Shown in pieces: positions 1 to 64,000 of a DNA stretch of 64,000 bases. The stretch spans positions 186,001-250,000 of the forward strand of contig NZ_JAHCDI010000003.1 in the NCBI RefSeq assembly GCF_019697375.1, in the 5' to 3' direction. Source of the DNA: Micromonospora tarapacensis. Lineage in GTDB: Bacteria > Actinomycetota > Actinomycetes > Mycobacteriales > Micromonosporaceae. Every line of letters begins with the position of its first letter. Position 1 is the stretch's first letter. The notes under the pieces were generated by a model. The model was not told the DNA's origin. It did not search any database and saw nothing but the letters and a program-made list of their open reading frames with translations. The translations under genes were made by a program, and so were the position numbers.

Positions 1-1
1 G

Positions 2-85
2 GCCGCGCAGGCGGTGGAGAAGGTGCTGCGACAGGATCTCGCCGCGCTTGCCGCCGCCGTCGATCGGCCCGCCGAGGCGGCCTGA
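2..85 (+). CDS. 3' end of an unidentified protein
   Basis: An open frame runs in from the left edge and stops with TGA at 83-85, giving about 27 residues rich in Ala with a KVLRQDLAAL helix-like segment. The start and most of the gene lie outside the window, so no family can be assigned. It is read in the same direction as the next gene, 70 bp away. Confidence 0.4.
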   Translation, partial: AAQAVEKVLRQDLAALAAAVDRPAEAA

Positions 86-155
86 TCGCCATCCGGTTCG
101 GGGCTGACCCTGCGCCGCACCGGCCGCTCGGTAGGGTGCCGGGCGGAGGTGCGGC

Positions 156-1415
156 ATGGGGTTGGCGACGGGGCGACGGGTCGTGGCGGCGCTGGTGGCG
201 TTGGGGGTAGCCGCCGTGGTGGCGGTCGTCACGTACCGCGTCCTCGCGCCGGCTGAGGTCAGCACCGTCGCCCGGGGCGACTACCCGCCGCTCAGCGTGC
301 CGGATCCCGGAGTGGTCGGCCGCCTGCCGGTCGCTCCGCTGATCGTCGACGGTCGGCTACGGGTGTATTCGGGTTCCCGCCAGGTCTACGCCGACCAGCC
401 GGTCGACGGCCGGTACCGGAGCACCCCGTACTGGTCCTACCGCCGTTGGCCGGCGAGCCTGGACGCGGTGGTGGTGAGCGGGACGACCGTGGTGAGCCGC
501 TGGTCCGACGGGCGCCTGGTGGCGCTCGACGCGCGTACCGGGCGGGTCGCCTGGCGGGCGGACGGGCCGCGGCCGGACCGGGCGCGGACCGCCCGGCGTA
601 CCGGCGCGGCCCTCGTCTGGGATCCCAGCGGCCTCACGGTGACCAGGGTCGCCGGTGGCCGCGACGTGGTGGTCTCCTCCGGTGCCGGTGAGGTCCGGGC
701 GGTCGACCTGGCCGGTGGCCGGGAGCTGTGGCGCGCCGCGATCGGCTCGGGCTGCCGTGCGCCGATCGGCACCGGCGGCGGGCAGCTCCTCACCGTGGAT
801 GGCTGCACCGGGCCGCCGGTGATCGAATTCCGTGCGGTGGCGACCGGCGAGGTGAGCGCCCGCTGGCAGCCGCCGGATCACTCCGGCGAGCTGACGGCGA
901 CCCTGGTCGGCTGCGTGCCGGGTGGTGCCGGCTGCGCCGGGCTGCGGACGGCGGGGTCGGCGGACATGGCGGCGCGGGGTTGGCTGCTCGGAACCGGTGA
1001 CCCGGCGCGGGCACCGGCCCTGGACGGGCCGGGTGTGGCGTTGGTCGATCGGACGGCGGTGGCGGTGGCGGACGGCGTACTGATCGGCCGTTCGGCCTCG
1101 GACGGCACCGAACGCTGGCGGGCCGCGGTGGGGCCGGCCCGGGTGATCGCCGTCCAGCCCGGCCGGGTGCACGTCCTGACCGAGCAGAACGAGCTGGTCA
1201 ACCTGGACCCGGCGACCGGCGTCGAGTTGTCGCGGTTCGTGCTCGACATCGGGTCCGACGGGACGGGATGGGCGCCGGGTTCGGCCTACGCGGCCGACGG
1301 GTACGTGGTGGTGGAGCGGCTACGCCGCCCGGTCGATCAGGACGCGGACGACCAGCGCTACTACCTCACCGCGGAGGCGCTGATCCTCGCCGCGACCGGA
1401 CCGATGGGCGAATAG
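156..1415 (+). CDS. membrane-anchored PQQ-type beta-propeller protein
   Basis: A 419-residue protein with one N-terminal membrane segment (about residues 9-28, VVAALVALGVAAVVAVVTY), then an extracytoplasmic domain with repeated blades of the PQQ/BamB type: GRLVALDARTGRVAWRADG, VRAVDLAGGRELWRA and ELVNLDPATGVELSRF. The blade motif (x-L-D-x-x-T-G-x-x-x-W) predicts a beta-propeller displayed outside the membrane. A GGAGG ribosome site precedes the ATG. A second protein of the same architecture lies at 8544, so the two are probably paralogues. Family members are usually structural or ligand-binding; no catalytic residues or substrate can be named. Confidence 0.75.
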   Translation: MGLATGRRVVAALVALGVAAVVAVVTYRVLAPAEVSTVARGDYPPLSVPDPGVVGRLPVAPLIVDGRLRVYSGSRQVYADQPVDGRYRSTPYWSYRRWPASLDAVVVSGTTVVSRWSDGRLVALDARTGRVAWRADGPRPDRARTARRTGAALVWDPSGLTVTRVAGGRDVVVSSGAGEVRAVDLAGGRELWRAAIGSGCRAPIGTGGGQLLTVDGCTGPPVIEFRAVATGEVSARWQPPDHSGELTATLVGCVPGGAGCAGLRTAGSADMAARGWLLGTGDPARAPALDGPGVALVDRTAVAVADGVLIGRSASDGTERWRAAVGPARVIAVQPGRVHVLTEQNELVNLDPATGVELSRFVLDIGSDGTGWAPGSAYAADGYVVVERLRRPVDQDADDQRYYLTAEALILAATGPMGE

Positions 1416-1428
1416 CCCTCCGCAGCCG

Positions 1429-2528
1429 TCAGACGAGCGCCGCCTCGGCCGCGGCCAGGAAGGCGTCGTTCTCGGCCGGCGTCCCGATGGTGACCCGCAC
1501 CCCGTCGCCGGGGAACGGACGGACGATCACGCCGCGCGACTCGCAGGCCCTGCCGAACTCCACCGCCCGGTCGCCCAGCGGCAGCCACACGAAGTTGGCC
1601 TGGCTCGGCGGTACGTTCGGGACCAGCTTGCCCAGCGCCTCGCCGACCCGCTCCCGTTCGGCCACCACCAGGGCGCACCGCCGCCGCACCTCGTCCGCCT
1701 GGCCGAGCGCGGCAAGCGCCCCGCCTGGGCGGCCGTGCTGGTCGAGAACGGCGTGACGACCTTGCGGACCGCCGCCGCCACCGCGGGCTGGGCGACCAGG
1801 AAGCCGATCCGCAGACCGGCCAGACCCCACGCCTTGGACAGGGTGCGCAGCACCGCCACGTTGGGCCGGTCGGCGTAGCCCAGCCCGTCCGGCACCTCGG
1901 CGTCGGTGACGAACTCCCGGTACGCCTCGTCGATCACCACCAGCACGTCGTCCGGAACGGCGTCGAGGAAGCGGTCCAACTCGGCGCGGCGCACGGCCGT
2001 GCCGGTCGGGTTGTTGGGGTTGCAGACCAGGATCATCCGCGTGCGGTCGGTCACCGCCGTGGCCATCGCCGCCAGATCGTGCCCGTGCCCGGCGTCGTTG
2101 GGCACGGGCACGCTGGTCGCGCCGCTGGTCGCCGCGATGATCGGGTACGCCTCGAACGAGCGCCACGAGTAGACCAACTCGTCGCCGGGCAGGCAGGTGG
2201 CCCGCACCAGGTGCTCGGCCAGCGCCACCGAACCGCAGCCGGTCGCCACCCGGTCGGGGTCCACCCCGTACCGCTCGGCGAGTGCCTGACGGAGCGCGAC
2301 CACGCCCATGTCCGGGTAGCGGTGCACCCCGGTGACCGCCTCGGTGACCGCCTCCACGACGCCGGGCAGCGGGCCGTACGGCACCTCGTTGCTGGCCAGC
2401 TTGATGGCCTCGGGTAGGCCCAGCTCGCGGGCCAGGTCGGCCGGGCTGCGACCGGGCACGTAGTTGGGCAGCGCGTCCAGGTCGGCGCGGGTCAGTCGCA
2501 CCGTCGGCTGGCGTCGTCCATCGGTCAT
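1429..2528 (-). CDS. HisC-type aminotransferase, frame broken near 1720
   Basis: PLP-dependent class I/II aminotransferase of the histidinol-phosphate/aromatic aminotransferase group. The start at 2528 (MTDGRRQP) has a GGGAGAG site. Visible family features are [12 protein letters not shown] near the N terminus, [20 protein letters not shown] and the PLP-lysine motif [17 protein letters not shown]. The frame breaks after STSTAAQA beside a C4 run at 1719-1722 and resumes as [14 protein letters not shown], ending with [20 protein letters not shown]. The span is 1100 bp, one base short of whole codons, as expected for one missing base. It may act in histidine or in Phe/Tyr biosynthesis; the neighbouring HPPD gene makes the aromatic role attractive but does not prove it. 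Confidence 0.82.
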
Positions 2529-3519
2529 GGGGTCTCTCCCGGGGGGTTGGCGCGGTCGTCGGAGGTACGGGGGAGCTGGACCACCACGGTCTGCGCCCGC
2601 TTGTCGTGCAGCGCTCGGCGCAGCGGGTGGTCGAAGAGCGGCGAGAGCATGTCGATCAGCTGGAGCAACAGGCCGAGACCGCAGCAGTACCAGAGCAGGG
2701 TGGGTAGGCCGAGGGTGTTCCACCGGCGCAGTGCCCGACCGAAGCCCAGCGGAGCGTCCGCCTCGACCGGCACCGCCTTGACACGCAGCAGCCGTTTGCC
2801 GAAGGTCTGCCCGTTGGCCGCCATCGAAGGCACCTCGTACGCCAGCCAGAGCGAGGTGGCGATCAGCAGGATCACCACGATCAGCGCGCCCGCCTGCTCA
2901 CCGGCCGCCGGCAGCGGCTCGGTGGTGCGGTCCTGGGTCTGCACCCGGCGCCAGAACTCGTCGATGGCGGGGGACACCTCCCGGAGGTAGCGCCAGACGA
3001 ACCAGCCGTTCACCAGCGCGTTGAGCGCGAAGACGACGCCGAAGTCGATCAGCCGGGCGCCCAGCCGGGCGCCGAACGACGCCAGTGGCAAACCGTGTGG
3101 CCGGGGCTCGGGCGGGCGTCCGGGCCAGGTCGGGTACGGCCAGCCGGGCGGCGGGCCGTGCCGTGCGTCGCCGGTCGGCCAGCCGGGCGGCGTGCCCTGC
3201 GGCGCGTCGCCCGCCGGCCAGCCCGGTGGCGGGCCCGGTTGCCAGTTGGGCGGGCGACCGGCCTCGGGGCTGCCGCCGGGCGGAAAGCCGGTGGCGGGCG
3301 GCGCGGGGTGTGCCCGGCGGCGGATGACGTCGGCTCGGGCGCGGCTGCCGGCTCGGCCGGTGGCTCGGGTTCGGCCGGTGGCTCGGGTTCGGCCGGCGGT
3401 GGGCCCTCGGGCGGTGTCGCGTCGACCGGGATGGGCGCGCCGATCCAACCCTCGCCGTCCCAGTACCTGCGGGTCTCCGGGTCGGCGGGGTCGACGTACC
3501 AACCGGGTGCCACACTCAC
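2525..3519 (-). CDS. DUF2510-RDD membrane protein, frame broken near 3310
   Basis: The start at 3519 encodes a DUF2510 domain ([19 protein letters not shown]), followed by a Pro/Glu-rich linker. The frame then breaks between about 3300 and 3325. The next frame carries a Pro/Gly/Trp repeat linker ([21 protein letters not shown]) and an RDD domain with three to four membrane segments ([54 protein letters not shown]). The total span is one base short of whole codons. RDD proteins sit in the cytoplasmic membrane and some are linked to ion or small-molecule transport; the substrate is unknown. Its end overlaps the start of the aminotransferase by 4 bp, and an RDD paralogue lies just upstream. Confidence 0.72.
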
Positions 3520-3541
3520 GAGGTGGCCTCGCTGCGCTCAT

Positions 3542-4253
3542 TCACCCCGACACCTTAACGACGACGGTCTCGGCGAACTTGTCGTGGAGGCACTGCTGCC
3601 AGGGCCTGTCCCACAGCTGCCAGAGTCCGTCGACGTAATTGCCGCCGGGCACCAGCGACCCGCCCACGAACTGGACGAGGTACCGCTTTCCCGCCATGTG
3701 GCGGTCCAGCGTGCGGGTCGGGTCGAGCGGGACCACGCGAAGGTTCATCACCTTCTTGCCGACGGTCTGCCCGCTCCGCTTCAGGTATTCCACGTGGTAG
3801 AGCCAGTAGATCCCGAGCATCAGCACGAGCAGCCCGAGTTGCAACAGCACGGTCAGCACGAGGAACGCTCCGAACACGTCCGGCTCGGGTGGGACGGGCG
3901 CGCCGTCGGGGTCGGTCCGGGTGATCTCGCGGAACATCCGGAACCAGACGACCAGGAACACCGGCAGGAAGAGCGCCATCAGGATGCCGCTCGCGATCGC
4001 CGTGTCGATCAGGTGTGCCAGCAGCCGGTCGCCGAAGCTCGCCAGCGGCTGCCCGCCCGGCCCCAGCACCGGCGGGGTGGGCCGGCCACCCACCCCGGTG
4101 GGGGCGGCCCCGGCGGGGTGGGTGGCGGCGGAACCTGACCCGGCGGGGTGAACTGCGACGGAGCCGGGTAGGGGCCGGCGGGCGGCGCGACGCCGCCGGC
4201 CGTGGGGCGGGCCCGCCGGACGGCGGCGTCGGATGCGCTGGAGGCTGGGTCAC
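3542..4253 (-). CDS. RDD-family membrane protein, two frame breaks in Pro-rich N terminus
   Basis: The C-terminal 180 residues form a clean RDD domain: PLASFGDRLLAHLIDTAIAS, LVLTVLLQLGLLVLMLGIYW, SGQTVGKKVMNLRVV and QCLHDKFAETVVVKV. Reading back, the Pro-rich tail TAGGVAPPAGPYPAPSQF lies in a second frame and the likely start VTQPPAHPTPPSGGPAP (GTG at 4253) in a third, with breaks near 4200-4210 and 4080-4105, both in G/C runs. The length is two bases short of whole codons, consistent with two single-base losses. It is a paralogue of the downstream RDD gene and probably cotranscribed with it (23 bp gap). Confidence 0.7.
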
Positions 4254-4264
4254 GCTCGACAGTG

Positions 4265-6138
<1,874 letters not shown>

Positions 6139-7148
6139 CGGACCGTGCGACCGGAGCGGACGCGGGCGACCAGACCCGCCTCGCGCAGCACCGCCAGGTG
6201 GTCGCCGACGCCGCCCAGGCTCAGCCCGAGCTGCACGACGAGCTGGCTGGTCGTGGCGGGCAGGGCGAGCGCCCGTAGCAGCGCCGCCCGGGTCCGCCCG
6301 ACCAGCCGGTCCAGCACGTCGTCGGGCCGGGTGGGATCGGGCGGCCCGAGCAACTCGGCCACCCCGGAGGCCCGGTAGACGATCGCGAACGGCCACGGCG
6401 GCTCGACATAGTTGATCATCATGCCGAAGACCGTGGGGATGAACAGCAGACCCCGACCGTCGAGCGAGTAGCTGCGTGGATCGCGGTCGGCCACCTCGAT
6501 CGCGCCGAGGCCGCCGCCGGAGACCCAGCGCAGCCGCGGGTCCAGATCGGCGACCGCGGCGCCCCAGCCGTACGCGAGCAGGCGGCCCGCACGGTGCACC
6601 AGGTCCCGTTCCAACACCGCCCGCAGGCGGGGCCAGTCCGGCTGGACCAGCGTCGCCCAGCTCGCCTCGATCGCGTCGGCGAGCTGGTCCACCACGTCCG
6701 GCGACTCGTAGATCCGGCGGGCGTACGCCGGTGGCGTCCGGAGCCCCGCCAGATTGCGGGCCAGTTCGTCGCGGGCCTGGGCGAGTGGGGTGGCGCGGAC
6801 CACGGCAAGCTCCTCGGAGAAGTCCTGGCCGGTGCCGCTGGGTGCGGGGTGGATGAAGTCGGCGTTGTAGCCGCCGCGCCGCAGCAGCGCCAGCAGCGCG
6901 CCCACCGCCGGCAGTCGTCTGCGCAACTCGTCGTACGCCGGCCGGACCCGGGCCACCCACGGCGCCAGCCCGGGCACTGCGTGTTGACCCGTGCAGAGCC
7001 GCAGCGCCCAGACCGCCTCGCCCAGCGGCGAGATGGCGTACCGGCTGGCCGCCATGTCCGACGGGGTGACCTCGATCCGCATCGTCCGACCTTTCGTTCC
7101 CGAGCGAAAGGATAGAACGGGCCGGTCCGGGCCGCCACGCTGGTCGGC

Positions 7149-8416
7149 GTGACCAAGACCAGCATGAACGCGCCGGCCGACCGGCCGGCCACCTTCCGGG
7201 ACGTCTTCGCAGTCGTCGAGTTCCGGGTGATCTTCGCCAGCTTCGGCGTCTTCGTGATCGGCGAGACGGTGAAGATGCTCGCGCTGTCCGTGCTGGTCTA
7301 CGAGCGCACCGGTTCCGGCCTGCTGGCCGCCCTGGCCTACGTGACCGGTTTCCTGCCGCACGCCCTCGGCGGTTTGTTCCTGCTGGCGCTGGCCGACCGG
7401 TGGCCGGCCCGCCTGTTGATCGTCGGCTACGACCTGCTGCGCCTCGCCACGGTCGCGGTGCTCGCCACCGGTGTGCTCCCGCCACCGGCAATGCTCGGTC
7501 TGGTCGCCGTGGTGGCCCTGTTCGGCCCGGTCAGCAGCGCCTCGCGGGCCGCGTTGCTGCCCGAGATGCTGCGCGGCGACGGGTACGTGCTGGGACGCTC
7601 GCTGCTCACCGTGGCCGCCGGGGGCACCCAGGTGGCCGGGTTCGCCCTCGGTGGCCTGCTGCTCGGCCTGGTGGGGCCGTACGGCGCACTCTGGCTGACG
7701 GCGGCCACCTGCGGCCTCTCCGCGCTGCTGGTGCGCGTCGGCCTCGCCCGCCGCCCGGCCCGCGCCCGGTCCGCCCTCGCGGCGGGGCCGGCGTCGGTGG
7801 GGCGATCCGGGAGACCCTGCGGGTCAACCGGAAACTGCTCGCCGACCGCCGGGTCCGGGGACTGCTGCTCGCCCAGTGGCTGCCCGGCTCGCTGCTGGTC
7901 GGCGCCGAGGGGGTGGCCGTGCCGTACGCGGCCGACCTGGGTCCGGGGGCGAGTGCCGGTGTGCTGCTGATGGCCGGGGCGGGCGGCATGCTCGTCGGCG
8001 ACCTGCTGGTGGGTCGGTTCGCGGCGCCGGCCCGCCGGGAACGCTGGACGCCGTGGCTCGCGCTGCTGCTCGGCGTACCCATGCTGCCATTTCTGGCCCG
8101 GCCGGCGCTGGTGCCGGCCGCGATCCTGTTCGCGGTGGCCACCGCGGGCTTCGCCTATCAGCTCGGGCTGGCCCGACGGTTCCTCGAAGCGGTTCCCGAG
8201 ATGCGCCGCGGGCAGGCGTTCGGGCTGGTCAACACCGGCATGATGGCGACGCAGGGGCTGGCCGCGGCGGGTGGGGGCGCGCTGAGCGAGGTGCTGGCGC
8301 CGGGCGTCGTGATGGCGGTCGCCGGCGCCGCGTCGGTGGTCGCCACGCTGGCCCTGTGGCCGGTGCTCGCCCCCACCGTGCCGGACCGTCGCCGCCCGCA
8401 CCCCGTCGCACGGTAG
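7149..8416 (+). CDS. MFS exporter, frame broken near 7790
   Basis: Major facilitator family membrane protein. The first frame covers helices 1-6 (VFVIGETVKMLALSVLVYER, PHALGGLFLLALADRWPARL, VAGFALGGLLLGLVGPYGAL). After GLARRPARARSALA the frame breaks between about 7775 and 7805. The next frame continues with IRETLRVNRKLLADRRVRGL, a normal central loop, and helices 7-12 (GVLLMAGAGGMLVGDLLVGR, MMATQGLAAAGGGALSEVLA). The span is one base short of whole codons. It is divergent from an ArsR-type regulator, typical of a drug-efflux pair, but the substrate cannot be told. Confidence 0.82.
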
Positions 8417-8543
8417 CGTCACGGTCGCCGAGGGTGGGGTCGATGCGGGGCGCCGCCGCCCGGGGCGCCGACGAGGGGTCCTTCCTGCCACGACACGCGG
8501 TGCGGTGCGGGCGGTGGCGGGCGGGGATGGCTACCGTGTCCCG

Positions 8544-9980
8544 GTGGCGAAGGGGAGCGGCCTCGGCGTACGTGGCTGGCTGCTGCTCGGCCTGACCACG
8601 GTCGTGGTGCTCGCCGCTACCGGAGTATGGAACCCATTCCCCACCATGTGGGACTGGGTCAACCGGCGCCAGCCGATCTCCGAGCCGGACGTGACCTGGC
8701 AGCAGCGGATCGGCGGCACCCCACGCAGCGTCACCATTGCCGGTGATGCCCTCGTGATCGAGCAGCGCACCCGGGTGGAGGCCCGCAGCCTGGCCACCGG
8801 CAGCCAGCTCTGGGAACGCAAGGCGGACTGGAGCGCGGTGGCCGGCGCCGGGCCGGACGCCGTGGTCGCGGTGGGCCGGCTGCTGGTGAAGGGGTACGAG
8901 GTGCTCGACCCGACCACCGGCGTCACCCGGCGGCGCGACGGCGACGCGGTGGCTGTCTGGACATACCGGAACCTCCTGCTCGACGCGCACTGCGTGGCGG
9001 CCACCGACTGCACCCTGAGTGCCTGGGATCCGCGCGGGACGGCGCCGCTGTGGACCGCCTTCCTGCCCGGGGTCAGCACCGGCCTGCTCGCCGACAACCC
9101 GAACCTGCTCGACACCCGCCGGTTCACCACCAACCGGATCGACGACGGGGTGGCCGGCCCGGAGGCGGTACCACCACTGCTCGGTTTCCCGGTCGACGGT
9201 CGGGTGCACGTGGTGGACACGGCCACCGGCCGAGTGCTCCAGAACGTCGAGCCCGACCGGGACGAGCGGCTCGCCGTGATCGGTGGTCGCCTGTTGCGGA
9301 TCACCGCCCGCTCCCAGGACGGCAACTGCTACTTCGCGATCTCCGGCCGGGACTCGGCCACCGGGCAGGAGGCGTGGCAGCAGTCGGGGATCAACCTGCG
9401 CACCGCCGACAGCGCCGGCTGCGTGCAGCGGGAGGACCCGTACGGCGCCCGGAACGTGCTGGTCGGTGTCTCACCCGACGGTCGGGAGGCCGTCCTCGAC
9501 GGGTACGACGGTCGGTTGTTGCTGGTCACCGCCAACTCCGAACGGGTGCTCGCCGTCGACGACCGGTACGCCGTCGTGCGTACCGCCGACGGTGGCGGGG
9601 TCTCCGCCCGCGAGCTCGGCCCCGGACAGGTCCGGTGGAACCGGCCGACCGGTGAGAAGGCGGGTGCGGCGCTGACCCCGTACGCGGCGATCGTCGCCGA
9701 CCAGAAGCCCAACCGGTTGGTCGCGCTCGACCCGCGTACCGGGCGGGAACTGGCCGTGCTGCGAACCTCGGCGAACGCGCTCGCGGTCGGCCCCGCCGGC
9801 ATGGTGATCGGGGAGGGCCGGGAGATCGGCTACCTCCGCTTCGGCGCGACGGGTGGGAACCCGTCGGGCGACGGCAACGGGAGCGACGGCGGCGATCCCG
9901 GAGCCGGCAGCGACCCGCGACCGCAGCACACCTGCGGTGCGAAGAACGAGTCGTGCGCCACCCCCGACCCCGGCAAGTGA
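8544..9980 (+). CDS. membrane-anchored PQQ-type beta-propeller protein
   Basis: From GTG 8544 (VAKGSGLG; an alternative GTG in frame lies at 8505) the protein has one N-terminal membrane segment ([18 protein letters not shown]) and a large outer domain with PQQ-like blades: [45 protein letters not shown] and [15 protein letters not shown]. The C terminus is a Gly/Asp/Asn-rich flexible tail with two cysteines ([10 protein letters not shown]). It resembles the protein at 156 in layout, indicating paralogues. Neither start has a strong ribosome site. Confidence 0.75.
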
Positions 9981-10068
9981 CCATCCACCGGGCCGGATTC
10001 GGGCGGCGTCGCGGTACCCCACCCGGCGGCTGGGACTGATCGACCCTTCTGCCCTAGGCTTTGCCGTC

Positions 10069-11736
<1,668 letters not shown>

Positions 11737-11795
11737 CGGCAACCGGTGCCCGCCGGGCCGACCGTTTGGCGAGAGTCTGCGGCGGTGTCGACATC

Positions 11796-11828
11796 GGTGC
11801 GCCCGCCCGCGGGACGGGCGGGCGCACC
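11796..11828 (+). terminator. hairpin after class I fumarase
   Basis: A perfect 13-bp inverted repeat GGTGCGCCCGCCC (11796-11808) / GGGCGGGCGCACC (11816-11828) with a 7-nt loop, 60 bp after the fumarase stop. There is no T tract, as is usual in actinomycetes. Confidence 0.75.
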
Positions 11829-11983
11829 GCCCCCGTCGGATGCGTCACCGTCATCCCGCACCAGTGTCGTCCCCGGTCCTTTCGATCTGCTCTCACCTCG
11901 CTCTCACCACAGTGGTGCGCTGCGTAACCGGCGCGGCTACCCTGCTGGAGCTACGCAAGTTGCACGGCGGGGGCTGACTGACG

Positions 11984-14959
11984 ATGCGCTTCGGGATCCT
12001 GGGACCCTTGCGGGTCGGCGCCGGGGAGGGCACCCTCACCGCCGGCCGGGACCGGATCGTCCTCGCCGTGCTCCTGCTGCGGTCCGGTCGGATCGTGCCG
12101 GTGGACGAGTTGGTCGACGCGGTCTGGCAGGAACGGCCGCCCGCCACCGCCCGCGCCCAGTTGCAGACCTGCGTCTTCCGCCTGCGGCAGCGCTTCGCGG
12201 CGTTGGGGATCCCGCCGGAGACGATCGTCACCGATCCGGTCGGCTACGGCGTACGGACCTTCGGCGGCGAACTCGACGCCGAGGTGTTCGGCGCCGAGGT
12301 GAACGCGGCGCGCAGCGCCCTCACCGCCGGTCAGCTCGCCGAGGCCCGCCGCCACTTCCGCACCGCGCTGGCGCTCTGGCGGGGACCGGCGCTCGACGGC
12401 ATCGCCAGCCCCGGCGTGCGACGGCGGGCACACACCCTCGACGAACGGCGGTTCGACACGCTTGAGGAGTGCGTCGACATCGAACTGCGGCTCGGCCTGG
12501 CGGCCGACCTGATCGACGAGCTGACCGATGCCGTCGAGCGCCAGCCCCTGCGGGAGCGGCTGCGCGGGCAGCTCATGCTCGCCCTGGCCGGCGTCGGCCG
12601 GCAGGCCCACGCGCTCACCGTCTACCAGGACGGCCGTCGGTTGTACGCCGAGGAACTGGGCATCGAGCCGGGCCCGGCATTGCAGGAACTGCACCAGCGG
12701 GTGCTCGCGGGTGACCTGGCCGTGGCCGGCCCCGGACACCAGCCGATGCCGCCGGTCCGGGCGCTGCCCCGAGTGATCAGCGACTTCACCGGGCGCCAGG
12801 AGACCATCGCGCGGCTGGTCAAGGAGATCGAGGAGGACCAGGCCCGGGTCCAGCTGATCGACGGTATGCCGGGCAGCGGCAAGACCACCCTCGCGGTGCA
12901 CCTCGCGGCCCGGCTGGCCGACCGGTACCCCGACGCGCAGCTCTTCATCGACCTGCACGGGCACAGCGCCCGCTCGCCGCTCACCCCGGCCGCGGCCGTG
13001 GCGGCCCTGCTGCGGCAGCTCGGTGTTCCGACGGAGCGGATCCCGCCGGACCTGGACGACCGACTGGCGATGTGGCGCACCGAGCTGACGGCGCGGCGTG
13101 CGCTGCTGCTGCTCGACAACGCCGGCAGCGCCGACCAGGTGACGCCGCTGCTGCCGACCGGGCCCGGCTGCCTCACCCTGATCACCAGTCGTCGCCGGCT
13201 GGTCGGTCTCGATGAGGGGCGACCCTCCTCGCTCCCGGTACTCGATGCGGGGGAGGCCGTCGAACTCCTCGGCCGGGTGGCCGGTGAGGCGCGGGTAGCT
13301 GCCGAGCCGGTGGCCGCGGCCGAGGTGGTGCGCCGCTGTGGCTACCTGCCCCTGGCGATCCGGCTGGCCGGCGCTCGCCTGGCCCACCGTCCTCGGTGGC
13401 GCATAGCCGACCTGGTCGAACGCCTCCGCGACGCCGGCGACCCACTGGCGGAGCTGGCGGCGGGGCAACGGTCCGTCGGCGACGCCTTCGCCCTGTCGTA
13501 CGCCCAGGTGACGCCAGCGGCGCAGCGAATGTTCCGGCTGCTCGGCCTGCACCCGGGCATCCGGTTCGACAACACCGTCGCCGCCGCGCTCGCCGAACTG
13601 CCACTCGCCGAGGCTCAGGACGTGCTCGACGAGCTGGTCGACGCGCACCTGGTCGAGGAGCCGGAACCGGGCCGGTACCGGCTGCACGACCTGGTCCGTG
13701 AGTACGCCCGCACACTGTTGGACGAGCCGGGAAACTCGGCGGAGTATCGGGCGGCGCTGGAGCGGCTGCTCGACCACCACCTGTACACGGCCGCCGAGAT
13801 CGCGCGGAGAGCCGAGTACCCGAGCAGCCGGCGGGGGTTCGTCCTGCCGGAGCCACCCCGCGCGGATCTGGTGGAGGTGTGCGCGAGGCAGGGGCTCAGC
13901 TGGGCCGACGAGAACCGGATGGCATTGACAGCCCTGTCCCGGATGGCGGAGGAGGAGTTCCCCCGGCACTGCTGGCAGATGGCCTGGGCCTGCTGGCGGC
14001 CGTTCTGGAACGGCGGGCAGATCGACGAGCTGACCGAGATGCACACCGTCGGATTGCGAGCGGCGGAGGCGCTGCGCGACGACTCGGCCGTGGCGCTGAT
14101 GCTGAACTACCTCGCCTCCGCCTGCTACCGGCGGGCCGAGTTCGTGTGGGCCGTCCGACTGTTGGAGCGGGCGGTCGAGGCCAGCCGGGGGGACGTGTGC
14201 GGAGAGCAGCTCGCGAACAACATCTGGAATCTCGGCGCTGCCCACTCAGCCAACGGCGACCACCGCCAGGCCATCGAGTACTTCAACGAGGCTTCCCGGG
14301 TGCTGCGGCGTCTGGACCGCCGGGCCGAGCTGACCAATCTCAACAACACCACGTACGGGCTGCTGTGCTGGGGGCACTACGGGGAGGCACTCCGGAGCAG
14401 CCGGACGCACATGGCGGTGGCGCGGGCGGCGGCCGATCATCGGCAGTTGGCCAACGCGGTGGGGCACACAGGGCTGATCCGCTACCGCATGGGTGACACC
14501 GATCCGGCCCGGCGGCTGCTGCGGGCCGGGCTGGCCCTGCACCGCAAGGTCGGCAACCGGTTCGACGAGGGGGACGTGCTCAACGGGTTGGGAATGATCG
14601 AACGGGAGGCGGGCCGGCCGGCGGCGGCGGCGACGCTGCACCGGGAGGCGTTGATCGCGATGGCGGACGCGGGGGACCGGATCGGGCAGTGCGCCTCGCG
14701 GAACCTGCTGGCCCGTGCCCTGCTCGATCAGGGGGACGTGCAGAGCGCACTGGACCTGTTCCGCCGGGTCCTGCGGGACGCCACCAAGGTCAACCATCGG
14801 CACCAGCAGGCCCAGGCGCTGGACGGCGTCGCCCGCTGTCTGCGGCTGAGCGACCCGGCGGCGGCCCGGTCGCACTGGACGCGGGCGCTGGCCCTGTTCC
14901 GGCAGCTCGACGTGCCCGACCAGGACGAGGTGGCGGCGCTGCTCGCCGCGCTGGACTGA
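11984..14959 (+). CDS. AfsR/SARP-type regulator: DNA-binding, BTAD, NB-ARC and TPR domains
   Basis: A 991-residue STAND-class regulator. Domains in order: OmpR-like winged helix (1-95, MRFGILGPLRVGAGEGTLTA ... FRLRQRFAALG); BTAD helical domain (100-250, LDAEVFGAEVNAARSALTAG ... ELGIEPGPALQELHQRVLAG); NB-ARC ATPase (about 260-560) with Walker A GMPGSGKTTLA near residue 295, Walker B RALLLLDNA and the LPLAIRLAGARLA motif; then about 400 residues of TPR-like helices. Such proteins activate promoters, often of secondary metabolism, using the ATPase/TPR part as a sensor switch. No biosynthetic cluster is adjacent. It sits between two fumarase genes, each with its own context. Confidence 0.93.
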   Translation: MRFGILGPLRVGAGEGTLTAGRDRIVLAVLLLRSGRIVPVDELVDAVWQERPPATARAQLQTCVFRLRQRFAALGIPPETIVTDPVGYGVRTFGGELDAEVFGAEVNAARSALTAGQLAEARRHFRTALALWRGPALDGIASPGVRRRAHTLDERRFDTLEECVDIELRLGLAADLIDELTDAVERQPLRERLRGQLMLALAGVGRQAHALTVYQDGRRLYAEELGIEPGPALQELHQRVLAGDLAVAGPGHQPMPPVRALPRVISDFTGRQETIARLVKEIEEDQARVQLIDGMPGSGKTTLAVHLAARLADRYPDAQLFIDLHGHSARSPLTPAAAVAALLRQLGVPTERIPPDLDDRLAMWRTELTARRALLLLDNAGSADQVTPLLPTGPGCLTLITSRRRLVGLDEGRPSSLPVLDAGEAVELLGRVAGEARVAAEPVAAAEVVRRCGYLPLAIRLAGARLAHRPRWRIADLVERLRDAGDPLAELAAGQRSVGDAFALSYAQVTPAAQRMFRLLGLHPGIRFDNTVAAALAELPLAEAQDVLDELVDAHLVEEPEPGRYRLHDLVREYARTLLDEPGNSAEYRAALERLLDHHLYTAAEIARRAEYPSSRRGFVLPEPPRADLVEVCARQGLSWADENRMALTALSRMAEEEFPRHCWQMAWACWRPFWNGGQIDELTEMHTVGLRAAEALRDDSAVALMLNYLASACYRRAEFVWAVRLLERAVEASRGDVCGEQLANNIWNLGAAHSANGDHRQAIEYFNEASRVLRRLDRRAELTNLNNTTYGLLCWGHYGEALRSSRTHMAVARAAADHRQLANAVGHTGLIRYRMGDTDPARRLLRAGLALHRKVGNRFDEGDVLNGLGMIEREAGRPAAAATLHREALIAMADAGDRIGQCASRNLLARALLDQGDVQSALDLFRRVLRDATKVNHRHQQAQALDGVARCLRLSDPAAARSHWTRALALFRQLDVPDQDEVAALLAALD

Positions 14960-15004
14960 GCCGGCTGTCGCGATCATCTGCACGTCCCCGCCCGGCGCGG
15001 CAGG

Positions 15005-16414
15005 ATGGTAGGCGTGACGACTAGGGAGACGACCGGCTACCGGATCGAACGTGACTCGATGGGCGAGGTCGAGGTGCCCGCCGAGGCGCTGTGGCGGGCA
15101 CAGACACAGCGGGCGGTGCAGAACTTCCCGATCTCGGGCCGGGGGATCGAGCCGGCCCAGATCCGGGCGCTGGCCCAGATCAAGGGTGCGGCGGCCGACG
15201 TCAACGGTGACCTGGGCGTGATCGACCCGAACGTGGCCGCGGCCATCGCCGCCGCCGCCGCGCACGTGGCCGACGGCGGGTACGACGACCAGTTCCCGGT
15301 CGACGTGTTCCAGACCGGCTCCGGCACGTCGTCCAACATGAACACCAACGAGGTGATCGCCACGCTCGCCGGCCGGGAACTGGGCCGGGACGTGCACGCC
15401 AACGACGACGTCAACGCCTCGCAGTCCAGCAACGACGTCTTTCCGTCCTCGATCCACCTTGCCGCCACGGAGGCGGTCGCGCGGGACCTGCTGCCGGCGC
15501 TGGCCCACCTGGCCGGCGCGTTGGAGGCGAAGGCCGGTGAGTTCGAGACCGTGGTCAAGGCCGGGCGCACCCACCTGATGGACGCCACTCCGGTGACCCT
15601 CGGGCAGGAGTTCGGCGGATACGCCGCCCAGGTCCGGTACGGCATCGAGCGGCTGGAGGGGGCGCTGCCTCGACTGGCCGAACTGCCGCTGGGCGGCACG
15701 GCGGTCGGCACCGGGATCAACACCCCGCTCGGCTTCGCCGCACGGGTGATCGAGAAGCTGCGCGACTCGACCGGGCTGCCGCTGACCGAGGCGCGGAACC
15801 ATTTCGAGGCGCAGGGTGCCCGGGACGCGCTGGTGGAGACCTCCGGGCAGCTGCGTACCGTCGCGGTCGGGCTCTACAAGATCGCGAACGACATCCGCTG
15901 GATGGGCTCGGGCCCCCGCGCCGGGCTGCGCGAGCTGCGCATTCCCGACCTCCAACCGGGCTCGTCGATCATGCCCGGCAAGGTCAACCCGGTGGTCTGC
16001 GAGGCCGTCCGGCAGGTCTGCGCGCAGGTCATCGGCAACGACGCGACCGTGGCCTTCGCCGGCTCGCAGGGCGACTTCGAGCTGAACGTGATGCTGCCGG
16101 TGATGGGCCGCAACATCCTGGAGTCGATCCGGCTGATCGCCGCGTCGAGCCGCCTGCTCGCCGACAGATGCGTGGTCGGCCTGGTCGCGGACGCCGAGGT
16201 CTGCCTGTCGTACGCCGAGGGCTCGCCGTCGATCGTCACCCCGCTCAACCGCCACCTCGGGTACGACGAGGCCGCCTCGATCGCCAAGGAGGCGCTGGAG
16301 AGGCAGATCTCCATCAAGGAGGTGGTGCTCTCCCGGGGGCACGTCGACTCCGGCAGGCTCACCGAGGTCCAGTTGGAGGAGGCGCTCGACCTGCTCCGGA
16401 TGACCCATCCCTGA
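15005..16414 (+). CDS. fumC: fumarate hydratase, class II
   Basis: An iron-independent homotetrameric fumarase of the aspartase/fumarase superfamily, 469 residues from ATG 15005 (GTG 15014 also possible). Conserved regions: [16 protein letters not shown], the catalytic-base loop [12 protein letters not shown], and the substrate-contact stretches [20 protein letters not shown] and [14 protein letters not shown]. It acts in the TCA cycle. The AfsR-like gene ends 45 bp before it. The isozyme at 10069 is unrelated in sequence. Confidence 0.95.
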
Positions 16415-16424
16415 GCGGGGTCGG

Positions 16425-16658
16425 TCAGCCCGTGGCGGGCCGGCGCCCGGGTACCCAGGCGAGGAAACGGGCGAAGATCGCGGCCGGATCCGGGCCGCAG
16501 TCCGGGTGGAGGCGGTACAGGTCGGCGGTGGCCTCGTGCAGCACCCCGCAGAGGTAGACACTGAGCGCGATCCGGTCATGGGCGCTGTTGAAGGAGATCG
16601 CGGAGTCATGGAGTTGACCGGCGCACGCTGGGCAGCACCGCCGTGCTGACGTGATCAC
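16425..16658 (-). CDS. small protein with CCPAC motif, unknown function
   Basis: A 77-residue frame from GTG 16658 (VITSARRCCPACAGQLHDSA) to TGA 16425. It has a possible zinc knuckle CCPAC near the N terminus, an amphipathic middle (IALSVYLCGVLHEATADLYR) and DPAAIFARFLAWVPG at the end. Composition is balanced, unlike an antisense shadow. Its start codon shares the palindrome GTGATCAC with the start of the divergent PPOX gene, so the two genes overlap head to head by 8 bp. I do not recognise the family. Confidence 0.5.
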   Translation of the reverse strand: MITSARRCCPACAGQLHDSAISFNSAHDRIALSVYLCGVLHEATADLYRLHPDCGPDPAAIFARFLAWVPGRRPATG

Positions 16659-17046
16659 CTTTCCCGGTGGGGAGGTCCTGGAACGGTTGGCGCGGGAGCG
16701 GGTCGTCTGGCTGTGCACGCTGCGGCCTGACGGCTCACCGCACCTGACGCCGGTCTGGTTCCTGTATCTCGGTGGCGCATGGTGGATCGGCACCGGCGAA
16801 CGCAACCGGAAGGTCCGCAACATCGCCGCTGATCCCCGGGTGTCGCTGGCGCTGCCCGACGGTGACGCGCCGGTCGTCGCGGAGGGCGAGGCGAGCATCG
16901 TCCGCCAGCCCTTTCCGTCCGACATGGTCGAGGGGCTTCGCCAACGGTACGACGGTTGGGACGTCACGGTGGACGGTCCGGACGGCCGCTATGTCCTGCT
17001 CCGGGTCGCGGTGACCCGCTGGCTGATGGCCGGCCGCGCGCGCTGA
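16651..17046 (+). CDS. PPOX-fold (pyridoxamine oxidase-like) flavin/F420 protein
   Basis: A 131-residue split-barrel protein, from GTG 16651. Family signature: VLERLARERVVWLCTLRPDG, SPHLTPVWFLYLGGAWWIGT, RKVRNIAADPRVSLALPDGD and a C-terminal YVLLRVAVTRWLMAG. Members bind FMN or F420 and reduce diverse substrates; short actinobacterial versions like this are often F420-dependent, which is inference here. The start overlaps that of the divergent small gene. Confidence 0.85.
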   Translation: MITFPGGEVLERLARERVVWLCTLRPDGSPHLTPVWFLYLGGAWWIGTGERNRKVRNIAADPRVSLALPDGDAPVVAEGEASIVRQPFPSDMVEGLRQRYDGWDVTVDGPDGRYVLLRVAVTRWLMAGRAR

Positions 17047-17160
17047 CCCGCCGGCCCTGCCCGCTGACCCGCCGGTCGCCCACTCCGGTCCGCCCGGCGC
17101 GCATGCCGCCGCCCTGCCGCCCGGCCCTTGCGCCCCTGCCGGCCTTCCGCCCCACTCACT

Positions 17161-17239
17161 GGCTCCTTTGCTCTGCTTCACCCGACGCAACGGTTTCCGT
17201 GGACATCTGTTGCGTGGGTTGAAGCAGAGCAAAGGAGCC
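17161..17239. repeat. 33-bp near-perfect inverted repeat (long hairpin)
   Basis: The arm at 17161-17193 begins GGCTCCTTTGCTCTGCTTCA. The arm at 17207-17239 is its reverse complement with 30 of 33 positions matching; the loop is 13 nt. It lies between the convergent PPOX and CGNR genes and overlaps the last 60 bp of the CGNR reading frame. It could be a bidirectional terminator or a dispersed REP/MITE-like repeat. The length and AT-richer arms are unlike the short GC terminators elsewhere in the window. Confidence 0.75.
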
Positions 17240-17915
17240 GAGGGGCATGGTCCTCCCCCTCGGGACAGCCGAAGTCGCCGAGGATCGTACTGCCGCGGAC
17301 GGGTGAGGGTGCGCGTGGACGATCGGTCAGCGGCCGCAGCGCCCGGGGCGACGGGTCAGGGCGGGCGGCGGCCTTGCGGGCGCGGTAGGCGCTGACCGCG
17401 GCCCGGTTGCCGCAGCCCGCTTCGCAGAACCGGCGGGAGCGGTTCTTCGAGAGGTCGACCAGCACGTTGTCGCAGTCGGGGTGCTCACAGCTGCGCAGCC
17501 GACGCAGCTCGCCGCCGCGCACCACGTCCGCGATCGCCATCGCCGCCTCGACCGCCATCCTGGTCGCGAGGGGGGCGTCCCGGGGTACGGCGTGCAGGTG
17601 GTATGGCTCGGTGTCGTGCGTGATGAGCTGGGGCAGCGCGCGGTGTTCGCGGAGCAGCCCGTTGACGATCGACACGATCTCGTCGACCTCGGCGTACCAG
17701 AGCCGGCGTAGCCGGGGACGCAGCGCACGTACCGCCCGCAGCTCGGCCTCGCTGTGCTCGTGCCGCCCGCTGTAGGCGTGGGTGACGTAGAAGGCGTCCA
17801 GGGCGGCGATGTCGGGCAGCCCTTCGCCGTCCGGGCTGTCGGTGTTGACCAGCGCGGCGGCGGCGATCAGCGAACATTCAGTGTCATGGGCGAACAGCAA
17901 CTTGACTCCTGTCAT
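17178..17915 (-). CDS. CGNR zinc-finger regulator (ABATE domain)
   Basis: A 245-residue frame. The N terminus (residues 1-130, LLFAHDTECSLIAAAALVNT ... ) is the ABATE/DUF1470 ligand-binding part, followed by a CGNR zinc finger with CEHPDCDNVLVDLSKNRSRR, FCEAGCGNRAAVSAYRARK. The 60 residues beyond the finger are unusual for the family and the stop falls inside the long hairpin at 17161-17239, so the true C terminus may be shorter, perhaps altered by a base error. It is divergent from the EamA exporter gene (71 bp apart), a recurrent pairing that suggests it controls that exporter. Confidence 0.85.
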   Translation of the reverse strand: MTGVKLLFAHDTECSLIAAAALVNTDSPDGEGLPDIAALDAFYVTHAYSGRHEHSEAELRAVRALRPRLRRLWYAEVDEIVSIVNGLLREHRALPQLITHDTEPYHLHAVPRDAPLATRMAVEAAMAIADVVRGGELRRLRSCEHPDCDNVLVDLSKNRSRRFCEAGCGNRAAVSAYRARKAAARPDPSPRALRPLTDRPRAPSPVRGSTILGDFGCPEGEDHAPRLLCSASTHATDVHGNRCVG

Positions 17916-17986
17916 GACCCCGGTCTAACGTCATCGGCGTAACCCTAGTTTGCCCATGGCGGGCGAGTCGCGCCAAGGAGAGCCTG

Positions 17987-18946
17987 ATGCGTCAACCGTC
18001 CGCCGCCGGTGTCGGCCTCGCCCTCGCCCTGCTCTCCGCGGTCACCTTCGCCACCTCGGGCACCTTCGCCCGCTCGCTGATCGACGACGGCTGGTCGGCT
18101 GAGGCGGTGGTCATCGCCCGGGTCGGTGTCGCCGCCCTGGTGCTGACGACGCCCGCGGTGCTGGTGTTGCGGGGGCGGTGGTCGGTGCTGCGCCGCAACC
18201 TCGCCTCGATCGGCGTGTTCGGGCTGCTCGGGGTCGCGCTCGCCCAGGCATGCTTCTTCAACGCCGTGCGTTACCTGCCGGTCGGTGTCGCGCTGCTGCT
18301 GGAATATCTCGGCATCATCCTCGTCGTCGGATGGATGTGGCTGGCGCAGGGACAGCGCCCCCGGCGGCTGACCGTGGCCGGCTCCGTGGCGGCCCTCGCC
18401 GGCCTGGTCTTCGTGCTCGATCTGACCGGTGCCGGGCGGCTCGACCCGGTCGGCGTGCTCTGGGGACTGGGAGCGGCGGTCGGACTGGCCGGCTACTTCG
18501 TGCTCGCCGGCCGCGCCGACGCAGCCCTTCCATCGGTCGTCATGGCCAGCGGCGGGATGGCCGCCGGCGCTGGAGTGTTGCTGCTGCTCGGCCTGGTCGG
18601 AGGGCTGCCACTGCGGGCAACCTTCGACACCGTGCAGTTCGCCGGGCAGCAGACGAGCTGGCTCGTACCGATCGCCGGGCTCGCGCTGGTCGCCGCGGTT
18701 GTCGCGTACCTCGCGGGGATCGCCGCGGTCCGCGTCCTCGGTTCCCGGCTGGCGTCCTTCGTCGGGCTGAGCGAGGTGCTGTTCGCGGTGCTGATCGCCT
18801 GGTTGCTCCTCGGTGAGCTGCCGACGGTCGGGCAACTGCTCGGCGGGGCACTGATCGTCGCGGGGGTGGCGCTGGTGCGCCTCGACGAGTTGCGGGCGCC
18901 CATCGAGTCGGCGCAACCGAAGGCGCCGGAGCCGACGTTCGCGTGA
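17987..18946 (+). CDS. EamA/DMT-family transporter
   Basis: A 319-residue membrane protein with ten predicted helices in two EamA repeats: LALALLSAVTFATSGTFARS ... GVALLLEYLGIILVVGWMWL for the first half and GVLWGLGAAVGLAGYFVLAG ... VLFAVLIAWLLLGELPTVGQ for the second. The conserved ASFVGLSEVLFAVLIAWLLL segment is typical of metabolite exporters of the RhtA/YdcZ type. An AAGGAG site precedes the ATG. It is divergent from the CGNR regulator. The substrate may be an amino acid or drug. Confidence 0.88.
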   Translation: MRQPSAAGVGLALALLSAVTFATSGTFARSLIDDGWSAEAVVIARVGVAALVLTTPAVLVLRGRWSVLRRNLASIGVFGLLGVALAQACFFNAVRYLPVGVALLLEYLGIILVVGWMWLAQGQRPRRLTVAGSVAALAGLVFVLDLTGAGRLDPVGVLWGLGAAVGLAGYFVLAGRADAALPSVVMASGGMAAGAGVLLLLGLVGGLPLRATFDTVQFAGQQTSWLVPIAGLALVAAVVAYLAGIAAVRVLGSRLASFVGLSEVLFAVLIAWLLLGELPTVGQLLGGALIVAGVALVRLDELRAPIESAQPKAPEPTFA

Positions 18947-19139
18947 CACGCTGGCGGGGAGACCCACTGCCGACCGGGGTCGTGCCGGACGCGACAGTGT
19001 CGACCCTGGCGGACCTGCCCGCCGTCGTGGCCGGCCTTTCCGGCGAAGAGGATCTTCCAGCGCAGATCCGACGCCGGTCTGGCGAAACCTCGGCTGTTGA
19101 TGTCTGATGACGCCACGTACCTCAACGAGAGGATTCGAT

Positions 19140-20840
19140 GTGGTGAGCAAGCGCTTCACCGTCGGTGCCGTCGCGACCGCGGCGGTACTGGCACTCACGG
19201 TGACGGGCCTGGCCGTGCCGGCCAGCGCCGACCCGACGGCCCAGCGGACCTTCACCGTGGTCGCCGAGGACGGCGTCTCCGCCGACGCGGCCATCGCCGC
19301 GATTCGCTCGGCCGGTGGGACTGTGGTGTCCCGGGCCGACGAGGTCGGCGTTTACCAGGTGAGCAGCGACCGGGCTGACTTCGCGACGAAGGCGACCTCC
19401 GCCCCGGCGCTGATCGGCGCCGCCGAGCAGCAGGCGATCGGGCGCAAGCCCCGGTTGGACCGGGTCGAGCAGGAGCACCTGCTGGCCGCGGCCACCGCCA
19501 AGGGTGCCGCCCGGAAGCCGGGTAAGAAGCCGGCCAAGATGGACCCGCTGGACGACAAGCTCTGGGGCCTGGAGATGATCCGGGCCGACAAAGCGCGCAA
19601 GGTCGAGCCCGGCGACCGCCGGGTGACCGTCGGCGTGCTCGACACGGGTGTCGACGCCAGCCACCCCGACATCGCCCCGAACTTCAACTGGGCGCTGTCG
19701 CGCAACTTCGCCCCCGACATCGTCGACATCGACGGGGAGTGTGAGGTGGCGAGCTGCCTCGACCCGGTCGGCACCGATGACGGCGGGCACGGCACCCACG
19801 TCGCCGGCACCGTCGGCGCCGCCGCCAACGGCTACGGCCTCTCCGGCGTCGCACCCAAGGTGTCGCTGGTCGAGCTCAAGGGCGGCCAGGACTCCGGCTA
19901 CTTCTTCCTCAACCCGGTGGTCAACGCCCTGCTGCACGCGGGCCGGTCGGGCCTGGACGTGGTCAACATGTCGTTCTACGTCGACCCGTGGCTCTACAAC
20001 TGCACGGCGAACCCGGCCGACTCGCCGGAGGCGCAGGCGGCACAGCGGGCCACCATCCGGGCCATGAAGCGCGCGCTGACCTTCGCCCACAACCGGGGCG
20101 TCACCCTCGTCGGTGCGCTGGGCAACAGCCACGAGGACCTGGGTGACCCGCGGACCGACTACTCCAGCCCCAACTACGGGGACGTCCCGCCGTACCCGCG
20201 CGAGATCGACAACGACAGCTGCTGGGATCTGCCCACCGAAGGCGCGCACGTCATCAGCGTCTCTTCCGTCGGCCCGTCCGGTAAGAAGTCCGACTTCTCC
20301 AACTACGGCACCGAGCAGACCGCCGTCGCCGCGCCGGGCGGCTGGTACCGCGACGGCTTCGGCACCGACACGTTCCGCACCGACGCCAACATGATCCTCT
20401 CCACGTACCCGAAGAAGGCCCTCCAGGAGGAGGGCGTGGTCGACGAGGACGGCAACATCGTGCCGGGCGCCGAGACGTTCGTGTTCAAGGAGTGCAAGGC
20501 CAACGGCGAGTGCGGGTACTTCACGTACCTGCAGGGCACCTCGATGGCGGCGCCCCACGCGTCCGGCGTGGCGGCACTCATCGTGAGCCGGTACGGCAAG
20601 CAGCGGGGCCGGGCCGGCTTCGGCCTGGCACCGAACCTGGTCGAGCAGCACCTCTACCGGACGGCCGCCGAGCACGCCTGCCCGGAGCCGCGGTTGCAGA
20701 GCTACGTCCAGGAAGGGCGGCCCGCCGAGTTCGACGCCTACTGCGCCGGCTCGGTCAACTTCAACGGCTTCTACGGTTACGGCATCGTCGACGCCTACGC
20801 GGCGGTGACCGCCCCGCTCAAGCCGAAGGCCCGTCCGTGA
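19140..20840 (+). CDS. secreted subtilisin-like serine protease (S8)
   Basis: From GTG 19140, with a GAGAGGA site 7 nt upstream. A Sec signal peptide is visible (KRFTVGAVATAAVLALTVTG, cleavage near AVPASA/D). An inhibitor-I9-like propeptide region follows (FTVVAEDGVSADAAIAAIRS) and then the peptidase S8 domain. The catalytic triad is D168 (GVLDTGVDASHPDI), H217 (GGHGTHVAGTVG) and S468 (GTSMAAPHASGVAALI); the oxyanion Asn is probably in GALGNSHEDLG. The mature enzyme is about 430 residues, exported and probably degradative. No partner genes are adjacent. Confidence 0.95.
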   Translation: MVSKRFTVGAVATAAVLALTVTGLAVPASADPTAQRTFTVVAEDGVSADAAIAAIRSAGGTVVSRADEVGVYQVSSDRADFATKATSAPALIGAAEQQAIGRKPRLDRVEQEHLLAAATAKGAARKPGKKPAKMDPLDDKLWGLEMIRADKARKVEPGDRRVTVGVLDTGVDASHPDIAPNFNWALSRNFAPDIVDIDGECEVASCLDPVGTDDGGHGTHVAGTVGAAANGYGLSGVAPKVSLVELKGGQDSGYFFLNPVVNALLHAGRSGLDVVNMSFYVDPWLYNCTANPADSPEAQAAQRATIRAMKRALTFAHNRGVTLVGALGNSHEDLGDPRTDYSSPNYGDVPPYPREIDNDSCWDLPTEGAHVISVSSVGPSGKKSDFSNYGTEQTAVAAPGGWYRDGFGTDTFRTDANMILSTYPKKALQEEGVVDEDGNIVPGAETFVFKECKANGECGYFTYLQGTSMAAPHASGVAALIVSRYGKQRGRAGFGLAPNLVEQHLYRTAAEHACPEPRLQSYVQEGRPAEFDAYCAGSVNFNGFYGYGIVDAYAAVTAPLKPKARP

Positions 20841-20920
20841 CGGCACGCACCACTCGCCCGTGACGGTCGGTGGGGCGGCTGGTCGGGATCTTTCCGGCCG
20901 GCCGCCCCGCCGTTTGCCCG

Positions 20921-21783
20921 TCATCGGTGCCGGCCCCGGTCGACCAGGGCGGCCCGGACCTCCCGCAGGACCGACGGGAAGTCCTGGTGTGCCCGACGGA
21001 GGGTCACGTGGAGCACCAGCCAACCCGCCCTGACGAGCGGGTAGAGCCGCTGCCCGTCGAACTGCACCGCCACTCGGTGCTCCGGCCAGGCGAGACCGGT
21101 GTGCAGGATCGCGCCCCCCGGCACCTGCACCGGGTGCTGGGTGGCCGGGCGCGGCAGCCCGGCCAGGACCAGCCGTGCGCGTAGGTGCGACTCGGCGGGC
21201 GAGAGGGCGGCCGGATCGGCCAGCTCGAAGACCCGGCGGGCCCGGCGTGCCCCGGGGCGGTCGTCGTTGGCGGTGGCGACGTCGGCGAGTGCGGCGGTCG
21301 TCGTCAGACCTCGCCCGAGCAGCGCGTCGACGATGCCTACCGCGCGGACCGGCTCCAGCCACACGGCGCTGTCCCAGGCGGCCTGGGCCGCGTCGGTGTG
21401 CGCAGGGGTGCCCTTGATGGGGAGCCGGGCCAGGGACTCCCGGGCCAGGGTGTGCACCTGTAGGCCCCGTTGGCTGCGCAGCCCGGCCGGGGCCGGCACC
21501 AGGACGTGGACGGCTTCGGTGACGCCGGCGGCGTGCTCGACGCCGTGCAGGAACGCCGCGGACGGGCCGGCGACGGCCGCCCCTCCGGCAACTGGAGAGC
21601 CACCGCGCGGCAGGCCAGGGCATGGTCCCGGTCGAGTCGGGCGTCGGCGTAGATGTCGTGCCGCAGCCGCACCCAGGCGGAGCTGCGGAGCTGGTAGGTG
21701 GTGAGCAGGCCCCGGCGGACGGCGTCCGAGCCGCGGAAGACCTGCCAGGCCAGGGCCTCCGGTCGGTGTGCTTGAGCTGGCAT
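20921..21783 (-). CDS. AbiEi-like/DUF559-type orphan protein, frame broken near 21590
   Basis: From ATG 21783 ([20 protein letters not shown]) the N terminus is a winged-helix of the AbiEi type ([20 protein letters not shown]). After AVALQLPEG the frame breaks between about 21575 and 21600 and continues as [20 protein letters not shown]. The C-terminal part ends with a DUF559-like nuclease fold ([20 protein letters not shown] ... [10 protein letters not shown]). The span is one base short of whole codons. Such proteins are common orphans in actinobacterial chromosomes; no partner toxin gene is next to it and its role is unknown. Confidence 0.65.
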
Positions 21784-21823
21784 GACAGCAGACTGCGTGC
21801 CCGGCGACCCCCGCCGCGACCCC

Positions 21824-21867
21824 TGTGGACAACGCGCGCCACCGCCGCACCGCCCGGCTGTGGAAAA
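21824..21867. other. DnaA-box-like pair upstream of the DUF559 gene
   Basis: TGTGGACAA (21824-21832), the reverse complement of the actinobacterial DnaA consensus TTGTCCACA, and a weaker TGTGGAAAA at 21859-21867, 35 bp apart in an otherwise empty 139-bp interval. A single perfect box can arise by chance, so binding is only possible. Confidence 0.25.
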
Positions 21868-21922
21868 CGCCCGGCCCCACCCGTTTCTGTGGTACGACAG
21901 CGGACTCCGGCGCGGTGGCGGT

Positions 21923-22596
21923 TCAGCGCAGCGCGGCGGCGACGGCGGTGGCGGCGGCGAGGACCTGCGCACCGACCGCCTCGCCGTCCAGCGGGGCCAG
22001 CGCGACCACCCCGACGCTCGCCTCCAGGCCGGGCACCCCGAGCACCGGCGCGGCCACGCCGTACGCCCCGGGTTGCAGCTCACCGATGGTGCTCACCGGG
22101 CCGGCGGCGCCCGTCCGCCCGGCGAGGATGGCCCGCCCCGCCGCGCCGCGCCCCAGCGGATGCCGAGCCCCGGTCCGGTACGCCACGTGGAACGACGTCC
22201 AGCTCGGCTCGACCACGGCCAGCGCCACCCCTTCGCCGCCCTCCACCACGGTCAGGTGGGCGGTTGCCCCGGCCTGCTCGGCAAGACGCCGCAGCGCGGG
22301 CAGCGCCCCTCGGCGAGCAGCGGCTGGGCCCGCCGGGCCAGGTGCAGCACCCCGGCGCCGAGGCGCAGCCGGCCGTCGGCGTCGCGGCGCAGCATCCCGT
22401 GCCCGGTCAGCGGGCCGACCAGCCGGTAGACCGCGGCCCGGCCGATGCCCAGCCGGTTCGCCGCCTCGGTGACGGTCAGCCCGCCCGAGGCGTCCGCGAC
22501 CAGGTGCAGCAACCGCAGCCCCCGGTCCAACGTCTGCGACGCCTCGCCGCCGGGCAGGGTGGGCGGCGGGTCGATACCGGGCGTCGGGGTGCTCAC
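21923..22596 (-). CDS. IclR-family regulator, frame broken near 22308
   Basis: The N-terminal half, from 22596, is the IclR winged helix ([60 protein letters not shown]). After [11 protein letters not shown] the frame breaks beside a C4 run near 22300-22315. The next frame gives the effector domain ([55 protein letters not shown]). The combined length, about 224 residues, is normal. Target and ligand are unknown. Confidence 0.78.
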
Positions 22597-22659
22597 GACC
22601 AGCAGCGTACGACCCGGCTCCGGCGGACCGGGAAAACGACGGACGGCTACCCTTGTACG

Positions 22660-24075
22660 GTGACGCTACGCCTGTACGACACCGCCACCCGATCGGTGCG
22701 GGACTTCGTCCCGCGGGAAGCCGGCACGGTGGGGGTCTACCTGTGTGGTCTCACCCTCCAGGCGCCACCGCACATCGGTCACCTTCGTTCCGGCGTCAAC
22801 TACGACGTGTTGCGCCGCTGGCTGCTGGCCGCCGGCCTCAGGGTCACCTTCATTCGCAACGTGACCGACATCGACGACAAGATCCTGGTCAAGGCGCAGG
22901 AGCTGGAACGGCCCTTCTGGTCGATCGCGTTCGCCAACGAGATGAGGCTCGCCGGGGCCTACCGGGCGTTGAACGTGCTGCCGCCCACCTACGAGCCGCG
23001 GGCCACCGGGCACATCCCCGAGATGCACGAACTGATCGCGCGGCTGATCGAACGGGGGCACGCCTACCGGGCCACCGACGGCTCCGGCGACGTGTACTTC
23101 GACGTGCGGTCGTGGCCGGCGTACGGGGCGTTGTCCAACCAGTCGCCGGACGACATGCAGTCGGCCGATGACGCCCCGGACCGCGGCAAGCGTGACCCGC
23201 GCGACTTCGCACTCTGGAAGGGCGCCAAACCGGACGAGCCGGCGGACGCCGCCTGGCCGTCGCCGTGGGGGCCGGGCCGGCCCGGCTGGCACATCGAGTG
23301 CTCGGCGATGTGCTGGCGGTATCTGGGCGCGGAGTTCGACATCCACGGCGGCGGGCTCGACCTGACCTTCCCGCACCACGAGAACGAGTTGGCCCAGTCC
23401 CAGGCCGCCGGCCTGTCCTTCGCCCGGTACTGGGTGCACCACGGCCTGCTCGCCATCGGCGGGACGAAGATGGGCAAGTCGCTGGGCAACGCCCTCGACC
23501 TGGACTATGTCGCCTCGCTCGGGGTCCGCCCGGTCGAGTTGCGCTACTACTACGTCGCCGCGCACTACCGCTCGCGGATCGACTACTCGGAGGAGGCGCT
23601 GCGCGAGGCGGCCGTCGCGTACCGGCGGATCGAGGGTTTCGTGCAGCGGGCCGCCGAGCGGGTGGGGGCCGGTGGTCCCGGCGAACTGCCGGCCGCGTTC
23701 GCCGCGGCGATGGACGACGACCTGAACACCTCGGCCGCGCTGGCCGTACTGCACGAGTCGCTGCGCGACGGCAACAACGCGCTGGCCGGCGGCGACGATG
23801 TGACCGTCCGCACGACGCTCGCCAGGGTGCGCGCGATGCTGGATATCCTAGGGGTCGACCCCCTCGACCGGGCGTGGGCCGGCGGCGCGCGGGCGAGTGA
23901 CCTCCGTGGCGTGGTGGACTCGCTGGTCGCCCTGGCCCTGGAACAGCGCGCGCAGGCCCGGGTCCGCAAGGACTGGGCAGCCGCCGACGCGCTGCGTGAT
24001 CAACTCAAGCGGGCCGGAGTGGTTGTCGAGGACACCCCACAGGGCCCGCGTTGGACTATTGGAGAGCATGACTGA
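22660..24075 (+). CDS. cysS: cysteinyl-tRNA synthetase
   Basis: A class I aminoacyl-tRNA synthetase charging tRNA-Cys, 471 residues from GTG 22660. The HIGH motif is in [15 protein letters not shown] and the KMSKS loop is [12 protein letters not shown]. Zinc ligands are in YLCGLT, HIECSAM and [12 protein letters not shown]. The C-terminal DALR-type helical region with [21 protein letters not shown] separates it from the mycothiol ligase MshC, which lacks it. The stop TGA overlaps the ATG of the next gene (TGATG), implying translational coupling with the rRNA methyltransferase, a common actinobacterial pair. Confidence 0.95.
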
Positions 24076-25195
24076 TGGCCGGCAATTCGCAGCGCCGTGG
24101 CCGGCGGGTGGCGTCGAAGACGAGCGCGCCCAAGGGCTCCGGTGGCAAGAACAAGGATTCCCTCGCCGGCCGGGGCCGCACCCTGCCGGCCGACGAGCGG
24201 CCCTGGCACAAGGCGTACTCGGGCACCGAGAAGCTGCCCCAGCGCACCGCCTGGAAGCAGGAGAAGGAGCGCCGGGCGGCGGTCGAGGAGGGACGGGCGC
24301 CGAAGATCGGCAAGCCCGGTAGCAAGGACACCACCTGGGGCCGGGGCGGCGGCCGGGGCGCGGCTCCCGCCAAGCCCGTCCGCGGCAAGCAGCCCGCCGG
24401 GCGGGGCGGCCCCGGGTCGCACCGGGGCGCAAGTCCAACCCGGCGAAGGACACTCCCGAGCTGCTCGTCGGCCGGAACCCGGTGCTGGAGGCGCTACGCA
24501 CCCAGGTCCCGGCCACCGCGCTCTACAACGCGCAGGGCATCGAGATCGACGACCGGGTGAACGAGATCATCCGCACCGCGGCCGATCGGGGCATCGCCAT
24601 CCTGGAGGTCAGCCGCGCCGAGCTGGATCGGATGACCGGGGGCGTGCTGCACCAGGGGGTCGGCCTCCAGGTGCCGCCGTTCGCGTACGAGTCGTTCGAG
24701 GATCTGGTCGCCGCCGCGCTGGAGCAGCCGGCCCCGCTGCTGGTGGCCCTGGACGGAGTCACCGACCCGCGCAACCTCGGTGCCGTGATCCGTTCGGCTG
24801 CGGCGTTCGGCGCGCAGGGTGTCTTCGTTCCGGAACGGCGGGCGGCCGGGATCACCGCGACCGCCTGGCGGACCAGCGCGGGTGCGGCGGCCCGGGTGCC
24901 GGTGGCCCAGGTCACCAACCTGACCCGGTCCCTGAAGGCGTGCCGGGATGCCGGCTTCATGGTGGTCGGCCTCGACGCCGACGGCGAGACCGATCTGTAC
25001 GACCTGGAGGCCGCCGTCGGTCCGCTGGTCGTGGTGGTGGGATCGGAGGGGCGGGGGCTGTCCCGGTTGGTGGGGCAGACCTGCGACCTGACCGTCAGCA
25101 TCCCGATGATCTCCGAGGTGGAGTCGCTGAACGCGAGCGTGGCCGCCGCCGTCACGTTGGCCGAGGTGGCGCGCCGGCGGGCCGTCGAGGGCTGA
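24075..25195 (+). CDS. rlmB: 23S rRNA 2'-O-methyltransferase (TrmH/RlmB type), frame broken near 24420
   Basis: A SPOUT-class SAM-dependent methyltransferase. The N-terminal 110 residues are a Lys/Gly/Arg-rich basic extension ([20 protein letters not shown] ... ) typical of actinobacterial members. The frame breaks between about 24400 and 24440 and resumes at [20 protein letters not shown]. The SpoU substrate-binding region follows, then the knot with [33 protein letters not shown] and [18 protein letters not shown]. The span is one base short of whole codons. Assignment to RlmB (Gm2251) follows the cysS-rlmB gene pair and is likely but not certain against other TrmH paralogues. Confidence 0.85.
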
Positions 25196-25215
25196 CCCCG
25201 CAGCACGTACGCGAA

Positions 25216-25244
25216 GGGCGGGCCCGCCGACAGCGGGCCCGCCC
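25216..25244. terminator. bidirectional hairpin between rlmB and the ABC ATPase gene
   Basis: A perfect 12-bp inverted repeat GGGCGGGCCCGC (25216-25227) / GCGGGCCCGCCC (25233-25244) with a 5-nt loop, between convergent genes. Confidence 0.75.
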
Positions 25245-25260
25245 CTTCCCGGTTGCTACG

Positions 25261-26352
<1,092 letters not shown>

Positions 26353-26671
26353 GAGGGGACGCTTCCTTTCACCGGCAGGAACGTGCCGGACGATCCGAGT
26401 GAAGGAGCGACCGGCACGGATGCCCGCGCCGGCGCCACGGTCGGCCTGGGGTGAGCCCATGTCGTCCGTGTCACTGCACGGTAAACGGCTTTCGCCGGGA
26501 TGCCAAGGTTCGCCGACCGTCGGCACTTCTGGAGCATTCGCATTCCGGTCACTCGGGCACGGTCGGACACGAATCGACGCTCACACGTCGGGATGTTGAC
26601 GTTTCCCATGCTCGGGACCCCTGCCGAGCAGGAAAAGCGGACGTCGGTCGCTATGCTGGCCACGACACAAC
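26353..26671. other. intergenic region between ABC ATPase and tRNA-Thr
   Basis: 319 bp without a supportable gene. It should hold the promoters of the leftward ATPase gene and the rightward tRNA gene. I see no strong inverted repeats or recognisable operator. Confidence 0.6.
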
Positions 26672-26745
26672 GCCCCTGTAGCTCAGCTGGCCAGAGCACC
26701 CGCCTTGTAAGCGGGATGTCGCCGGTTCGATCCCGGCCGGGGGCT
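26672..26745 (+). tRNA. tRNA-Thr(TGT)
   Basis: A 74-nt cloverleaf. Acceptor stem GCCCCTG/CGGGGGC, D stem GCTC/GAGC, anticodon stem CCCGC/GCGGG with loop CTTGTAA (anticodon TGT, reading ACA), T stem GCCGG/CCGGC with loop TTCGATC, and discriminator T. CCA is not encoded. It is the probable integration target of the element that follows: the tyrosine integrase gene starts 132 bp after its 3' end. Confidence 0.95.
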
Positions 26746-26877
26746 CAAATCATTCACTACCTGCGCAAACGTCGGTGAGCCCTTGAGAAAGGCAAACCGT
26801 ACGATGCTTAGGGACTACCCGCCTATGCACTCCGCGGCTGATCCGCGCTGGTGGGGCCTCGGACGAGGGTTGGCGAC

Positions 26878-27891
26878 ATGACCCGCCAACACCCCAAGAT
26901 CCGACGCCGTGACCCCGGCCCCTACCGGGCCTGGATCGCCTCCTGGACGCTCAGCCTTCAAGCCGCCAGGCGTAGTCAGAAGACCATCGCCGGCTACGTC
27001 GACGCGGCCGCGTTCCTCGCCGGCTGGCTCCTGGCCCACCATCCGACCCTGACCGATTGGGATCAGGTAAACCGCGACCACGTTCGCGGCTTCTTTGCCT
27101 GGCTTGCCCGGCCGTCGGGCGACGGAAAGCCGTGCCCTCATGCCCTGGTTGATCCTTCGGCCGCGCCACCGGGGTGCCGGGGCTATGGGAAGGGGTACGT
27201 CAACCACGTCGGTCGAGGACTGCAGCAGTTCTTCAGCTGGTACGCCGCAGAGGAGGACCTGCCCAACCTCTTCGACAAGGTCGACGTGCCGGCGGCGCCC
27301 AAGAGCGACGAGGCTCCGCCTGCGGTCCTGACCCCGGAGCAGCTGGGCGCGCTCATCAAGGACTGCGAACGTGGCAGAGACTTCGAGAGCCGCCGCGACG
27401 CGGCGATCTTGCGTCTGTTCGCCGCCGGCGGACTCCGCCTCGCCGAGCTGGCGCTGCTCCAGGCCGACGACGTCAGCCCACACGGCCGGACAGCCGTGGT
27501 CACAGGTAAAGGCAGCCGGCAGAGGATCGTGCCATTCGACCAGCGCGCGGCTTTGGCGCTCGACCGGTACCTGCGGCTGCGGGCGAAGCACCCTGCGGCC
27601 AGCCTGACCTCCGCGTTATGGCTCGGGGTGCGCCGGCGTCAGGGCATGACCCCGTCTGGCATCTACCAGGCGATCGTCCGACGAGGGCGGCGTCTCGGGG
27701 TGCCCATTCACCCGCACCTGCTGCGTCACACCTGGGCGCATCGGTGGCTCGACGCCGGCGGGGCTGAGGGCGACCTCATGGCTCTGGCCGGATGGGACTC
27801 GCCGCAGATGCTGCGCCACTACGGCCGGTCCGCACGATCTGCACGGGCTCGCCGGGCGTACGACCGGATCGACGTCATGGGTGGGATTTGA
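26878..27891 (+). CDS. tyrosine-family site-specific integrase
   Basis: A 337-residue recombinase from ATG 26878 (MTRQHPKIRRRDPGPY; ACGAGGG upstream). The N-terminal SAM-like core-binding domain (about 15-130, SQKTIAGYVDAAAFLAGWLL, GLQQFFSWYAAEEDLPNLFD) precedes the catalytic domain. Catalytic residues are R187 in AAGGLRLAELALL, H280 and R283 in HPHLLRHTWAHRWL, and nucleophile Y315 in MLRHYGRS; the beta-hairpin Lys is probably in VTGKGSRQRIVP. It has the XerC/D-like size and fold rather than the long lambda type. Its position right after tRNA-Thr marks the left attachment site. Confidence 0.92.
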   Translation: MTRQHPKIRRRDPGPYRAWIASWTLSLQAARRSQKTIAGYVDAAAFLAGWLLAHHPTLTDWDQVNRDHVRGFFAWLARPSGDGKPCPHALVDPSAAPPGCRGYGKGYVNHVGRGLQQFFSWYAAEEDLPNLFDKVDVPAAPKSDEAPPAVLTPEQLGALIKDCERGRDFESRRDAAILRLFAAGGLRLAELALLQADDVSPHGRTAVVTGKGSRQRIVPFDQRAALALDRYLRLRAKHPAASLTSALWLGVRRRQGMTPSGIYQAIVRRGRRLGVPIHPHLLRHTWAHRWLDAGGAEGDLMALAGWDSPQMLRHYGRSARSARARRAYDRIDVMGGI

Positions 27892-28103
27892 TCATTTAGT
27901 AAGGGTTCCTTAACCAGGAGTTAAGACGATGTGTGGGTAGCCGGCCGGGTGGTCCTTGCGTTGTCAACGGTTGCTGGCGGTGGAGAGACAGGGGATGACC
28001 TTGGGATCTCGGACCGTTACCGTGCTGTCACGCGGCTGGGACGACGAGGGTGAGACGTGGGACCAGCCGCCGACCCGCCAGCAACCCAGGAGGCTCACCC
28101 CAG

Positions 28104-28436
28104 ATGGACGATCAGGAGACCCGCACATCTGCATCTCTGCGTCCCGACCAGCTATGGCTTCTCGCGGCCGCTGTCGTGACGGCCGTGGTGGCCACGGTGC
28201 ATCTACTATCCCACGACCTCGACGAATCGCTGTCGCCCATGCTCGCCGGAGTTGTGGTCGGATCATGGTGCGTGTACGCCACCACCAGGTCCGAGGCGCG
28301 GACGGCTGACCGCATCGACGCCCTACGGCGCGAACTGCAGCAGCACCGGACCGAGGACTTCGCAGCAGGATTCGTCGAGGGCGCGGGCGGCGTCGGCACC
28401 GGCCGCGTGGTCCCGATACGCAGGTCTGCGACGTAG
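28104..28436 (+). CDS. small two-helix membrane protein, unknown function
   Basis: A 110-residue protein from ATG 28104 with a CCAGGAGG site. Two hydrophobic segments (LWLLAAAVVTAVVATVHLLS and LSPMLAGVVVGSWCVYATTR) are followed by a charged helical tail (EARTADRIDALRRELQQHRT). The topology suggests a membrane hairpin with a cytoplasmic coil. It lies alone between the integrase and the leftward GntR gene. No family is recognised. Confidence 0.6.
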   Translation: MDDQETRTSASLRPDQLWLLAAAVVTAVVATVHLLSHDLDESLSPMLAGVVVGSWCVYATTRSEARTADRIDALRRELQQHRTEDFAAGFVEGAGGVGTGRVVPIRRSAT

Positions 28437-28448
28437 ACCGCTGAGGGT

Positions 28449-28489
28449 CGCCGTCGGGTGGGGCTGGGTGAGAGCCCGCCCCGACGGCG
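28449..28489 (+). terminator. hairpin after the small membrane protein gene
   Basis: Inverted repeat CGCCGTCGGG (28449-28458) / CCCGACGGCG (28480-28489), extendable inward with one mismatch, 13 bp after the stop at 28436. Confidence 0.6.
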
Positions 28490-28522
28490 GATCCCTCCAG
28501 CACGAGACCGGAGATCGTCGAT

Positions 28523-28551
28523 CTTGACGGGCGATATTCGTCGACGTCAAG
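28523..28551. promoter_or_regulatory. inverted repeat, possible operator or terminator
   Basis: CTTGACG (28523-28529) and CGTCAAG (28545-28551) form a 7-bp inverted repeat around an AT-richer centre (GATATTCG), just beyond the 3' end of the GntR gene. Confidence 0.3.
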
Positions 28552-28588
28552 GCGGTTAAGCCATAGGTGAAACATCCACGGGTTGCCG

Positions 28589-28999
28589 TTACCGGCAGGT
28601 CAGCTCAGTCGTTGATGCGGGGTACTCCCCAACGATCCGACCGCCCACCGTCACCACCAGGACGTGCTCGCCGACTGCGACACCCAACGCGTGACGTTGC
28701 GCGTGTGACGCTGGCAGACTCACCACCGACGCACCCCGCGGCACTGAGACGCGGTGCCGCTCTGCTGCATAACGCACCCGCGTACCGTAGCTCGGCTCGG
28801 TCTCCACCAGACCCTCGGCGCGTAGCACCCCCAGGGCCCGCCGTACCGTCTCGCGGCTCACGCCGTACGTCTGCTCTAACCGTTTGCTCGACGGCAGCAA
28901 CCCTCCCGGCGCGACCTCGCCGGCCTCGATCGAGGCACGCAGCAGGTCGGCAAGCTGCTGGTAGACAGCCCGCCGACCTGCCGCGCCGAAGTCGATCAT
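28589..28999 (-). CDS. GntR-family regulator
   Basis: From ATG 28999 (MIDFGAAGRRAVYQQLADLL; an in-frame ATG at 29029 is the alternative) about 136 residues. The GntR winged helix is clear: LLRASIEAGEVAPGGLLPSS, KRLEQTYGVSRETVRRALGV, LRAEGLVETEPSYGTRV. A short C-terminal segment (RHRVSVPRGASVVSLPASHA, VGEHVLVVTVGG) replaces the usual full effector domain. In AICEs such as pSAM2 a GntR protein (KorSA) silences transfer genes; a comparable role here is inferred from position between integrase and transfer-like module. Confidence 0.82.
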   Translation of the reverse strand: MIDFGAAGRRAVYQQLADLLRASIEAGEVAPGGLLPSSKRLEQTYGVSRETVRRALGVLRAEGLVETEPSYGTRVRYAAERHRVSVPRGASVVSLPASHAQRHALGVAVGEHVLVVTVGGRIVGEYPASTTELTCR

Positions 29000-29042
29000 T
29001 TTCCGAACGGTACGGCCGACTCTCCACATAGGTGCCTGGGAT

Positions 29043-29159
29043 CCGGGGATCCCCGGCCCCTCGGCGCGCTCCCGGGCGGACCAGGCTACGCCGGCGTACC
29101 GTCTGAGGTGGCGGCCCGTCGGTTGTAGCGGTCGGCGGGGCCGCCGCCCAGACCGCTAC
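29043..29159. promoter_or_regulatory. operator-like palindromes between divergent GntR and XRE genes
   Basis: A perfect 14-bp palindrome CCGGGGATCCCCGG (29043-29056) and a 9-bp inverted repeat GTAGCGGTC (29125-29133) / GACCGCTAC (29151-29159) that ends 17 bp before the XRE start. Both occupy the shared promoter region, so either regulator could bind here. This is a positional inference. Confidence 0.45.
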
Positions 29160-29176
29160 CTGGGGGAGTCCCTACC

Positions 29177-30412
29177 ATGACCCGATCCACCGGACAGATC
29201 CTCGCCGACCACCGGCAGCGCGCGAGCCTCACCCAAGAGCAGCTCGCCGAGCGCTCCGGTATCAGCGTTGAGACCATCCGCAAGCTGGAGCAGGGAGTCC
29301 GCAAGAGCGCGCGCATGGACACGCTGCACGCCCTGGCTCGCGCCCTCGGTCTACCGACTAGTGCGCTGATCGGCGACCAGGCCGAGGCCGCGGCCCGCGC
29401 CGAGCCGGATCACCGGCCGCTGTCGCTGGCCGAGATCCGCCGTGCCGTCGCACCGGTGCGCGGCCTCGCCGGCACCACCCTCGCTGTGCCAGCCGGTGAC
29501 CCGCCGACGCACGACGTGCTTCGCGCCCGACTGCACGCAGCCGACCGGGCGTACCAGGCCAACGACTACGGCACCGCGTTGTCGGCGTTGCCGCCGCTGC
29601 TGCTCGATGTTCGGGCGGCCGCCGGGATGGCCGACAACGAGGCCCGGCCGGCAGCGCTGGTGCTCTTCGCCCGTGCCCTCCACCTCACCGGCAATCTGCT
29701 GATCCAGCTGCGGGCGGGCGACCTCGCTCAGACCGCGCTCACCGCCGCCCTCGACGCCGCGGAGGAGGCCGGCGACCAGGTCGTCGCGGCCACCGTCGTC
29801 CAGGGCATGACCTGGCTGCTGATGAGGCAGGGCAGGCTCGCCGAGGCCGCTGAGCTGGCCACGTGCACCGCCGACCAGATCGAGCCTCGGTTCTCCCGGG
29901 CCGCGCCGGCAGAGCTGGCGGCGTGGGGCTGGCTGGCCATGGGGGCTGCGGCGGCGTACGCCCGCGACAACCGCCCGGACGTGGCGGCCGAGCTGGTCGA
30001 CGCGGCCGCCGCGGCGGCGGTCCGGATCGGAGAGCGGGCACCGGGCGGGGAGCACCTGATGATGGTCGGCGGCTTCGACGTCGGCCGGGTGCAGATGCAG
30101 CGCGTCGAGAACGCCGCGGTCGGCGGCGACGCCGGCCGCGTACTCACGCTGTCTGAGGCGGTGCCAGCCGGGCCGACGCCGGTCGGGTCGAGCTGGCAAC
30201 GGCACCGCCTGGACGTGGCATGGGCGCACACCGATCAGCGCCAGTACGCCGACGCCACTGCCGTGCTGCTCGACCTCCAGGAGCGGGCGCCGGCGTGGCT
30301 GCGGCACCAGCGGTACGCCCGCGATGTCGTCCGGCAGATCGCCGAGGGCCGGCGCCGGGCGATGTCGACGGAGCTGGCCGGGCTGGCCGCGCTGGTCGGC
30401 TGTATGCCGTAG
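29177..30412 (+). CDS. XRE-type HTH regulator with TPR-like helical domain
   Basis: A 411-residue protein from ATG 29177. The Cro/CI HTH is at residues 7-65 (ILADHRQRASLTQEQLAERS, GISVETIRKLEQGVRKSARM). An Ala-rich helical region of about 320 residues follows with TPR-like repeats (ARLHAADRAYQANDYGTALS, AALDAAEEAGDQVVAATVVQ, LMRQGRLAEAAELATCTADQ). Proteins of this layout often sense a small ligand or peptide through the TPR part. Divergent from the GntR gene, it is a candidate master switch of the element. Confidence 0.85.
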   Translation: MTRSTGQILADHRQRASLTQEQLAERSGISVETIRKLEQGVRKSARMDTLHALARALGLPTSALIGDQAEAAARAEPDHRPLSLAEIRRAVAPVRGLAGTTLAVPAGDPPTHDVLRARLHAADRAYQANDYGTALSALPPLLLDVRAAAGMADNEARPAALVLFARALHLTGNLLIQLRAGDLAQTALTAALDAAEEAGDQVVAATVVQGMTWLLMRQGRLAEAAELATCTADQIEPRFSRAAPAELAAWGWLAMGAAAAYARDNRPDVAAELVDAAAAAAVRIGERAPGGEHLMMVGGFDVGRVQMQRVENAAVGGDAGRVLTLSEAVPAGPTPVGSSWQRHRLDVAWAHTDQRQYADATAVLLDLQERAPAWLRHQRYARDVVRQIAEGRRRAMSTELAGLAALVGCMP

Positions 30413-30426
30413 CTGGCACGCCACGT

Positions 30427-30460
30427 ACCAGCTACCGGCTGGTAGCTGGTAGCTGGTAGC
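30427..30460. repeat. hairpin merging into tandem TGGTAGC repeats
   Basis: ACCAGCTACC (30427-30436) pairs with GGTAGCTGGT (30441-30450) across a 4-nt loop. The right arm is part of three tandem TGGTAGC units (30440-30460), so the left arm can pair with either of two registers. It lies 15 bp after the XRE gene; terminator or protein-binding site. Confidence 0.55.
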
Positions 30461-30679
30461 GAGTGCCCCTGGTTGATCGCCGATCTACACGCGACTCTCA
30501 GAGCGTGAGTCGCCGGTTACCGTGCGCCGCCCCCGTGGTGCACGGCAGCCGAGCTCACCGCGGCGGCAGCTTCTCACCAGGACCCGATGCTGGTCCGATG
30601 CCGCCGTGTCGGAGAGACCGGCGGTCGATGCAGGGGATGCTCGGCCGCCGGGTCCCGACTCCGGGGAGGGCGGCCGAGC

Positions 30680-30892
30680 ATGAACTGGCGATGGTGGACC
30701 AAGCGGCGGCGGGCGGCGAGTCAGATCGACCGGACCGGCCCTGCGACCGCGTACATGCACAGGTGCGGCGCCCTGTCCTGCGAGGGCGACTGCCAGCCAG
30801 CGTGGGCTGGGCCGACCGAGCTGCACCCGATGCCACTGCTCGGCACCCCGGCCGAGCGGTACCGGGGCGGCGGCGGACGGTCCCAGGCGTGA
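30680..30892 (+). CDS. small Cys-containing protein, unknown function
   Basis: A 70-residue frame from ATG 30680 (MNWRWWTKRRRAASQIDRTG) with a basic N terminus and a possible metal-binding cluster HRCGALSCEGDC. The stop overlaps the start of the next gene (GTGA), indicating coupling. No family is recognised. Confidence 0.5.
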   Translation: MNWRWWTKRRRAASQIDRTGPATAYMHRCGALSCEGDCQPAWAGPTELHPMPLLGTPAERYRGGGGRSQA

Positions 30893-31152
30893 CAGGGCAA
30901 CCCGACGCGACGGCCGACGAGAACGTGCCCGTGGTGCTACGGATGATGCGGCGAGGCATGTGGGTCTACGTGCGGGTCGACTATGCCGCCCTGTACGGCA
31001 CCGTCGTGGAGATCTCGGGCCAACGGTTGTCGGAGGTGAGCGGTGGTCCGCTCGCGCCCATGTGGGCCACCGTCGACCTGCACGAGATCCCGGGGCTCGT
31101 CGTGGGTGACGCGAGGACCTGGACGCCTCCGGCCGGCGGTCCCGCGACATGA
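30889..31152 (+). CDS. small hypothetical protein
   Basis: An 87-residue protein from GTG 30889 (VTGQPDATADENVPVVLRMM) coupled to the preceding gene by a GTGA overlap. The central VYVRVDYAALYGTVVEISGQ and APMWATVDLHEIPGLVVG suggest a compact beta-rich fold. Function is unknown. A strong hairpin follows at once, closing a two-gene unit. Confidence 0.55.
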   Translation: MTGQPDATADENVPVVLRMMRRGMWVYVRVDYAALYGTVVEISGQRLSEVSGGPLAPMWATVDLHEIPGLVVGDARTWTPPAGGPAT

Positions 31153-31160
31153 CAGTGAGC

Positions 31161-31188
31161 GGCCCCCGTCCCCATGAGGACGGGGGCC
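31161..31188 (+). terminator. hairpin terminator
   Basis: A perfect 11-bp inverted repeat GGCCCCCGTCC (31161-31171) / GGACGGGGGCC (31178-31188) with a 6-nt loop, between the two-gene unit and the convergent HTH gene; it could serve both. Confidence 0.8.
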
Positions 31189-31202
31189 GCTTCACGTTCC
31201 GA

Positions 31203-31412
31203 CTACGCCTCGGGCCGGCCGGCCTTGCGCATGACCTCGGCGCGGCGCAGCTGGTAGACGCCGCGGGTCGACAGCGGCTTGGTTCGCCACCCCTGGCCCT
31301 CGTCACCCCACTCGCGGGCGCGTTGCTCCGGGTCGGCGAGTGAGCGCTGCACGGTGCGGGCGGACACCTCCAAGACCTGGGCGGCCTCGCGGACGGTCAT
31401 CCACTCGCTCAA
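31203..31412 (-). CDS. small excisionase-like HTH protein
   Basis: The likely start is TTG 31412 (GGGGAGCGG upstream); an ATG at 31400 (MTVREAAQVLEV) is the alternative. The 69-residue product begins with a MerR/Xis-type helix-turn-helix, TVREAAQVLEVSARTVQRSL, followed by a basic wing region (GWRTKPLSTRGVYQLRRAEV). Size and fold fit the excisionases that partner tyrosine integrases, but it lies 3.3 kb from the integrase and could equally be a small repressor. Confidence 0.55.
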   Translation of the reverse strand: MSEWMTVREAAQVLEVSARTVQRSLADPEQRAREWGDEGQGWRTKPLSTRGVYQLRRAEVMRKAGRPEA

Positions 31413-31545
31413 GGTCCGCTCCCCAGGTTGTCGCCGGTGTCCTCCGGATGATCTCACGACAGTCGCGCCAGCCATAGCCACGCCCGACAGCGTATCGGCG
31501 TGGCGACACTTGCGCCAGACGCGCCAGACGCGACATGATGGCGGC

Positions 31546-32700
31546 ATGACGAACTGGTTCCGTGCCGACTCTGCGGCCTGGGGTGAGCGCATCGCCCTCG
31601 CCACCGCCGTAGCGCTGACCGCCAAGGGCGAGTACGACCTGGCCGTCCTGGCGCACTTCGACAAGGCGATCGCGTGGCTCTTCCCGGTGATGCTCGACGT
31701 CTACGTGATCACGAGCTTCCACAAGCGTCGCCGTGCGGACATGCTCGTCGCCCTTGCCCTGATGCTGGGCTGTCAGGTGGCCGTCCACCTGGTGCCGGTG
31801 TTCATCGCCCCGGGTGAGGAGGTCCCCTGGGGCCTCGTGATGGCGGTCGCGTGCGTCGCTCCGATCGTCGTGGTCAGGGTGAAGATGCTGACCGGAAAGA
31901 CCACAGCCGAGCACGCCGCGGAAGAGCACGCCGCCCGGAAGACGGAAGAGGTTGCCCAGCTACACGCCCGGGCGGAAGAGGCCGACCGGAAGGTGAGGGA
32001 AGAGGCCGCCGCCCGGAAGGCGGAAGAGACGGCTCGGCGGAAGGCGGAAGAGACCGCCGAAGCGGAACGGACCGGCCGCGAGGTCACGGAAGCGGAAGCC
32101 GTCCGGGACGCGGAAGAGCACGCCGCGGCCGCCCAGAAGGCGGCAGCAGAGATCAGCCGGCTCACCCGCCACTCCGAGGAGGTGCAGGCGTCCGCTCGTG
32201 ACGCCCGTGCCCAGGCCGCCGCAGCCTCCGAGCTGGCGGCCCGGACCGCCGGCCAGCTGGAGGAGGCACGGGCGGCCGCTGACCGCGCCGCTGGAGAGCG
32301 TGCCGCCGCAGAGCAGCGCGCCGCGGCCATTGCTGAGGCCCGTCAGGCCGTCGTCGACGAGCTGGCCCGGATCCGTGCCGCGCACGACCGACTGGCGCAG
32401 CGCGTTGAGGGGAACGCGATCCGGAAGACCCGGAAGTCGCTCCCTTCCGGCCCGACGGCCCGGAAGAGCGGACCGGCGGTCCCGATCGACCTGCCGGAAG
32501 AGGTGCCGCCCGTTCCGGGCGTCAGCCAGGAACTCGCCGCCCGCGTGCTTGAGGCGCTGCGGGCGGAACCGGAAGCCAAGCAGGACCGCATCGCCGAGCT
32601 GGCCGGAACGACGGACCGGACGGTCCGGACCGTCCTGCGCGGCCTGGCGGCCCTTCCGGCCGCCATCGAAGACACCGCGACCGACCGCGCCGCGGTCTGA
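31546..32700 (+). CDS. DUF2637-like membrane protein with long coiled coil and C-terminal HTH
   Basis: A 384-residue protein. The N-terminal 115 residues contain four hydrophobic segments (ERIALATAVALTAKGEYDLA, AIAWLFPVMLDVYVITSF, VALALMLGCQVAVHLVPVFI, GLVMAVACVAPIVVVRVKML), resembling DUF2637/Spd-type proteins of actinomycete plasmids. Residues about 120-290 are an uninterrupted Ala/Glu/Lys/Arg coiled coil. The C-terminal segment QELAARVLEALRAEPEAKQD, RIAELAGTTDRTVRTVLRGL is a winged-helix-like domain. A membrane anchor, a rod and a DNA-binding head would suit tethering DNA to the membrane during transfer; that is inference. It heads the rightward run ending in the FtsK/TraB-like gene. Confidence 0.7.
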   Translation: MTNWFRADSAAWGERIALATAVALTAKGEYDLAVLAHFDKAIAWLFPVMLDVYVITSFHKRRRADMLVALALMLGCQVAVHLVPVFIAPGEEVPWGLVMAVACVAPIVVVRVKMLTGKTTAEHAAEEHAARKTEEVAQLHARAEEADRKVREEAAARKAEETARRKAEETAEAERTGREVTEAEAVRDAEEHAAAAQKAAAEISRLTRHSEEVQASARDARAQAAAASELAARTAGQLEEARAAADRAAGERAAAEQRAAAIAEARQAVVDELARIRAAHDRLAQRVEGNAIRKTRKSLPSGPTARKSGPAVPIDLPEEVPPVPGVSQELAARVLEALRAEPEAKQDRIAELAGTTDRTVRTVLRGLAALPAAIEDTATDRAAV

Positions 32701-32788
32701 GGCTGACCACCCCGAAACTCGCGCGGGGCCCGACCCACGCCTCCTACAGCCAGGCCGGGCCCCGCATCTCCCAGAGGAGGAACTCATC

Positions 32789-33133
32789 ATGCACGCCCCC
32801 TACACCGCCACCGGCACGGTCCCCCAGGACTCGCCGCTGCGCGCGATCGCCGGCCGCACCGTCACCGCGCCAGCGGAAACGCTGGAGGACCTGCTCCGGC
32901 GCGTCACCGAGATGCGCAAGGCCGGCGTCACCCCGGTCGTCCAGGTGGCCCGGCCGGTGCGGTGGCTCTGGATCGCCGGCGCACTGACCGGCACCACGGT
33001 CATCGCGGTCGCCGGCGGCGTCATCGCGATCGTCGTCGAGCAGTACGAACTGGCGTGGACCGCGGCCGGGGCCATGCTCCTGGCCGTCGTCGGGATCTAC
33101 GCCGTGCTGTCGCACATGGAGCTGGAGCGATGA
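32789..33133 (+). CDS. small two-helix membrane protein (Spd-like)
   Basis: A 114-residue protein from ATG 32789 with a strong GAGGAGG site. A charged N-terminal half (ETLEDLLRRVTEMRKAGVTP) is followed by two membrane helices (LWIAGALTGTTVIAVAGGVI and LAWTAAGAMLLAVVGIYAVL). The stop overlaps the next start (ATGA). Small membrane proteins in this position in AICEs are called spread (Spd) proteins; similarity here is in size, topology and context only. Confidence 0.55.
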   Translation: MHAPYTATGTVPQDSPLRAIAGRTVTAPAETLEDLLRRVTEMRKAGVTPVVQVARPVRWLWIAGALTGTTVIAVAGGVIAIVVEQYELAWTAAGAMLLAVVGIYAVLSHMELER

Positions 33134-33348
33134 GGGCCACCATCGCGGTCCTGATCATCGCCGTCGTGTCGCTGCTTGCGGTCATCGCCCAGCTCAAGCA
33201 CAAGCGGGTGCTGGCAGTCGGCCTGGTCGTGCTGGCCGGCATCCTGGTCGGCAACGCGCCCGGCCTGGTAGGCGACGCCGGGCAGTGGCTGGCCGACTTC
33301 CTGTTCATCACCGTGCCCGACTTCGTCCGCGGCCTGGTGGACGAATGA
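33130..33348 (+). CDS. small membrane protein
   Basis: A 72-residue protein from ATG 33130, coupled by ATGA overlaps to both neighbours. Two hydrophobic stretches (IAVLIIAVVSLLAVIAQL and VLAVGLVVLAGILVGNAPGL) precede an amphipathic C terminus (WLADFLFITVPDFVRGLVDE). It is part of the transfer-like operon; function is unknown. Confidence 0.55.
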   Translation: MRATIAVLIIAVVSLLAVIAQLKHKRVLAVGLVVLAGILVGNAPGLVGDAGQWLADFLFITVPDFVRGLVDE

Positions 33349-34145
33349 GGCCAGTCGAGGGTCTGCTGCTGGCCGGGGCGGTCGGGGTCGCCGTCCTGCA
33401 GTCGCCCACCGGCCGGTCAGCGGCGGCCGCCGGCATCGGCAAGGCCGTCCGAGGGGCCGGCCCCACCGCCGGCCGGGTGGGGACCCTGGCAGCAGGTGCG
33501 TGGGCGCCGGTGAGCGCCTGGCGGCGGCGGAGCCCAGGCGGCGGCCCCGACTTCTGCCCGCTCGGGTGCGACTGGTCGCAGCCGCACCCGAGCATCAAGG
33601 GGCTGGACGATCACCTGCGTAAGGCGCACCGGGCAGCGCCGGCCGCCCCGGCGCCGGCGCCGGCCACCCGGAGCGCGACGCAGACCGCGCCCGCCAGCGG
33701 CGGTACCCGCCCCGCCGAGGAGGTCACGGAGATCGCACCCGGGGTCCGAATCAGCCGAACGATCACCCAAGTAATCGACAAGATTGGATTGCATATGGAC
33801 GAGTTTCGCGCCGTGAACAGGGCACTCGCCGCCGCCGGCGAGATCGAACCGAAGACCCTGCTGCAGCTACTGGAGGTTCTGACCGGTGTGCAGACCGCAC
33901 TCACCGGCGTCGCCAACCTGGTCAACGACGTCACCGACTACGCCGACCGGCAGATGTGGGTCGACCTGCGGGCCGTCAGCCTGCTGTACGACGCGGCGGG
34001 CAACGTGCTGGTCGAAACCCAGACGATCCGGGCCGCCATGAAGAAGATCCGCGACCTGTACGCCGAGGAGATCGCGGTCGAGGAGAAGGCCGACGAGGGC
34101 AAGGTCCGCCCACTCAACCCGCAGGTCGTCCAGACGGCCGCATGA
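33345..34145 (+). CDS. hypothetical protein with zinc-finger-like motif
   Basis: A 266-residue protein from ATG 33345 (ATGA overlap with the preceding gene). A short hydrophobic N terminus (GLLLAGAVGVAVLQSP) is followed near residues 71-93 by a C2H2-like arrangement: CPLGC, then HLRKAHR. An Ala/Pro linker leads to a helical C-terminal half (SRTITQVIDKIGLHMDEFRA, LLQLLEVLTGVQTALTGVAN, IRAAMKKIRDLYAEEIAVEE) that may form a coiled coil. It probably works with the downstream translocase; no family is recognised. Confidence 0.55.
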   Translation: MRPVEGLLLAGAVGVAVLQSPTGRSAAAAGIGKAVRGAGPTAGRVGTLAAGAWAPVSAWRRRSPGGGPDFCPLGCDWSQPHPSIKGLDDHLRKAHRAAPAAPAPAPATRSATQTAPASGGTRPAEEVTEIAPGVRISRTITQVIDKIGLHMDEFRAVNRALAAAGEIEPKTLLQLLEVLTGVQTALTGVANLVNDVTDYADRQMWVDLRAVSLLYDAAGNVLVETQTIRAAMKKIRDLYAEEIAVEEKADEGKVRPLNPQVVQTAA

Positions 34146-34200
34146 CCGCCGGCCCGGGTACCACCAGGTGGTGCCCGGGCCTGACGTGGAAGGAGCCGGC

Positions 34201-36153
34201 GTGGCCCGCCGCAACCTGAACCCCCGCTACACCCGCTCGGAGCCGATCCCGGAGTCGTCGCCGCGCCGGTCCGTCGAGCCCGCCCCACCCCGCCGGTCCG
34301 GCCTGGGGCGGTGGTTGCGCCGGCACCGCTGGCAGCTGGTGCCCGTCGAGGTCGCCGCCGGCGCGTACGTCGCCGCCGGCGTTGCCGACGTCTGGCCCGC
34401 CGGCGCGTACACCACCCTTGCTCTCGCCGGCGGGACCGGGCTGCTCCTGGCCCGGCGTCTCAGCCCAGCCGAGCAACTCTACGGACGCGTGGCCACCGGC
34501 GGCACCGTCGCCTGGGTGGTCCTGGCCGACCTGGCTGGACCGTGGAGCATCGGCGCGGCCGCGCTGTGGGCCGCCGGACTGTGGGCTGGCGGCACCCCCT
34601 GGTGGCGGTCCCACCGGGTACGCGGGCGGATCCGCGTCGACGAGCTGGTCGAGGCGTGGCCCGACTGGTCCGGCCGCAGCGGTGTCGGTGGCGTCCGGAT
34701 CGTCTCGGCCACCGCCGGACGGATGTACGACCGGCTCCGCCTCGAACTGGTCCGTGGCCAGCAACGGGCCCGGCTCGTGGTCGACCACCTCGAGGACCTG
34801 GCCTCGGTGCGCGGGATCCCGCCGTGGTGGCTGCGCGTCGACCCGAACGGTGGCGGCAGCGACCCCGGGCAGCTGGACCTCCTCGTCACCCACACCGACC
34901 CGTGGCGCGACCGAAACGGCAGGCCCGTTGACCTGCCTCACCCGGCCGCGGAGGATCCCGCCGGCTGGAGCCAGCCCGCCAGCATCCGTGATCCGCTGCC
35001 GTACGGCGTCGACGTTGACGGCGTGACCGCCGCGGTGGCGCTACGCAACGAGCGCGGCGGCCGCCTCCTGGCGCTCGCCGGCAAGAAGGGCGGCGGCAAG
35101 ACCGTGCTGCTGCACGACCTGCTGGCCGCCCTGTGCCGCATGACCGACGTCGACATCGCGATGATCGACTGCAAAGAACACGGCAAGGCGAGCCGCCCAT
35201 GGGTGCCGCGGCTCATCCGCCGGGCCACCACCCCGGTGGAGGCACTTGACCTGCTGCGGTGGGCCGGCGAGGAAAACGACCGACGCGGCGCCGCCTCGCC
35301 GGACCCGGTACTCCAGCCCACTGCCCAACACCGCGCCCTGGTCGTCGTCATCGACGAGTACGGCGCCCTGGTGCTCGTCGACGAACGAGTCAAGGAGCAC
35401 GTCGAGGCCCTCGCACGCAAGGTCCGGTCTGCCAGTGGTGGCCTTGTCATCGCCGACCAGCGCCCGGACTCGTCGACCTGGACCGGTGCTCTGCGCGGGC
35501 AGATCGACGAGGTCATCGCCGGTCTGATGGAGAACCGCCGGGACGTCAAGGCGATCATGCCGACGTTGGAGGGCATCGACCCGACCGACTTCGAGTTGCC
35601 CGGCCAGATGGTGCAGCAGGCAGGCAAGCGTGGCAGGCAAGCCGAGACGCGGGCATGGCGCCTGGAAGAGCCGGCCGATATCGCGGCCATAGTCGAGGCG
35701 TGCCGGGACCGGTGTCCTGCGCCGGCATCACCCAACACCCCAAGATCAACATTGGAGGACACCATGGAGCTCCCCCGGCGCGGTGCCGGTGCCGACCGCG
35801 TACGCGACCAGATCCGCGAGACCCTCGACGCGATCGCCGCCCAAGACCACACCGACGTGCCCCGCCTGTCCGCCGAGGAGATGCGTCGCCGCGGCCAGGA
35901 CGTCCCAACCCCTCCCCCTACCGACGAGGAAGCCACGCTCGACGGGCGGATCATGAAGGCGATTCGCGAAGCGCCTCAGGGGGGGATCGCGATGGCCGAC
36001 CTGGAACGCGAGGTAGGGGCGCCCAGGTCGACCATCCAGATCCGGTGCTCCACCCTGCGCCGGCAGGGGAGGGTCTACGCCCAGCCGGCCCGAGGGCGTC
36101 ACGCCCGTTGGCACATCACCGAGAGCAGCCAACCCGCCATAGCCAACGCCTAA
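34201..36153 (+). CDS. FtsK/SpoIIIE-type DNA translocase, TraB-like
   Basis: About 650 residues from GTG 34201, chosen because AAGGAG lies just upstream. Two to three N-terminal membrane segments (WQLVPVEVAAGAYVAAGVAD, GAYTTLALAGGTGLLLARRL, GPWSIGAAALWAAGLWAGG) precede the ATPase: Walker A LAGKKGGGKTVLLHD, Walker B ALVVVIDEYGALVL and a SGGLVIADQRPDSSTWTGAL motif. A C-terminal winged-helix-like segment (IMKAIREAPQGGIAMADLER, GAPRSTIQIRCSTLRRQGRV) fits the DNA-recognition domain of TraB/FtsK. In AICEs one such protein is sufficient for double-stranded DNA transfer. An FtsK-like phage protein is the alternative. Confidence 0.85.
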   Translation: MARRNLNPRYTRSEPIPESSPRRSVEPAPPRRSGLGRWLRRHRWQLVPVEVAAGAYVAAGVADVWPAGAYTTLALAGGTGLLLARRLSPAEQLYGRVATGGTVAWVVLADLAGPWSIGAAALWAAGLWAGGTPWWRSHRVRGRIRVDELVEAWPDWSGRSGVGGVRIVSATAGRMYDRLRLELVRGQQRARLVVDHLEDLASVRGIPPWWLRVDPNGGGSDPGQLDLLVTHTDPWRDRNGRPVDLPHPAAEDPAGWSQPASIRDPLPYGVDVDGVTAAVALRNERGGRLLALAGKKGGGKTVLLHDLLAALCRMTDVDIAMIDCKEHGKASRPWVPRLIRRATTPVEALDLLRWAGEENDRRGAASPDPVLQPTAQHRALVVVIDEYGALVLVDERVKEHVEALARKVRSASGGLVIADQRPDSSTWTGALRGQIDEVIAGLMENRRDVKAIMPTLEGIDPTDFELPGQMVQQAGKRGRQAETRAWRLEEPADIAAIVEACRDRCPAPASPNTPRSTLEDTMELPRRGAGADRVRDQIRETLDAIAAQDHTDVPRLSAEEMRRRGQDVPTPPPTDEEATLDGRIMKAIREAPQGGIAMADLEREVGAPRSTIQIRCSTLRRQGRVYAQPARGRHARWHITESSQPAIANA

Positions 36154-36349
36154 CACCTCTAACGCCCAGGCCAGGCCCTCAGAACGGGGAGACGCGCGTG
36201 CTCGCGGACGCGCGAAGACATTAGGTGTTGGGCGATACCGGCCATCCGATCACTGATGGGCAAGGAGGGGCAGTCGGTGGCGCGATGCCTCCGGTTAGGG
36301 CGTCGGCAAGCTGACACCGATCTCACCGGGTCCCCGCTACGGTGCCTCG

Positions 36350-36757
36350 GTGAGAAGAGCCCGCATAGTCCTGATCAGCACTGCCGTTCTGCTCCTGGCC
36401 GCTTGCGGCAGCGAGACTGCCACCACTACCGACGCCACTCCGCCGGCCGTCGCCACGTCTGCCGCTGCGGCACCGGCGGTTGGCGGAGCTCCGCCAATAC
36501 CGGACGAGGCCACCACCGCGGCGTACATCGACGCCCTCAAGAAGATCGACCCGGACATCGTCGGCAAGAAAGACGACCGCTCCATGGTCAACCGGGGCCG
36601 AGACCAGTGCACCTCCGTCAGCGAGTGGCCGGACGACGAGGCGAGGCTGATCGACCTCACCAACAAGAGGTTCACCGCGCCGACCCATCCCGAAGGGTTC
36701 GGCAAGGAGACGGCCAAGGAAATCCTCAAGGTCGTCCACACCTACATCTGTCCCTGA
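36350..36757 (+). CDS. secreted lipoprotein, DUF732-like
   Basis: A 135-residue protein from GTG 36350. A lipoprotein signal peptide (RRARIVLISTAVLLLAACGS; lipobox LAAC, lipidated Cys near residue 19) is followed by a Thr/Ala/Pro linker and a small domain (EATTAAYIDALKKIDPDIVG ... FGKETAKEILKVVHTYICP) resembling DUF732, with two cysteines able to pair. It is the last gene of the rightward module and is closed by a hairpin. A surface lipoprotein here could be a lysogenic conversion or entry-exclusion factor; that is speculation. Confidence 0.7.
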   Translation: MRRARIVLISTAVLLLAACGSETATTTDATPPAVATSAAAAPAVGGAPPIPDEATTAAYIDALKKIDPDIVGKKDDRSMVNRGRDQCTSVSEWPDDEARLIDLTNKRFTAPTHPEGFGKETAKEILKVVHTYICP

Positions 36758-36782
36758 TCATTTCCGCCAGACGCGACAGCAC

Positions 36783-36810
36783 GCCCCCGCCGGCCGAAGC
36801 CAGCGGGGGC
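36783..36810 (+). terminator. hairpin between the convergent modules
   Basis: GCCCCCGC (36783-36790) / GCGGGGGC (36803-36810), 26 bp after the lipoprotein stop and followed by TGCGGTTT on the plus strand. It marks the border between the rightward transfer-like module and the leftward phage late operon. Confidence 0.7.
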
Positions 36811-36877
36811 GCTGCGGTTTGGACGTGCCTGCTCGGGGCGTCGCCGGTGGCACCGCATCGGCGTCTCTACCGGTGGC

Positions 36878-37126
36878 CTACACCCACCCGCCGGTGAGGA
36901 AGTGGGCGCCCAGCCACGCCATGAACGCCAGCAAGGCGAACCGGCGTAGCTGTGTCCAGCCGGATCGTGGTCGTTGCGGCTGACCTGGTAGCCCCCGCTG
37001 CGTACCGAACCAGGCCCAGATGTGCTCCGACAACGTGTCGCCGGCGCGGCTGTTGGCCAGGGCCATGCCCTCCACGACGGCGAAGTAGCCGAACCAGATG
37101 ATCCAGGCCCACGTCCAGCCGGTCAC
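36878..37126 (-). CDS. small membrane protein, last gene of the late operon
   Basis: An 82-residue protein from GTG 37126, coupled to the preceding gene (GTGA). Two hydrophobic segments are present (WTWAWIIWFGYFAVVEGMAL and FALLAFMAWLGAHFLTGGWV). Position after the holin-like genes suggests a lysis accessory; function is not established. Confidence 0.6.
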   Translation of the reverse strand: MTGWTWAWIIWFGYFAVVEGMALANSRAGDTLSEHIWAWFGTQRGLPGQPQRPRSGWTQLRRFALLAFMAWLGAHFLTGGWV

Positions 37127-37350
37127 GGCATATCCGGGCGGCGGGTGTGCTTGGCGACGTAGCCGGACGCGAACGCCACCGCCGAGGCGGCACTGGCCAT
37201 CAGCAGCACCGCCACCGCCGCCGGTAGGTCGCCCTCCCTGCCGGGGGTGTGCACGTACGCGTCGACGAGCCAACAGGCGACCCCGCCGACCGCGACGCCG
37301 AGCGGCGCACCAGCGGCGCCGGCCTTGACCTTCTTCTCGACCTTCTGCAT
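37123..37350 (-). CDS. putative holin
   Basis: A 75-residue protein. The start at 37350 (MQKVEKKVKAGAAG) is chosen because GAGGAGG lies 5-7 nt upstream; an ATG at 37365 overlapping the preceding stop is the alternative. A basic N terminus and two membrane helices (APLGVAVGGVACWLVDAYVH, AAVAVLLMASAASAVAFASG) separated by a short loop are typical of actinophage class II holins, which permeabilise the membrane for the endolysin. It is part of a run of four small membrane proteins after the endolysin gene. Confidence 0.6.
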   Translation of the reverse strand: MQKVEKKVKAGAAGAPLGVAVGGVACWLVDAYVHTPGREGDLPAAVAVLLMASAASAVAFASGYVAKHTRRPDMP

Positions 37351-37361
37351 GGCGAGCCTCC

Positions 37362-37676
37362 TCATACTCTCTCGATGCGGTCCCGCTCGGACGGCGGGAC
37401 AGGGGCCGGCGGGATCGGTTCCGCACCGGTGAGGCGCAGCTGGTAGGCGTAGCCGCCGGCGACCTGCCGCCAGTAATCTCGGTCGCTTTCGGCCCGGGCG
37501 GCCCGGTCGTCGGCCCGGTCACGGGCCCGGGCCAGGTCCCGGACGGATTCCCGCTCGTGTGCCCGGGCGCCTCGCCGCAGCGAGCCGACACCGGAGAACA
37601 GGGCCTGGATGGTGGCGAGCCCTCCGCCGCCGAGCAGCGCGGCGATCACCGCGGTGATCACCTCAGACGTGGTCAC
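37362..37676 (-). CDS. membrane-anchored coiled-coil protein (lysis cassette)
   Basis: A 104-residue protein. An N-terminal membrane helix (VITAVIAALLGGGGLATIQA) is followed by a strongly charged coiled coil (ERESVRDLARARDRADDRAA, RAESDRDYWRQVAGGYAYQL) and a Pro-rich end. The layout resembles phage membrane-tethered rods (holin or spanin-like). The stop overlaps an ATG of the next gene. Confidence 0.6.
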   Translation of the reverse strand: MTTSEVITAVIAALLGGGGLATIQALFSGVGSLRRGARAHERESVRDLARARDRADDRAARAESDRDYWRQVAGGYAYQLRLTGAEPIPPAPVPPSERDRIERV

Positions 37677-37685
37677 GAGCCCCCC

Positions 37686-38060
37686 TCACTCGGCCTGGCG
37701 CGTCGCCTCCAGCCGTACCGTGGCCACGTCCCGCCAACGCCCGTACAGCAGCAGGGCGAACCCTGCGAGGGCGAGGCTGGCCACCACCGACGCCGGCGCA
37801 AGCGACGACACGAGCACCACGGCGTACACGCCGTGCGCCGCCCACAGCAGGGGCAAACCGATGTGCTCACCGATCCACCGGTCCGTTGCCGCGCCGGCGG
37901 CCGCGAGCACCCCGCCGAGGACCAGGAAGCTGGCCCACAGGTACACCAGCGGGCCGGTGGCGTCCTGGACGCTGGGGGTGGGGTAGGCGGCGGCGCCGAC
38001 ACCGGCGGCGGCCATCATGGCGTAGCCGGCGACCCTCGACCACCGGCGCGGCTGCGAGGC
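37686..38060 (-). CDS. four-helix membrane protein (lysis cassette)
   Basis: About 124 residues from GTG 38060, 4 bp after the endolysin stop. Four hydrophobic segments (VAGYAMMAAAGVGAAAYPTP, LVYLWASFLVLGGVLAAAGA, LPLLWAAHGVYAVVLVSSLA, VVASLALAGFALLLYG). This is an architecture common in actinophage genes next to endolysins; it may modulate lysis timing. The start is inferred from spacing. Confidence 0.6.
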   Translation of the reverse strand, partial: ASQPRRWSRVAGYAMMAAAGVGAAAYPTPSVQDATGPLVYLWASFLVLGGVLAAAGAATDRWIGEHIGLPLLWAAHGVYAVVLVSSLAPASVVASLALAGFALLLYGRWRDVATVRLEATRQAE

Positions 38061-38064
38061 CACC

Positions 38065-39075
38065 TCACCCCTGCTTCGTGGTGACAAGCCGCTTGAGCAG
38101 CTCATCGGTTAGCGCCCACGCCAGCTCGGGGCTAGCGGCCAGCTGGGCGGCGAGGGCGGACAGCGGGATGGCGCCGCTCAAGCCGTGGAGGTCGAGGGCC
38201 TTGGCCAGCTGGGCGTAGTTGATCGTCGGGGCCGGCTGAACGGGCGGCTTGGGCGCGTGCATGGCGATCAGCTGCCGCCAGTACGCGTCATCGAGCCTGG
38301 TCCAGGTGGGAGCCAGCGCCGACCGGCCGTCACCCTCGTAGCCCGGGCCGAGCACCTGCCGTTCGAATGCCGTGACCGCGGCGGCCGAATGGTCGCCGTA
38401 GTCTCCATCGACGATCAGCGGCTCTGGGCCCTTTCTCCTCGTGGGATGCTCGGCCCTGATGTCCAGCCGGTTGAGCCGGAACTGCAAATCCTTGACGGGC
38501 TCGCCCTGATCGCCGTGGCGGACATGCCTGCCCATGTCGTCCTCCAGTAGTCCGATGTGCACGAAGTAGCGGCGGAACAGCGGTCTCTGGTCGCGGTTCG
38601 CCTTGATCGAGTCGCGGAAGAAGCTGAAGTGGGTGTGCCACAGGTGGGACCGGTCGCCGGTGCTGCGTCTCCCGAGCCGGTCCCAGCGCTTGACCACCTT
38701 GCCGTCGGGCGAATAGATGATCTCCCGGATGTCCCGGGTGTCCGGGGCGTTGGCGACGCACTGCGCCACGCACCAGATCGAGAACGTGAAGAGGTTGTGG
38801 TTGCGGCCGCCGGAGCTGACGCGGAACGTGCCCACGTCCAGGGCGGCGGCGTCGAGGGTCAGGCCGTTGCGGTCCCGGGACGACTCGACCACGGAGTAGT
38901 CGTTCGTGACGACCCGGTCAGATCCACAGTGGTAGCCGCCGCGGTGGTTGGCATCACCGACGATGCCGACCTCGTTGGGTTCGAGATCCTCGTCGCGCGC
39001 CCGGTTCGGGTCGCGGTTGAGATGCGCGAGTAGCAGGCTACGGACGGCTAGTAGGTTTGCCGGTGCACGCGTCAT
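38065..39075 (-). CDS. endolysin: LAS-type peptidase with peptidoglycan-binding domain
   Basis: A 336-residue protein from ATG 39075 with AGGAGG. The N-terminal domain has a zinc-peptidase-like set: His in GGYHCGSDR, Asp in AAALDVGTFRV and HxH in SHLWHTHFSFFRD, resembling M15/LAS peptidases that cut peptide cross-bridges. Residues about 190-260 form a PG_binding_1-type domain (GEPVKDLQFRLNRLDIRAEH, VDGDYGDHSAAAVTAFERQV). A helical tail follows (YAQLAKALDLHGLSGAIPLS). It sits between the tail fibre gene and the membrane-protein cassette, as expected for lysis. No signal peptide is seen, so release depends on a holin. Confidence 0.8.
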   Translation of the reverse strand: MTRAPANLLAVRSLLLAHLNRDPNRARDEDLEPNEVGIVGDANHRGGYHCGSDRVVTNDYSVVESSRDRNGLTLDAAALDVGTFRVSSGGRNHNLFTFSIWCVAQCVANAPDTRDIREIIYSPDGKVVKRWDRLGRRSTGDRSHLWHTHFSFFRDSIKANRDQRPLFRRYFVHIGLLEDDMGRHVRHGDQGEPVKDLQFRLNRLDIRAEHPTRRKGPEPLIVDGDYGDHSAAAVTAFERQVLGPGYEGDGRSALAPTWTRLDDAYWRQLIAMHAPKPPVQPAPTINYAQLAKALDLHGLSGAIPLSALAAQLAASPELAWALTDELLKRLVTTKQG

Positions 39076-39083
39076 CGGACCTC

Positions 39084-40793
39084 CTAGGGTGCGGGGTTGA
39101 GGATCGGTGTTCCGTCCGTGTACTGGTTGTCGGACCACTCGATCACCTCGGTTTGCACGAAATCACACGGGCCGTATTCGTGGGTGCCGGTCCACCGGCA
39201 ACCGACCACGGAAACGCCGGCAATTCCCGCGCCGCCGCCCAACTCGCCGCGCATTTGCATTGCCCACCCGCCGCCGTCGATCGTGCAGTGGTGGATCTGG
39301 ACGTCGGTGGTCGGCCCCTGCTCGGTGCCGAACCTGACGGCCTGGCTGGCGCCGGGACCGCGCCCGGCTGAGATCCAGCACTGGTGCAGCGTGGTCCGGC
39401 CGGTGTCCAGGGATTGGATGCCGTCCGAGTGGGGGTCCACGTTGTGGATGTTGTTCCCGGCGACCAGATTCGAGCGGATGGCCACCGAGTAGGCTGCGCC
39501 CTGCCATGCGTCGATTGCGCCGGAGTCGGGGGACGCGGACGCCATGCCCTGAATGTCGCACTCGACCAGCCACAGATAGTGGCCGGACACCGCGATCCCT
39601 GTTTCGCCGCTGCCCTGAAACTCGCAACGATCGAAAATGGCGAGTGGCTGCATTTGGTCGGGCGTGCCGTTCGCGTAATTGACGTCGACACACCAGAACG
39701 CTTCGCTTGGCATTTCCCACCGGCAGTTTCGGAATAGCCATGTGACGCCGTTGGGGACGTTCAGAACAGTTGTGGCGGTGAAAAGGATGTCCTCCCAGAC
39801 CACCACGGACAGGATTGCCGTATCTCCGGTGATCGGGTGGGTCAGGATGTACGAGTCGGACCCGGTCGAGGTGCCGAGAGTCGCCCGCTCGTCCAGCACG
39901 ACACCGGTCGGCACGCCCACCTCGACGCCGGCCTCATACGGCTCTTCGGGTGCGGTGGCCGGCGGCGGCAGCGGCGGCACCCATTCGCCGTCGATCCGGA
40001 TGCGCCGGACGGTCGGGCCCTGCCAGGTGCTGCCGTCGGGGATCGGGTCGATGTGGTCCTCGGGATTCAGGCTGCCGACGAACTGCAGCGCGCCAGGGGC
40101 AATCACGTACTCGGAGCCGCTCTGCACGTACGCGGTGATCTTCGTCGGGTGGTCGTGGACGGTCGCGGCTTTGCCAGCGAGCGCGTCGACCAGGCCGGTG
40201 ACGGCGGACTGCGGATGGGTGTGCGTCTCCGGTGGAAACACGGTCGGCTTGCCGGTGATCGCCGACCATGCCGGTGCGCCACCGCCGCCGCCGAGGGAGT
40301 CGACGTAGCTCTTGGTCGCCGCGTGCTGTGGCTGGGTCGGGGTCGCCGATAGGGTCAGCGGCCCGGTCATCGTGCCGCCGGCCTTCAGCAGGGCCTGGTC
40401 TTCGGACACCGCCGGGAATCCATCGGCAAGGCGCAGCGGCCCCGTCATGCTGTCGCCGGCTCGGGAGACAGGGTCGACGCGGCCGATCAGCAACACGCGA
40501 GGGCCACCGTTGGCCGACACGTACAACCACTTGATGTTGTCGGGGCCTTGAAACTCTGGGGCGAGGCCGAGCGCGTCGCCGCCCTGGGAGGTAACGGCGT
40601 CCGTGGCCTGGCCGGCTGCCGTGACCAGGTCGGTGTACCGGGTGCCGTCCACCCGCGAATCCCATGCGGTCAGGGTGACTCCACCGGCGGCGAGGGACAG
40701 CCGGGCGGTCACGCCGGGAATCCCGACATCGACGGTGTCGCCGAGTAGCAGGGCGTAGTCGGCGACGCCGCCGCCGTACCAATAGCGAGCCAC
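39084..40793 (-). CDS. tail fibre/receptor-binding protein with beta-helix
   Basis: A 569-residue protein. The N terminus (YALLLGDTVDVGIPGVTARL) is followed by fibre repeats of the GDSMTGPLRLADGFP and GGTMTGPLTLSATPTQPQHA type, with AATKSYVDSLGGGGG, as in T4 gp36/lambda side-tail fibres. The C-terminal 280 residues look like a right-handed parallel beta-helix (CRWEMPSEAFWCVDVNYANG, DIQGMASASPDSGAIDAWQG, SVVGCRWTGTHEYGPCDF), a fold shared by host-polysaccharide-binding tips. It probably recognises the actinomycete surface. Confidence 0.8.
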   Translation of the reverse strand: MARYWYGGGVADYALLLGDTVDVGIPGVTARLSLAAGGVTLTAWDSRVDGTRYTDLVTAAGQATDAVTSQGGDALGLAPEFQGPDNIKWLYVSANGGPRVLLIGRVDPVSRAGDSMTGPLRLADGFPAVSEDQALLKAGGTMTGPLTLSATPTQPQHAATKSYVDSLGGGGGAPAWSAITGKPTVFPPETHTHPQSAVTGLVDALAGKAATVHDHPTKITAYVQSGSEYVIAPGALQFVGSLNPEDHIDPIPDGSTWQGPTVRRIRIDGEWVPPLPPPATAPEEPYEAGVEVGVPTGVVLDERATLGTSTGSDSYILTHPITGDTAILSVVVWEDILFTATTVLNVPNGVTWLFRNCRWEMPSEAFWCVDVNYANGTPDQMQPLAIFDRCEFQGSGETGIAVSGHYLWLVECDIQGMASASPDSGAIDAWQGAAYSVAIRSNLVAGNNIHNVDPHSDGIQSLDTGRTTLHQCWISAGRGPGASQAVRFGTEQGPTTDVQIHHCTIDGGGWAMQMRGELGGGAGIAGVSVVGCRWTGTHEYGPCDFVQTEVIEWSDNQYTDGTPILNPAP

Positions 40794-40808
40794 AGTCGTC
40801 CTCCCTGG

Positions 40809-41741
40809 CTAGTAGTTGATCGGCCAGGAAACGGCCTGGAGATTCATGAACCGGTCAGTGCCGATGCCCCCGCCCCAGACCTTCACAGTGACGATCCCGG
40901 TGCTCGCGGTGATCTCACCGACCACCTGCGCTCCCGACGACACGACATGGCCGACGATCTCCTGGTCGTCGATCGGCCGGAATCCGGTGGGGATCGTGCC
41001 CAAGGTGCTGGTCTGGCCTGCCACTAGAGGCCCTGACACCCGTTGCGGCGTGACCGTCATATAGGCAGACCCGTTCCGCCGGCGGATCCGGTTGAACCGC
41101 GTCGTCCTCCAGTTGGCTGCGACCAGCCCGAGGGATGTGTGGGCGTTGTCGCCGGTGACGATCCACTGGCTGCCGGTGGAGACGATCGACCGGCCCGTAT
41201 CGGTCTCCCAGCACCGCCGACCGAGGGCGTGTGGCGGCTGGGAACCCGACGTGCATACGTACTCGCCGTCAACGCCGAGATACCAGCCACGGCGGGCGAT
41301 GCTCGCGTTGGCGAGGCTGCCGCCAGCGGGGATCGCCACCTCTCCAAGGCTGATCTCGAAGACGCCGGAGCCGCGTTGCTGCGTGACCGCCGGTAGGGCG
41401 GCGCCGGCGACTCCGGTGATGATCGCGTGCCGGGCGAGCATCGTCTCCCAGTCCAGCTGCACCACGACGTGGTCCCGGCGCGTCGCGGCCCCGCCGTTGG
41501 TGACGCCGGTGGCGATCTGCAGGTCTGTGGTGTTGTCGTAGGCGACACCACACAGACGCGCAGCGACTCCCGCGCGAAGCCACAGGTTGCCGCCGGACAG
41601 GTAGATGGGCACCGGGTCGGAGGGAGAGCCGAACAGTCCGGATGGGCTGGCCCAGCCGATCCCAGATGCATACTCGGCCTCGGTGACCTCGGCCTCGCCC
41701 TCGTCGGGGTAGTCCTCGTGGGGGAAGGAGATCTCGGCCAA
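40809..41741 (-). CDS. minor tail/baseplate protein
   Basis: About 310 residues. TTG 41741 is preferred because GAGAGGA lies 7 nt upstream and the preceding gene stops at 41744. Segments such as VAIPAGGSLANASIARRGWY, TGDNAHTSLGLVAANWRTTR and GWASPSGLFGSPSDP are beta-rich and resemble actinophage baseplate or fibre-attachment proteins. It lies between the Gp37-like protein and the fibre, which supports a tail-tip role; no exact family is recognised. Confidence 0.6.
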   Translation of the reverse strand: MAEISFPHEDYPDEGEAEVTEAEYASGIGWASPSGLFGSPSDPVPIYLSGGNLWLRAGVAARLCGVAYDNTTDLQIATGVTNGGAATRRDHVVVQLDWETMLARHAIITGVAGAALPAVTQQRGSGVFEISLGEVAIPAGGSLANASIARRGWYLGVDGEYVCTSGSQPPHALGRRCWETDTGRSIVSTGSQWIVTGDNAHTSLGLVAANWRTTRFNRIRRRNGSAYMTVTPQRVSGPLVAGQTSTLGTIPTGFRPIDDQEIVGHVVSSGAQVVGEITASTGIVTVKVWGGGIGTDRFMNLQAVSWPINY

Positions 41742-41743
41742 CG

Positions 41744-42922
41744 TCAGATCCTCTCGGTGCGGGCCGCGCGGCGGGCGAGGGTGCGGTTGCCGGCCACCCA
41801 GGCGGGGTCGGTGGCGGCGGCCTGGGTGCCGATCAGCGCGGTGCGGACGCGGCCGGTGCGGGGCACGACCTGCAGCCGCACGGCGCGAACGATGTCGGTT
41901 ACCGGGGTCGTCGGGCCGGGCAGGACCAGGGCCAGGTCGCCGAGGGTGTAGGCGTCGCCGTAGACGACCTGCGGCGTGTCGACGGTCTCGGTGGTGATGG
42001 TCAGCTGCTCCCGGCCGCCGTCGAGGGTCTCGTCGCCGGCGTGCTCCAGCTGTTCGGTGTCGGCCTCGTTCTGCGCGTCGACGAACTCCTCCGAGCGCCA
42101 CCAGGTGGCCACGGCGGCCGCGTCGACGCGTTCGACGATGGTGCGGTCGGTGCCGCGGCCCTCGCCGGCGACGATCGCCACTGTGCACGTCGGTGCTTCG
42201 GTTGTGACTTGCAGCTGCCGCAGCGTCCCGGTGGCAAAGCTGAACCGGGCGAAGCCTGTGCGGTCGCGCGGGGCGTACACCTCGGCGACGAGGTCCCGGT
42301 CGACCTGGCGGACGCGGAAGCCCAGCTCGCCGCCGGGCACACCGGTGCCGCCGAGCACGGCCAGAGCCCGCAGCTCGACGTAGAGGTCCTGGAAGCGGCT
42401 GGCGTAGGTGAGGGTGGCACCGAGGCCTGCGCCGTCGCCGATGACCAGCTGCGGCACCCGCCGGGCGGTCAGCGCGGCCGGCCCGCCATTGTCGTCGACG
42501 AGGTCGAGAATGAGGGTGCCGGCTGGGCCGGTGCCGGTCCACTGGGCGTCGACGGTCTGTTCGGTGGCCGGGATCGAGGGGTCGGGGTAGGTGATGCGGT
42601 TGGCCAGGTGCGCGCCGTCGTCGCCGAAGTCGACCATCCACCGGCCGGCGGCGTCCGGACCGGTGGCGGTCCGGACGAAGTCCAAGCCCTCGATCGGTCC
42701 GGACTTGAAGATGGCACCCTGGTCGCGGATGACGACCCGGTGTCCAGGCAGCAGAGCCTCGGTCAGCTCCGCGTACGCCGGCGCGATGACGCTACCGGCG
42801 ACGATCGCATTGAAGCGGATTTCGGCGTCGACCTCGACATACCGGATCGGGTTGGTCACGGGCACGCAGTGCCGGTCGGTGATGGTGACCTCGGTGTCGA
42901 GCAGGCCTGGCATGCTGGTCAC
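41744..42922 (-). CDS. tail protein, ReqiPepy6 Gp37-like
   Basis: A 392-residue protein from GTG 42922, coupled by GTGA to the preceding gene. The pattern EIRFNAIVAGSVIAPAYAEL, TEALLPGHRVVIRDQGAIFK, SGPIEGLDFVR near the N terminus matches the Gp37-like/tail-hub family of actinobacterial siphophages. The remainder is beta-rich with a helical insert (RSEEFVDAQNEADTEQLEHA). It probably forms the tail-tip hub below the distal tail protein. Confidence 0.65.
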   Translation of the reverse strand: MTSMPGLLDTEVTITDRHCVPVTNPIRYVEVDAEIRFNAIVAGSVIAPAYAELTEALLPGHRVVIRDQGAIFKSGPIEGLDFVRTATGPDAAGRWMVDFGDDGAHLANRITYPDPSIPATEQTVDAQWTGTGPAGTLILDLVDDNGGPAALTARRVPQLVIGDGAGLGATLTYASRFQDLYVELRALAVLGGTGVPGGELGFRVRQVDRDLVAEVYAPRDRTGFARFSFATGTLRQLQVTTEAPTCTVAIVAGEGRGTDRTIVERVDAAAVATWWRSEEFVDAQNEADTEQLEHAGDETLDGGREQLTITTETVDTPQVVYGDAYTLGDLALVLPGPTTPVTDIVRAVRLQVVPRTGRVRTALIGTQAAATDPAWVAGNRTLARRAARTERI

Positions 42923-43839
42923 AGCGTCTCCCATAGCCGTTGGTAGGTCAGGACCACCCCGGCGCCGGCGGACACACCGGAGAGCACGAACTCGACATCG
43001 TTGAGGCCCTCTTCCAGCGGCCACAGATCGCCGGTGATCGCGCTCCACCACACCTGCCCGGCGGGGCCGGTAGCGGTTGGCGGTTCGGAGGTGATCAGGA
43101 CCTCGTCGTCGGATCCCAGCGGCCCGTCACCGTCCCAGTCCGGGTCGAGGCTCCAACTGGCCCCGAGGGTGTGGTTGATGGCGGTGAAGGTTGTCATCGG
43201 GCCCCGGATCCGCCAGTCCGGCCACGCGGGCGCGTCGCCGTCGTTGAGGAGCAGCTCACGGCCGGGGATCCGGGAGCTGCTGACCGACATGAACGGCGCC
43301 AGGAACCGGCGGCCGGGACGCTGGGTGCGCTCGACGACGACCGGGTTGATGTCGCGGAAGAACCCGTCGGGGCACCACAGCTGCACAGTGGGCTGCTCGT
43401 GCCGGCCGATCCGATCCGGGTGTGTGTCGTAGGCGCCGGGCTCCAGCTCCGCGGTGATCTCCCGGACGGTGCCGTCGGCCTGAGCGATGCGCAGCACCCC
43501 ACCCCGCACAAACGCCCGGCCCAGGGGCCTCCACCGATCCAGCATCTCCACCCGGGACGCCCCGCGGACGAACGTGTCGAACGTGATCAGTCGGCCATCG
43601 ACCCACACATGGCGAGTGGTGGTGCCGCCGCGGGCCCGGTCGTCACGGGTCTTGACTCGGGGAGTCACGCCGAGGCCGGTCACGGTGCCGTGGAGGATCC
43701 AGTAGCCCAGCTCCCGCCGAGACAGGGGCCAGTGCACGCCGTCCGCGTCGATCCACGTCCACTCCTCGACGTCCAGCGACGGCGCCGGCGGGGTCGGTGG
43801 GGTCGGTGTCGTGGTGGACGGTCCTACGGGTATCGGCAC
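42919..43839 (-). CDS. distal tail (Dit-like) protein
   Basis: A 306-residue protein beginning after a Pro/Thr-rich stretch with DVEEWTWIDADGVHWPLSRR. Features of siphovirus Dit proteins include an early Leu/Gly-rich beta domain (LITFDTFVRGASRVEMLDRW) and a late galectin-like region with paired Trp (VWWSAITGDLWPLEEGLNDV). It follows the tape-measure gene at once, the standard Dit position, and connects the tail tube to the tip. Confidence 0.65.
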   Translation of the reverse strand: MPIPVGPSTTTPTPPTPPAPSLDVEEWTWIDADGVHWPLSRRELGYWILHGTVTGLGVTPRVKTRDDRARGGTTTRHVWVDGRLITFDTFVRGASRVEMLDRWRPLGRAFVRGGVLRIAQADGTVREITAELEPGAYDTHPDRIGRHEQPTVQLWCPDGFFRDINPVVVERTQRPGRRFLAPFMSVSSSRIPGRELLLNDGDAPAWPDWRIRGPMTTFTAINHTLGASWSLDPDWDGDGPLGSDDEVLITSEPPTATGPAGQVWWSAITGDLWPLEEGLNDVEFVLSGVSAGAGVVLTYQRLWETL

Positions 43840-43842
43840 TGA

Positions 43843-46492
43843 TCACCCCTTCCTGCCGGCCCTGGCACGGCGGGCCCGGCGGGCCTCGATCGCCGAGATC
43901 TGCTGCTCGGTCGGGGCCTGCCCCGCGAAGTGGTAGTGGGTATCTCCACCAGAGGGCGGCGCCGAGGGCGGCGGCGGCTGGTACGGCGGTGCCGGGGCGG
44001 CGGCCGCCACCCCGGCGGATCGGCGTCGCCTGGCGCCCACGGCCCGCCGCCACCGACGCTCGGCCCGCCGGCGGTCTGCAGGCTCATACCGGCCGGCACC
44101 CAGCCGCCGGCGGCGGGGTGAATGCTGCCGCGGCGGCCTTCGCGACCGACGCGGCGGCCTTACCCACCGACCGGACCCGGTCGTACAGGCCGCGGGCCAG
44201 GCCGTCACCGGTGTTCCATCCCAGCCGCATCGCCACCTTCGACGGCGAGTTGATCCCCAGGAACTCGCGGATCTTGGCGGGGATGAGGTTGGTCAGCTCA
44301 CGGACCTTGCCGGTCACGAGGTGCCAGGCGCCGGCAATGCCGTTACGGAGCCCTTCGGCGAGGCTGCGGCCGATGCCGGCCATCCGGTCCTTGAGGCCGC
44401 TCAGCGCCGAGATCAGCTTGCCGGGCAGGCCACGGACGAAGGTGACCACGGCGGTCAGTGCCGAGATCGCCCGGGATCGCGCGGACTGCACCGCGGTAGC
44501 GATCGTGGTGAAGGCCATCTTCCAGCCTGCGATCGACTTCACGACCCGGTCCCGGGCCCAGCCCACGATCGCGGAGACGGCCTTGAAGGCCGGGGTGACA
44601 ATGTTCCGCCACCACCAGAGCACGACCTGCGCGACCAGCGTCCACCCGCGTTTCATGTGCTCGAAAGCGGGCTTGAGTGCGTTGTTCCAGAGCCAGAGCC
44701 CCGCAGCGCCGACCGCGCGCATCGCGCCGTCGACGATGTTCCGGAAGGTCTCGGACTTCTTGTAGGCGATGACGAGGCCGGCGACCAGGGCCACGATCGC
44801 CAACACGACCAGGCCGACGGGGTTGGCACTCATCGCGGCGTTGAGCAGCCACTGCGCGGCCGCCCATGTCTTGGTCGCCACGGTGGTGGCCACCATCGCG
44901 ACCCGGGAGGCGATCGTAGAGACGACCGACCGCTTCTGGGCGGCGTCTCCGGCGGTGGTCGCCGCGGTGGCCACGCCCTGGGTCACGGCCTGGGCGCGGG
45001 TCGCGGTGGTCGACGCGGTCAGCGCGACGGCCAGCTGCGCGTTGCTGGCGGCCAGCCGGCGGTTGGCGATCGCCGACGCGAGGGTCAGCGCCGGCGAGAC
45101 GGCCTGGGCGACGTTGGCGGCCAACTGCGCGGTCTTGACCACAACCAGGCCGGCCGCGAGGTACGGCAGGGCCTTGGCGAGCAGGTCGGCGTGGTCAGCC
45201 GCGAACTTCATGACCTCGCCACCGACCTTGAGTGTGTCGGTGAACCCTGGCCCGGCGTCGGCCTGCAGCGACTTGAACAGCGGTCCGAGTTGCTGCAGCG
45301 CGGTGGCGGCCTGGGCGCCGAGGTTGTCCCAGTCGACCTGGTCGAGCCGGTCCATCAGGCCCTCGAGCGCGGGCAGCGCGGCCGCGGCCAGCTCCATGAA
45401 CGCGCCCTGGACACGGCGCTTGAAGGTCTCGATGCGGGTGCCGACGTTGTTCTGCAGGGTGTCGCCGGCCGACGCGGCGGCGCCCTCCAGCTCGCCGAGA
45501 CCAGCCGTCGCGGTGCTCGGGTCCATGGCCAGCAGGGCGCCCTTGAGATCCTCCGACTGTGTGCCGAGCAGGCCGAAGGCGATCTCGGCGTGGTTGGCCT
45601 GACCCTCGGTCTCCTTGAGTCGCTTGATCACCTGCGCGAAGGCCTCAGCGGCCTTGGGCCCGCCCTTGGCGAAGGTGCGTTGCATCTTGTCGGCGTCGAA
45701 GCCGAGCGCCTTGAAGGAGTCCCGGGCGGCCTTGGACCCGTCGACCGACCGGATCGAGAATTCTTTCAGCGCGTCGGCGGCCTTGTCGGCGTTGTACCCG
45801 CCCTTCTCGATGGCCTGGGACATCAGGCCCAGGCTGGTGGAGGCGTCGAGCCCGATCGCCTTGAAGTGGACGCTGTACTCATTGAAGGTGTCGAGAAGGT
45901 CCTGGCCCTTGTTGACGCCGAGCTGGGTGCCGCGCACCAGGACGTCGAAGGCCTCTTCGGCGTTCTTCGCGATGCCGGTCTTGAGCATCGTGGAGACCGA
46001 CGCGCCAACGCGGTCGTACTCCTCGCCCATGATCTTGCCGACGGAGATGGCTCGGGACGCCACCTGCTCGATGTCCGCGGTGGCTGCGTCCGGGTCGATG
46101 ACGCCGTGCTGGAAAATCGACCGGACCGCATCGGAGACTCCGGCCGCGGAGTCGCCGAAGCCCTTCTTGTAGAGGTCTCCGGCGACCTTCCCGGCCTTCG
46201 CCGCGGCCTCGGGTGTCGCGGCGATCTGCGCTGTCAGCAGCGCGTCGACCTTGCTCTTCTCCAGGGCCTGGTCGAGGCCCTGGACGAGCATCCCGCCGGC
46301 GGCCACCCCGCCGGCGAGCGCCGCGGTGCCGGCGATCTTGCCGACCATCCGCGCCGTCTTCTTGAAGCCTTCGGCGAAGGAGCGGCCGGTCTTCTGACCG
46401 GCCCGCTCCGCCACTGGGGCCGCCTGCTCGGCGTCCTTGACGCCCTTGACGTCGACGCCCATCTTGATCAGGAGGTTCGCGATGGTGGCCAC
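43843..46492 (-). CDS. tape-measure protein, two frame breaks near the 3' end
   Basis: From GTG 46492 (VATIANLLIKMGVDVKGVKD) about 880 residues that set tail length and enter the host during DNA ejection. Typical parts are a long helical N-terminal half (AGKVAGDLYKKGFGDSAAGV ... ISVGKIMGEEYDRVGASVST), several hydrophobic stretches (MSANPVGLVVLAIVALVAGL) and a C-terminal NGIAGAWHLVTGKVREL, IREFLGINSPSKVAMRLG motif. The open frame ends early at 44084. The family's Pro-rich tail continues in two further frames (GWVPAGMSLQTAGGPSVGGG; then GVAAAAPAPPYQPPPPSAPP) and stops at 43843, 4 bp before the Dit gene. The span is two bases short of whole codons. Confidence 0.88.
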
Positions 46493-46509
46493 GCAAACCT
46501 CCCTCTGTG

Positions 46510-47228
46510 TCAGCCCGGGTCGGCGGCCGGGCGCAGGTCGGCGCCGCCCATGGCCTTGTTGATCCCGATGACGATGGCGAGCATCTCTTCGGTGGACTGC
46601 TCCCGTCGGCGCCGGCCGGCGCCCCACGTCAGCAGGAAGTCGCCGTACGGGTATGGGGCCCGCCGGCGCCGGTTGGCGTTGGCCACCGTGTGCGCGATCA
46701 GCGCCGCCAGGCGGTCATCGCGTTCGCCGCAGAGCGGCCCGTGCAGTTCCTCGTAGACCTGCCACTCGGTCAGTTCCCGAGACGAGATCCGCGACAGCAT
46801 CTCGGCGACGGTCATGCCGCCGAGATGAGCGGTCAAGCGGAAGTAGAAGGCTCGCTCGGGCCGTCGGGAAAATCCTCGGTCAGCTCGTCGACGTCCTCGT
46901 CGCTGAGCCCGGCGAGGCGCTGGGCGACGTCGTAGACCCGGCCGAGCGCGGCCGCCGACTTGCGGCCGAGGTTCTCGACGTCGTAGGGCTTGAACAGCGG
47001 CTGACCGTCCTCGTCGACGACCGACGCGGCGACCAGGCGGGCCCGCAGGTTCGCCAGGTTGACGTCGCGGTTCTTGCCCTTGCCCTTGATGCTGGCGGCC
47101 TCGAACTTGTCGCGCTCGGCGCCGGTCATGCCCTTGACGCGGACGGTGCCGCCCCACTCGGGCACCTCGACGTCCTCCGAACTGGAGTCGTCGATGGCGA
47201 GGATCTGGTCACGGGTGAGCAGGGTCAT
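46510..47228 (-). CDS. tail assembly chaperone, frameshift fusion product (gpGT-like)
   Basis: The 131-residue first product (46833-47228) continues by -1 frameshifting into an overlapping frame that ends at 46510. The extension (SRRPERAFYFRLTAHLGGMT, VAEMLSRISSRELTEWQVYE) has the helical GTA/TMP-chaperone character of lambda gpT equivalents. The heptamer T TTT CCC, read on the minus strand at 46872-46866, is in the right register, 33 nt before the zero-frame stop. The tape measure starts 18 bp after the end. Fusion by frameshifting is the rule in this family; the exact slip site is inferred, and a missing base cannot be excluded because it would have the same sign. Confidence 0.7.
46833..47228 (-). 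CDS. tail assembly chaperone, zero-frame product (gpG-like)
   Basis: A 131-residue protein (MTLLTRDQILAIDDSSSEDV, VEVPEWGGTVRVKGMTGAER, DVAQRLAGLSDEDVDELTED). The WGGTVRVKGMTGAERDKFE pattern is the familiar siphovirus XkdN/gpG-like tail assembly chaperone signature. It lies between the tail-tube genes and the tape measure. It would be made in large excess over the fusion and coat the tape measure during tail assembly. Confidence 0.82.
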   Translation of the reverse strand: MTLLTRDQILAIDDSSSEDVEVPEWGGTVRVKGMTGAERDKFEAASIKGKGKNRDVNLANLRARLVAASVVDEDGQPLFKPYDVENLGRKSAAALGRVYDVAQRLAGLSDEDVDELTEDFPDGPSEPSTSA

Positions 47229-47246
47229 GGGGTTCCTTCCCGGGCG

Positions 47247-47753
47247 TCAGGCGGACGCGCCGATGATCACGATGTCGTAGGTGACGGGGGTGCCGCTGCC
47301 GCCGTTGGCGACGGCGAGCAGGTCACCGGTGCCGGCCGTAACCGGATAGGCGGTGGCGTCCGACGTGGCGACGACCAGCAGCCCGCCCGGGCGGACCACC
47401 ACGGTGTCGGTGTCCGCACCGGCCCAGGTGGCCCACGCGTTGGAATCCGCGCCCCCGACCACGACGGTGTTGGTGTTGCCCGCGGCCGCGGCGACGATGA
47501 GGGCCTTGACGCGGGCGAAGGTCACCGCGTTGCCGAGGGCGTCGACGAGCACGCCGGCGAGGTCCAGGTCCTCGCTGTCAGAGGCGGCCAGCGTGCGCCG
47601 GTCGTGGAAGACCCGGTCGGCCTGCCCGGCACCGGTGCCGTCGTCCAGGTTGACGCGCCGCAGCCACGACAGCGGCACCGACGCGGCCGCGAGGTCCAGG
47701 TCGCTGCGCAGGTCGGCGGCGAGGCTGACCGCGAGCTTGGTGGTCAGGGTCAC
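47247..47753 (-). CDS. hypothetical tail-associated structural protein
   Basis: A 168-residue protein from GTG 47753, coupled to the tail-tube gene (GTGA). Sequence begins VTLTTKLAVSLAADLRSDLD and includes PLSWLRRVNLDDGTGAGQAD, VFHDRRTLAASDSEDLDLAG and a beta-rich Thr/Val/Gly C-terminal half. Genes of this type occur between tube protein and chaperone in actinobacterial prophages, but a defined function is not known to me. Confidence 0.6.
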   Translation of the reverse strand: MTLTTKLAVSLAADLRSDLDLAAASVPLSWLRRVNLDDGTGAGQADRVFHDRRTLAASDSEDLDLAGVLVDALGNAVTFARVKALIVAAAAGNTNTVVVGGADSNAWATWAGADTDTVVVRPGGLLVVATSDATAYPVTAGTGDLLAVANGGSGTPVTYDIVIIGASA

Positions 47754-48163
47754 GACAGCACCGGCTTCCCGGACACCTTGAAGGTCAGGGACGCGCTGAG
47801 TTTGTCGTCGTACGGGGCGGACGGCTCGAAGCCGGTCAACACTGCCTTGATCGACCAAGTGGCGGCCGGGCTGGTGGGGAACACCAGCTGGTAACTGCGC
47901 GGCTCGTCGTCGTCGAAGTCGGCGATCAGGAGGTCGTGCTTGTCCGGGTCGTAGTTGACGTCCACGCTGACCTCGCCGCCGTCCTTGAGGGAGCCGAGGT
48001 GCTCCATCCAGGCGTCCGGGGAGTCGTGGGCGGTGACGTCGAGGGTCTCCCGGCTCAGGCCCGGCCCGGAGATGTTGGTCGAGTTGCCGAGCGTGGTGAA
48101 GACCTCGGGATCGGCGCCGTCGCCGCGCTGGAGCTGGGTACCGAAGCCGTCGATTCCGGCCAT
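47750..48163 (-). CDS. major tail tube protein
   Basis: A 137-residue protein from ATG 48163 with CAGGAGG. It contains GFGTQLQRGDGADPEVFTTL, TNISGPGLSRETLDVTAHDS, PDAWMEHLGSLKDGGEVSVD and YQLVFPTSPAATWSIKAVLT, a typical HK97 gp5/lambda V-like tube fold of siphoviruses. Position after the tail completion gene and before the chaperones fits. It would assemble into the hexameric tail tube. Confidence 0.82.
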   Translation of the reverse strand: MAGIDGFGTQLQRGDGADPEVFTTLGNSTNISGPGLSRETLDVTAHDSPDAWMEHLGSLKDGGEVSVDVNYDPDKHDLLIADFDDDEPRSYQLVFPTSPAATWSIKAVLTGFEPSAPYDDKLSASLTFKVSGKPVLS

Positions 48164-48164
48164 G

Positions 48165-48590
48165 TCATGCCTCCTGCTGGGTGTTGACCCGGAATCGCAC
48201 CGGGACGTGCCTGAGCTGCGGATCGGGAGCGCGCAGGGTGCGCGCGTCGAGGAACCTGATGGACACCACCTGGTGGCCGGCGATGGCCAGGGCGTCGCGC
48301 TGGTGGTCGAGCAGCTCGACAAGCGCGTCGACGACCTCCGTGGGGCGCAGGTAGCCGTCGACCTTGTCCCACAGGTGCAGGGTGATGTCTGCCTGCCGGC
48401 CGAACGTGTCGTGGGTGTTGTCGGGCTGCTCGACCGCCTCACCGATCACCAGGTACGGGTGCTCGGCCGGCTCGGGGACGTGGTCGTAGACCCGCTCGTC
48501 CAACAGTCCGGTGATCCGGGCGCTGGCGCGCAGCGCGCTGTAGAGGGCGATCTGCAGCGGCCGGGCGACCAGCCGGGCCGGGCCGGTCAC
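48165..48590 (-). CDS. tail completion/terminator protein (DUF3168-like)
   Basis: A 141-residue protein (PLQIALYSALRASARITGLL, DERVYDHVPEPAEHPYLVIG, DITLHLWDKVDGYLRPTEVV, DALVELLDHQRDALAIAGHQ). This is the DUF3168/gp17-type fold that caps the tail and joins it to the head. The start is coupled to the previous gene by GTGA. Confidence 0.78.
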   Translation of the reverse strand: MTGPARLVARPLQIALYSALRASARITGLLDERVYDHVPEPAEHPYLVIGEAVEQPDNTHDTFGRQADITLHLWDKVDGYLRPTEVVDALVELLDHQRDALAIAGHQVVSIRFLDARTLRAPDPQLRHVPVRFRVNTQQEA

Positions 48591-48949
48591 CGGTACCGCC
48601 TGCTGATCCGCCGCGCGACCTCGCCGGCGAGACGCTGCTCGGCCCGCGCGATCGCCTCCTGCAACGCAGGCTGCGGCTCCTGTGACGTGGTGCCTTCCTC
48701 GGGGAACACCATGTAGTACAGACCGTCGTCGAAGATGCCGACCTCGACCGCGGCCTCCCGGCGGTCCTCCCGGACGTCGATGCCTTCGCGGCCGGCGCCG
48801 CTGTCCACCGCGGCGCCGGTGTACCAGTCCTCGCGGACGTCCTCGGCGACCTGGCGCAGCGCCCTCATGCTCTCGGACTCGACGTCGGCCGGCAGACGCC
48901 GCAACGCCCGGCGCAGCTGGCCCATGCCTTCGACTCGCACCCTGGACAC
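48587..48949 (-). CDS. HK97 gp10-like head-tail protein
   Basis: A 120-residue protein: VRVEGMGQLRRALRRLPADV, ALRQVAEDVREDWYTGAAVD, then IFDDGLYYMVFPEEGTTSQE and PALQEAIARAEQRLAGEV. The YxxxVEFGTSxxPAxPFLxPA-like pattern (here YYMVFPEEGTTSQEPQPALQ) is the hallmark of the gp10 family acting at the head-tail joint. Confidence 0.8.
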   Translation of the reverse strand: MSRVRVEGMGQLRRALRRLPADVESESMRALRQVAEDVREDWYTGAAVDSGAGREGIDVREDRREAAVEVGIFDDGLYYMVFPEEGTTSQEPQPALQEAIARAEQRLAGEVARRISRRYR

Positions 48950-48950
48950 G

Positions 48951-49292
48951 TCAGGTCTCCTGCTCGATGTGCTCGGCGGCCGCCCGCAGGTACACCGGCG
49001 TCGACGGCCGGACGGTCGACATCACCCGCCAGTACGGGCGGGAACCGTCAGCGGCACCGGCGGGCCGCAGCTCGTCGCCGCGGCGGACGTCACCCCGGGG
49101 CAGCACGTAGATCCACGCGTCGTGGCGGGCACCAGCCTGGTCGGCCTCGACCTGCTCGCCGGCGCGCGGCTGGGAGATCCGGGCCCGGACCGTGCCGACC
49201 CAGCTGCGGGTGACAGTCCGCCCGCCGGCGCCGTCCTCGACGGCTACCGGCCGCCACACGTCCAGCAGCGTGTTGAGGGTGTGGCCGATCAT
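48951..49292 (-). CDS. head-tail joining (closure) protein
   Basis: A 113-residue protein from ATG 49292, overlapping the connector gene by 4 bp. LNTLLDVWRPVAVEDGAGGR, SWVGTVRARISQPRAGEQVE and DAWIYVLPRGDVRRGDELRP show the small beta-barrel pattern of SPP1 gp16-like head completion proteins. The assignment rests on this pattern and gene order. Confidence 0.65.
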   Translation of the reverse strand: MIGHTLNTLLDVWRPVAVEDGAGGRTVTRSWVGTVRARISQPRAGEQVEADQAGARHDAWIYVLPRGDVRRGDELRPAGAADGSRPYWRVMSTVRPSTPVYLRAAAEHIEQET

Positions 49293-49843
49293 GGGCGGAC
49301 CGCGTACCGGGCGAGCACCCGCAGCTCGCCGGTGGTCAGTTCCATGCCGGGGGTGTTCCAGCGGATCCGAGAGTCGCCGATGTCCTCGCTGTCGGCGCCG
49401 GCCGGGTTGCGGCGGCCGGCGATGGCCAGCCGCAGGCAGATCCGCCGGACCCGGCGGGCCAGGGCCTCCGCGTCGTAGCCGGCGGTCAAGGTGACGCGGA
49501 CGGCCTGGTCGTGGCACGGCCAGCAGCGACGCAGCCGCGTCAGCACCCCGGATTGCGACCAGGTGTAGTCCACGCCGTGGGTTAGCGGCCGCTCGGTGCC
49601 GTCCAGGTCGACCTCCACCACCTCGGCGACGGCGGTGACCGGCCAGCGCGGCAGGAGCAGCTTCTCGGCGCCGGACCCGTCGACGGTGACCGTGGTCTCC
49701 GCCAGCGTGAGGGGCTGGCCGACCTCGTCGTCGATGACCGCCGTGGCGTCCTCCAGCAGCTCGGTCAGCGTCTGGTCGGTGTCATCGTCGCCGAGGGCCC
49801 GCAGCCGGTTCCGCAGCTCGTCCGGCGTTGCGTACACAGTCAC
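49289..49843 (-). CDS. head-tail connector protein (Gp6/Gp15-like)
   Basis: A 184-residue protein from GTG 49843. The helical N terminus (YATPDELRNRLRALGDDDTD, LTELLEDATAVIDDEVGQPL) and TVDGSGAEKLLLPRWPVTAV, VEVDLDGTERPLTHGVDYTW, VTLTAGYD are typical of HK97 gp6/SPP1 gp15 connectors that form a ring under the portal. Confidence 0.78.
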   Translation of the reverse strand: MTVYATPDELRNRLRALGDDDTDQTLTELLEDATAVIDDEVGQPLTLAETTVTVDGSGAEKLLLPRWPVTAVAEVVEVDLDGTERPLTHGVDYTWSQSGVLTRLRRCWPCHDQAVRVTLTAGYDAEALARRVRRICLRLAIAGRRNPAGADSEDIGDSRIRWNTPGMELTTGELRVLARYAVRP

Positions 49844-49897
49844 CTCCCGAGGGGCGAGGGTGGCCCGGGCGCTCCGCCTGCGCGCCCGGGCCGGCTC

Positions 49898-50308
49898 CTA
49901 CTGCTGCTCCCCGCCGTCCGAGTCACCCGGGGCCGGTTCGGCGTTGAGCATCTTGGTGAGGTGGTCGACCAGGCTGACCCGAGCGCGGTCGCCGCGTTCC
50001 TGCTCGACCTTGAGCGCTCGGGTAGCGCGGTCGCGGTCGTCGCCGACCCACTCGGTCACCTTGGTCACCGACGCGTCGGGCACCTCGTCGCCGTCGGCCG
50101 GCGTTGACGCCGGCGGGGTGGTCTTGGTCTTGCCGGGGGTGATCCGCCGCGGCGGCGTGTCCTTCCCTTCGGCGTCGACGAGCACGGCATAGCCGCCGTC
50201 GACCAGCGCCTTGGCTTCCTGCGCGTCGACCAGGCCGGTCTTGCCCGGCTCGATCGCCTGCTCGGCGGTGGCGTACCGGGTCCGCATCCGGACCGTGACC
50301 TTGGACAC
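49898..50308 (-). CDS. hypothetical head-region protein
   Basis: A 136-residue acidic protein from GTG 50308. The N-terminal VTVRMRTRYATAEQAIEPGK, TGLVDAQEAKALVDGGYAVL resembles small modules found downstream of capsid genes, and a charged helical C terminus follows (RDRATRALKVEQERGDRARV). No function can be assigned. Confidence 0.55.
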   Translation of the reverse strand: MSKVTVRMRTRYATAEQAIEPGKTGLVDAQEAKALVDGGYAVLVDAEGKDTPPRRITPGKTKTTPPASTPADGDEVPDASVTKVTEWVGDDRDRATRALKVEQERGDRARVSLVDHLTKMLNAEPAPGDSDGGEQQ

Positions 50309-50319
50309 CGGGACCTCCC

Positions 50320-50721
50320 TCAGCTCAGCGGGGCCACACGGGCCCCGCCACGCAGGACGACGGCGGACAGCACTCCGCCGGTGGACGGGGAACCGGTGAC
50401 CGAGGCGATGGACGCGCGCAGGTACCGCCGCCGCCCTCGGTAGCCGATCTTGCGGACCGCGTTGTCGTCGGACGCCGTGAGGGTCGGCTCGCTGCCGACC
50501 AGCTCGTCATCCGGCACCGCCTCCCAGTCGGAGCCGTTGTCGCTGTGCTGGACCTCGAAGACGTAGCCGCTGCCGTCGGTGATGGTGCCCGAGGTGATCA
50601 CCACCGCGGCCATCTCGTAGCCGGTGAGGTCCACGGTGCTGCCGTCCGCCGCGGCGGTCCGCGCCGCCGGCGCCAGGGTGATCGCCGCGTTGATGTTGCT
50701 GACCAGGTCTCGCCTGCTCAT
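50320..50721 (-). CDS. capsid-associated protein (possible decoration protein)
   Basis: A 133-residue protein from ATG 50721 with TAGGAGG. It is beta-rich (VDLTGYEMAAVVITSGTITD, GYVFEVQHSDNGSDWEAVPD, YLRASIASVTGSPSTGGVLS) and immediately follows the major capsid gene, where small head proteins are usually encoded. Decoration or minor head function is inferred from fold and place. Confidence 0.55.
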   Translation of the reverse strand: MSRRDLVSNINAAITLAPAARTAAADGSTVDLTGYEMAAVVITSGTITDGSGYVFEVQHSDNGSDWEAVPDDELVGSEPTLTASDDNAVRKIGYRGRRRYLRASIASVTGSPSTGGVLSAVVLRGGARVAPLS

Positions 50722-50758
50722 GCTCGTATCCTCCTAGGGTGCTGCGGTCGGGCCTGGA

Positions 50759-51985
50759 TCAGGCGACGACCTTGCCGCGGACGAAGGCCTCTTCCAGGAC
50801 GGGCATCCCGTCGGTCTCCAGCCGGCCGATGAACCCGACCTGGTTGGTCTCGGCGTACAGCTCGACCAGGCGCTGGACCTCCATGTTCAGCGCGTCGGCG
50901 ATCCAGTACTTCTTGAAGTCGCCGAGCAGGGTCACGTACTGGCCGTCGGTGTAGGTGTTCGGGCAGAACTCCGACATGCCGAACGGCAGGTCGAGGATGG
51001 TGTCAGGCCGGTCGGTGGCCAGGCCCGGCCGCCAGATGTAGACGCCCTCCTGGTCCTTGAGCTTGCGGATCCGCTTGACCGTGTCGCGGTGGAACAGCCA
51101 GCGGGCGTTGGCCAGGTAGCCGGCCTTGAGCGTGTACTTCATGTCGATCAGGCCGTCGGCGTTGATGTCCTGCTCGTCGTCGCTGATGTCGCCGACCGTG
51201 ACGTCCCGGCCAGTCGAGATGCCCATCGGCGACGCCGTGAACAGGCCGAGGGGCTTCTTGTTGCCGTCGCCGGTCATGAAGGCCTTCTCCTGGCTCACGG
51301 CGAACTTGTAGGCCAGCCGGTCCCTCACAATGTCCTCGGCGTTACCGCGGGTCAGCCGCAGCAGCTTCCGGCTGACCTTGACCCGCTTGGCGAGGGGGTT
51401 GGGGGTCAGCTCGCGCTTGCCGAACCGCAGCGAGTCGTCCTGGTTGCCGGTGCCGAACTCGGTGGTCCATTCGGCGTCGTCGAGGTCGGTGTCCAGAGTC
51501 GGCACACCCAGTGATGCGGCCTCGGTGAGGGTTTCGGTGTGCGCCCACCGACGGATGAACACCTCGTCGTCCAGGCGCTGCAGCAGTCCGCTGACCCACT
51601 TCTGCGGGGCGACGAGGTAGCCGCCCTCCGGGTCGGATCCGGCCTGCAGCGTGCGGGCTTGCTCCGGGCTCAGCGTCGAGCGGCCGCCGACGATGTACTG
51701 CCGGAAGGCGGCGGCCCGCTCGCCGTCGCCGGCGCGGTCGGGCCCGTTGTTCTCCCGGGTCGGCTGGTCGTCCGGGTCGCCGTCGATGCGGCGCTCCTTG
51801 GCGCGTAGCCGCTCCTCACGGGTGATGTCCTGGTCGTGGCCGTCGACGTCGGCCATCAGGCGGTCGAACTTCTCCGACTCCTCGGCGGTCAGCCGGCGGC
51901 CGCCGTCGGCCTGCGCGGTGTCGAGGATGTCGCGAGCCTGCTTGGCCAGGCTCGCGCGCTCCTTCTTGCGGGCGTTGATGTCCAC
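50759..51985 (-). CDS. major capsid protein (HK97 fold)
   Basis: The start is GTG 51985 (VDINARKKERASLAKQARDI) with AAGGAG; the apparent in-frame fusion to the protease is explained by a base error in the protease. The 408 residues begin with a coiled scaffold-like delta domain (LTAEESEKFDRLMADVDGHD, QDITREERLRAKERRIDGD), likely removed by the protease, followed by the HK97 core: TLQAGSDPEGGYLVAPQKWV, LAKRVKVSRKLLRLTRGNAE, FCPNTYTDGQYVTLLGDFKK and a C-terminal VELYAETNQVGFIGRLETDG. It forms the icosahedral shell. Confidence 0.92.
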   Translation of the reverse strand: MDINARKKERASLAKQARDILDTAQADGGRRLTAEESEKFDRLMADVDGHDQDITREERLRAKERRIDGDPDDQPTRENNGPDRAGDGERAAAFRQYIVGGRSTLSPEQARTLQAGSDPEGGYLVAPQKWVSGLLQRLDDEVFIRRWAHTETLTEAASLGVPTLDTDLDDAEWTTEFGTGNQDDSLRFGKRELTPNPLAKRVKVSRKLLRLTRGNAEDIVRDRLAYKFAVSQEKAFMTGDGNKKPLGLFTASPMGISTGRDVTVGDISDDEQDINADGLIDMKYTLKAGYLANARWLFHRDTVKRIRKLKDQEGVYIWRPGLATDRPDTILDLPFGMSEFCPNTYTDGQYVTLLGDFKKYWIADALNMEVQRLVELYAETNQVGFIGRLETDGMPVLEEAFVRGKVVA

Positions 51986-52034
51986 CCTGTGCTCTCCTTC
52001 GTGATGGGTCCGCGGCCTGGCAGCAGCGGGATGG

Positions 52035-52726
52035 TCAGCGGGCGTTCCCGGCCAGCTGCAGCCGGCGTCGCGCCCAGTCGAGGTCGTGGCCCTGCCGGGT
52101 CGGCTCGGGCGCCGGCGGCGGGTGTTGTCGCCGAGCGGGCCGGCACCGGTCCGATCGAGCAGCTGCCGCAGCGCGTCGATCGATCCGGCGTCGAGGCGGT
52201 CCAGGAGCCCGCGTACGGACTGCAGCAAGTCGTCGTCGACGCCGAGCCCGCCGCGGCCGGACTCGACGACCGCGCTGGCGTCCATCGGCAGGGGCACGCT
52301 GGACAGCTCGTACAGTTCCCACTTGACGGCCGTGCCGCCGCGCCAGTAGTCCTGGGTCTTCGGGTCCTCCCACTCGACGACGGAGAAACCGATGCTCACG
52401 GCGTTGAGGTAGCCGTCGCGGTACTTGCGCTCGACGGTGGCCGCGAAGTCGTCCTTGCGGTCGAAGCGGATGTCGAACATCAACCGCTTGGAGTCGTCGA
52501 CCTCCGTGTGCTCCGACCGGCCGATCGGCAGGCTGTCCCGACCCCAGTAGCGGTGCCCATACCCGAAGATCGGGTTGGCGCGGTATCGGTCGAGCTGCGC
52601 GCCGTCCATCTTCAGCGCAATGCCGTCGCCTTTCTCGCCTTCGGTGGCGCCGACGAACCGCAGCAGGTCGCCGTCATCGTCGTCGGCGGCGCGTACCATG
52701 AACGCGCGGGTGTAGCCGAGCTTCAC
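52035..52726 (-). CDS. HK97-type prohead protease, frame broken near 52115
   Basis: From GTG 52726 with GGAGGTGA. The Peptidase U35 pattern is visible: RFVGATEGEKGDGIALKMDG, NPIFGYGHRYWGRDSLPIGR (His candidate), KYRDGYLNAVSIGFSVVEWE (Ser in SIGFS) and YELSSVPLPMDASAVVES. After GAGPLGDN the frame breaks within about 52095-52130 and the proper end PAPEPTRQGHDLDWARRRLQ lies in the next frame, stopping at 52035. The span is one base short of whole codons. It cleaves capsid delta domains during maturation. Confidence 0.85.
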
Positions 52727-52730
52727 CGGT

Positions 52731-52859
52731 TCACCTCCGGGCCGGCCTGGCGATCGCGCGGCGAGCGGGCCTGACGGTCCGCCGGCGCAGCGGGGCGCTG
52801 CGCCGGCCGGCGCCGTCGTCCTGCTCGTCGTCGCGATCGCGCTTGTCCTGGTCGGTCAC
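52731..52859 (-). CDS. 42-residue basic protein between portal and protease
   Basis: A short frame from GTG 52859 that overlaps the portal stop (GTGA) and ends 5 bp before the protease start. The product VTDQDKRDRDDEQDDGAGRR then an Arg/Pro-rich tail is acidic at the front and strongly basic at the end. Exact fit between neighbours supports translation; function unknown. Confidence 0.5.
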   Translation of the reverse strand: MTDQDKRDRDDEQDDGAGRRSAPLRRRTVRPARRAIARPARR

Positions 52860-54169
52860 TTCGCCCCTCCCTGGCAGGTACAGCCCGGGTGCACCGGGCA
52901 GGCTCGTTCCGGATCGGGTTGCTGGCCAGGGCCCAGCGCAGGGCCCATGTTCAGCGGCATCCAGTAGGTCTCGCCGACCCCGCCGGGCAGCGGGTTGCTG
53001 TTCTCCTTCTCGGCGATGTCGTCGCCGTTGAGCACGCCCATCTGCCGGCCCAGGTTGTAGGCCTCGTAGCGGGTCTTGATGTCGGCGCGTAGGAGCGCGT
53101 CGACGAGGTGCTCAGCGAAGTAGCGGCCACGCTCAGGACCGACGAACAATCTCATGTTGATCATCTGGTCCCAGGTGATGAGCCAGCCCATCAGCGTGTC
53201 GGTGACGTACTCCAGGCCCTGGTGCTCGATGTTCGAGAACGTGGCGCGGTCCAGGTCCCCGAGCTTGTGCGGGGGTATGCGCAACCAGCGGGCCATCTCG
53301 TTGACCTGCAGCTTGCGGGTCTCCAGGAACTGGGCGTCTTCCGGGGGCATGCCGATCGACTCCCACTCCAGTCCTTCCTCGAGGATCGCGACGCGCTGCG
53401 CGCGGTCGAGGCCGCGGTGGATGTTGTCCCAGTCCGCCTGCAGCCGCTTGTGGCCGTCCGGAGACAGCTTCTTGGGGTGCTTGAGCACCCCGCCCGGCCG
53501 TGCGCCGTTGCCGAACAGGGCGCTGCCGTACCGTTCCAGGGCCATGCCGAGGCCGATGGACTGGCGGGCCATCGCGACCACGCTGTAGCCGCGGATGCCG
53601 TCGTAGCCGAGGCCGCCGATCGGCAGGACCTCGTCGGGGAACAGCCGGGTGTGGATGCCGTTGACGTCGTCGCTGTACCGGTAGGTGAGGGTCATCCGGC
53701 CCGGGCCGGTGCGCTTGATCTCCGGGGTGATGCGGTCCGGTCGCAGTGGCCACAGCTCGATGACGTCGCCGCGGTTGTTCCAGACGACGTTGAGGTAGCC
53801 GGTACCCCAGGTCAGTGCGTGGGCCTGCGCGGTGCGGCGGACCGCGATCGGCGGCATCAGCGGGTTCGGCTCGTCGTGCAGCACCCGGTATACAGGGTGC
53901 TCACGGGCCCGGCGCTTGCCCCTGTCGAGTCGCTCATAGACCAGGTGCGGCAGCTTGGCCAGATCAGTGCTGATCACGTTGACGCCGGCAAAGAACGGCC
54001 CGTAGTGCAGCGCGGTCTCCTCGGACACCCACACGCCGGCGGCCGTCGACGCGCCGCCCGCGAACCATTCCTCGACCCACTTCTCCGGGGTGGCCACGCC
54101 GGAGGTGGGCCCGGTCGACGCGCGCCGTCCCGGGGTGGCCACCGTCCGGCCGATCAGTCCGCCGCCCAC
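52856..54169 (-). CDS. phage portal protein (HK97 gp3-like)
   Basis: About 437 residues from GTG 54169 (VGGGLIGRTVATPGRR). Portal landmarks: FFAGVNVISTDLAKLPHLVY, EHPVYRVLHDEPNPLMPPIA, AHALTWGTGYLNVVWNNRGD, LWPLRPDRITPEIKRTGPGR and RWLRIPPHKLGDLDRATFSN, IEHQGLEYVTDTLMGWLITW. It forms the dodecameric DNA channel at one vertex. The C terminus ends with CPVHPGCTCQGGAK, a possible metal knot. It is encoded after a small membrane protein rather than directly after the terminase. Confidence 0.92.
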   Translation of the reverse strand: MGGGLIGRTVATPGRRASTGPTSGVATPEKWVEEWFAGGASTAAGVWVSEETALHYGPFFAGVNVISTDLAKLPHLVYERLDRGKRRAREHPVYRVLHDEPNPLMPPIAVRRTAQAHALTWGTGYLNVVWNNRGDVIELWPLRPDRITPEIKRTGPGRMTLTYRYSDDVNGIHTRLFPDEVLPIGGLGYDGIRGYSVVAMARQSIGLGMALERYGSALFGNGARPGGVLKHPKKLSPDGHKRLQADWDNIHRGLDRAQRVAILEEGLEWESIGMPPEDAQFLETRKLQVNEMARWLRIPPHKLGDLDRATFSNIEHQGLEYVTDTLMGWLITWDQMINMRLFVGPERGRYFAEHLVDALLRADIKTRYEAYNLGRQMGVLNGDDIAEKENSNPLPGGVGETYWMPLNMGPALGPGQQPDPERACPVHPGCTCQGGAK

Positions 54170-54171
54170 GG

Positions 54172-54498
54172 CTACGCCGCCTCGCCAGCGACGTGGCCTC
54201 GAGGTTGCGCGGCGGCCTGGTCCTCGTCGACGTCGCCGGCGGCGGCACGGGCTGCGGCGCGGCCGCCGGCGATGCCCATCCACACCACCAGGGCGCCGAC
54301 GCCGGCGAGCGCAGGTCCGGTGCCGAACCACACCCACAGTCCGGCCAGCAGCATCGCTGTCCCGGCCGTGGTCACCCAGTCGAAGACGCCGAAGACGTCG
54401 ACCAGGCCGCGCCAGGCGTCGCCGGCGGCCGCCGCGATCAGCTCAGCCGGCGTACGCCGCGGCGGTGCCTCATCCTCGGGGGTGACCGGTACGTCCAC
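54172..54498 (-). CDS. small membrane protein between terminase and portal
   Basis: About 108 residues from GTG 54498 (GGGAGG upstream; further upstream in-frame starts exist). After an acidic Pro-rich front (VDVPVTPEDEAPPRRTPAEL) there are two membrane helices (WVTTAGTAMLLAGLWVWFGT, ALAGVGALVVWMGIAGGRAA). A membrane protein inside the packaging operon is unusual; it might exclude superinfecting phage or localise packaging, both speculative. Confidence 0.6.
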   Translation of the reverse strand: MDVPVTPEDEAPPRRTPAELIAAAAGDAWRGLVDVFGVFDWVTTAGTAMLLAGLWVWFGTGPALAGVGALVVWMGIAGGRAAARAAAGDVDEDQAAAQPRGHVAGEAA

Positions 54499-54517
54499 GT
54501 CGATCACCTCCCTCAGG

Positions 54518-56377
54518 TCAGCCGGCGGCACCGCCAACGGTGGCCAGGCCGCGGTAGTCGTAGACCGAGTCGCCGTCGCCGACTCGCATGCGGCCGTCGA
54601 TGGCGAAGAACAGCGCCGGCATTCCGTCGATCCGGACGTGCTCCTTGGCCCGGTCGGGCTTCACCGGCCGATACCGGTCCGGGTCGTCCGTGGGACTCTT
54701 GGCCTTGAGGTGCTCGGCCATCCACCGGGCGACCGGGTTACCGCCGTGGCGGTACTCCTGGGCGGCAAGGGCCCGGGAGAACTCCGTCATCGGACCGGTC
54801 ATACGCTCGTAGGTGGTGCCGGACTCGATCAGATCCAGACCGGTCCGGTCGACGATTTCCTGCCGCACCGGCTCACCCGACCACCGATCGTAGGTGACAT
54901 CTACGATCCGGAAGAGGTCGTGGTCTTGCTCGATCGCGGTGTAGATCGCCTGGTAGTCGATCGTGTTGCCGTCGGTGGCGGTGATCCAGCCCTGGTCCAC
55001 CCACTGCTGGAAGGCGCCGTCGGTGTTCGCGGCCAGCTCCGGCACGACCGCCTCGGGGATCCAGAACCGCCAGCGGATCTGGCCGTCCTCGAACAGCAGG
55101 CACCACGCGGTCATGTCCAGCTTGCTGGACAGGTCGAGACCGCCCCAGCAGCGCAGGCCTTCTTGCTTGGGCAGCAGCCAGTCCGGGTTGGGTGCCAGCT
55201 CGCCGGTGTTGAGGTCCCACAGGTCCATGGACACGTAGCGGTAGAGGGCCTGGACCCGCTGGTTCATCTGGAACTGGCGGAAGGCCTTCTCCCTGGCCGC
55301 GTTCTGCTTCGCGGCGAGGGCGTGCCGCCGCAGTGCCTCGCGGCTCTTGAACTGATCCAATGCCGGATTCGCCCAGCGCCAGTTCCGCTCGTCGTAGATG
55401 TCCGTCGACACCGGCAGGTGCGGGTGCCCAGGGTGCGCCCGGCGGACCCGCTGCAGCTCCTCCTCAGTACGGGGCAGCTTCCGGACGAACGCGAAGGTGT
55501 GCGGCGACCTGGTCGGGTCCTCCATGATCCGCTCGGCCTCGTCGATCATCTGCGCGCCGAACGACAGCGGCTCGTCCGTCTCGGTGGTGGTCGTGAAGAG
55601 CAGCTCCTGCTCGCGTGCGCCGTCGGCGGTGTCCATCGCCTCCCACAGCGATCCGTCCGGCTGCGACAGGACCTCGTCGAGGTTGAAGCCGTGCGGGTTG
55701 TGGCCTAGCTCGCCCTTGGCGTCGGCGGTGATGACCTCGTAGATGCTGCCGGAGCGCTCGTCGACCAGGCGGCGCTCGTTCTTGTAGTACTTGAGCCGCC
55801 GGGAAAGCACCGGGGACAGCTGGATCATGCGCAGCGCGGGCCCGAAGACCTTCTCCGCCTGCTTGGTGTCGGCCGCGGCGTTGTAGACCTCGGCGGCTTC
55901 CTCGTCGTCGCCGACGAAGAGCAGCAGCTGGATGGCGGCCGCGATCTCGCTTTTGCCATTCTTGCGGCCCATCACGATGTGCGCCCGGCGGTACCGGCGG
56001 ACATAGCGCTGCCACTCCGTGGACCAGATCACCTCGCCGAACAACGGCCGGATGATCTCGTGTTCCTGCCAGTCGCGGAGCACGAACGCGCGTCGGCGGT
56101 AGGGGCCCTTGATGTGCCGCAGCAGCTCGGCCGGGAAGGCGACGGCCCGGTCGGCGCGGGGCTCGCAGTAGTGCGCGCCCCTCCTCGGGCACTGCTTGTC
56201 CCGGAAGGTGTACCCGCAGGTCGGTCCCTTGCGGTCTCGCGGCCGCCACCGCCGGTTGTGGTCCGGGATCCAGTCGCCCGGCACCCGGCCGGCCCGGGCG
56301 CGCGGCCGCGCCGGCCGCCGCGGTGGCGACTCAGCCCGTGAGGAGGTCCTCGGCGGGGTCACGTCGACCATCTCCAC
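54518..56377 (-). CDS. terminase large subunit
   Basis: A 619-residue packaging motor (start GTG 56377; ATG 56371 and GTG 56362 also possible). A Cys-rich N-terminal segment (PTCGYTFRDKQCPRRGAHYC) may bind zinc. ATPase: Walker A RAHIVMGRKNGKSEIAAAIQ, Walker B GFNLDEVLSQ, and coupling motif LLFTTTTETDEP. The C-terminal RNase-H-like nuclease starts with the acidic motif CWGGLDLSSKLDMTAWCLLF. This is a phage HK97/P27-associated TerL. It overlaps the small subunit by 47 bp. Confidence 0.93.
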   Translation of the reverse strand: MEMVDVTPPRTSSRAESPPRRPARPRARAGRVPGDWIPDHNRRWRPRDRKGPTCGYTFRDKQCPRRGAHYCEPRADRAVAFPAELLRHIKGPYRRRAFVLRDWQEHEIIRPLFGEVIWSTEWQRYVRRYRRAHIVMGRKNGKSEIAAAIQLLLFVGDDEEAAEVYNAAADTKQAEKVFGPALRMIQLSPVLSRRLKYYKNERRLVDERSGSIYEVITADAKGELGHNPHGFNLDEVLSQPDGSLWEAMDTADGAREQELLFTTTTETDEPLSFGAQMIDEAERIMEDPTRSPHTFAFVRKLPRTEEELQRVRRAHPGHPHLPVSTDIYDERNWRWANPALDQFKSREALRRHALAAKQNAAREKAFRQFQMNQRVQALYRYVSMDLWDLNTGELAPNPDWLLPKQEGLRCWGGLDLSSKLDMTAWCLLFEDGQIRWRFWIPEAVVPELAANTDGAFQQWVDQGWITATDGNTIDYQAIYTAIEQDHDLFRIVDVTYDRWSGEPVRQEIVDRTGLDLIESGTTYERMTGPMTEFSRALAAQEYRHGGNPVARWMAEHLKAKSPTDDPDRYRPVKPDRAKEHVRIDGMPALFFAIDGRMRVGDGDSVYDYRGLATVGGAAG

Positions 56378-56813
56378 CGGTCAGCTGGGCCCGGTCCGAC
56401 GGGGTCAAACCGAAGCGGGCCGCCCAGGTCTGCAGCTGCCGATCCGCCTGGCCCAGGATGACCGTCCACGGGTTCCGGGTGACCCGGTTGCCGGTCTGCT
56501 TCCCGTTCTTGTCGAAGACGGGCAGCTTGACGACCTCACCCTCCTGGTCCAGGGCGGCGGCCGCCTTGCGTCGGCGGGCGGCCGCGTCGCAGACGATGGC
56601 GAAGGTTTCGACGTCCCAGGCCGTCAGCACGCCCTTGCGGATCAGATCCGGGGCGTACTCCGCCCAGATGTCCACCGCAGCCCTGGTGAGCCACTCCGGG
56701 GGCTCGATTTCCGTCGTCGACGGCACCGGCTCGTCGGTGTTAACCCGGTCAGACCGGGTCCCGCGCACCAGCTTGAGCGCCGTCGGCGCCGGGTGCGGAC
56801 CACGTTTGCCCAC
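56331..56813 (-). CDS. terminase small subunit (P27 family)
   Basis: About 160 residues from GTG 56813, chosen because the family begins with GKRGP-P-P as in VGKRGPHPAPTALKLVRGTR and GAGAGG lies 10 nt upstream. The rest (EPPEWLTRAAVDIWAEYAPD, GVLTAWDVETFAIVCDAAAR, NPWTVILGQADRQLQTWAAR, FGLTPSDRAQL) is the P27 signature. It binds the packaging site and hands DNA to TerL. Confidence 0.9.
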   Translation of the reverse strand: MGKRGPHPAPTALKLVRGTRSDRVNTDEPVPSTTEIEPPEWLTRAAVDIWAEYAPDLIRKGVLTAWDVETFAIVCDAAARRRKAAAALDQEGEVVKLPVFDKNGKQTGNRVTRNPWTVILGQADRQLQTWAARFGLTPSDRAQLTGGDGRRDPAEDLLTG

Positions 56814-56870
56814 AGTGGACACCCCTCTCGGATACGGCAAGTGCGAAAACTCGTCAGCGAGAGAGCCGCC

Positions 56871-57191
56871 TTACCGCGGCGTTTCGACCCCCCTGACCTG
56901 CAGAGATCCGACCCGCCCCTCCCCATCGATCGACGGGTGGTCGGCGGCGCCGTGGCCAGGGTCCGCGCCGTGCTCGGCGTGGGTGGTGATGGTCGAGCAC
57001 TTTACCGCGTGCGGTCGGTATGCGGCCAGAGCCGCCGCGCCAGCGACCAACACGATCTCGATGTCCGGAAGGGCTTTCTCCAGATCGCGGACCATGCGCT
57101 CGGCGTTGGCCTGCGACACCGTGGGTATCGCCACCACCAGCGTGTCACCTGACCGCACCACCAGGCCCTCGCTCAGCTCCAGCTCGCTCAC
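56871..57191 (-). CDS. small hypothetical protein beside the HNH gene
   Basis: A 106-residue protein from GTG 57191 (VSELELSEGLVVRSGDTLVV), coupled to the HNH gene by a GTGA overlap. A Rossmann-like beta-alpha-beta (TLVVAIPTVSQANAERMVRD, LEKALPDIEIVLVAGAAALA) is followed by a His-rich tail. Similar short proteins accompany HNH/terminase genes in actinobacterial phages; function unknown. Confidence 0.55.
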   Translation of the reverse strand: MSELELSEGLVVRSGDTLVVAIPTVSQANAERMVRDLEKALPDIEIVLVAGAAALAAYRPHAVKCSTITTHAEHGADPGHGAADHPSIDGEGRVGSLQVRGVETPR

Positions 57192-57523
57192 TCGATCTCT
57201 TCTCCTGGTCTTGAGGTACGCGGACGACCGAAGCCGCCGTCGTGCTGAACCGTCTTTTGGCCGTGGCACTTGCGGCACAGCGCCTGCAGGTTCCACTCCT
57301 CACGGTTGCTGGTGTCCCCGTCGATGTGGTCGGTGTGTCGTGAGCTGCGCTTCTTACAGCCCTGGCACCACGGGTGAGCAGCCAGGAACTCTGCTGAAAT
57401 CCGTAGCCAGTCCTCGTCGTAGCCCAGCTCCTGCCGGGTCGGCCGGGGCCGCTGGTGCCGGCCGCAGGCATCCCCTCCCGGACAGCCGGGGCGGGTGCAG
57501 CGCCGTGGTGCGCGGGTCGGCAT
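57188..57523 (-). CDS. HNH endonuclease next to terminase
   Basis: A 111-residue protein from ATG 57523 (MPTRAPRRCTRPGCPGGDAC). The HNH fold is complete: CQGCKKRSSRHTDHIDGDTS with the DH pair, NREEWNLQALCRKCHGQKT closing the zinc site. HK97 gp74-like HNH nucleases encoded beside terminases are needed for specific DNA cleavage at packaging; that role is likely here. It is the first gene of the late operon after a strong hairpin. Confidence 0.88.
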   Translation of the reverse strand: MPTRAPRRCTRPGCPGGDACGRHQRPRPTRQELGYDEDWLRISAEFLAAHPWCQGCKKRSSRHTDHIDGDTSNREEWNLQALCRKCHGQKTVQHDGGFGRPRTSRPGEEIE

Positions 57524-57544
57524 CGTCCACCCCCGGAAGATGCG

Positions 57545-57579
57545 CCGAGCGCCCCGCACTGGTGGCGCGGGGCGCTCGG
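57545..57579 (-). terminator. perfect hairpin between early and late operons
   Basis: A 13-bp inverted repeat CCGAGCGCCCCGC (57545-57557) / GCGGGGCGCTCGG (57567-57579), 9-nt loop, 66 bp after the stop of the early-operon gene and 21 bp before the HNH start. It could terminate early transcription, with a late promoter or antitermination allowing read-through. Confidence 0.75.
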
Positions 57580-57645
57580 TCCCGGAGCCGATCCCGGGTG
57601 ACTGGCAGGGTAGATCGTGGGGCAGGGCAGACTCCTGCTCCCCGA

Positions 57646-58419
57646 TCATGCACCGGATTCGGACATTCCTGCAAACCCGGGACCGTCGTTCTGGCCGTTC
57701 GGATGATCAGGTAGCCAGGCTCCGCCGTGGCCGGAGTGTCCGGATCGGATCCGTTCGGTGGTGACGGCGCGGGCCTCGGTCTGCGCGGCGATGTGCTCGG
57801 CGAGGACGTTGATGCTGCCGTCGACGTCGTCCCACACCGACAGACACTCGAGGCAGAACGCCGATTTGCGGGCCAGGTTGACCCGCAGCGTGTCGGCTTT
57901 GCCGCAGGTCAGGATCGGGCACGTGGCGCGTGGCCGGTAGGCCTCGCTGGTCCAGCCGATCAGGGCCTGGGCTTGGGCCCGCCAGAGCCGCATCGCCCGG
58001 CACAGCGCGGCGACCTGGTCGTCGTCCACGATCCGCAGCTCGCCGGCGGCGGCGGCCAGCTGGCGGATGTTGCCCTGGGTGGTGTCGCGCAGTGGCAGGT
58101 CGAGGTCCCAGCACCACCGGGCGGCCTCGGCGGCGATCGCGGCGCCGCGGCCGAGGGCCTCCCAGTGGCCCGGTGGTGTGGACTGCGGCACGGGCCGGGC
58201 GCCCGGGTTGTCAGTCGACGAGGTGACGCCGTGGACCGCGATCTCGGCGAGCTGCGCCAGAAGCCCGTCGTGTGTCTCGGTGTGCACGCCGACGAGCTTG
58301 GTCCGGCCGCCTCTGGTCTTGGTGTAGAGGGTTTCGTGGGCGCGGTAGCAGTCAGTGAGCTGGGCGGCGTAGGCGCGGATGTCGTCGACGAGCAGTTGCC
58401 GCCGGCGGGACGGCGTCAC
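57646..58419 (-). CDS. zinc-motif protein of the early operon, unknown function
   Basis: A 257-residue protein from GTG 58419, coupled to the HTH gene (GTGA). The helical N-terminal half (RRQLLVDDIRAYAAQLTDCY, RLWRAQAQALIGWTSEAYRP) precedes a C4 arrangement CPILTCGKADTLRVNLARKS then CLECLSVW. Proteins of this layout are common in actinobacterial phages (DUF7340/7341-like); no activity is known to me. The last 50 residues are variable. Confidence 0.6.
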   Translation of the reverse strand: MTPSRRRQLLVDDIRAYAAQLTDCYRAHETLYTKTRGGRTKLVGVHTETHDGLLAQLAEIAVHGVTSSTDNPGARPVPQSTPPGHWEALGRGAAIAAEAARWCWDLDLPLRDTTQGNIRQLAAAAGELRIVDDDQVAALCRAMRLWRAQAQALIGWTSEAYRPRATCPILTCGKADTLRVNLARKSAFCLECLSVWDDVDGSINVLAEHIAAQTEARAVTTERIRSGHSGHGGAWLPDHPNGQNDGPGFAGMSESGA

Positions 58420-58691
58420 GGCGAGTCCTTGCCGGTCTGGGTGGTGAGGCCGAGAGCGGCGAGCACCCGGGCCGGTACGGGAGTGTCTCCGCGTTCCCAC
58501 CGTCCAATCTCGCCAGGGCGGGTGCCGATCCGGCGGGCGAGGTCGCCTTGGGTCATCCGCATCTCCCGGCGGAGTCGCCGCAACCGTGTCCCGTCGCGTG
58601 GGGCGGGCGGCGGGCCGGGGGTGACGGTGGCGTAGTGGCGGGGGTGACGGTAGGCCACCGGGCCGAGGTCCGGGTCGGCGTTCCAGCGCAC
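58416..58691 (-). CDS. small XRE-type HTH protein
   Basis: A 91-residue protein from GTG 58691 with AAGGAG. The HTH is TRLRRLRREMRMTQGDLARR, IGTRPGEIGRWERGDTPVPA, close to Cro/CI folds. The N terminus (AYRHPRHYATVTPGPPPAPR) is flexible. It probably regulates the late switch or acts as a small repressor; coupled to the next gene. Confidence 0.75.
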   Translation of the reverse strand: MRWNADPDLGPVAYRHPRHYATVTPGPPPAPRDGTRLRRLRREMRMTQGDLARRIGTRPGEIGRWERGDTPVPARVLAALGLTTQTGKDSP

Positions 58692-58693
58692 GG

Positions 58694-58900
58694 CTACTCC
58701 TTGCCGTTGGCGAGGGTGTGGAGGGACTCGGCGATCGACACCAAGGCGGCGGTCCGGACGACGTCGGCCAGGTCGGGCATCGCGGCGCGCATCTCCCGGG
58801 CGGCCATCGGCGAGAGGCTGTCGGCGGCGATTGCGGCCGCCGCGTTCTGGAGCTGGGCGAAGGCGTTGCGGGCGGCGGTCATCGGGTCAGGGTGCGCCAT
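58694..58900 (-). CDS. 68-residue helical protein
   Basis: From ATG 58900 with AGGAGG (MAHPDPMTAARNAFAQLQNA). It is entirely helical, Ala-rich (AREMRAAMPDLADVVRTAAL, VSIAESLHTLANGKE). Its start lies inside the 3' end of the second HNH gene and its stop is 2 bp before the HTH gene start. Function unknown. Confidence 0.55.
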   Translation of the reverse strand: MAHPDPMTAARNAFAQLQNAAAAIAADSLSPMAAREMRAAMPDLADVVRTAALVSIAESLHTLANGKE

Positions 58901-59963
58901 GGTGGTCCTCCTGAGGTTGGGCGGAAGTGGCCGGGACTGAGCCCGGGGGCCAGATGTACGGATCTGCGCCAGCGGGGGCGCGGGAGCGCCGGTGGTAGAC
59001 GTCGGGGGAGTCGGGGGCCCGGATGGGCTGGGTGGGTTGGCGGGTCGGACCGGGCTGATCAGCGCGATGCCCGCCCCGACCCGCCCCGGGCCCCTTCCCG
59101 GATGACGGCACCTGCTGTTCCTGCTGGTGATCGCCGTCATCAGGGCGCACGTCGGCCCCGGTGGTGTCGTCCGGATCGGCGTCGGGATCGTCTGGTCGAT
59201 CAGTGATCGGATCAGCGTCCGGATCACTGTCATGTCGCTGTTTCGTCGCTGATCTGTCGCTGATCTGTCGGTGATCGGCGGGGTCCTGCAGCAGCAGCCC
59301 GCGAGCGGTCCAGGCGGCCCGCTCGGCGGCCGTGGGGACCGGCAGGAGGGGCAGGTCGGCCTCGTACGGGGTGCGGTGGCCCTTGTGCTCGTTGCAGCGT
59401 CCGCAGACCGTGACGAGGTTGGTCCCGTCGGGGCCTGCGGGCTGGTCCGGGTCGACGTGGTCGTAGGCGAGCACCTTGCGTCGGTCCCGGGCGCGGCCGG
59501 CCTTCGGGGACAGCGGTCCGGAGCGGCAGTAGCGGCAGCAGCCGCCGTCGCGGTCATAGACCATCGCCTTGAGCCGCGGGTCGCGCAGGTCGGCTCGCTG
59601 GGCCCGGTTCCGCAGATACTCCGCCTTGGAAGGGTTACGGCGGAGGAAGGCGTGGATGCGGTAGGCGTAGCCGTCGATCCAGGGGGCGTCACCGAGGCAG
59701 GCGCATTCGTCGCCGGGGCGGTGCAGCCGGGGGGCCTGGTCGAGCACCGAGGTGCAGAGCAGGTCGAGGATCTGGCGGCGGCCGCGGCAGTACCGCAGTG
59801 CGGTGCCCTCGGTGAGGTAGCCGTCGGTCAGCTGGTGCGACGCGGCGGACTTGAGGCGGGCGGAGGCGGCCTGCAGCGCGTCGACGCGGTCGCCGCGGCC
59901 GCCGGCGAGGACGTCCCAGACCGGGTCGTCCGCGAAGGTGTCGCTCTCCAGCCAGTACGGCAT
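58887..59963 (-). CDS. HNH endonuclease with long acidic Asp/Pro tail
   Basis: A 358-residue protein from ATG 59963. A helical N-terminal domain (FADDPVWDVLAGGRGDRVDA, LQAASARLKSAASHQLTDGY) precedes an HNH core: DGGCCRYCRSGPLSPKAGRA, LAYDHVDPDQPAGPDGTNLV, TVCGRCNEHKGHRTPYEADL. The C-terminal third is low complexity, rich in Asp, Pro and Gln (DSDPDADPITDRPDDPDADP). The matching DNA (59173-59277) is a cluster of GATC-containing repeats. Homologous HNH proteins sit in replication modules of actinobacterial prophages; the substrate is unknown. A tiny upstream frame ends in its start codon. Confidence 0.82.
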   Translation of the reverse strand: MPYWLESDTFADDPVWDVLAGGRGDRVDALQAASARLKSAASHQLTDGYLTEGTALRYCRGRRQILDLLCTSVLDQAPRLHRPGDECACLGDAPWIDGYAYRIHAFLRRNPSKAEYLRNRAQRADLRDPRLKAMVYDRDGGCCRYCRSGPLSPKAGRARDRRKVLAYDHVDPDQPAGPDGTNLVTVCGRCNEHKGHRTPYEADLPLLPVPTAAERAAWTARGLLLQDPADHRQISDRSATKQRHDSDPDADPITDRPDDPDADPDDTTGADVRPDDGDHQQEQQVPSSGKGPGAGRGGHRADQPGPTRQPTQPIRAPDSPDVYHRRSRAPAGADPYIWPPGSVPATSAQPQEDHHGAP

Positions 59964-59989
59964 TAGCGGATCAACCTAATGATCATCAT
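59963..59989 (-). promoter_or_regulatory. 8-codon leader frame coupled to the HNH gene
   Basis: GGAGGAG precedes ATGATG at 59989. The frame encodes MMIIRLIR and stops with TAA that shares its A with the HNH start codon (TAATG). The HNH start itself has no good ribosome site, so ribosomes probably reach it by reinitiation after the leader. Confidence 0.5.
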
Positions 59990-60013
59990 GGATGCTCCTC
60001 CCTATATGCGGGT

Positions 60014-60046
60014 GGCGCGGCCACCCTGGTTCGGGGTGGCCGCGCC
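60014..60046 (-). terminator. perfect hairpin inside the early operon
   Basis: A 13-bp inverted repeat GGCGCGGCCACCC (60014-60026) / GGGTGGCCGCGCC (60034-60046) with a 7-nt loop, between the coiled-coil gene (stop 60074) and the leader of the HNH gene. It may terminate or attenuate; the HNH unit probably has its own promoter. Confidence 0.7.
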
Positions 60047-60073
60047 GTTCGTGTGCTGCTCAGTGCATGGTGG

Positions 60074-60535
60074 CTACATGCCGAAGTACCGCCGCCACCG
60101 CGACCTGCGCGGCGGATCCTGCGCCACGATTTCGGCCTGCCAGCCCAGGCAGCGGGTGCACAGCGGCCCGAGCCTCGGGTCGAGGCCGATCGCGGTCTGC
60201 TCGCCGTCGGACGCCCAGGCGCAGCCGTCCCGGCAGGCCATCAGGTCGTGGCAGCCGCACGCCCTGCACACCGGCACGCCGCCGAGCGCTGCGTGCTGGG
60301 CGAGGTCGGTCCGGAGCTGCGACAGCTCCTCGGCGAGGCGGGCCCGCCCGAGGTTGGCGAGGTCGAGCTGGTGGCGGTAGCGGTCGGCCTTTGCCTCAGT
60401 GTGGGTGAGCGCCTGGTGGAGGTCGTCGACGCGCACCCACGCCTGCTGTAGGCGGGCCTCCATGTCCCGGCACTGCTGGCGGGCACGGTCGATCTCGGTC
60501 ACGGTGTCGGTCGAGGCAGGTGCGGGGTGGGTCAT
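60074..60535 (-). CDS. coiled-coil protein with zinc-binding Cys cluster
   Basis: A 153-residue protein from ATG 60535 (overlapping the upstream gene, ATGA). Residues about 13-85 form a coiled coil (EIDRARQQCRDMEARLQQAW, RLAEELSQLRTDLAQHAALG), followed by a Cys-rich module VCRACGCHDLMACRDGC and CTRCLGWQAE. This compact zinc module recurs in actinobacterial phages; function unknown. Confidence 0.6.
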   Translation of the reverse strand: MTHPAPASTDTVTEIDRARQQCRDMEARLQQAWVRVDDLHQALTHTEAKADRYRHQLDLANLGRARLAEELSQLRTDLAQHAALGGVPVCRACGCHDLMACRDGCAWASDGEQTAIGLDPRLGPLCTRCLGWQAEIVAQDPPRRSRWRRYFGM

Positions 60536-60825
60536 CGGGAACCTCCATCGTTGGCGGGGCGGCAGGCGGGGCGGCAGGCGGGGCAGCGTGATCCGGGTAG
60601 GCCCCAGACCGGCCGGTAGCAGCCGGCGCAGGACACGTACTCGTAGCCGGCCGGCGGCGGCAGGTCGTTGTGGCCGGTGTCGGCCGGGGCATCGCCGGCG
60701 AGCGCGGCGTCGACCCGGGCCCGGCCGCGGCGGGCACGGGCGGCGGCCTCCTCCGGGTTGCGGACCTCTCGGGCGGCCAGGTCGGCCTCCCAGGCGGGCC
60801 GGCCGCGCCAGCGTGGCCGCGTCAC
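60532..60825 (-). CDS. small zinc-ribbon protein
   Basis: A 97-residue protein with a helical basic front (MTRPRWRGRPAWEADLAARE, AAARARRGRARVDAALAGDA) and a C-terminal ribbon YVSCAGCYRPVWGLPGSRCP ending CPAC. ATGA overlaps on both sides show a tightly coupled operon. Function unknown. Confidence 0.6.
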   Translation of the reverse strand: MTRPRWRGRPAWEADLAAREVRNPEEAAARARRGRARVDAALAGDAPADTGHNDLPPPAGYEYVSCAGCYRPVWGLPGSRCPACRPACRPANDGGSR

Positions 60826-61256
60826 CGACGCCGTCGCTTTGCCGCTCGTCGGGCGGCCCGGTTCCCGCCCGGCGGTACCTGCGCCATGGCGTGCTGAATC
60901 GCCGCCATGTCGCCTCTCCCGCCGCCGGATACCGTCACCGGCGCCGCGTCACAGCTCGGCTCCCACCGCTGGCCGACCAGCCGCCACCGACACCCGGGAC
61001 GACTATCCGAAACGGTGACCGGCTGGGTACAGCGGCACATCGCCCCAGCCAGCAGCCGCTCCGCCAGCCCCAACGCCGCCGCCGTGGGCGACCGGTGCCC
61101 GTCAGAGATGACCCGCGCGCCTCGGTAGGCGGCGAATGCGTACCACTGGACATCCTCTGCCGGCTCGTCGTCGTCGCCGGTGTGTCCGATCTCGAACCCA
61201 GCGGCGCCGGCCCGGTCCACCAGGTTGGCGCACGCGATCACGATGTCGTCGTTCAT
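60822..61256 (-). CDS. hypothetical phage protein, conserved actinophage type
   Basis: A 144-residue protein from ATG 61256. It has an N-terminal alpha/beta part (NDDIVIACANLVDRAGAAGF, GWYAFAAYRG-like segment VQWYAFAAYRGARVISDGHR), a Cys pair in AMCRCTQPVTVSDSRPGCRW, RLVGQRWEPSCDA and a basic NRAARRAAKRRRR end. The CRC..SDSRPGCRWRLVGQRWEPSCD pattern recurs in prophages of Streptomyces and relatives; no activity is known. Confidence 0.65.
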   Translation of the reverse strand: MNDDIVIACANLVDRAGAAGFEIGHTGDDDEPAEDVQWYAFAAYRGARVISDGHRSPTAAALGLAERLLAGAMCRCTQPVTVSDSRPGCRWRLVGQRWEPSCDAAPVTVSGGGRGDMAAIQHAMAQVPPGGNRAARRAAKRRRR

Positions 61257-61304
61257 CCTTGGCTTTCCTCTTTCGGCTGGTCGAGGGTGGTCACGGGTCG
61301 GTCC

Positions 61305-62211
61305 TCACGCGCTCGGGCGAATCGGGATGACGTCGGCCAGGGCCTGGCCGGGCAGGCCGGGGTCGGGCAGGTCGGTGTGCCGGATCTCGCCGGCGAGGAC
61401 CCGCCGGGCCAGGGCCGCGCCAGGGCCACGCCGGGGGCCTGGCGGGCCGCGAGGTCAGCGCGTCACGCCGGCACCGGCCGCTCGGAGGCCGGCGGCGGAG
61501 CCGGGGTGTCTGGGCGCGGACGGCGGCCAGGTGGTCGACGAGGTCGTCGGGCGGCAGGCTGCGGACGTACGCTCCGAGGGACTTCGGCGGGCGGCGGGCG
61601 GCGGTCTTGATCTGTTCGATTACCCGGGTCGCTTCGTCGTCATCCACACCGAGTCGAGCGGCGACGTAGGCGATGGTTCCGCCGCGCTGCTGATGATGTT
61701 GAGAGGTGACTGGAGGAGAGGAGTTGCGTTCCCCCGTGGGAACTTCCGTGGTTCCCTGTGGGGAACCACGGAAGTTCGAAAGGGAACTACCGGCCGGTGG
61801 AAGGGAACTACCAGTTGGTGCCGGTAGTTCCCCAGTAGGAACTACGGAACTGTCGGTGGTTCCCTGCTGGTCCTGGTCGGTAGTTCCCTCCGTCGGCGCT
61901 GCGGCGGCGACCGGGATGGTCAGCCGGTACAGCGTCGGCCGGCGCGTGATCACCCGGACCGGCACCAGCCAGCCCGCGTCGACCAGGATCTGTAGCGTGG
62001 ACGTCACCAGGGCGCGCTTACCGATGCTGGCCTGCGCCACGGCCCGGTCGTAGGTCAACCAGGCCAGGTCGGCGGCCGCCGTCCGATCGCCCTGGGCATC
62101 CCGGACGTGGCGGGCGTACGTCAGGGCGAGCAGTTTCGCGCGGGGCGGCAAGGACGACTCCCAGACCGCGTCCTGGTAGACGTCGGCGTGCCAACGAGCC
62201 GGGGCCGTCAT
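61305..62211 (-). CDS. replication-initiator-like protein, C-terminal frame breaks
   Basis: From ATG 62211 (MTAPARWHADVYQDAVWESS). The N-terminal 100 residues form a winged-helix typical of phage replication initiators (LPPRAKLLALTYARHVRDAQ, TYDRAVAQASIGKRALVTST, LQILVDAGWLVPVRVITRR). The middle is a Thr/Pro/Ser linker forced by DNA repeats (TEGTTDQDQQGTTDSSVVPT). A helical domain follows (IAYVAARLGVDDDEATRVIE, KSLGAYVRSLPPDDLVDHLA). The end is split over three frames between about 61400 and 61455. The last piece, ALARRVLAGEIRHTDLPDPG and GQALADVIPIRPSA, stops at 61305, and the span is two bases short of whole codons. An iteron cluster inside the gene supports an origin-binding role. Confidence 0.65.
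61728..61888. other. iteron and palindrome cluster, candidate replication origin
   Basis: Inside the initiator-like gene. A perfect 16-bp inverted repeat AACTTCCGTGGTTCCC (61741-61756) / GGGAACCACGGAAGTT (61761-61776) with a 4-bp spacer; GTTCCC/GGGAAC at 61728-61743; and 10-mers of the type GGGAACYACC at 61782-61791 and 61803-61812, inverted at 61823-61832, 61855-61864 and 61879-61888, plus GGAACTAC at 61838. About nine units in 160 bp, in both orientations. Origins embedded in the initiator gene are known from lambda-type phages. Confidence 0.65.
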
Positions 62212-62336
62212 CGGCCACCCGCAGCGTGTCGTGGGTGTGCGGTACGGTGAGGCTTCACATTTGGTCCTTCGGGATCGTTGACGGCGCGGCACCTCTGACC
62301 AGGTGCCGCGCCGTTGTTGTGGGTGGGCAGGGTCAT
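62208..62336 (-). CDS. possible 42-residue coupling frame
   Basis: ATG 62336 overlaps the upstream stop (ATGA), and its TGA overlaps the ATG of the initiator gene. The product (MTLPTHNNGAAPGQRCRAVN) is not recognisable and the frame contains a perfect hairpin, so it may be non-coding leader sequence instead. Confidence 0.25.
   Translation of the reverse strand: MTLPTHNNGAAPGQRCRAVNDPEGPNVKPHRTAHPRHAAGGR
62281..62314 (-). terminator. perfect hairpin upstream of the initiator gene
   Basis: A 14-bp inverted repeat ACGGCGCGGCACCT (62281-62294) / AGGTGCCGCGCCGT (62301-62314) with a 6-nt loop, 19 bp beyond the stop of the preceding gene. Terminator or attenuator controlling the initiator gene. 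Confidence 0.7.
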
Positions 62337-62512
62337 GCGGCCCTCGTCTTGGGGCGCAGGGCCTCCAGCAGCACCCGGCGGTGCTCTCTGATGTCATTGC
62401 TGGGCCGCGGTTTCGGTGCCGGCAGCGGCGGCGGCGCGGTCTGCTCGGCGGCGGCCGTGTCCGGGTCGCCGTAGCGCTCGCTGAGGACCTGGGCGAGACG
62501 CGCGTCAGACAT
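62333..62512 (-). CDS. 59-residue hypothetical protein
   Basis: From ATG 62512 (GGAGGTGACCC upstream): MSDARLAQVLSERYGDPDTA, an Ala/Pro linker, then DIREHRRVLLEALRPKTRAA. Good ribosome site and tight spacing to both neighbours support it. It could be a small helical DNA- or protein-binding factor; no family is recognised. Confidence 0.55.
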   Translation of the reverse strand: MSDARLAQVLSERYGDPDTAAAEQTAPPPLPAPKPRPSNDIREHRRVLLEALRPKTRAA

Positions 62513-62723
62513 GGGTCACCTCCAACTGGTCGAGCAGGCTCGGCCCGTCCTGCGCGTCGACCGGCAGGGTCGAGGCGGTCGACGCAGCAGCGAGGCGGCG
62601 CGCGATGGCACGCCGCTTGCGCCAGCAGCCGGCACCGACGCGGCGAGCGCGGGACACGGGCGTGATGCACGGGGTGTCGCAGTCCAGGCAGGGCACCACC
62701 GGCAGGTCGTCAGGCCGGTCCAC
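62505..62723 (-). CDS. 72-residue protein with CxxC motif
   Basis: From GTG 62723 (VDRPDDLPVVPCLDCDTPCI) with GAGGAG upstream. A CLDCDTPC cluster is followed by a basic helix (RARRVGAGCWRKRRAIARRL) and an acidic end. It overlaps the upstream gene by 14 bp and the downstream gene by 8 bp. Function unknown. Confidence 0.55.
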   Translation of the reverse strand: MDRPDDLPVVPCLDCDTPCITPVSRARRVGAGCWRKRRAIARRLAAASTASTLPVDAQDGPSLLDQLEVTHV

Positions 62724-63774
62724 CGTCGGACTCCTCGGGGGGTGTGTGGTCGGGGCACAGACCGCTGTCCGGGTCGGGAGTGGCACCGCAGGGGGTACGT
62801 CCGGTGGGAGGCAGCCACGGGCAGGCGGGCGGGCCGCCGGGGTGCGCGTCGATGGCCATCCGCGTGAGACCGGCGAGCATGGCGGTGGTGAGCGCCGCCG
62901 CGTCGCTGCCGTCGACAGGGACGGACGAGAGTCCGGATCTGCCGTAGGTGGGGCTGGAGTGGGGGTGGTCGTACCAGGTGCGGTTGTGCCAGTCCGTCCA
63001 CCGCAGATGGAAGTCGTCCTCCCGCTCCTGCCGGATCGACGGATCGGTGAGGCCGGGCGAGTACGGGCCCCGGGTCAGCTCAGAAAGCCGTGCCAGAGGG
63101 GTGGTGTGACCGCCGTAGTGGCCCAGCTTGCTGCGGACGGTGTGGATCAGGCGGCGTCCTACCAGCGACGTCAGCACGGGCACCAGGCGGTCCGCGGCGA
63201 TCCCACCGAGCACGCGGTCGATCCCCGCGAGCGCACCCTCGGCGGACGGGTACGCGCGGCGGGCGACGACGTCGACGAGAACCTGCCCGTCGAGGGTGAT
63301 CGCGTGGACGTGGTACGGGGCGCCCCAGTCGGTCAGCCCGTACGCGGCGATCAGCACGGTGTCGGGGTCGTCGAGGACGTCGCCGGCCCACGCCACGGCG
63401 GCCGCACGCAGCCGCAGCCACGATGGCCGGGCCGCGGCGGACCGTTCGGTGACGACGCAGCCGGCGCACAGTCGCCGGCCACGATCGATGAACTCCAAGG
63501 GGTCGGGTCTGGTGGCCGCGCACCGGGCGCAGGTCCGTGCGGCCGTCCAAGCGGCCTGCCGGCCCGGCGACAGCGCTGGCAGCGGCGTCGACGCGGTGAT
63601 CTCGTACAGGTCGGTGTGCTTGTTGCCGTGGTAGAACAGCGTCGCTGCCGGCTTCTGGCCCTCGGCGGGGCGGCGGCGCAGACGCCGCAACATCGTCACG
63701 GTGGCCAGGCCATCGGGGATCTCACCGACCCGGTACAACGGCCGGCCGGGGTTGAGCTTACGACTGGCGGTCAT
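62710..63774 (-). CDS. early protein with zinc motif, possible degenerate exonuclease fold
   Basis: A 354-residue protein. An N-terminal module (LYRVGEIPDGLATVTMLRRL, RRRPAEGQKPAATLFYHGNK) with two CxxC pairs (TCARC, LCAGC) precedes a central segment AWAGDVLDDPDTVLIAAYGL, APYHVHAITLDGQVLVDVVA. This is laid out like actinobacterial DEDD exonucleases but lacks the Asp-x-Glu catalytic start. The C-terminal part carries a Cys/His cluster (ACPWLPPTGRTPCGATPDPD). It is part of the early operon; catalytic activity is doubtful. Confidence 0.55.
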   Translation of the reverse strand: MTASRKLNPGRPLYRVGEIPDGLATVTMLRRLRRRPAEGQKPAATLFYHGNKHTDLYEITASTPLPALSPGRQAAWTAARTCARCAATRPDPLEFIDRGRRLCAGCVVTERSAAARPSWLRLRAAAVAWAGDVLDDPDTVLIAAYGLTDWGAPYHVHAITLDGQVLVDVVARRAYPSAEGALAGIDRVLGGIAADRLVPVLTSLVGRRLIHTVRSKLGHYGGHTTPLARLSELTRGPYSPGLTDPSIRQEREDDFHLRWTDWHNRTWYDHPHSSPTYGRSGLSSVPVDGSDAAALTTAMLAGLTRMAIDAHPGGPPACPWLPPTGRTPCGATPDPDSGLCPDHTPPEESDGGPA

Positions 63775-63983
63775 GATGACCCTTCACTCGTGCGGACATG
63801 GGCGCGGATGTACTGGCGGTATCGGCCGGCGTCCGGGCCGGCCAGGACGTGCGGGTTGCCGACCTCGATGAGGCGGCCGGCGGCGCCGAGTTGGGCGCGG
63901 AGAGCGGTGATCTCCTCGTAGGTGCCGACAGCCCAGATCTCCAGGCCGAGGCTGGTGTGGGCGCGAGGCTTGGCGCTAGGCAT
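63771..63983 (-). CDS. 70-residue hypothetical protein
   Basis: From ATG 63983: AHTSLGLEIWAVGTYEEITA, LRAQLGAAGRLIEVGNPHVL, AGPDAGRYRQYIRAHV. A compact alpha/beta fold repeatedly seen in actinophage early regions; coupled to the next gene by ATGA. Its own upstream region is cut by the window end, so operon start is not visible. Confidence 0.6.
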   Translation of the reverse strand: MPSAKPRAHTSLGLEIWAVGTYEEITALRAQLGAAGRLIEVGNPHVLAGPDAGRYRQYIRAHVRTSEGSS

Positions 63984-64000
63984 GGCGGCCGCCGTGCGGC

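Follow-up and report, generated by a model that had tools for sequence, protein, structure and literature searches.

Most of one integrated temperate siphophage of Micromonospora lies in the 64,000-nucleotide stretch of DNA analysed here (the window). The element sits at a tRNA-Thr gene and is a mosaic. Between its integrase and its lysis genes is a variable slot, found also in related phages, which by homology carries a plasmid-type operon. We propose, with the balance even for and against, that this operon provides a tether in the membrane that brings along its own array of binding sites, joined in four phages by a double-stranded DNA (dsDNA) pump, and that it helps the excised phage DNA to spread without lysis or to segregate.

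The element is 41.85 kb long, from 26747 to 68595 in window coordinates, so that its right end lies 4.6 kb beyond the window end (Table 1). The 3′ end of the tRNA-Thr is repeated perfectly over 43 bp at 68553-68595, placing attR beyond position 64000, where a sequence-only reading of this DNA had suggested looking for it. No internal att copy was found, near 36.8 kb or elsewhere in 76 kb, where the best candidate reaches at most 29/51 matches to the att core. The site is empty in 14 of 29 other loci, the best-scoring among 150 other genomes: there, only 0-15 bases separate the tRNA from the sequence that lies beyond attR in the window element. The integrase and flanking att repeat at a tRNA are those of a prophage, and the TerL, portal, MCP, TMP and tail genes (PHROGs) those of a siphophage.

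The main features that the sequence-only reading had listed are present: the tRNA-Thr, a single integrase among the proteins scanned, GntR and XRE regulators, a rightward operon and a late operon (PF00589, PF00392, PF01381, PHROGs). The late genes read leftward, and PHROGs matches among them cover packaging and head (TerS, TerL, portal, a protease-MCP fusion), the head-tail connectors, and the tail with its tube, chaperone, TMP and further proteins. The portal is 59% identical to that of Streptomyces phage Chymera. The gene at 38065-39075 is a putative lysin from its position and sequence, with no family match. The modules converge between 36757 and 36878, as the reading had it (36.76-36.88 kb). 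A scan of the convergence point gave 0 promoter-like sites and 1 terminator-like site, about the level of shuffled sequence. This convergence, with each module akin to a known element type, would fit an AICE and an independent prophage inserted side by side in one tRNA-Thr, the alternative raised earlier. We reject that arrangement as hardly credible. There is no internal att copy and one integrase among the proteins scanned, empty sites occur, the operon holds an identical position in four phages, and phages with half of the operon exist. The transfer-like module lies inside a single element with one att pair.

Table 1. Features of the element, in window coordinates
Feature	Position	Strand	Basis or remark
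tRNA-Thr (TGT)	26672..26746	+	attL = final 43 bases, 26704-26746
Tyrosine integrase	26878..27891	+	PF00589 77.7 bits; phrog_1
Small membrane protein	28104..28436	+	one hydrophobic stretch; weak TauE match below cut-off
GntR-family regulator, short	28589..28999	-	PF00392 63.2 bits
XRE/HTH_3 regulator, 411 aa	29177..30412	+	PF01381 47.3 bits
Small HTH-like ORF, divergent from transfer-like operon	31203..31400	-	ORF call
DUF2637-related membrane protein	31546..32700	+	membrane helices, 169-residue rod, C-terminal HTH
Array of 17 CGGAAG (8 CGGAAGAG) inside DUF2637-related gene	31919..32575	+	two codon phases, 10 and 7
114-aa protein, 2 TM	32789..33133	+	in phages with and without FtsK
72-aa protein, 2 TM	33130..33348	+	only with FtsK among phages examined (4/4 FtsK-bearing phages)
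266-aa protein	33345..34145	+	only with FtsK among phages examined
FtsK-family dsDNA translocase	34168..36153	+	N-terminal membrane helices, RecA motor, C-terminal winged helix
Lipoprotein of phage family (moron)	36350..36757	+	phrog_12816 E 7.6e-32
Lysis-end genes: small membrane proteins and lysin-like gene (38065-39075)	36878..39075	-	ORFs, hydrophobicity
Tail and connector genes, including TMP 44084-46492	39084..50308	-	PHROGs
Head/packaging: protease-MCP fusion, portal, TerL, TerS	50759..56813	-	PHROGs
HNH endonucleases and early genes	56871..64000	-	region runs on to attR 68553-68595
HTH pair at attR-side end of element	67541-67798 and 67998-68468		beyond window

The rightward operon (31546-36153) encodes a membrane/coiled-coil protein, three smaller proteins of 114, 72 and 266 residues, the first two with two TM segments each, and an FtsK_SpoIIIE protein. 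The last matches PF01580, the Tra domain looked for in AICEs, scoring 33.2 bits where 24 is the cut-off; its start is more likely at 34201 than at 34168. Walker A and B motifs (read from the alignment), an FtsK motor fold and a C-terminal winged helix are those of FtsK/HerA-type translocases. With the AF2 model as query, Foldseek matches include FtsK at E 2.3e-18 and TcpA, a coupling protein of conjugation, at a TM-score by target of 0.73, and the FtsK of AICE-like elements matches by profile across all domains (E 2.1e-55). The gene is intact, and a dN/dS of 0.19 against KC606 indicates purifying selection. Of the earlier label of an FtsK/TraB-like ATPase, the FtsK part stands and the TraB part does not. 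The NCBIfam TraB model NF041214 is collinear over residues 54-459 and scores 18.4 bits against a curated cut-off of 800. Nor is the idea of a phage fused with an AICE of pSAM2 type supported. AICE replication families were found in 0 of the 26 element proteins Pfam-scanned, out of 64 called, and the published list gives no separate Pfam model for RepSA. AICEs move without particles and are not known to have a head-tail operon; here the late operon is complete.

The same motor ends the slot in four phages whose head modules differ, and other small membrane proteins end it in five. Five loci with the nearest integrases (68-75% identical) were read, and of these UViG_2585427557 alone bears FtsK. 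In the other four (G081, G123, G057 and G026) late genes of a phage lie at tRNA-Thr and FtsK is missing, so that the element is a phage whose cassette can be exchanged. The sequence-only reading had asked whether each half occurs alone at tRNA-Thr: the phage without FtsK does, and FtsK without the phage was not seen among the integrase relatives inspected. In the three FtsK-bearing relatives the head and packaging genes differ from those of the window. Alignment A1, of 20 FtsK-family members, contains 4 loci readable in context, and in all four the gene converges on phage lysis or late genes. FtsK is absent from 5 of 6 virus records tested, the five picked for a related portal and possibly fragments. 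It is therefore not tied to the window's head module.

The 114-aa protein has homologues (42-45%) in KC606, tarensis and G081 and none in UViG_2585427557. The 72-aa protein has no match in G081, G123, G057, G026 or pMLP1, and its proposed homology to a 64-aa protein of AICE-like loci was discarded, the profile match not being significant. The 266-aa protein has homologues of about 50% in 3/3 FtsK-bearing relatives. Phages without the window-type FtsK retain a large protein in the slot, in some cases with its own array, and their operon ends in other small membrane proteins. Therefore, tether and array may form the slot's core, while the pump may be just one ending among at least two. A homologue (53%) of the XRE/HTH_3 regulator occupies the equivalent position in G081. 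Small divergent HTH-like ORFs are also present in G081, tarensis and G057 (sequences read by eye).

The large slot protein had been described as membrane-anchored and coiled-coil. Homologue names, hhalign and AF2 define it more exactly as DUF2637-related. Homologues are so named, homologue P0061 has PF10935, and hhalign against a DUF2637 set gives E 4.4e-5 over 44 columns; the Pfam DUF2637 model gives no match above the gathering cut-off on the window protein itself. The AF2 model shows a rod (132-300) and an HTH (340-381) at high confidence and a membrane part at low confidence. Foldseek found nothing significant for the rod protein, with E above 0.5 for all of the 50 matches listed. The top rows listed are mostly HTH/winged-helix folds. 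The membrane part matches 51 plasmid records, 0 of which cover over 80% of the query. On pVMKU, the DUF2637 homologue lies upstream, on the same strand, of a T4SS-coupling-type protein and FtsK.

Within this gene lie 17 of the element's 31 plus-strand CGGAAG copies. The array could be a functionless by-product of coiled-coil codons (Ala-Glu-Glu, Arg-Lys), since the window protein is a coiled coil, and in pVMKU, as in six homologues from Micromonospora that mostly lie on contigs of plasmid size, the motif falls almost wholly in one codon phase. We regard this as improbable. Synonymous recoding reached 17 copies in 0/1000 recodings and the two-phase count in 0/200, and the strand bias is 17 to 2. 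Other homologues have arrays in non-Ala/Glu stretches, with different motifs and in two codon phases. By the loosest array test, 2/24 control genes pass. Arrays are missing by that test from 4/20 DUF2637-type homologues (tarensis, G026, G034 contig C34, G057), from 5/10 genes of annotated plasmids and from all 6 short AICE DUF2637 genes.

Several phage and plasmid homologues bear other motifs, which follow the type of HTH and not FtsK; others bear none. In a Mantel test, motif similarity tracks both the HTH (partial correlation 0.60) and the N-terminus (0.53), correlations confounded by relatedness, so that the two are only partly separated as candidate correlates. The FtsK winged helix is disfavoured as reader. 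The motif differs between the window and KC606 although their FtsK C-termini are 85% identical, and phages in which no FtsK of this kind was seen also carry arrays (G123 and pMLP1 by the strict criterion). A clt/TRS transfer locus is marked by short direct repeats in cis to which the transfer protein binds; direct repeats are present here, with a motif that does not follow the winged helix of FtsK. The pSVH1-like motif GACCCGGA forms no cluster in the element. More tentatively, and with the odds somewhat against it, there may be a class of membrane rod proteins (DUF2637-type membrane anchor, long rod or linker, HTH) with a cognate strand-biased binding array in their own coding sequence, common to actinobacterial plasmids and temperate phages, to which prophages add an FtsK pump that would spread dsDNA without lysis. 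In such a class, protein and DNA address would travel together and co-diverge because the array lies inside the coding sequence.

The tether-and-pump reading is supported by the plasmid homologues, the conserved phage association, the matches of the motor and the selection on it, the predicted rod and HTH, the array tests, and the circular record of pMLP1, a phage with this slot. Against it stand the low TraB score, the absence of a Pfam match for the DUF2637-related protein and the low confidence of its modelled membrane part, the homologues without an array, the confounded Mantel test, the 2-TM protein's lack of a significant AICE match, and the portal-related records that lack FtsK. The phage DNA would be excised as a circle, with the DUF2637-related protein in the membrane. 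Its rod and HTH would bind the CGGAAG array in their own gene, tethering the circle at the membrane or septum. The adjoining hexameric FtsK-type motor would drive dsDNA through the septum or over into an adjacent hypha, assisted by the small membrane proteins. The lysogen would thus gain non-lytic spread through, or retention in, the mycelium, alongside particles.

A module for segregation or stability, with no role in transfer, is a rather unlikely alternative. Tether and array would be centromere-like, and FtsK would clear or move the excised phage circle, or the phage's locus in the chromosome, at sporulation septation. SpdA2 of pIJ101 offers a precedent, described as binding sites within its own gene and influencing segregational stability, not transfer (PMC4170104), and the arrays in relatives without the window-type FtsK also fit. 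However, an integrated prophage has no need of its own partition, and the plasmid homologues adjoin transfer-type ATPases. A superinfection-exclusion or defence moron, whose membrane protein captures incoming DNA with a matching array, seems to us as improbable as a functionless array. The operon does lie between integrase and lysis genes with its own regulators and a phage-family lipoprotein nearby, and FtsK weakly matches the MADS8 model (34.5 bits), but PADLOC assembles no system, and homologous operons occur on plasmids and plasmid-sized contigs.

If the operon does move or keep the DNA of the phage non-lytically, there would be a set of prophages in Micromonospora that act as phages and also spread in the manner of plasmids. 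The self-embedded array would be a potential case of a protein and its DNA address locked in one gene, and it offers a marker by which tethers of this kind could be traced in phages and plasmids alike. The set would resemble pZL12 as described, here as integrated elements. The title of the pZL12 paper reportedly refers to a plasmid and lytic phage cycle. Like the window element, pZL12 (phage ZL12, Streptomyces, GQ919031) has phage structural, FtsK/SpoIIIE-like, membrane-protein, integrase-like and GntR genes. It differs in being a circular 90-kb record with ParA/ParB, termed a plasmid, whereas the window element is a tRNA-integrated 42-kb prophage. At the limits used, neither the window FtsK nor the DUF2637-related protein matched pZL12 in the phage collection. 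The Micromonospora phage pMLP1 (CP058906.1) is a circular public record that shares the slot, which likewise opens with a DUF2637-related gene (18 CGGAAG) and the 114-aa protein. Its slot ending and integrase differ, it has no FtsK match and no tRNA-Thr att core, and its structural genes are of KC606/tarensis type, unlike those of the window.

Phi1207.3 of Streptococcus pyogenes is a prophage with structural genes and reported conjugative transfer (PMC4260502). It belongs to another phylum and uses serine recombinases, and its abstract names no FtsK operon. The AICEs (pSAM2-type) and FtsK/DUF2637 mini-elements of Micromonosporaceae share GntR, DUF2637, a profile-homologous FtsK and a recombinase in one small locus. 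Their DUF2637 protein is short and without an array, and the query set used gave no phage-gene match within 20 kb of the mini-elements. SpdB2 of pSVH1, a membrane protein, interacts with TraB and binds DNA in a way described as non-specific (PMC4170104). SpdA2 of pIJ101 is a 135-aa protein, and its sps site is a palindrome in 1-3 copies; like the candidate tether of the window, whose binding is predicted, it has its sites inside its own gene (PMC4170104).

All the parts named in the sequence-only reading were found, namely the tRNA-Thr, a tyrosine integrase and GntR, XRE and FtsK_SpoIIIE genes. The proposed head-tail operon is complete and lies on the opposite strand to the integrase and FtsK side, with the two sides converging as described. 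A right att site (attR) was sought past position 64000 and is present: 43 bp there repeat the 3' end of the tRNA without a mismatch. An internal att copy, expected if an AICE and a prophage stood in tandem, was absent. The best other match to the 51-base core in the 76 kb searched is 29 of 51 bases, which is background level. In 14 of 29 loci from other genomes (the best-scoring of 150), the DNA beyond attR directly adjoins the tRNA, with a gap of 0 to 15 bases. The remaining 15 loci have no such match within the up to 1.5 kb available and are uninformative either way. From the att repeat pair, the lack of an internal core and these empty sites, the insertion is therefore one block of 41,849 bp. 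It is near certain that the element is one prophage and not a tandem, and we do not file it as an AICE.

Features of the element and of loci compared with it (window coordinates unless a locus is named)
Feature	Coordinates	Strand	Remark
tRNA call by ARAGORN, undefined anticodon	24290-24381		host DNA; probably spurious
tRNA-Thr	26672-26746
Element	26747-68595
DUF2637-type gene	31546-32700	+	contains the CGGAAG array
FtsK-family gene	34168-36153	+
Lipoprotein, phage family phrog_12816	36350-36757
Convergence point	between 36757 and 36878
Head protease and major capsid protein	50759-52726		apparently fused, one 655-aa ORF
Short GGDEF-domain protein (PF00990, 66.9 bits)	66103-66711 (L006:4103-4711)		beyond the window, phage early region
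attR	68553-68595
ATPase, 575 aa, G034 contig C34 prophage	L145:13970-15694		weak HerA/AAA_10 matches
DUF2637-type gene, Streptomyces plasmid	L174:5111-6331		CCGGTAC in two phases
DUF2637-type gene, Streptomyces plasmid	L180:3123-4274		TGAGAG with CTCTCAC

The element belongs with a set of phages at tRNA-Thr. Four genomes (G123, G057, G081 and G026) carry integrases 68-75% identical to the window's, all at tRNA-Thr and all with phage late genes. Late structural genes were matched in six of eight integrase-relative loci (8-40 kb each); G084, of which 8.4 kb was examined, and G120 gave no such match. G081 is syntenic with the window across nearly the whole element, its head-tail proteins are mostly 57-93% identical, and its left host neighbour is the same (90%). 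No FtsK match was found in G081. The window's terminase, portal and capsid genes are unmatched in Micromonospora sp. KC606, M. tarensis and the virus record UViG_2585427557, where the tape measure has partial matches (27-42%). FtsK was looked for in six virus records: UViG_2585427557 has it, and the other five, which had been chosen for a related portal, lack it. In two relatives the protease and capsid matches form two separate pieces. In pMLP1 and in a G114 prophage, homologues of the phrog_12816 lipoprotein sit among tail genes, so this gene moves between places in phage genomes.

Between the integrase and lysis genes lies a variable slot. The first gene of its operon encodes a large protein, in most phages predicted to have membrane helices; next, in most, comes a 2-TM protein of about 115 aa. 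Two endings occur among the phages compared. Ending A consists of a 72-aa 2-TM protein, a protein of about 266 aa and FtsK, and is carried by the window, KC606 (79-80%), tarensis (66%) and UViG_2585427557 (70%); in all four the FtsK locus is convergent with phage lysis or late genes. Ending B, carried by G081, G123, G057, G026 and pMLP1, comprises a protein of 78 aa, one for which 2-4 TM stretches are predicted, and one with a single TM stretch. The 575-aa ATPase of a tRNA-Thr prophage in G034 occupies the same slot after another multi-TM protein, and is possibly a third ending.

The slot occurs alongside different types of integrase. The integrase of UViG_2585427557 is of the same type as the window's (72%), tarensis carries different recombinases, and the KC606 contig gave no integrase match. 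pMLP1 has a different integrase and no tRNA-Thr core; its public record is circular, 43,352 bp, and named 'Micromonospora phage pMLP1'. pMLP1 is a source of an integrating plasmid vector. The pMLP1 DUF2637-type gene and the surrounding 6-kb block (L176, CP058906.1) are identical to the G104 element (L169), and UViG_647533185 carries an identical copy of the gene; the three were therefore counted as one.

The FtsK family is small, with 19 of 23 database matches at least 40% identical, the window's own included. An alignment of 20 sequences, one of which is short at its N-terminus, shows conserved membrane helices at the N-terminus, Walker motifs and a winged helix at the C-terminus. Structural matches to an AF2 model (pLDDT 78.6) include FtsK motors, the best at E 2.3e-18, and TcpA, the coupling protein of pCW3, with a TM-score by target of 0.73. 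dN/dS is 0.19 against KC606, 0.32 against UViG_2585427557 and 0.35 against tarensis. A match occurs in 38 of 250 family genomes, including the window's own and KC606; homologues in other Micromonosporaceae genera are common, mostly at 30-35% identity. Eighteen fetched contexts of Micromonosporaceae homologues gave no phage-gene match with a limited query set, two contexts being short. Several are compact loci of GntR, a 2-TM protein, DUF2637, FtsK and a recombinase (DUF2637 aligned from six loci and Pfam-tested in one; recombinases assigned mostly by reading sequences). Profiles of the phage and compact-locus FtsK sets match across all domains (E 2.1e-55).

The window's DUF2637-type gene, which encodes the coiled-coil protein, has 59 family matches, with names mostly from Micromonospora; one is named DUF2637 domain-containing and one has PF10935. 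The window protein itself gave no DUF2637 match. Its model shows, at high confidence, a single helix spanning residues 132-300 and an HTH at residues 340-381; the membrane part is modelled as helical at low confidence. Foldseek returned mostly DNA-binding folds, none significant. When the membrane part of the DUF2637-related protein was compared with plasmids, 51 records matched, of which 44 are from Streptomyces; no match covers more than 80% of the query. The Micromonospora plasmid pVMKU has the same gene type upstream of a coupling-type protein and FtsK on one strand; a GGDEF gene also precedes the DUF2637-type gene there by a few genes. On sequence evidence it is well supported that the slot holds a putative plasmid-like tether, in some phages together with a pump and in others without one.

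What is most novel in the element, and easiest to test, is the embedded array. It came up during a search for a clt-like repeat. The DUF2637-type gene holds 17 of the 31 plus-strand CGGAAG copies in the 41.9-kb element, ten in one codon phase and seven in another, with two more on its other strand. Synonymous-codon shuffles within the gene (n = 1000) averaged 5.0 copies and never exceeded 10. The gene also holds eight of the element's nine copies of CGGAAGAG.

Because the motif was picked after being seen, which is a bias, the best 6-mer and the best 7-mer of any kind were compared with recoded genes likewise picking their best. A strict statistic counts the 6-mer in its second-best codon phase and demands a number that 0 of 200 recodings attain. 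Of 30 long DUF2637-type genes, 9 satisfy it: those of the window, KC606, UViG_2585427557, G123, G034 contig C18, G094, pMLP1/G104, G101 and the Streptomyces NBC_01259 plasmid. All 24 control genes and all six short AICE DUF2637 genes fail it. The loosest criterion asks only that one of four statistics be at no more than 1 in 200. It is passed by 16 of the 20 Micromonospora genes from phages, plasmid-sized contigs or chromosomes (one partly masked), by 5 of 10 genes from annotated plasmids, by 2 of 24 controls and by none of the six short AICE genes. The four that fail it are tarensis, G026, G034 contig C34 and G057, although GGACCA, the motif of KC606, is enriched in tarensis when that motif is specified (reached by 5 and 1 of 1000 recodings). 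In pVMKU and in six Micromonospora genes with a similar HTH, GGCGGAA(A) lies almost entirely in one phase, and this speaks less strongly for selection at the DNA level. Two Streptomyces plasmid genes hold other embedded repeats.

The motif tracks the C-terminal HTH. DRTVR-type HTHs occur with CGGAAG, MGWTS-type with GGACCAG, SKSYANNW-type with GCCGACC (weak statistics), and other types with their own motifs. UViG_2585427557 and KC606 have HTH (70%) and motif in common with unlike N-termini (32%), and G081 and G026 likewise (HTH 64%, N-termini 3%). Across 18 genes, the partial correlation with the motif profile was 0.60 for the HTH against 0.53 for the N-terminus, so common ancestry could be a source of the association. 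The FtsK C-termini of the window and KC606 are the most alike pair of the four (85%), and their motifs nevertheless differ; on this comparison FtsK is unlikely to read the array. We infer that the HTH binds it.

DNA spread or segregation is the job that best fits the slot operon, and spread in particular has about an even chance. A literature search, mostly without subscription papers, found no description of the phage group, the slot or the embedded array. Several papers provide comparisons. AICEs are defined by Int+Rep+Tra (PMC3218068), Phi1207.3 is a conjugative prophage (PMC4260502), clt repeats and pZL12 transfer are treated in PMC3583192, and pZL12 relatives in PMC4487206 and PMC7157519. 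SpdB2 and TRS are treated in PMC4170104, where the binding sites of SpdA2 lie inside its own gene.
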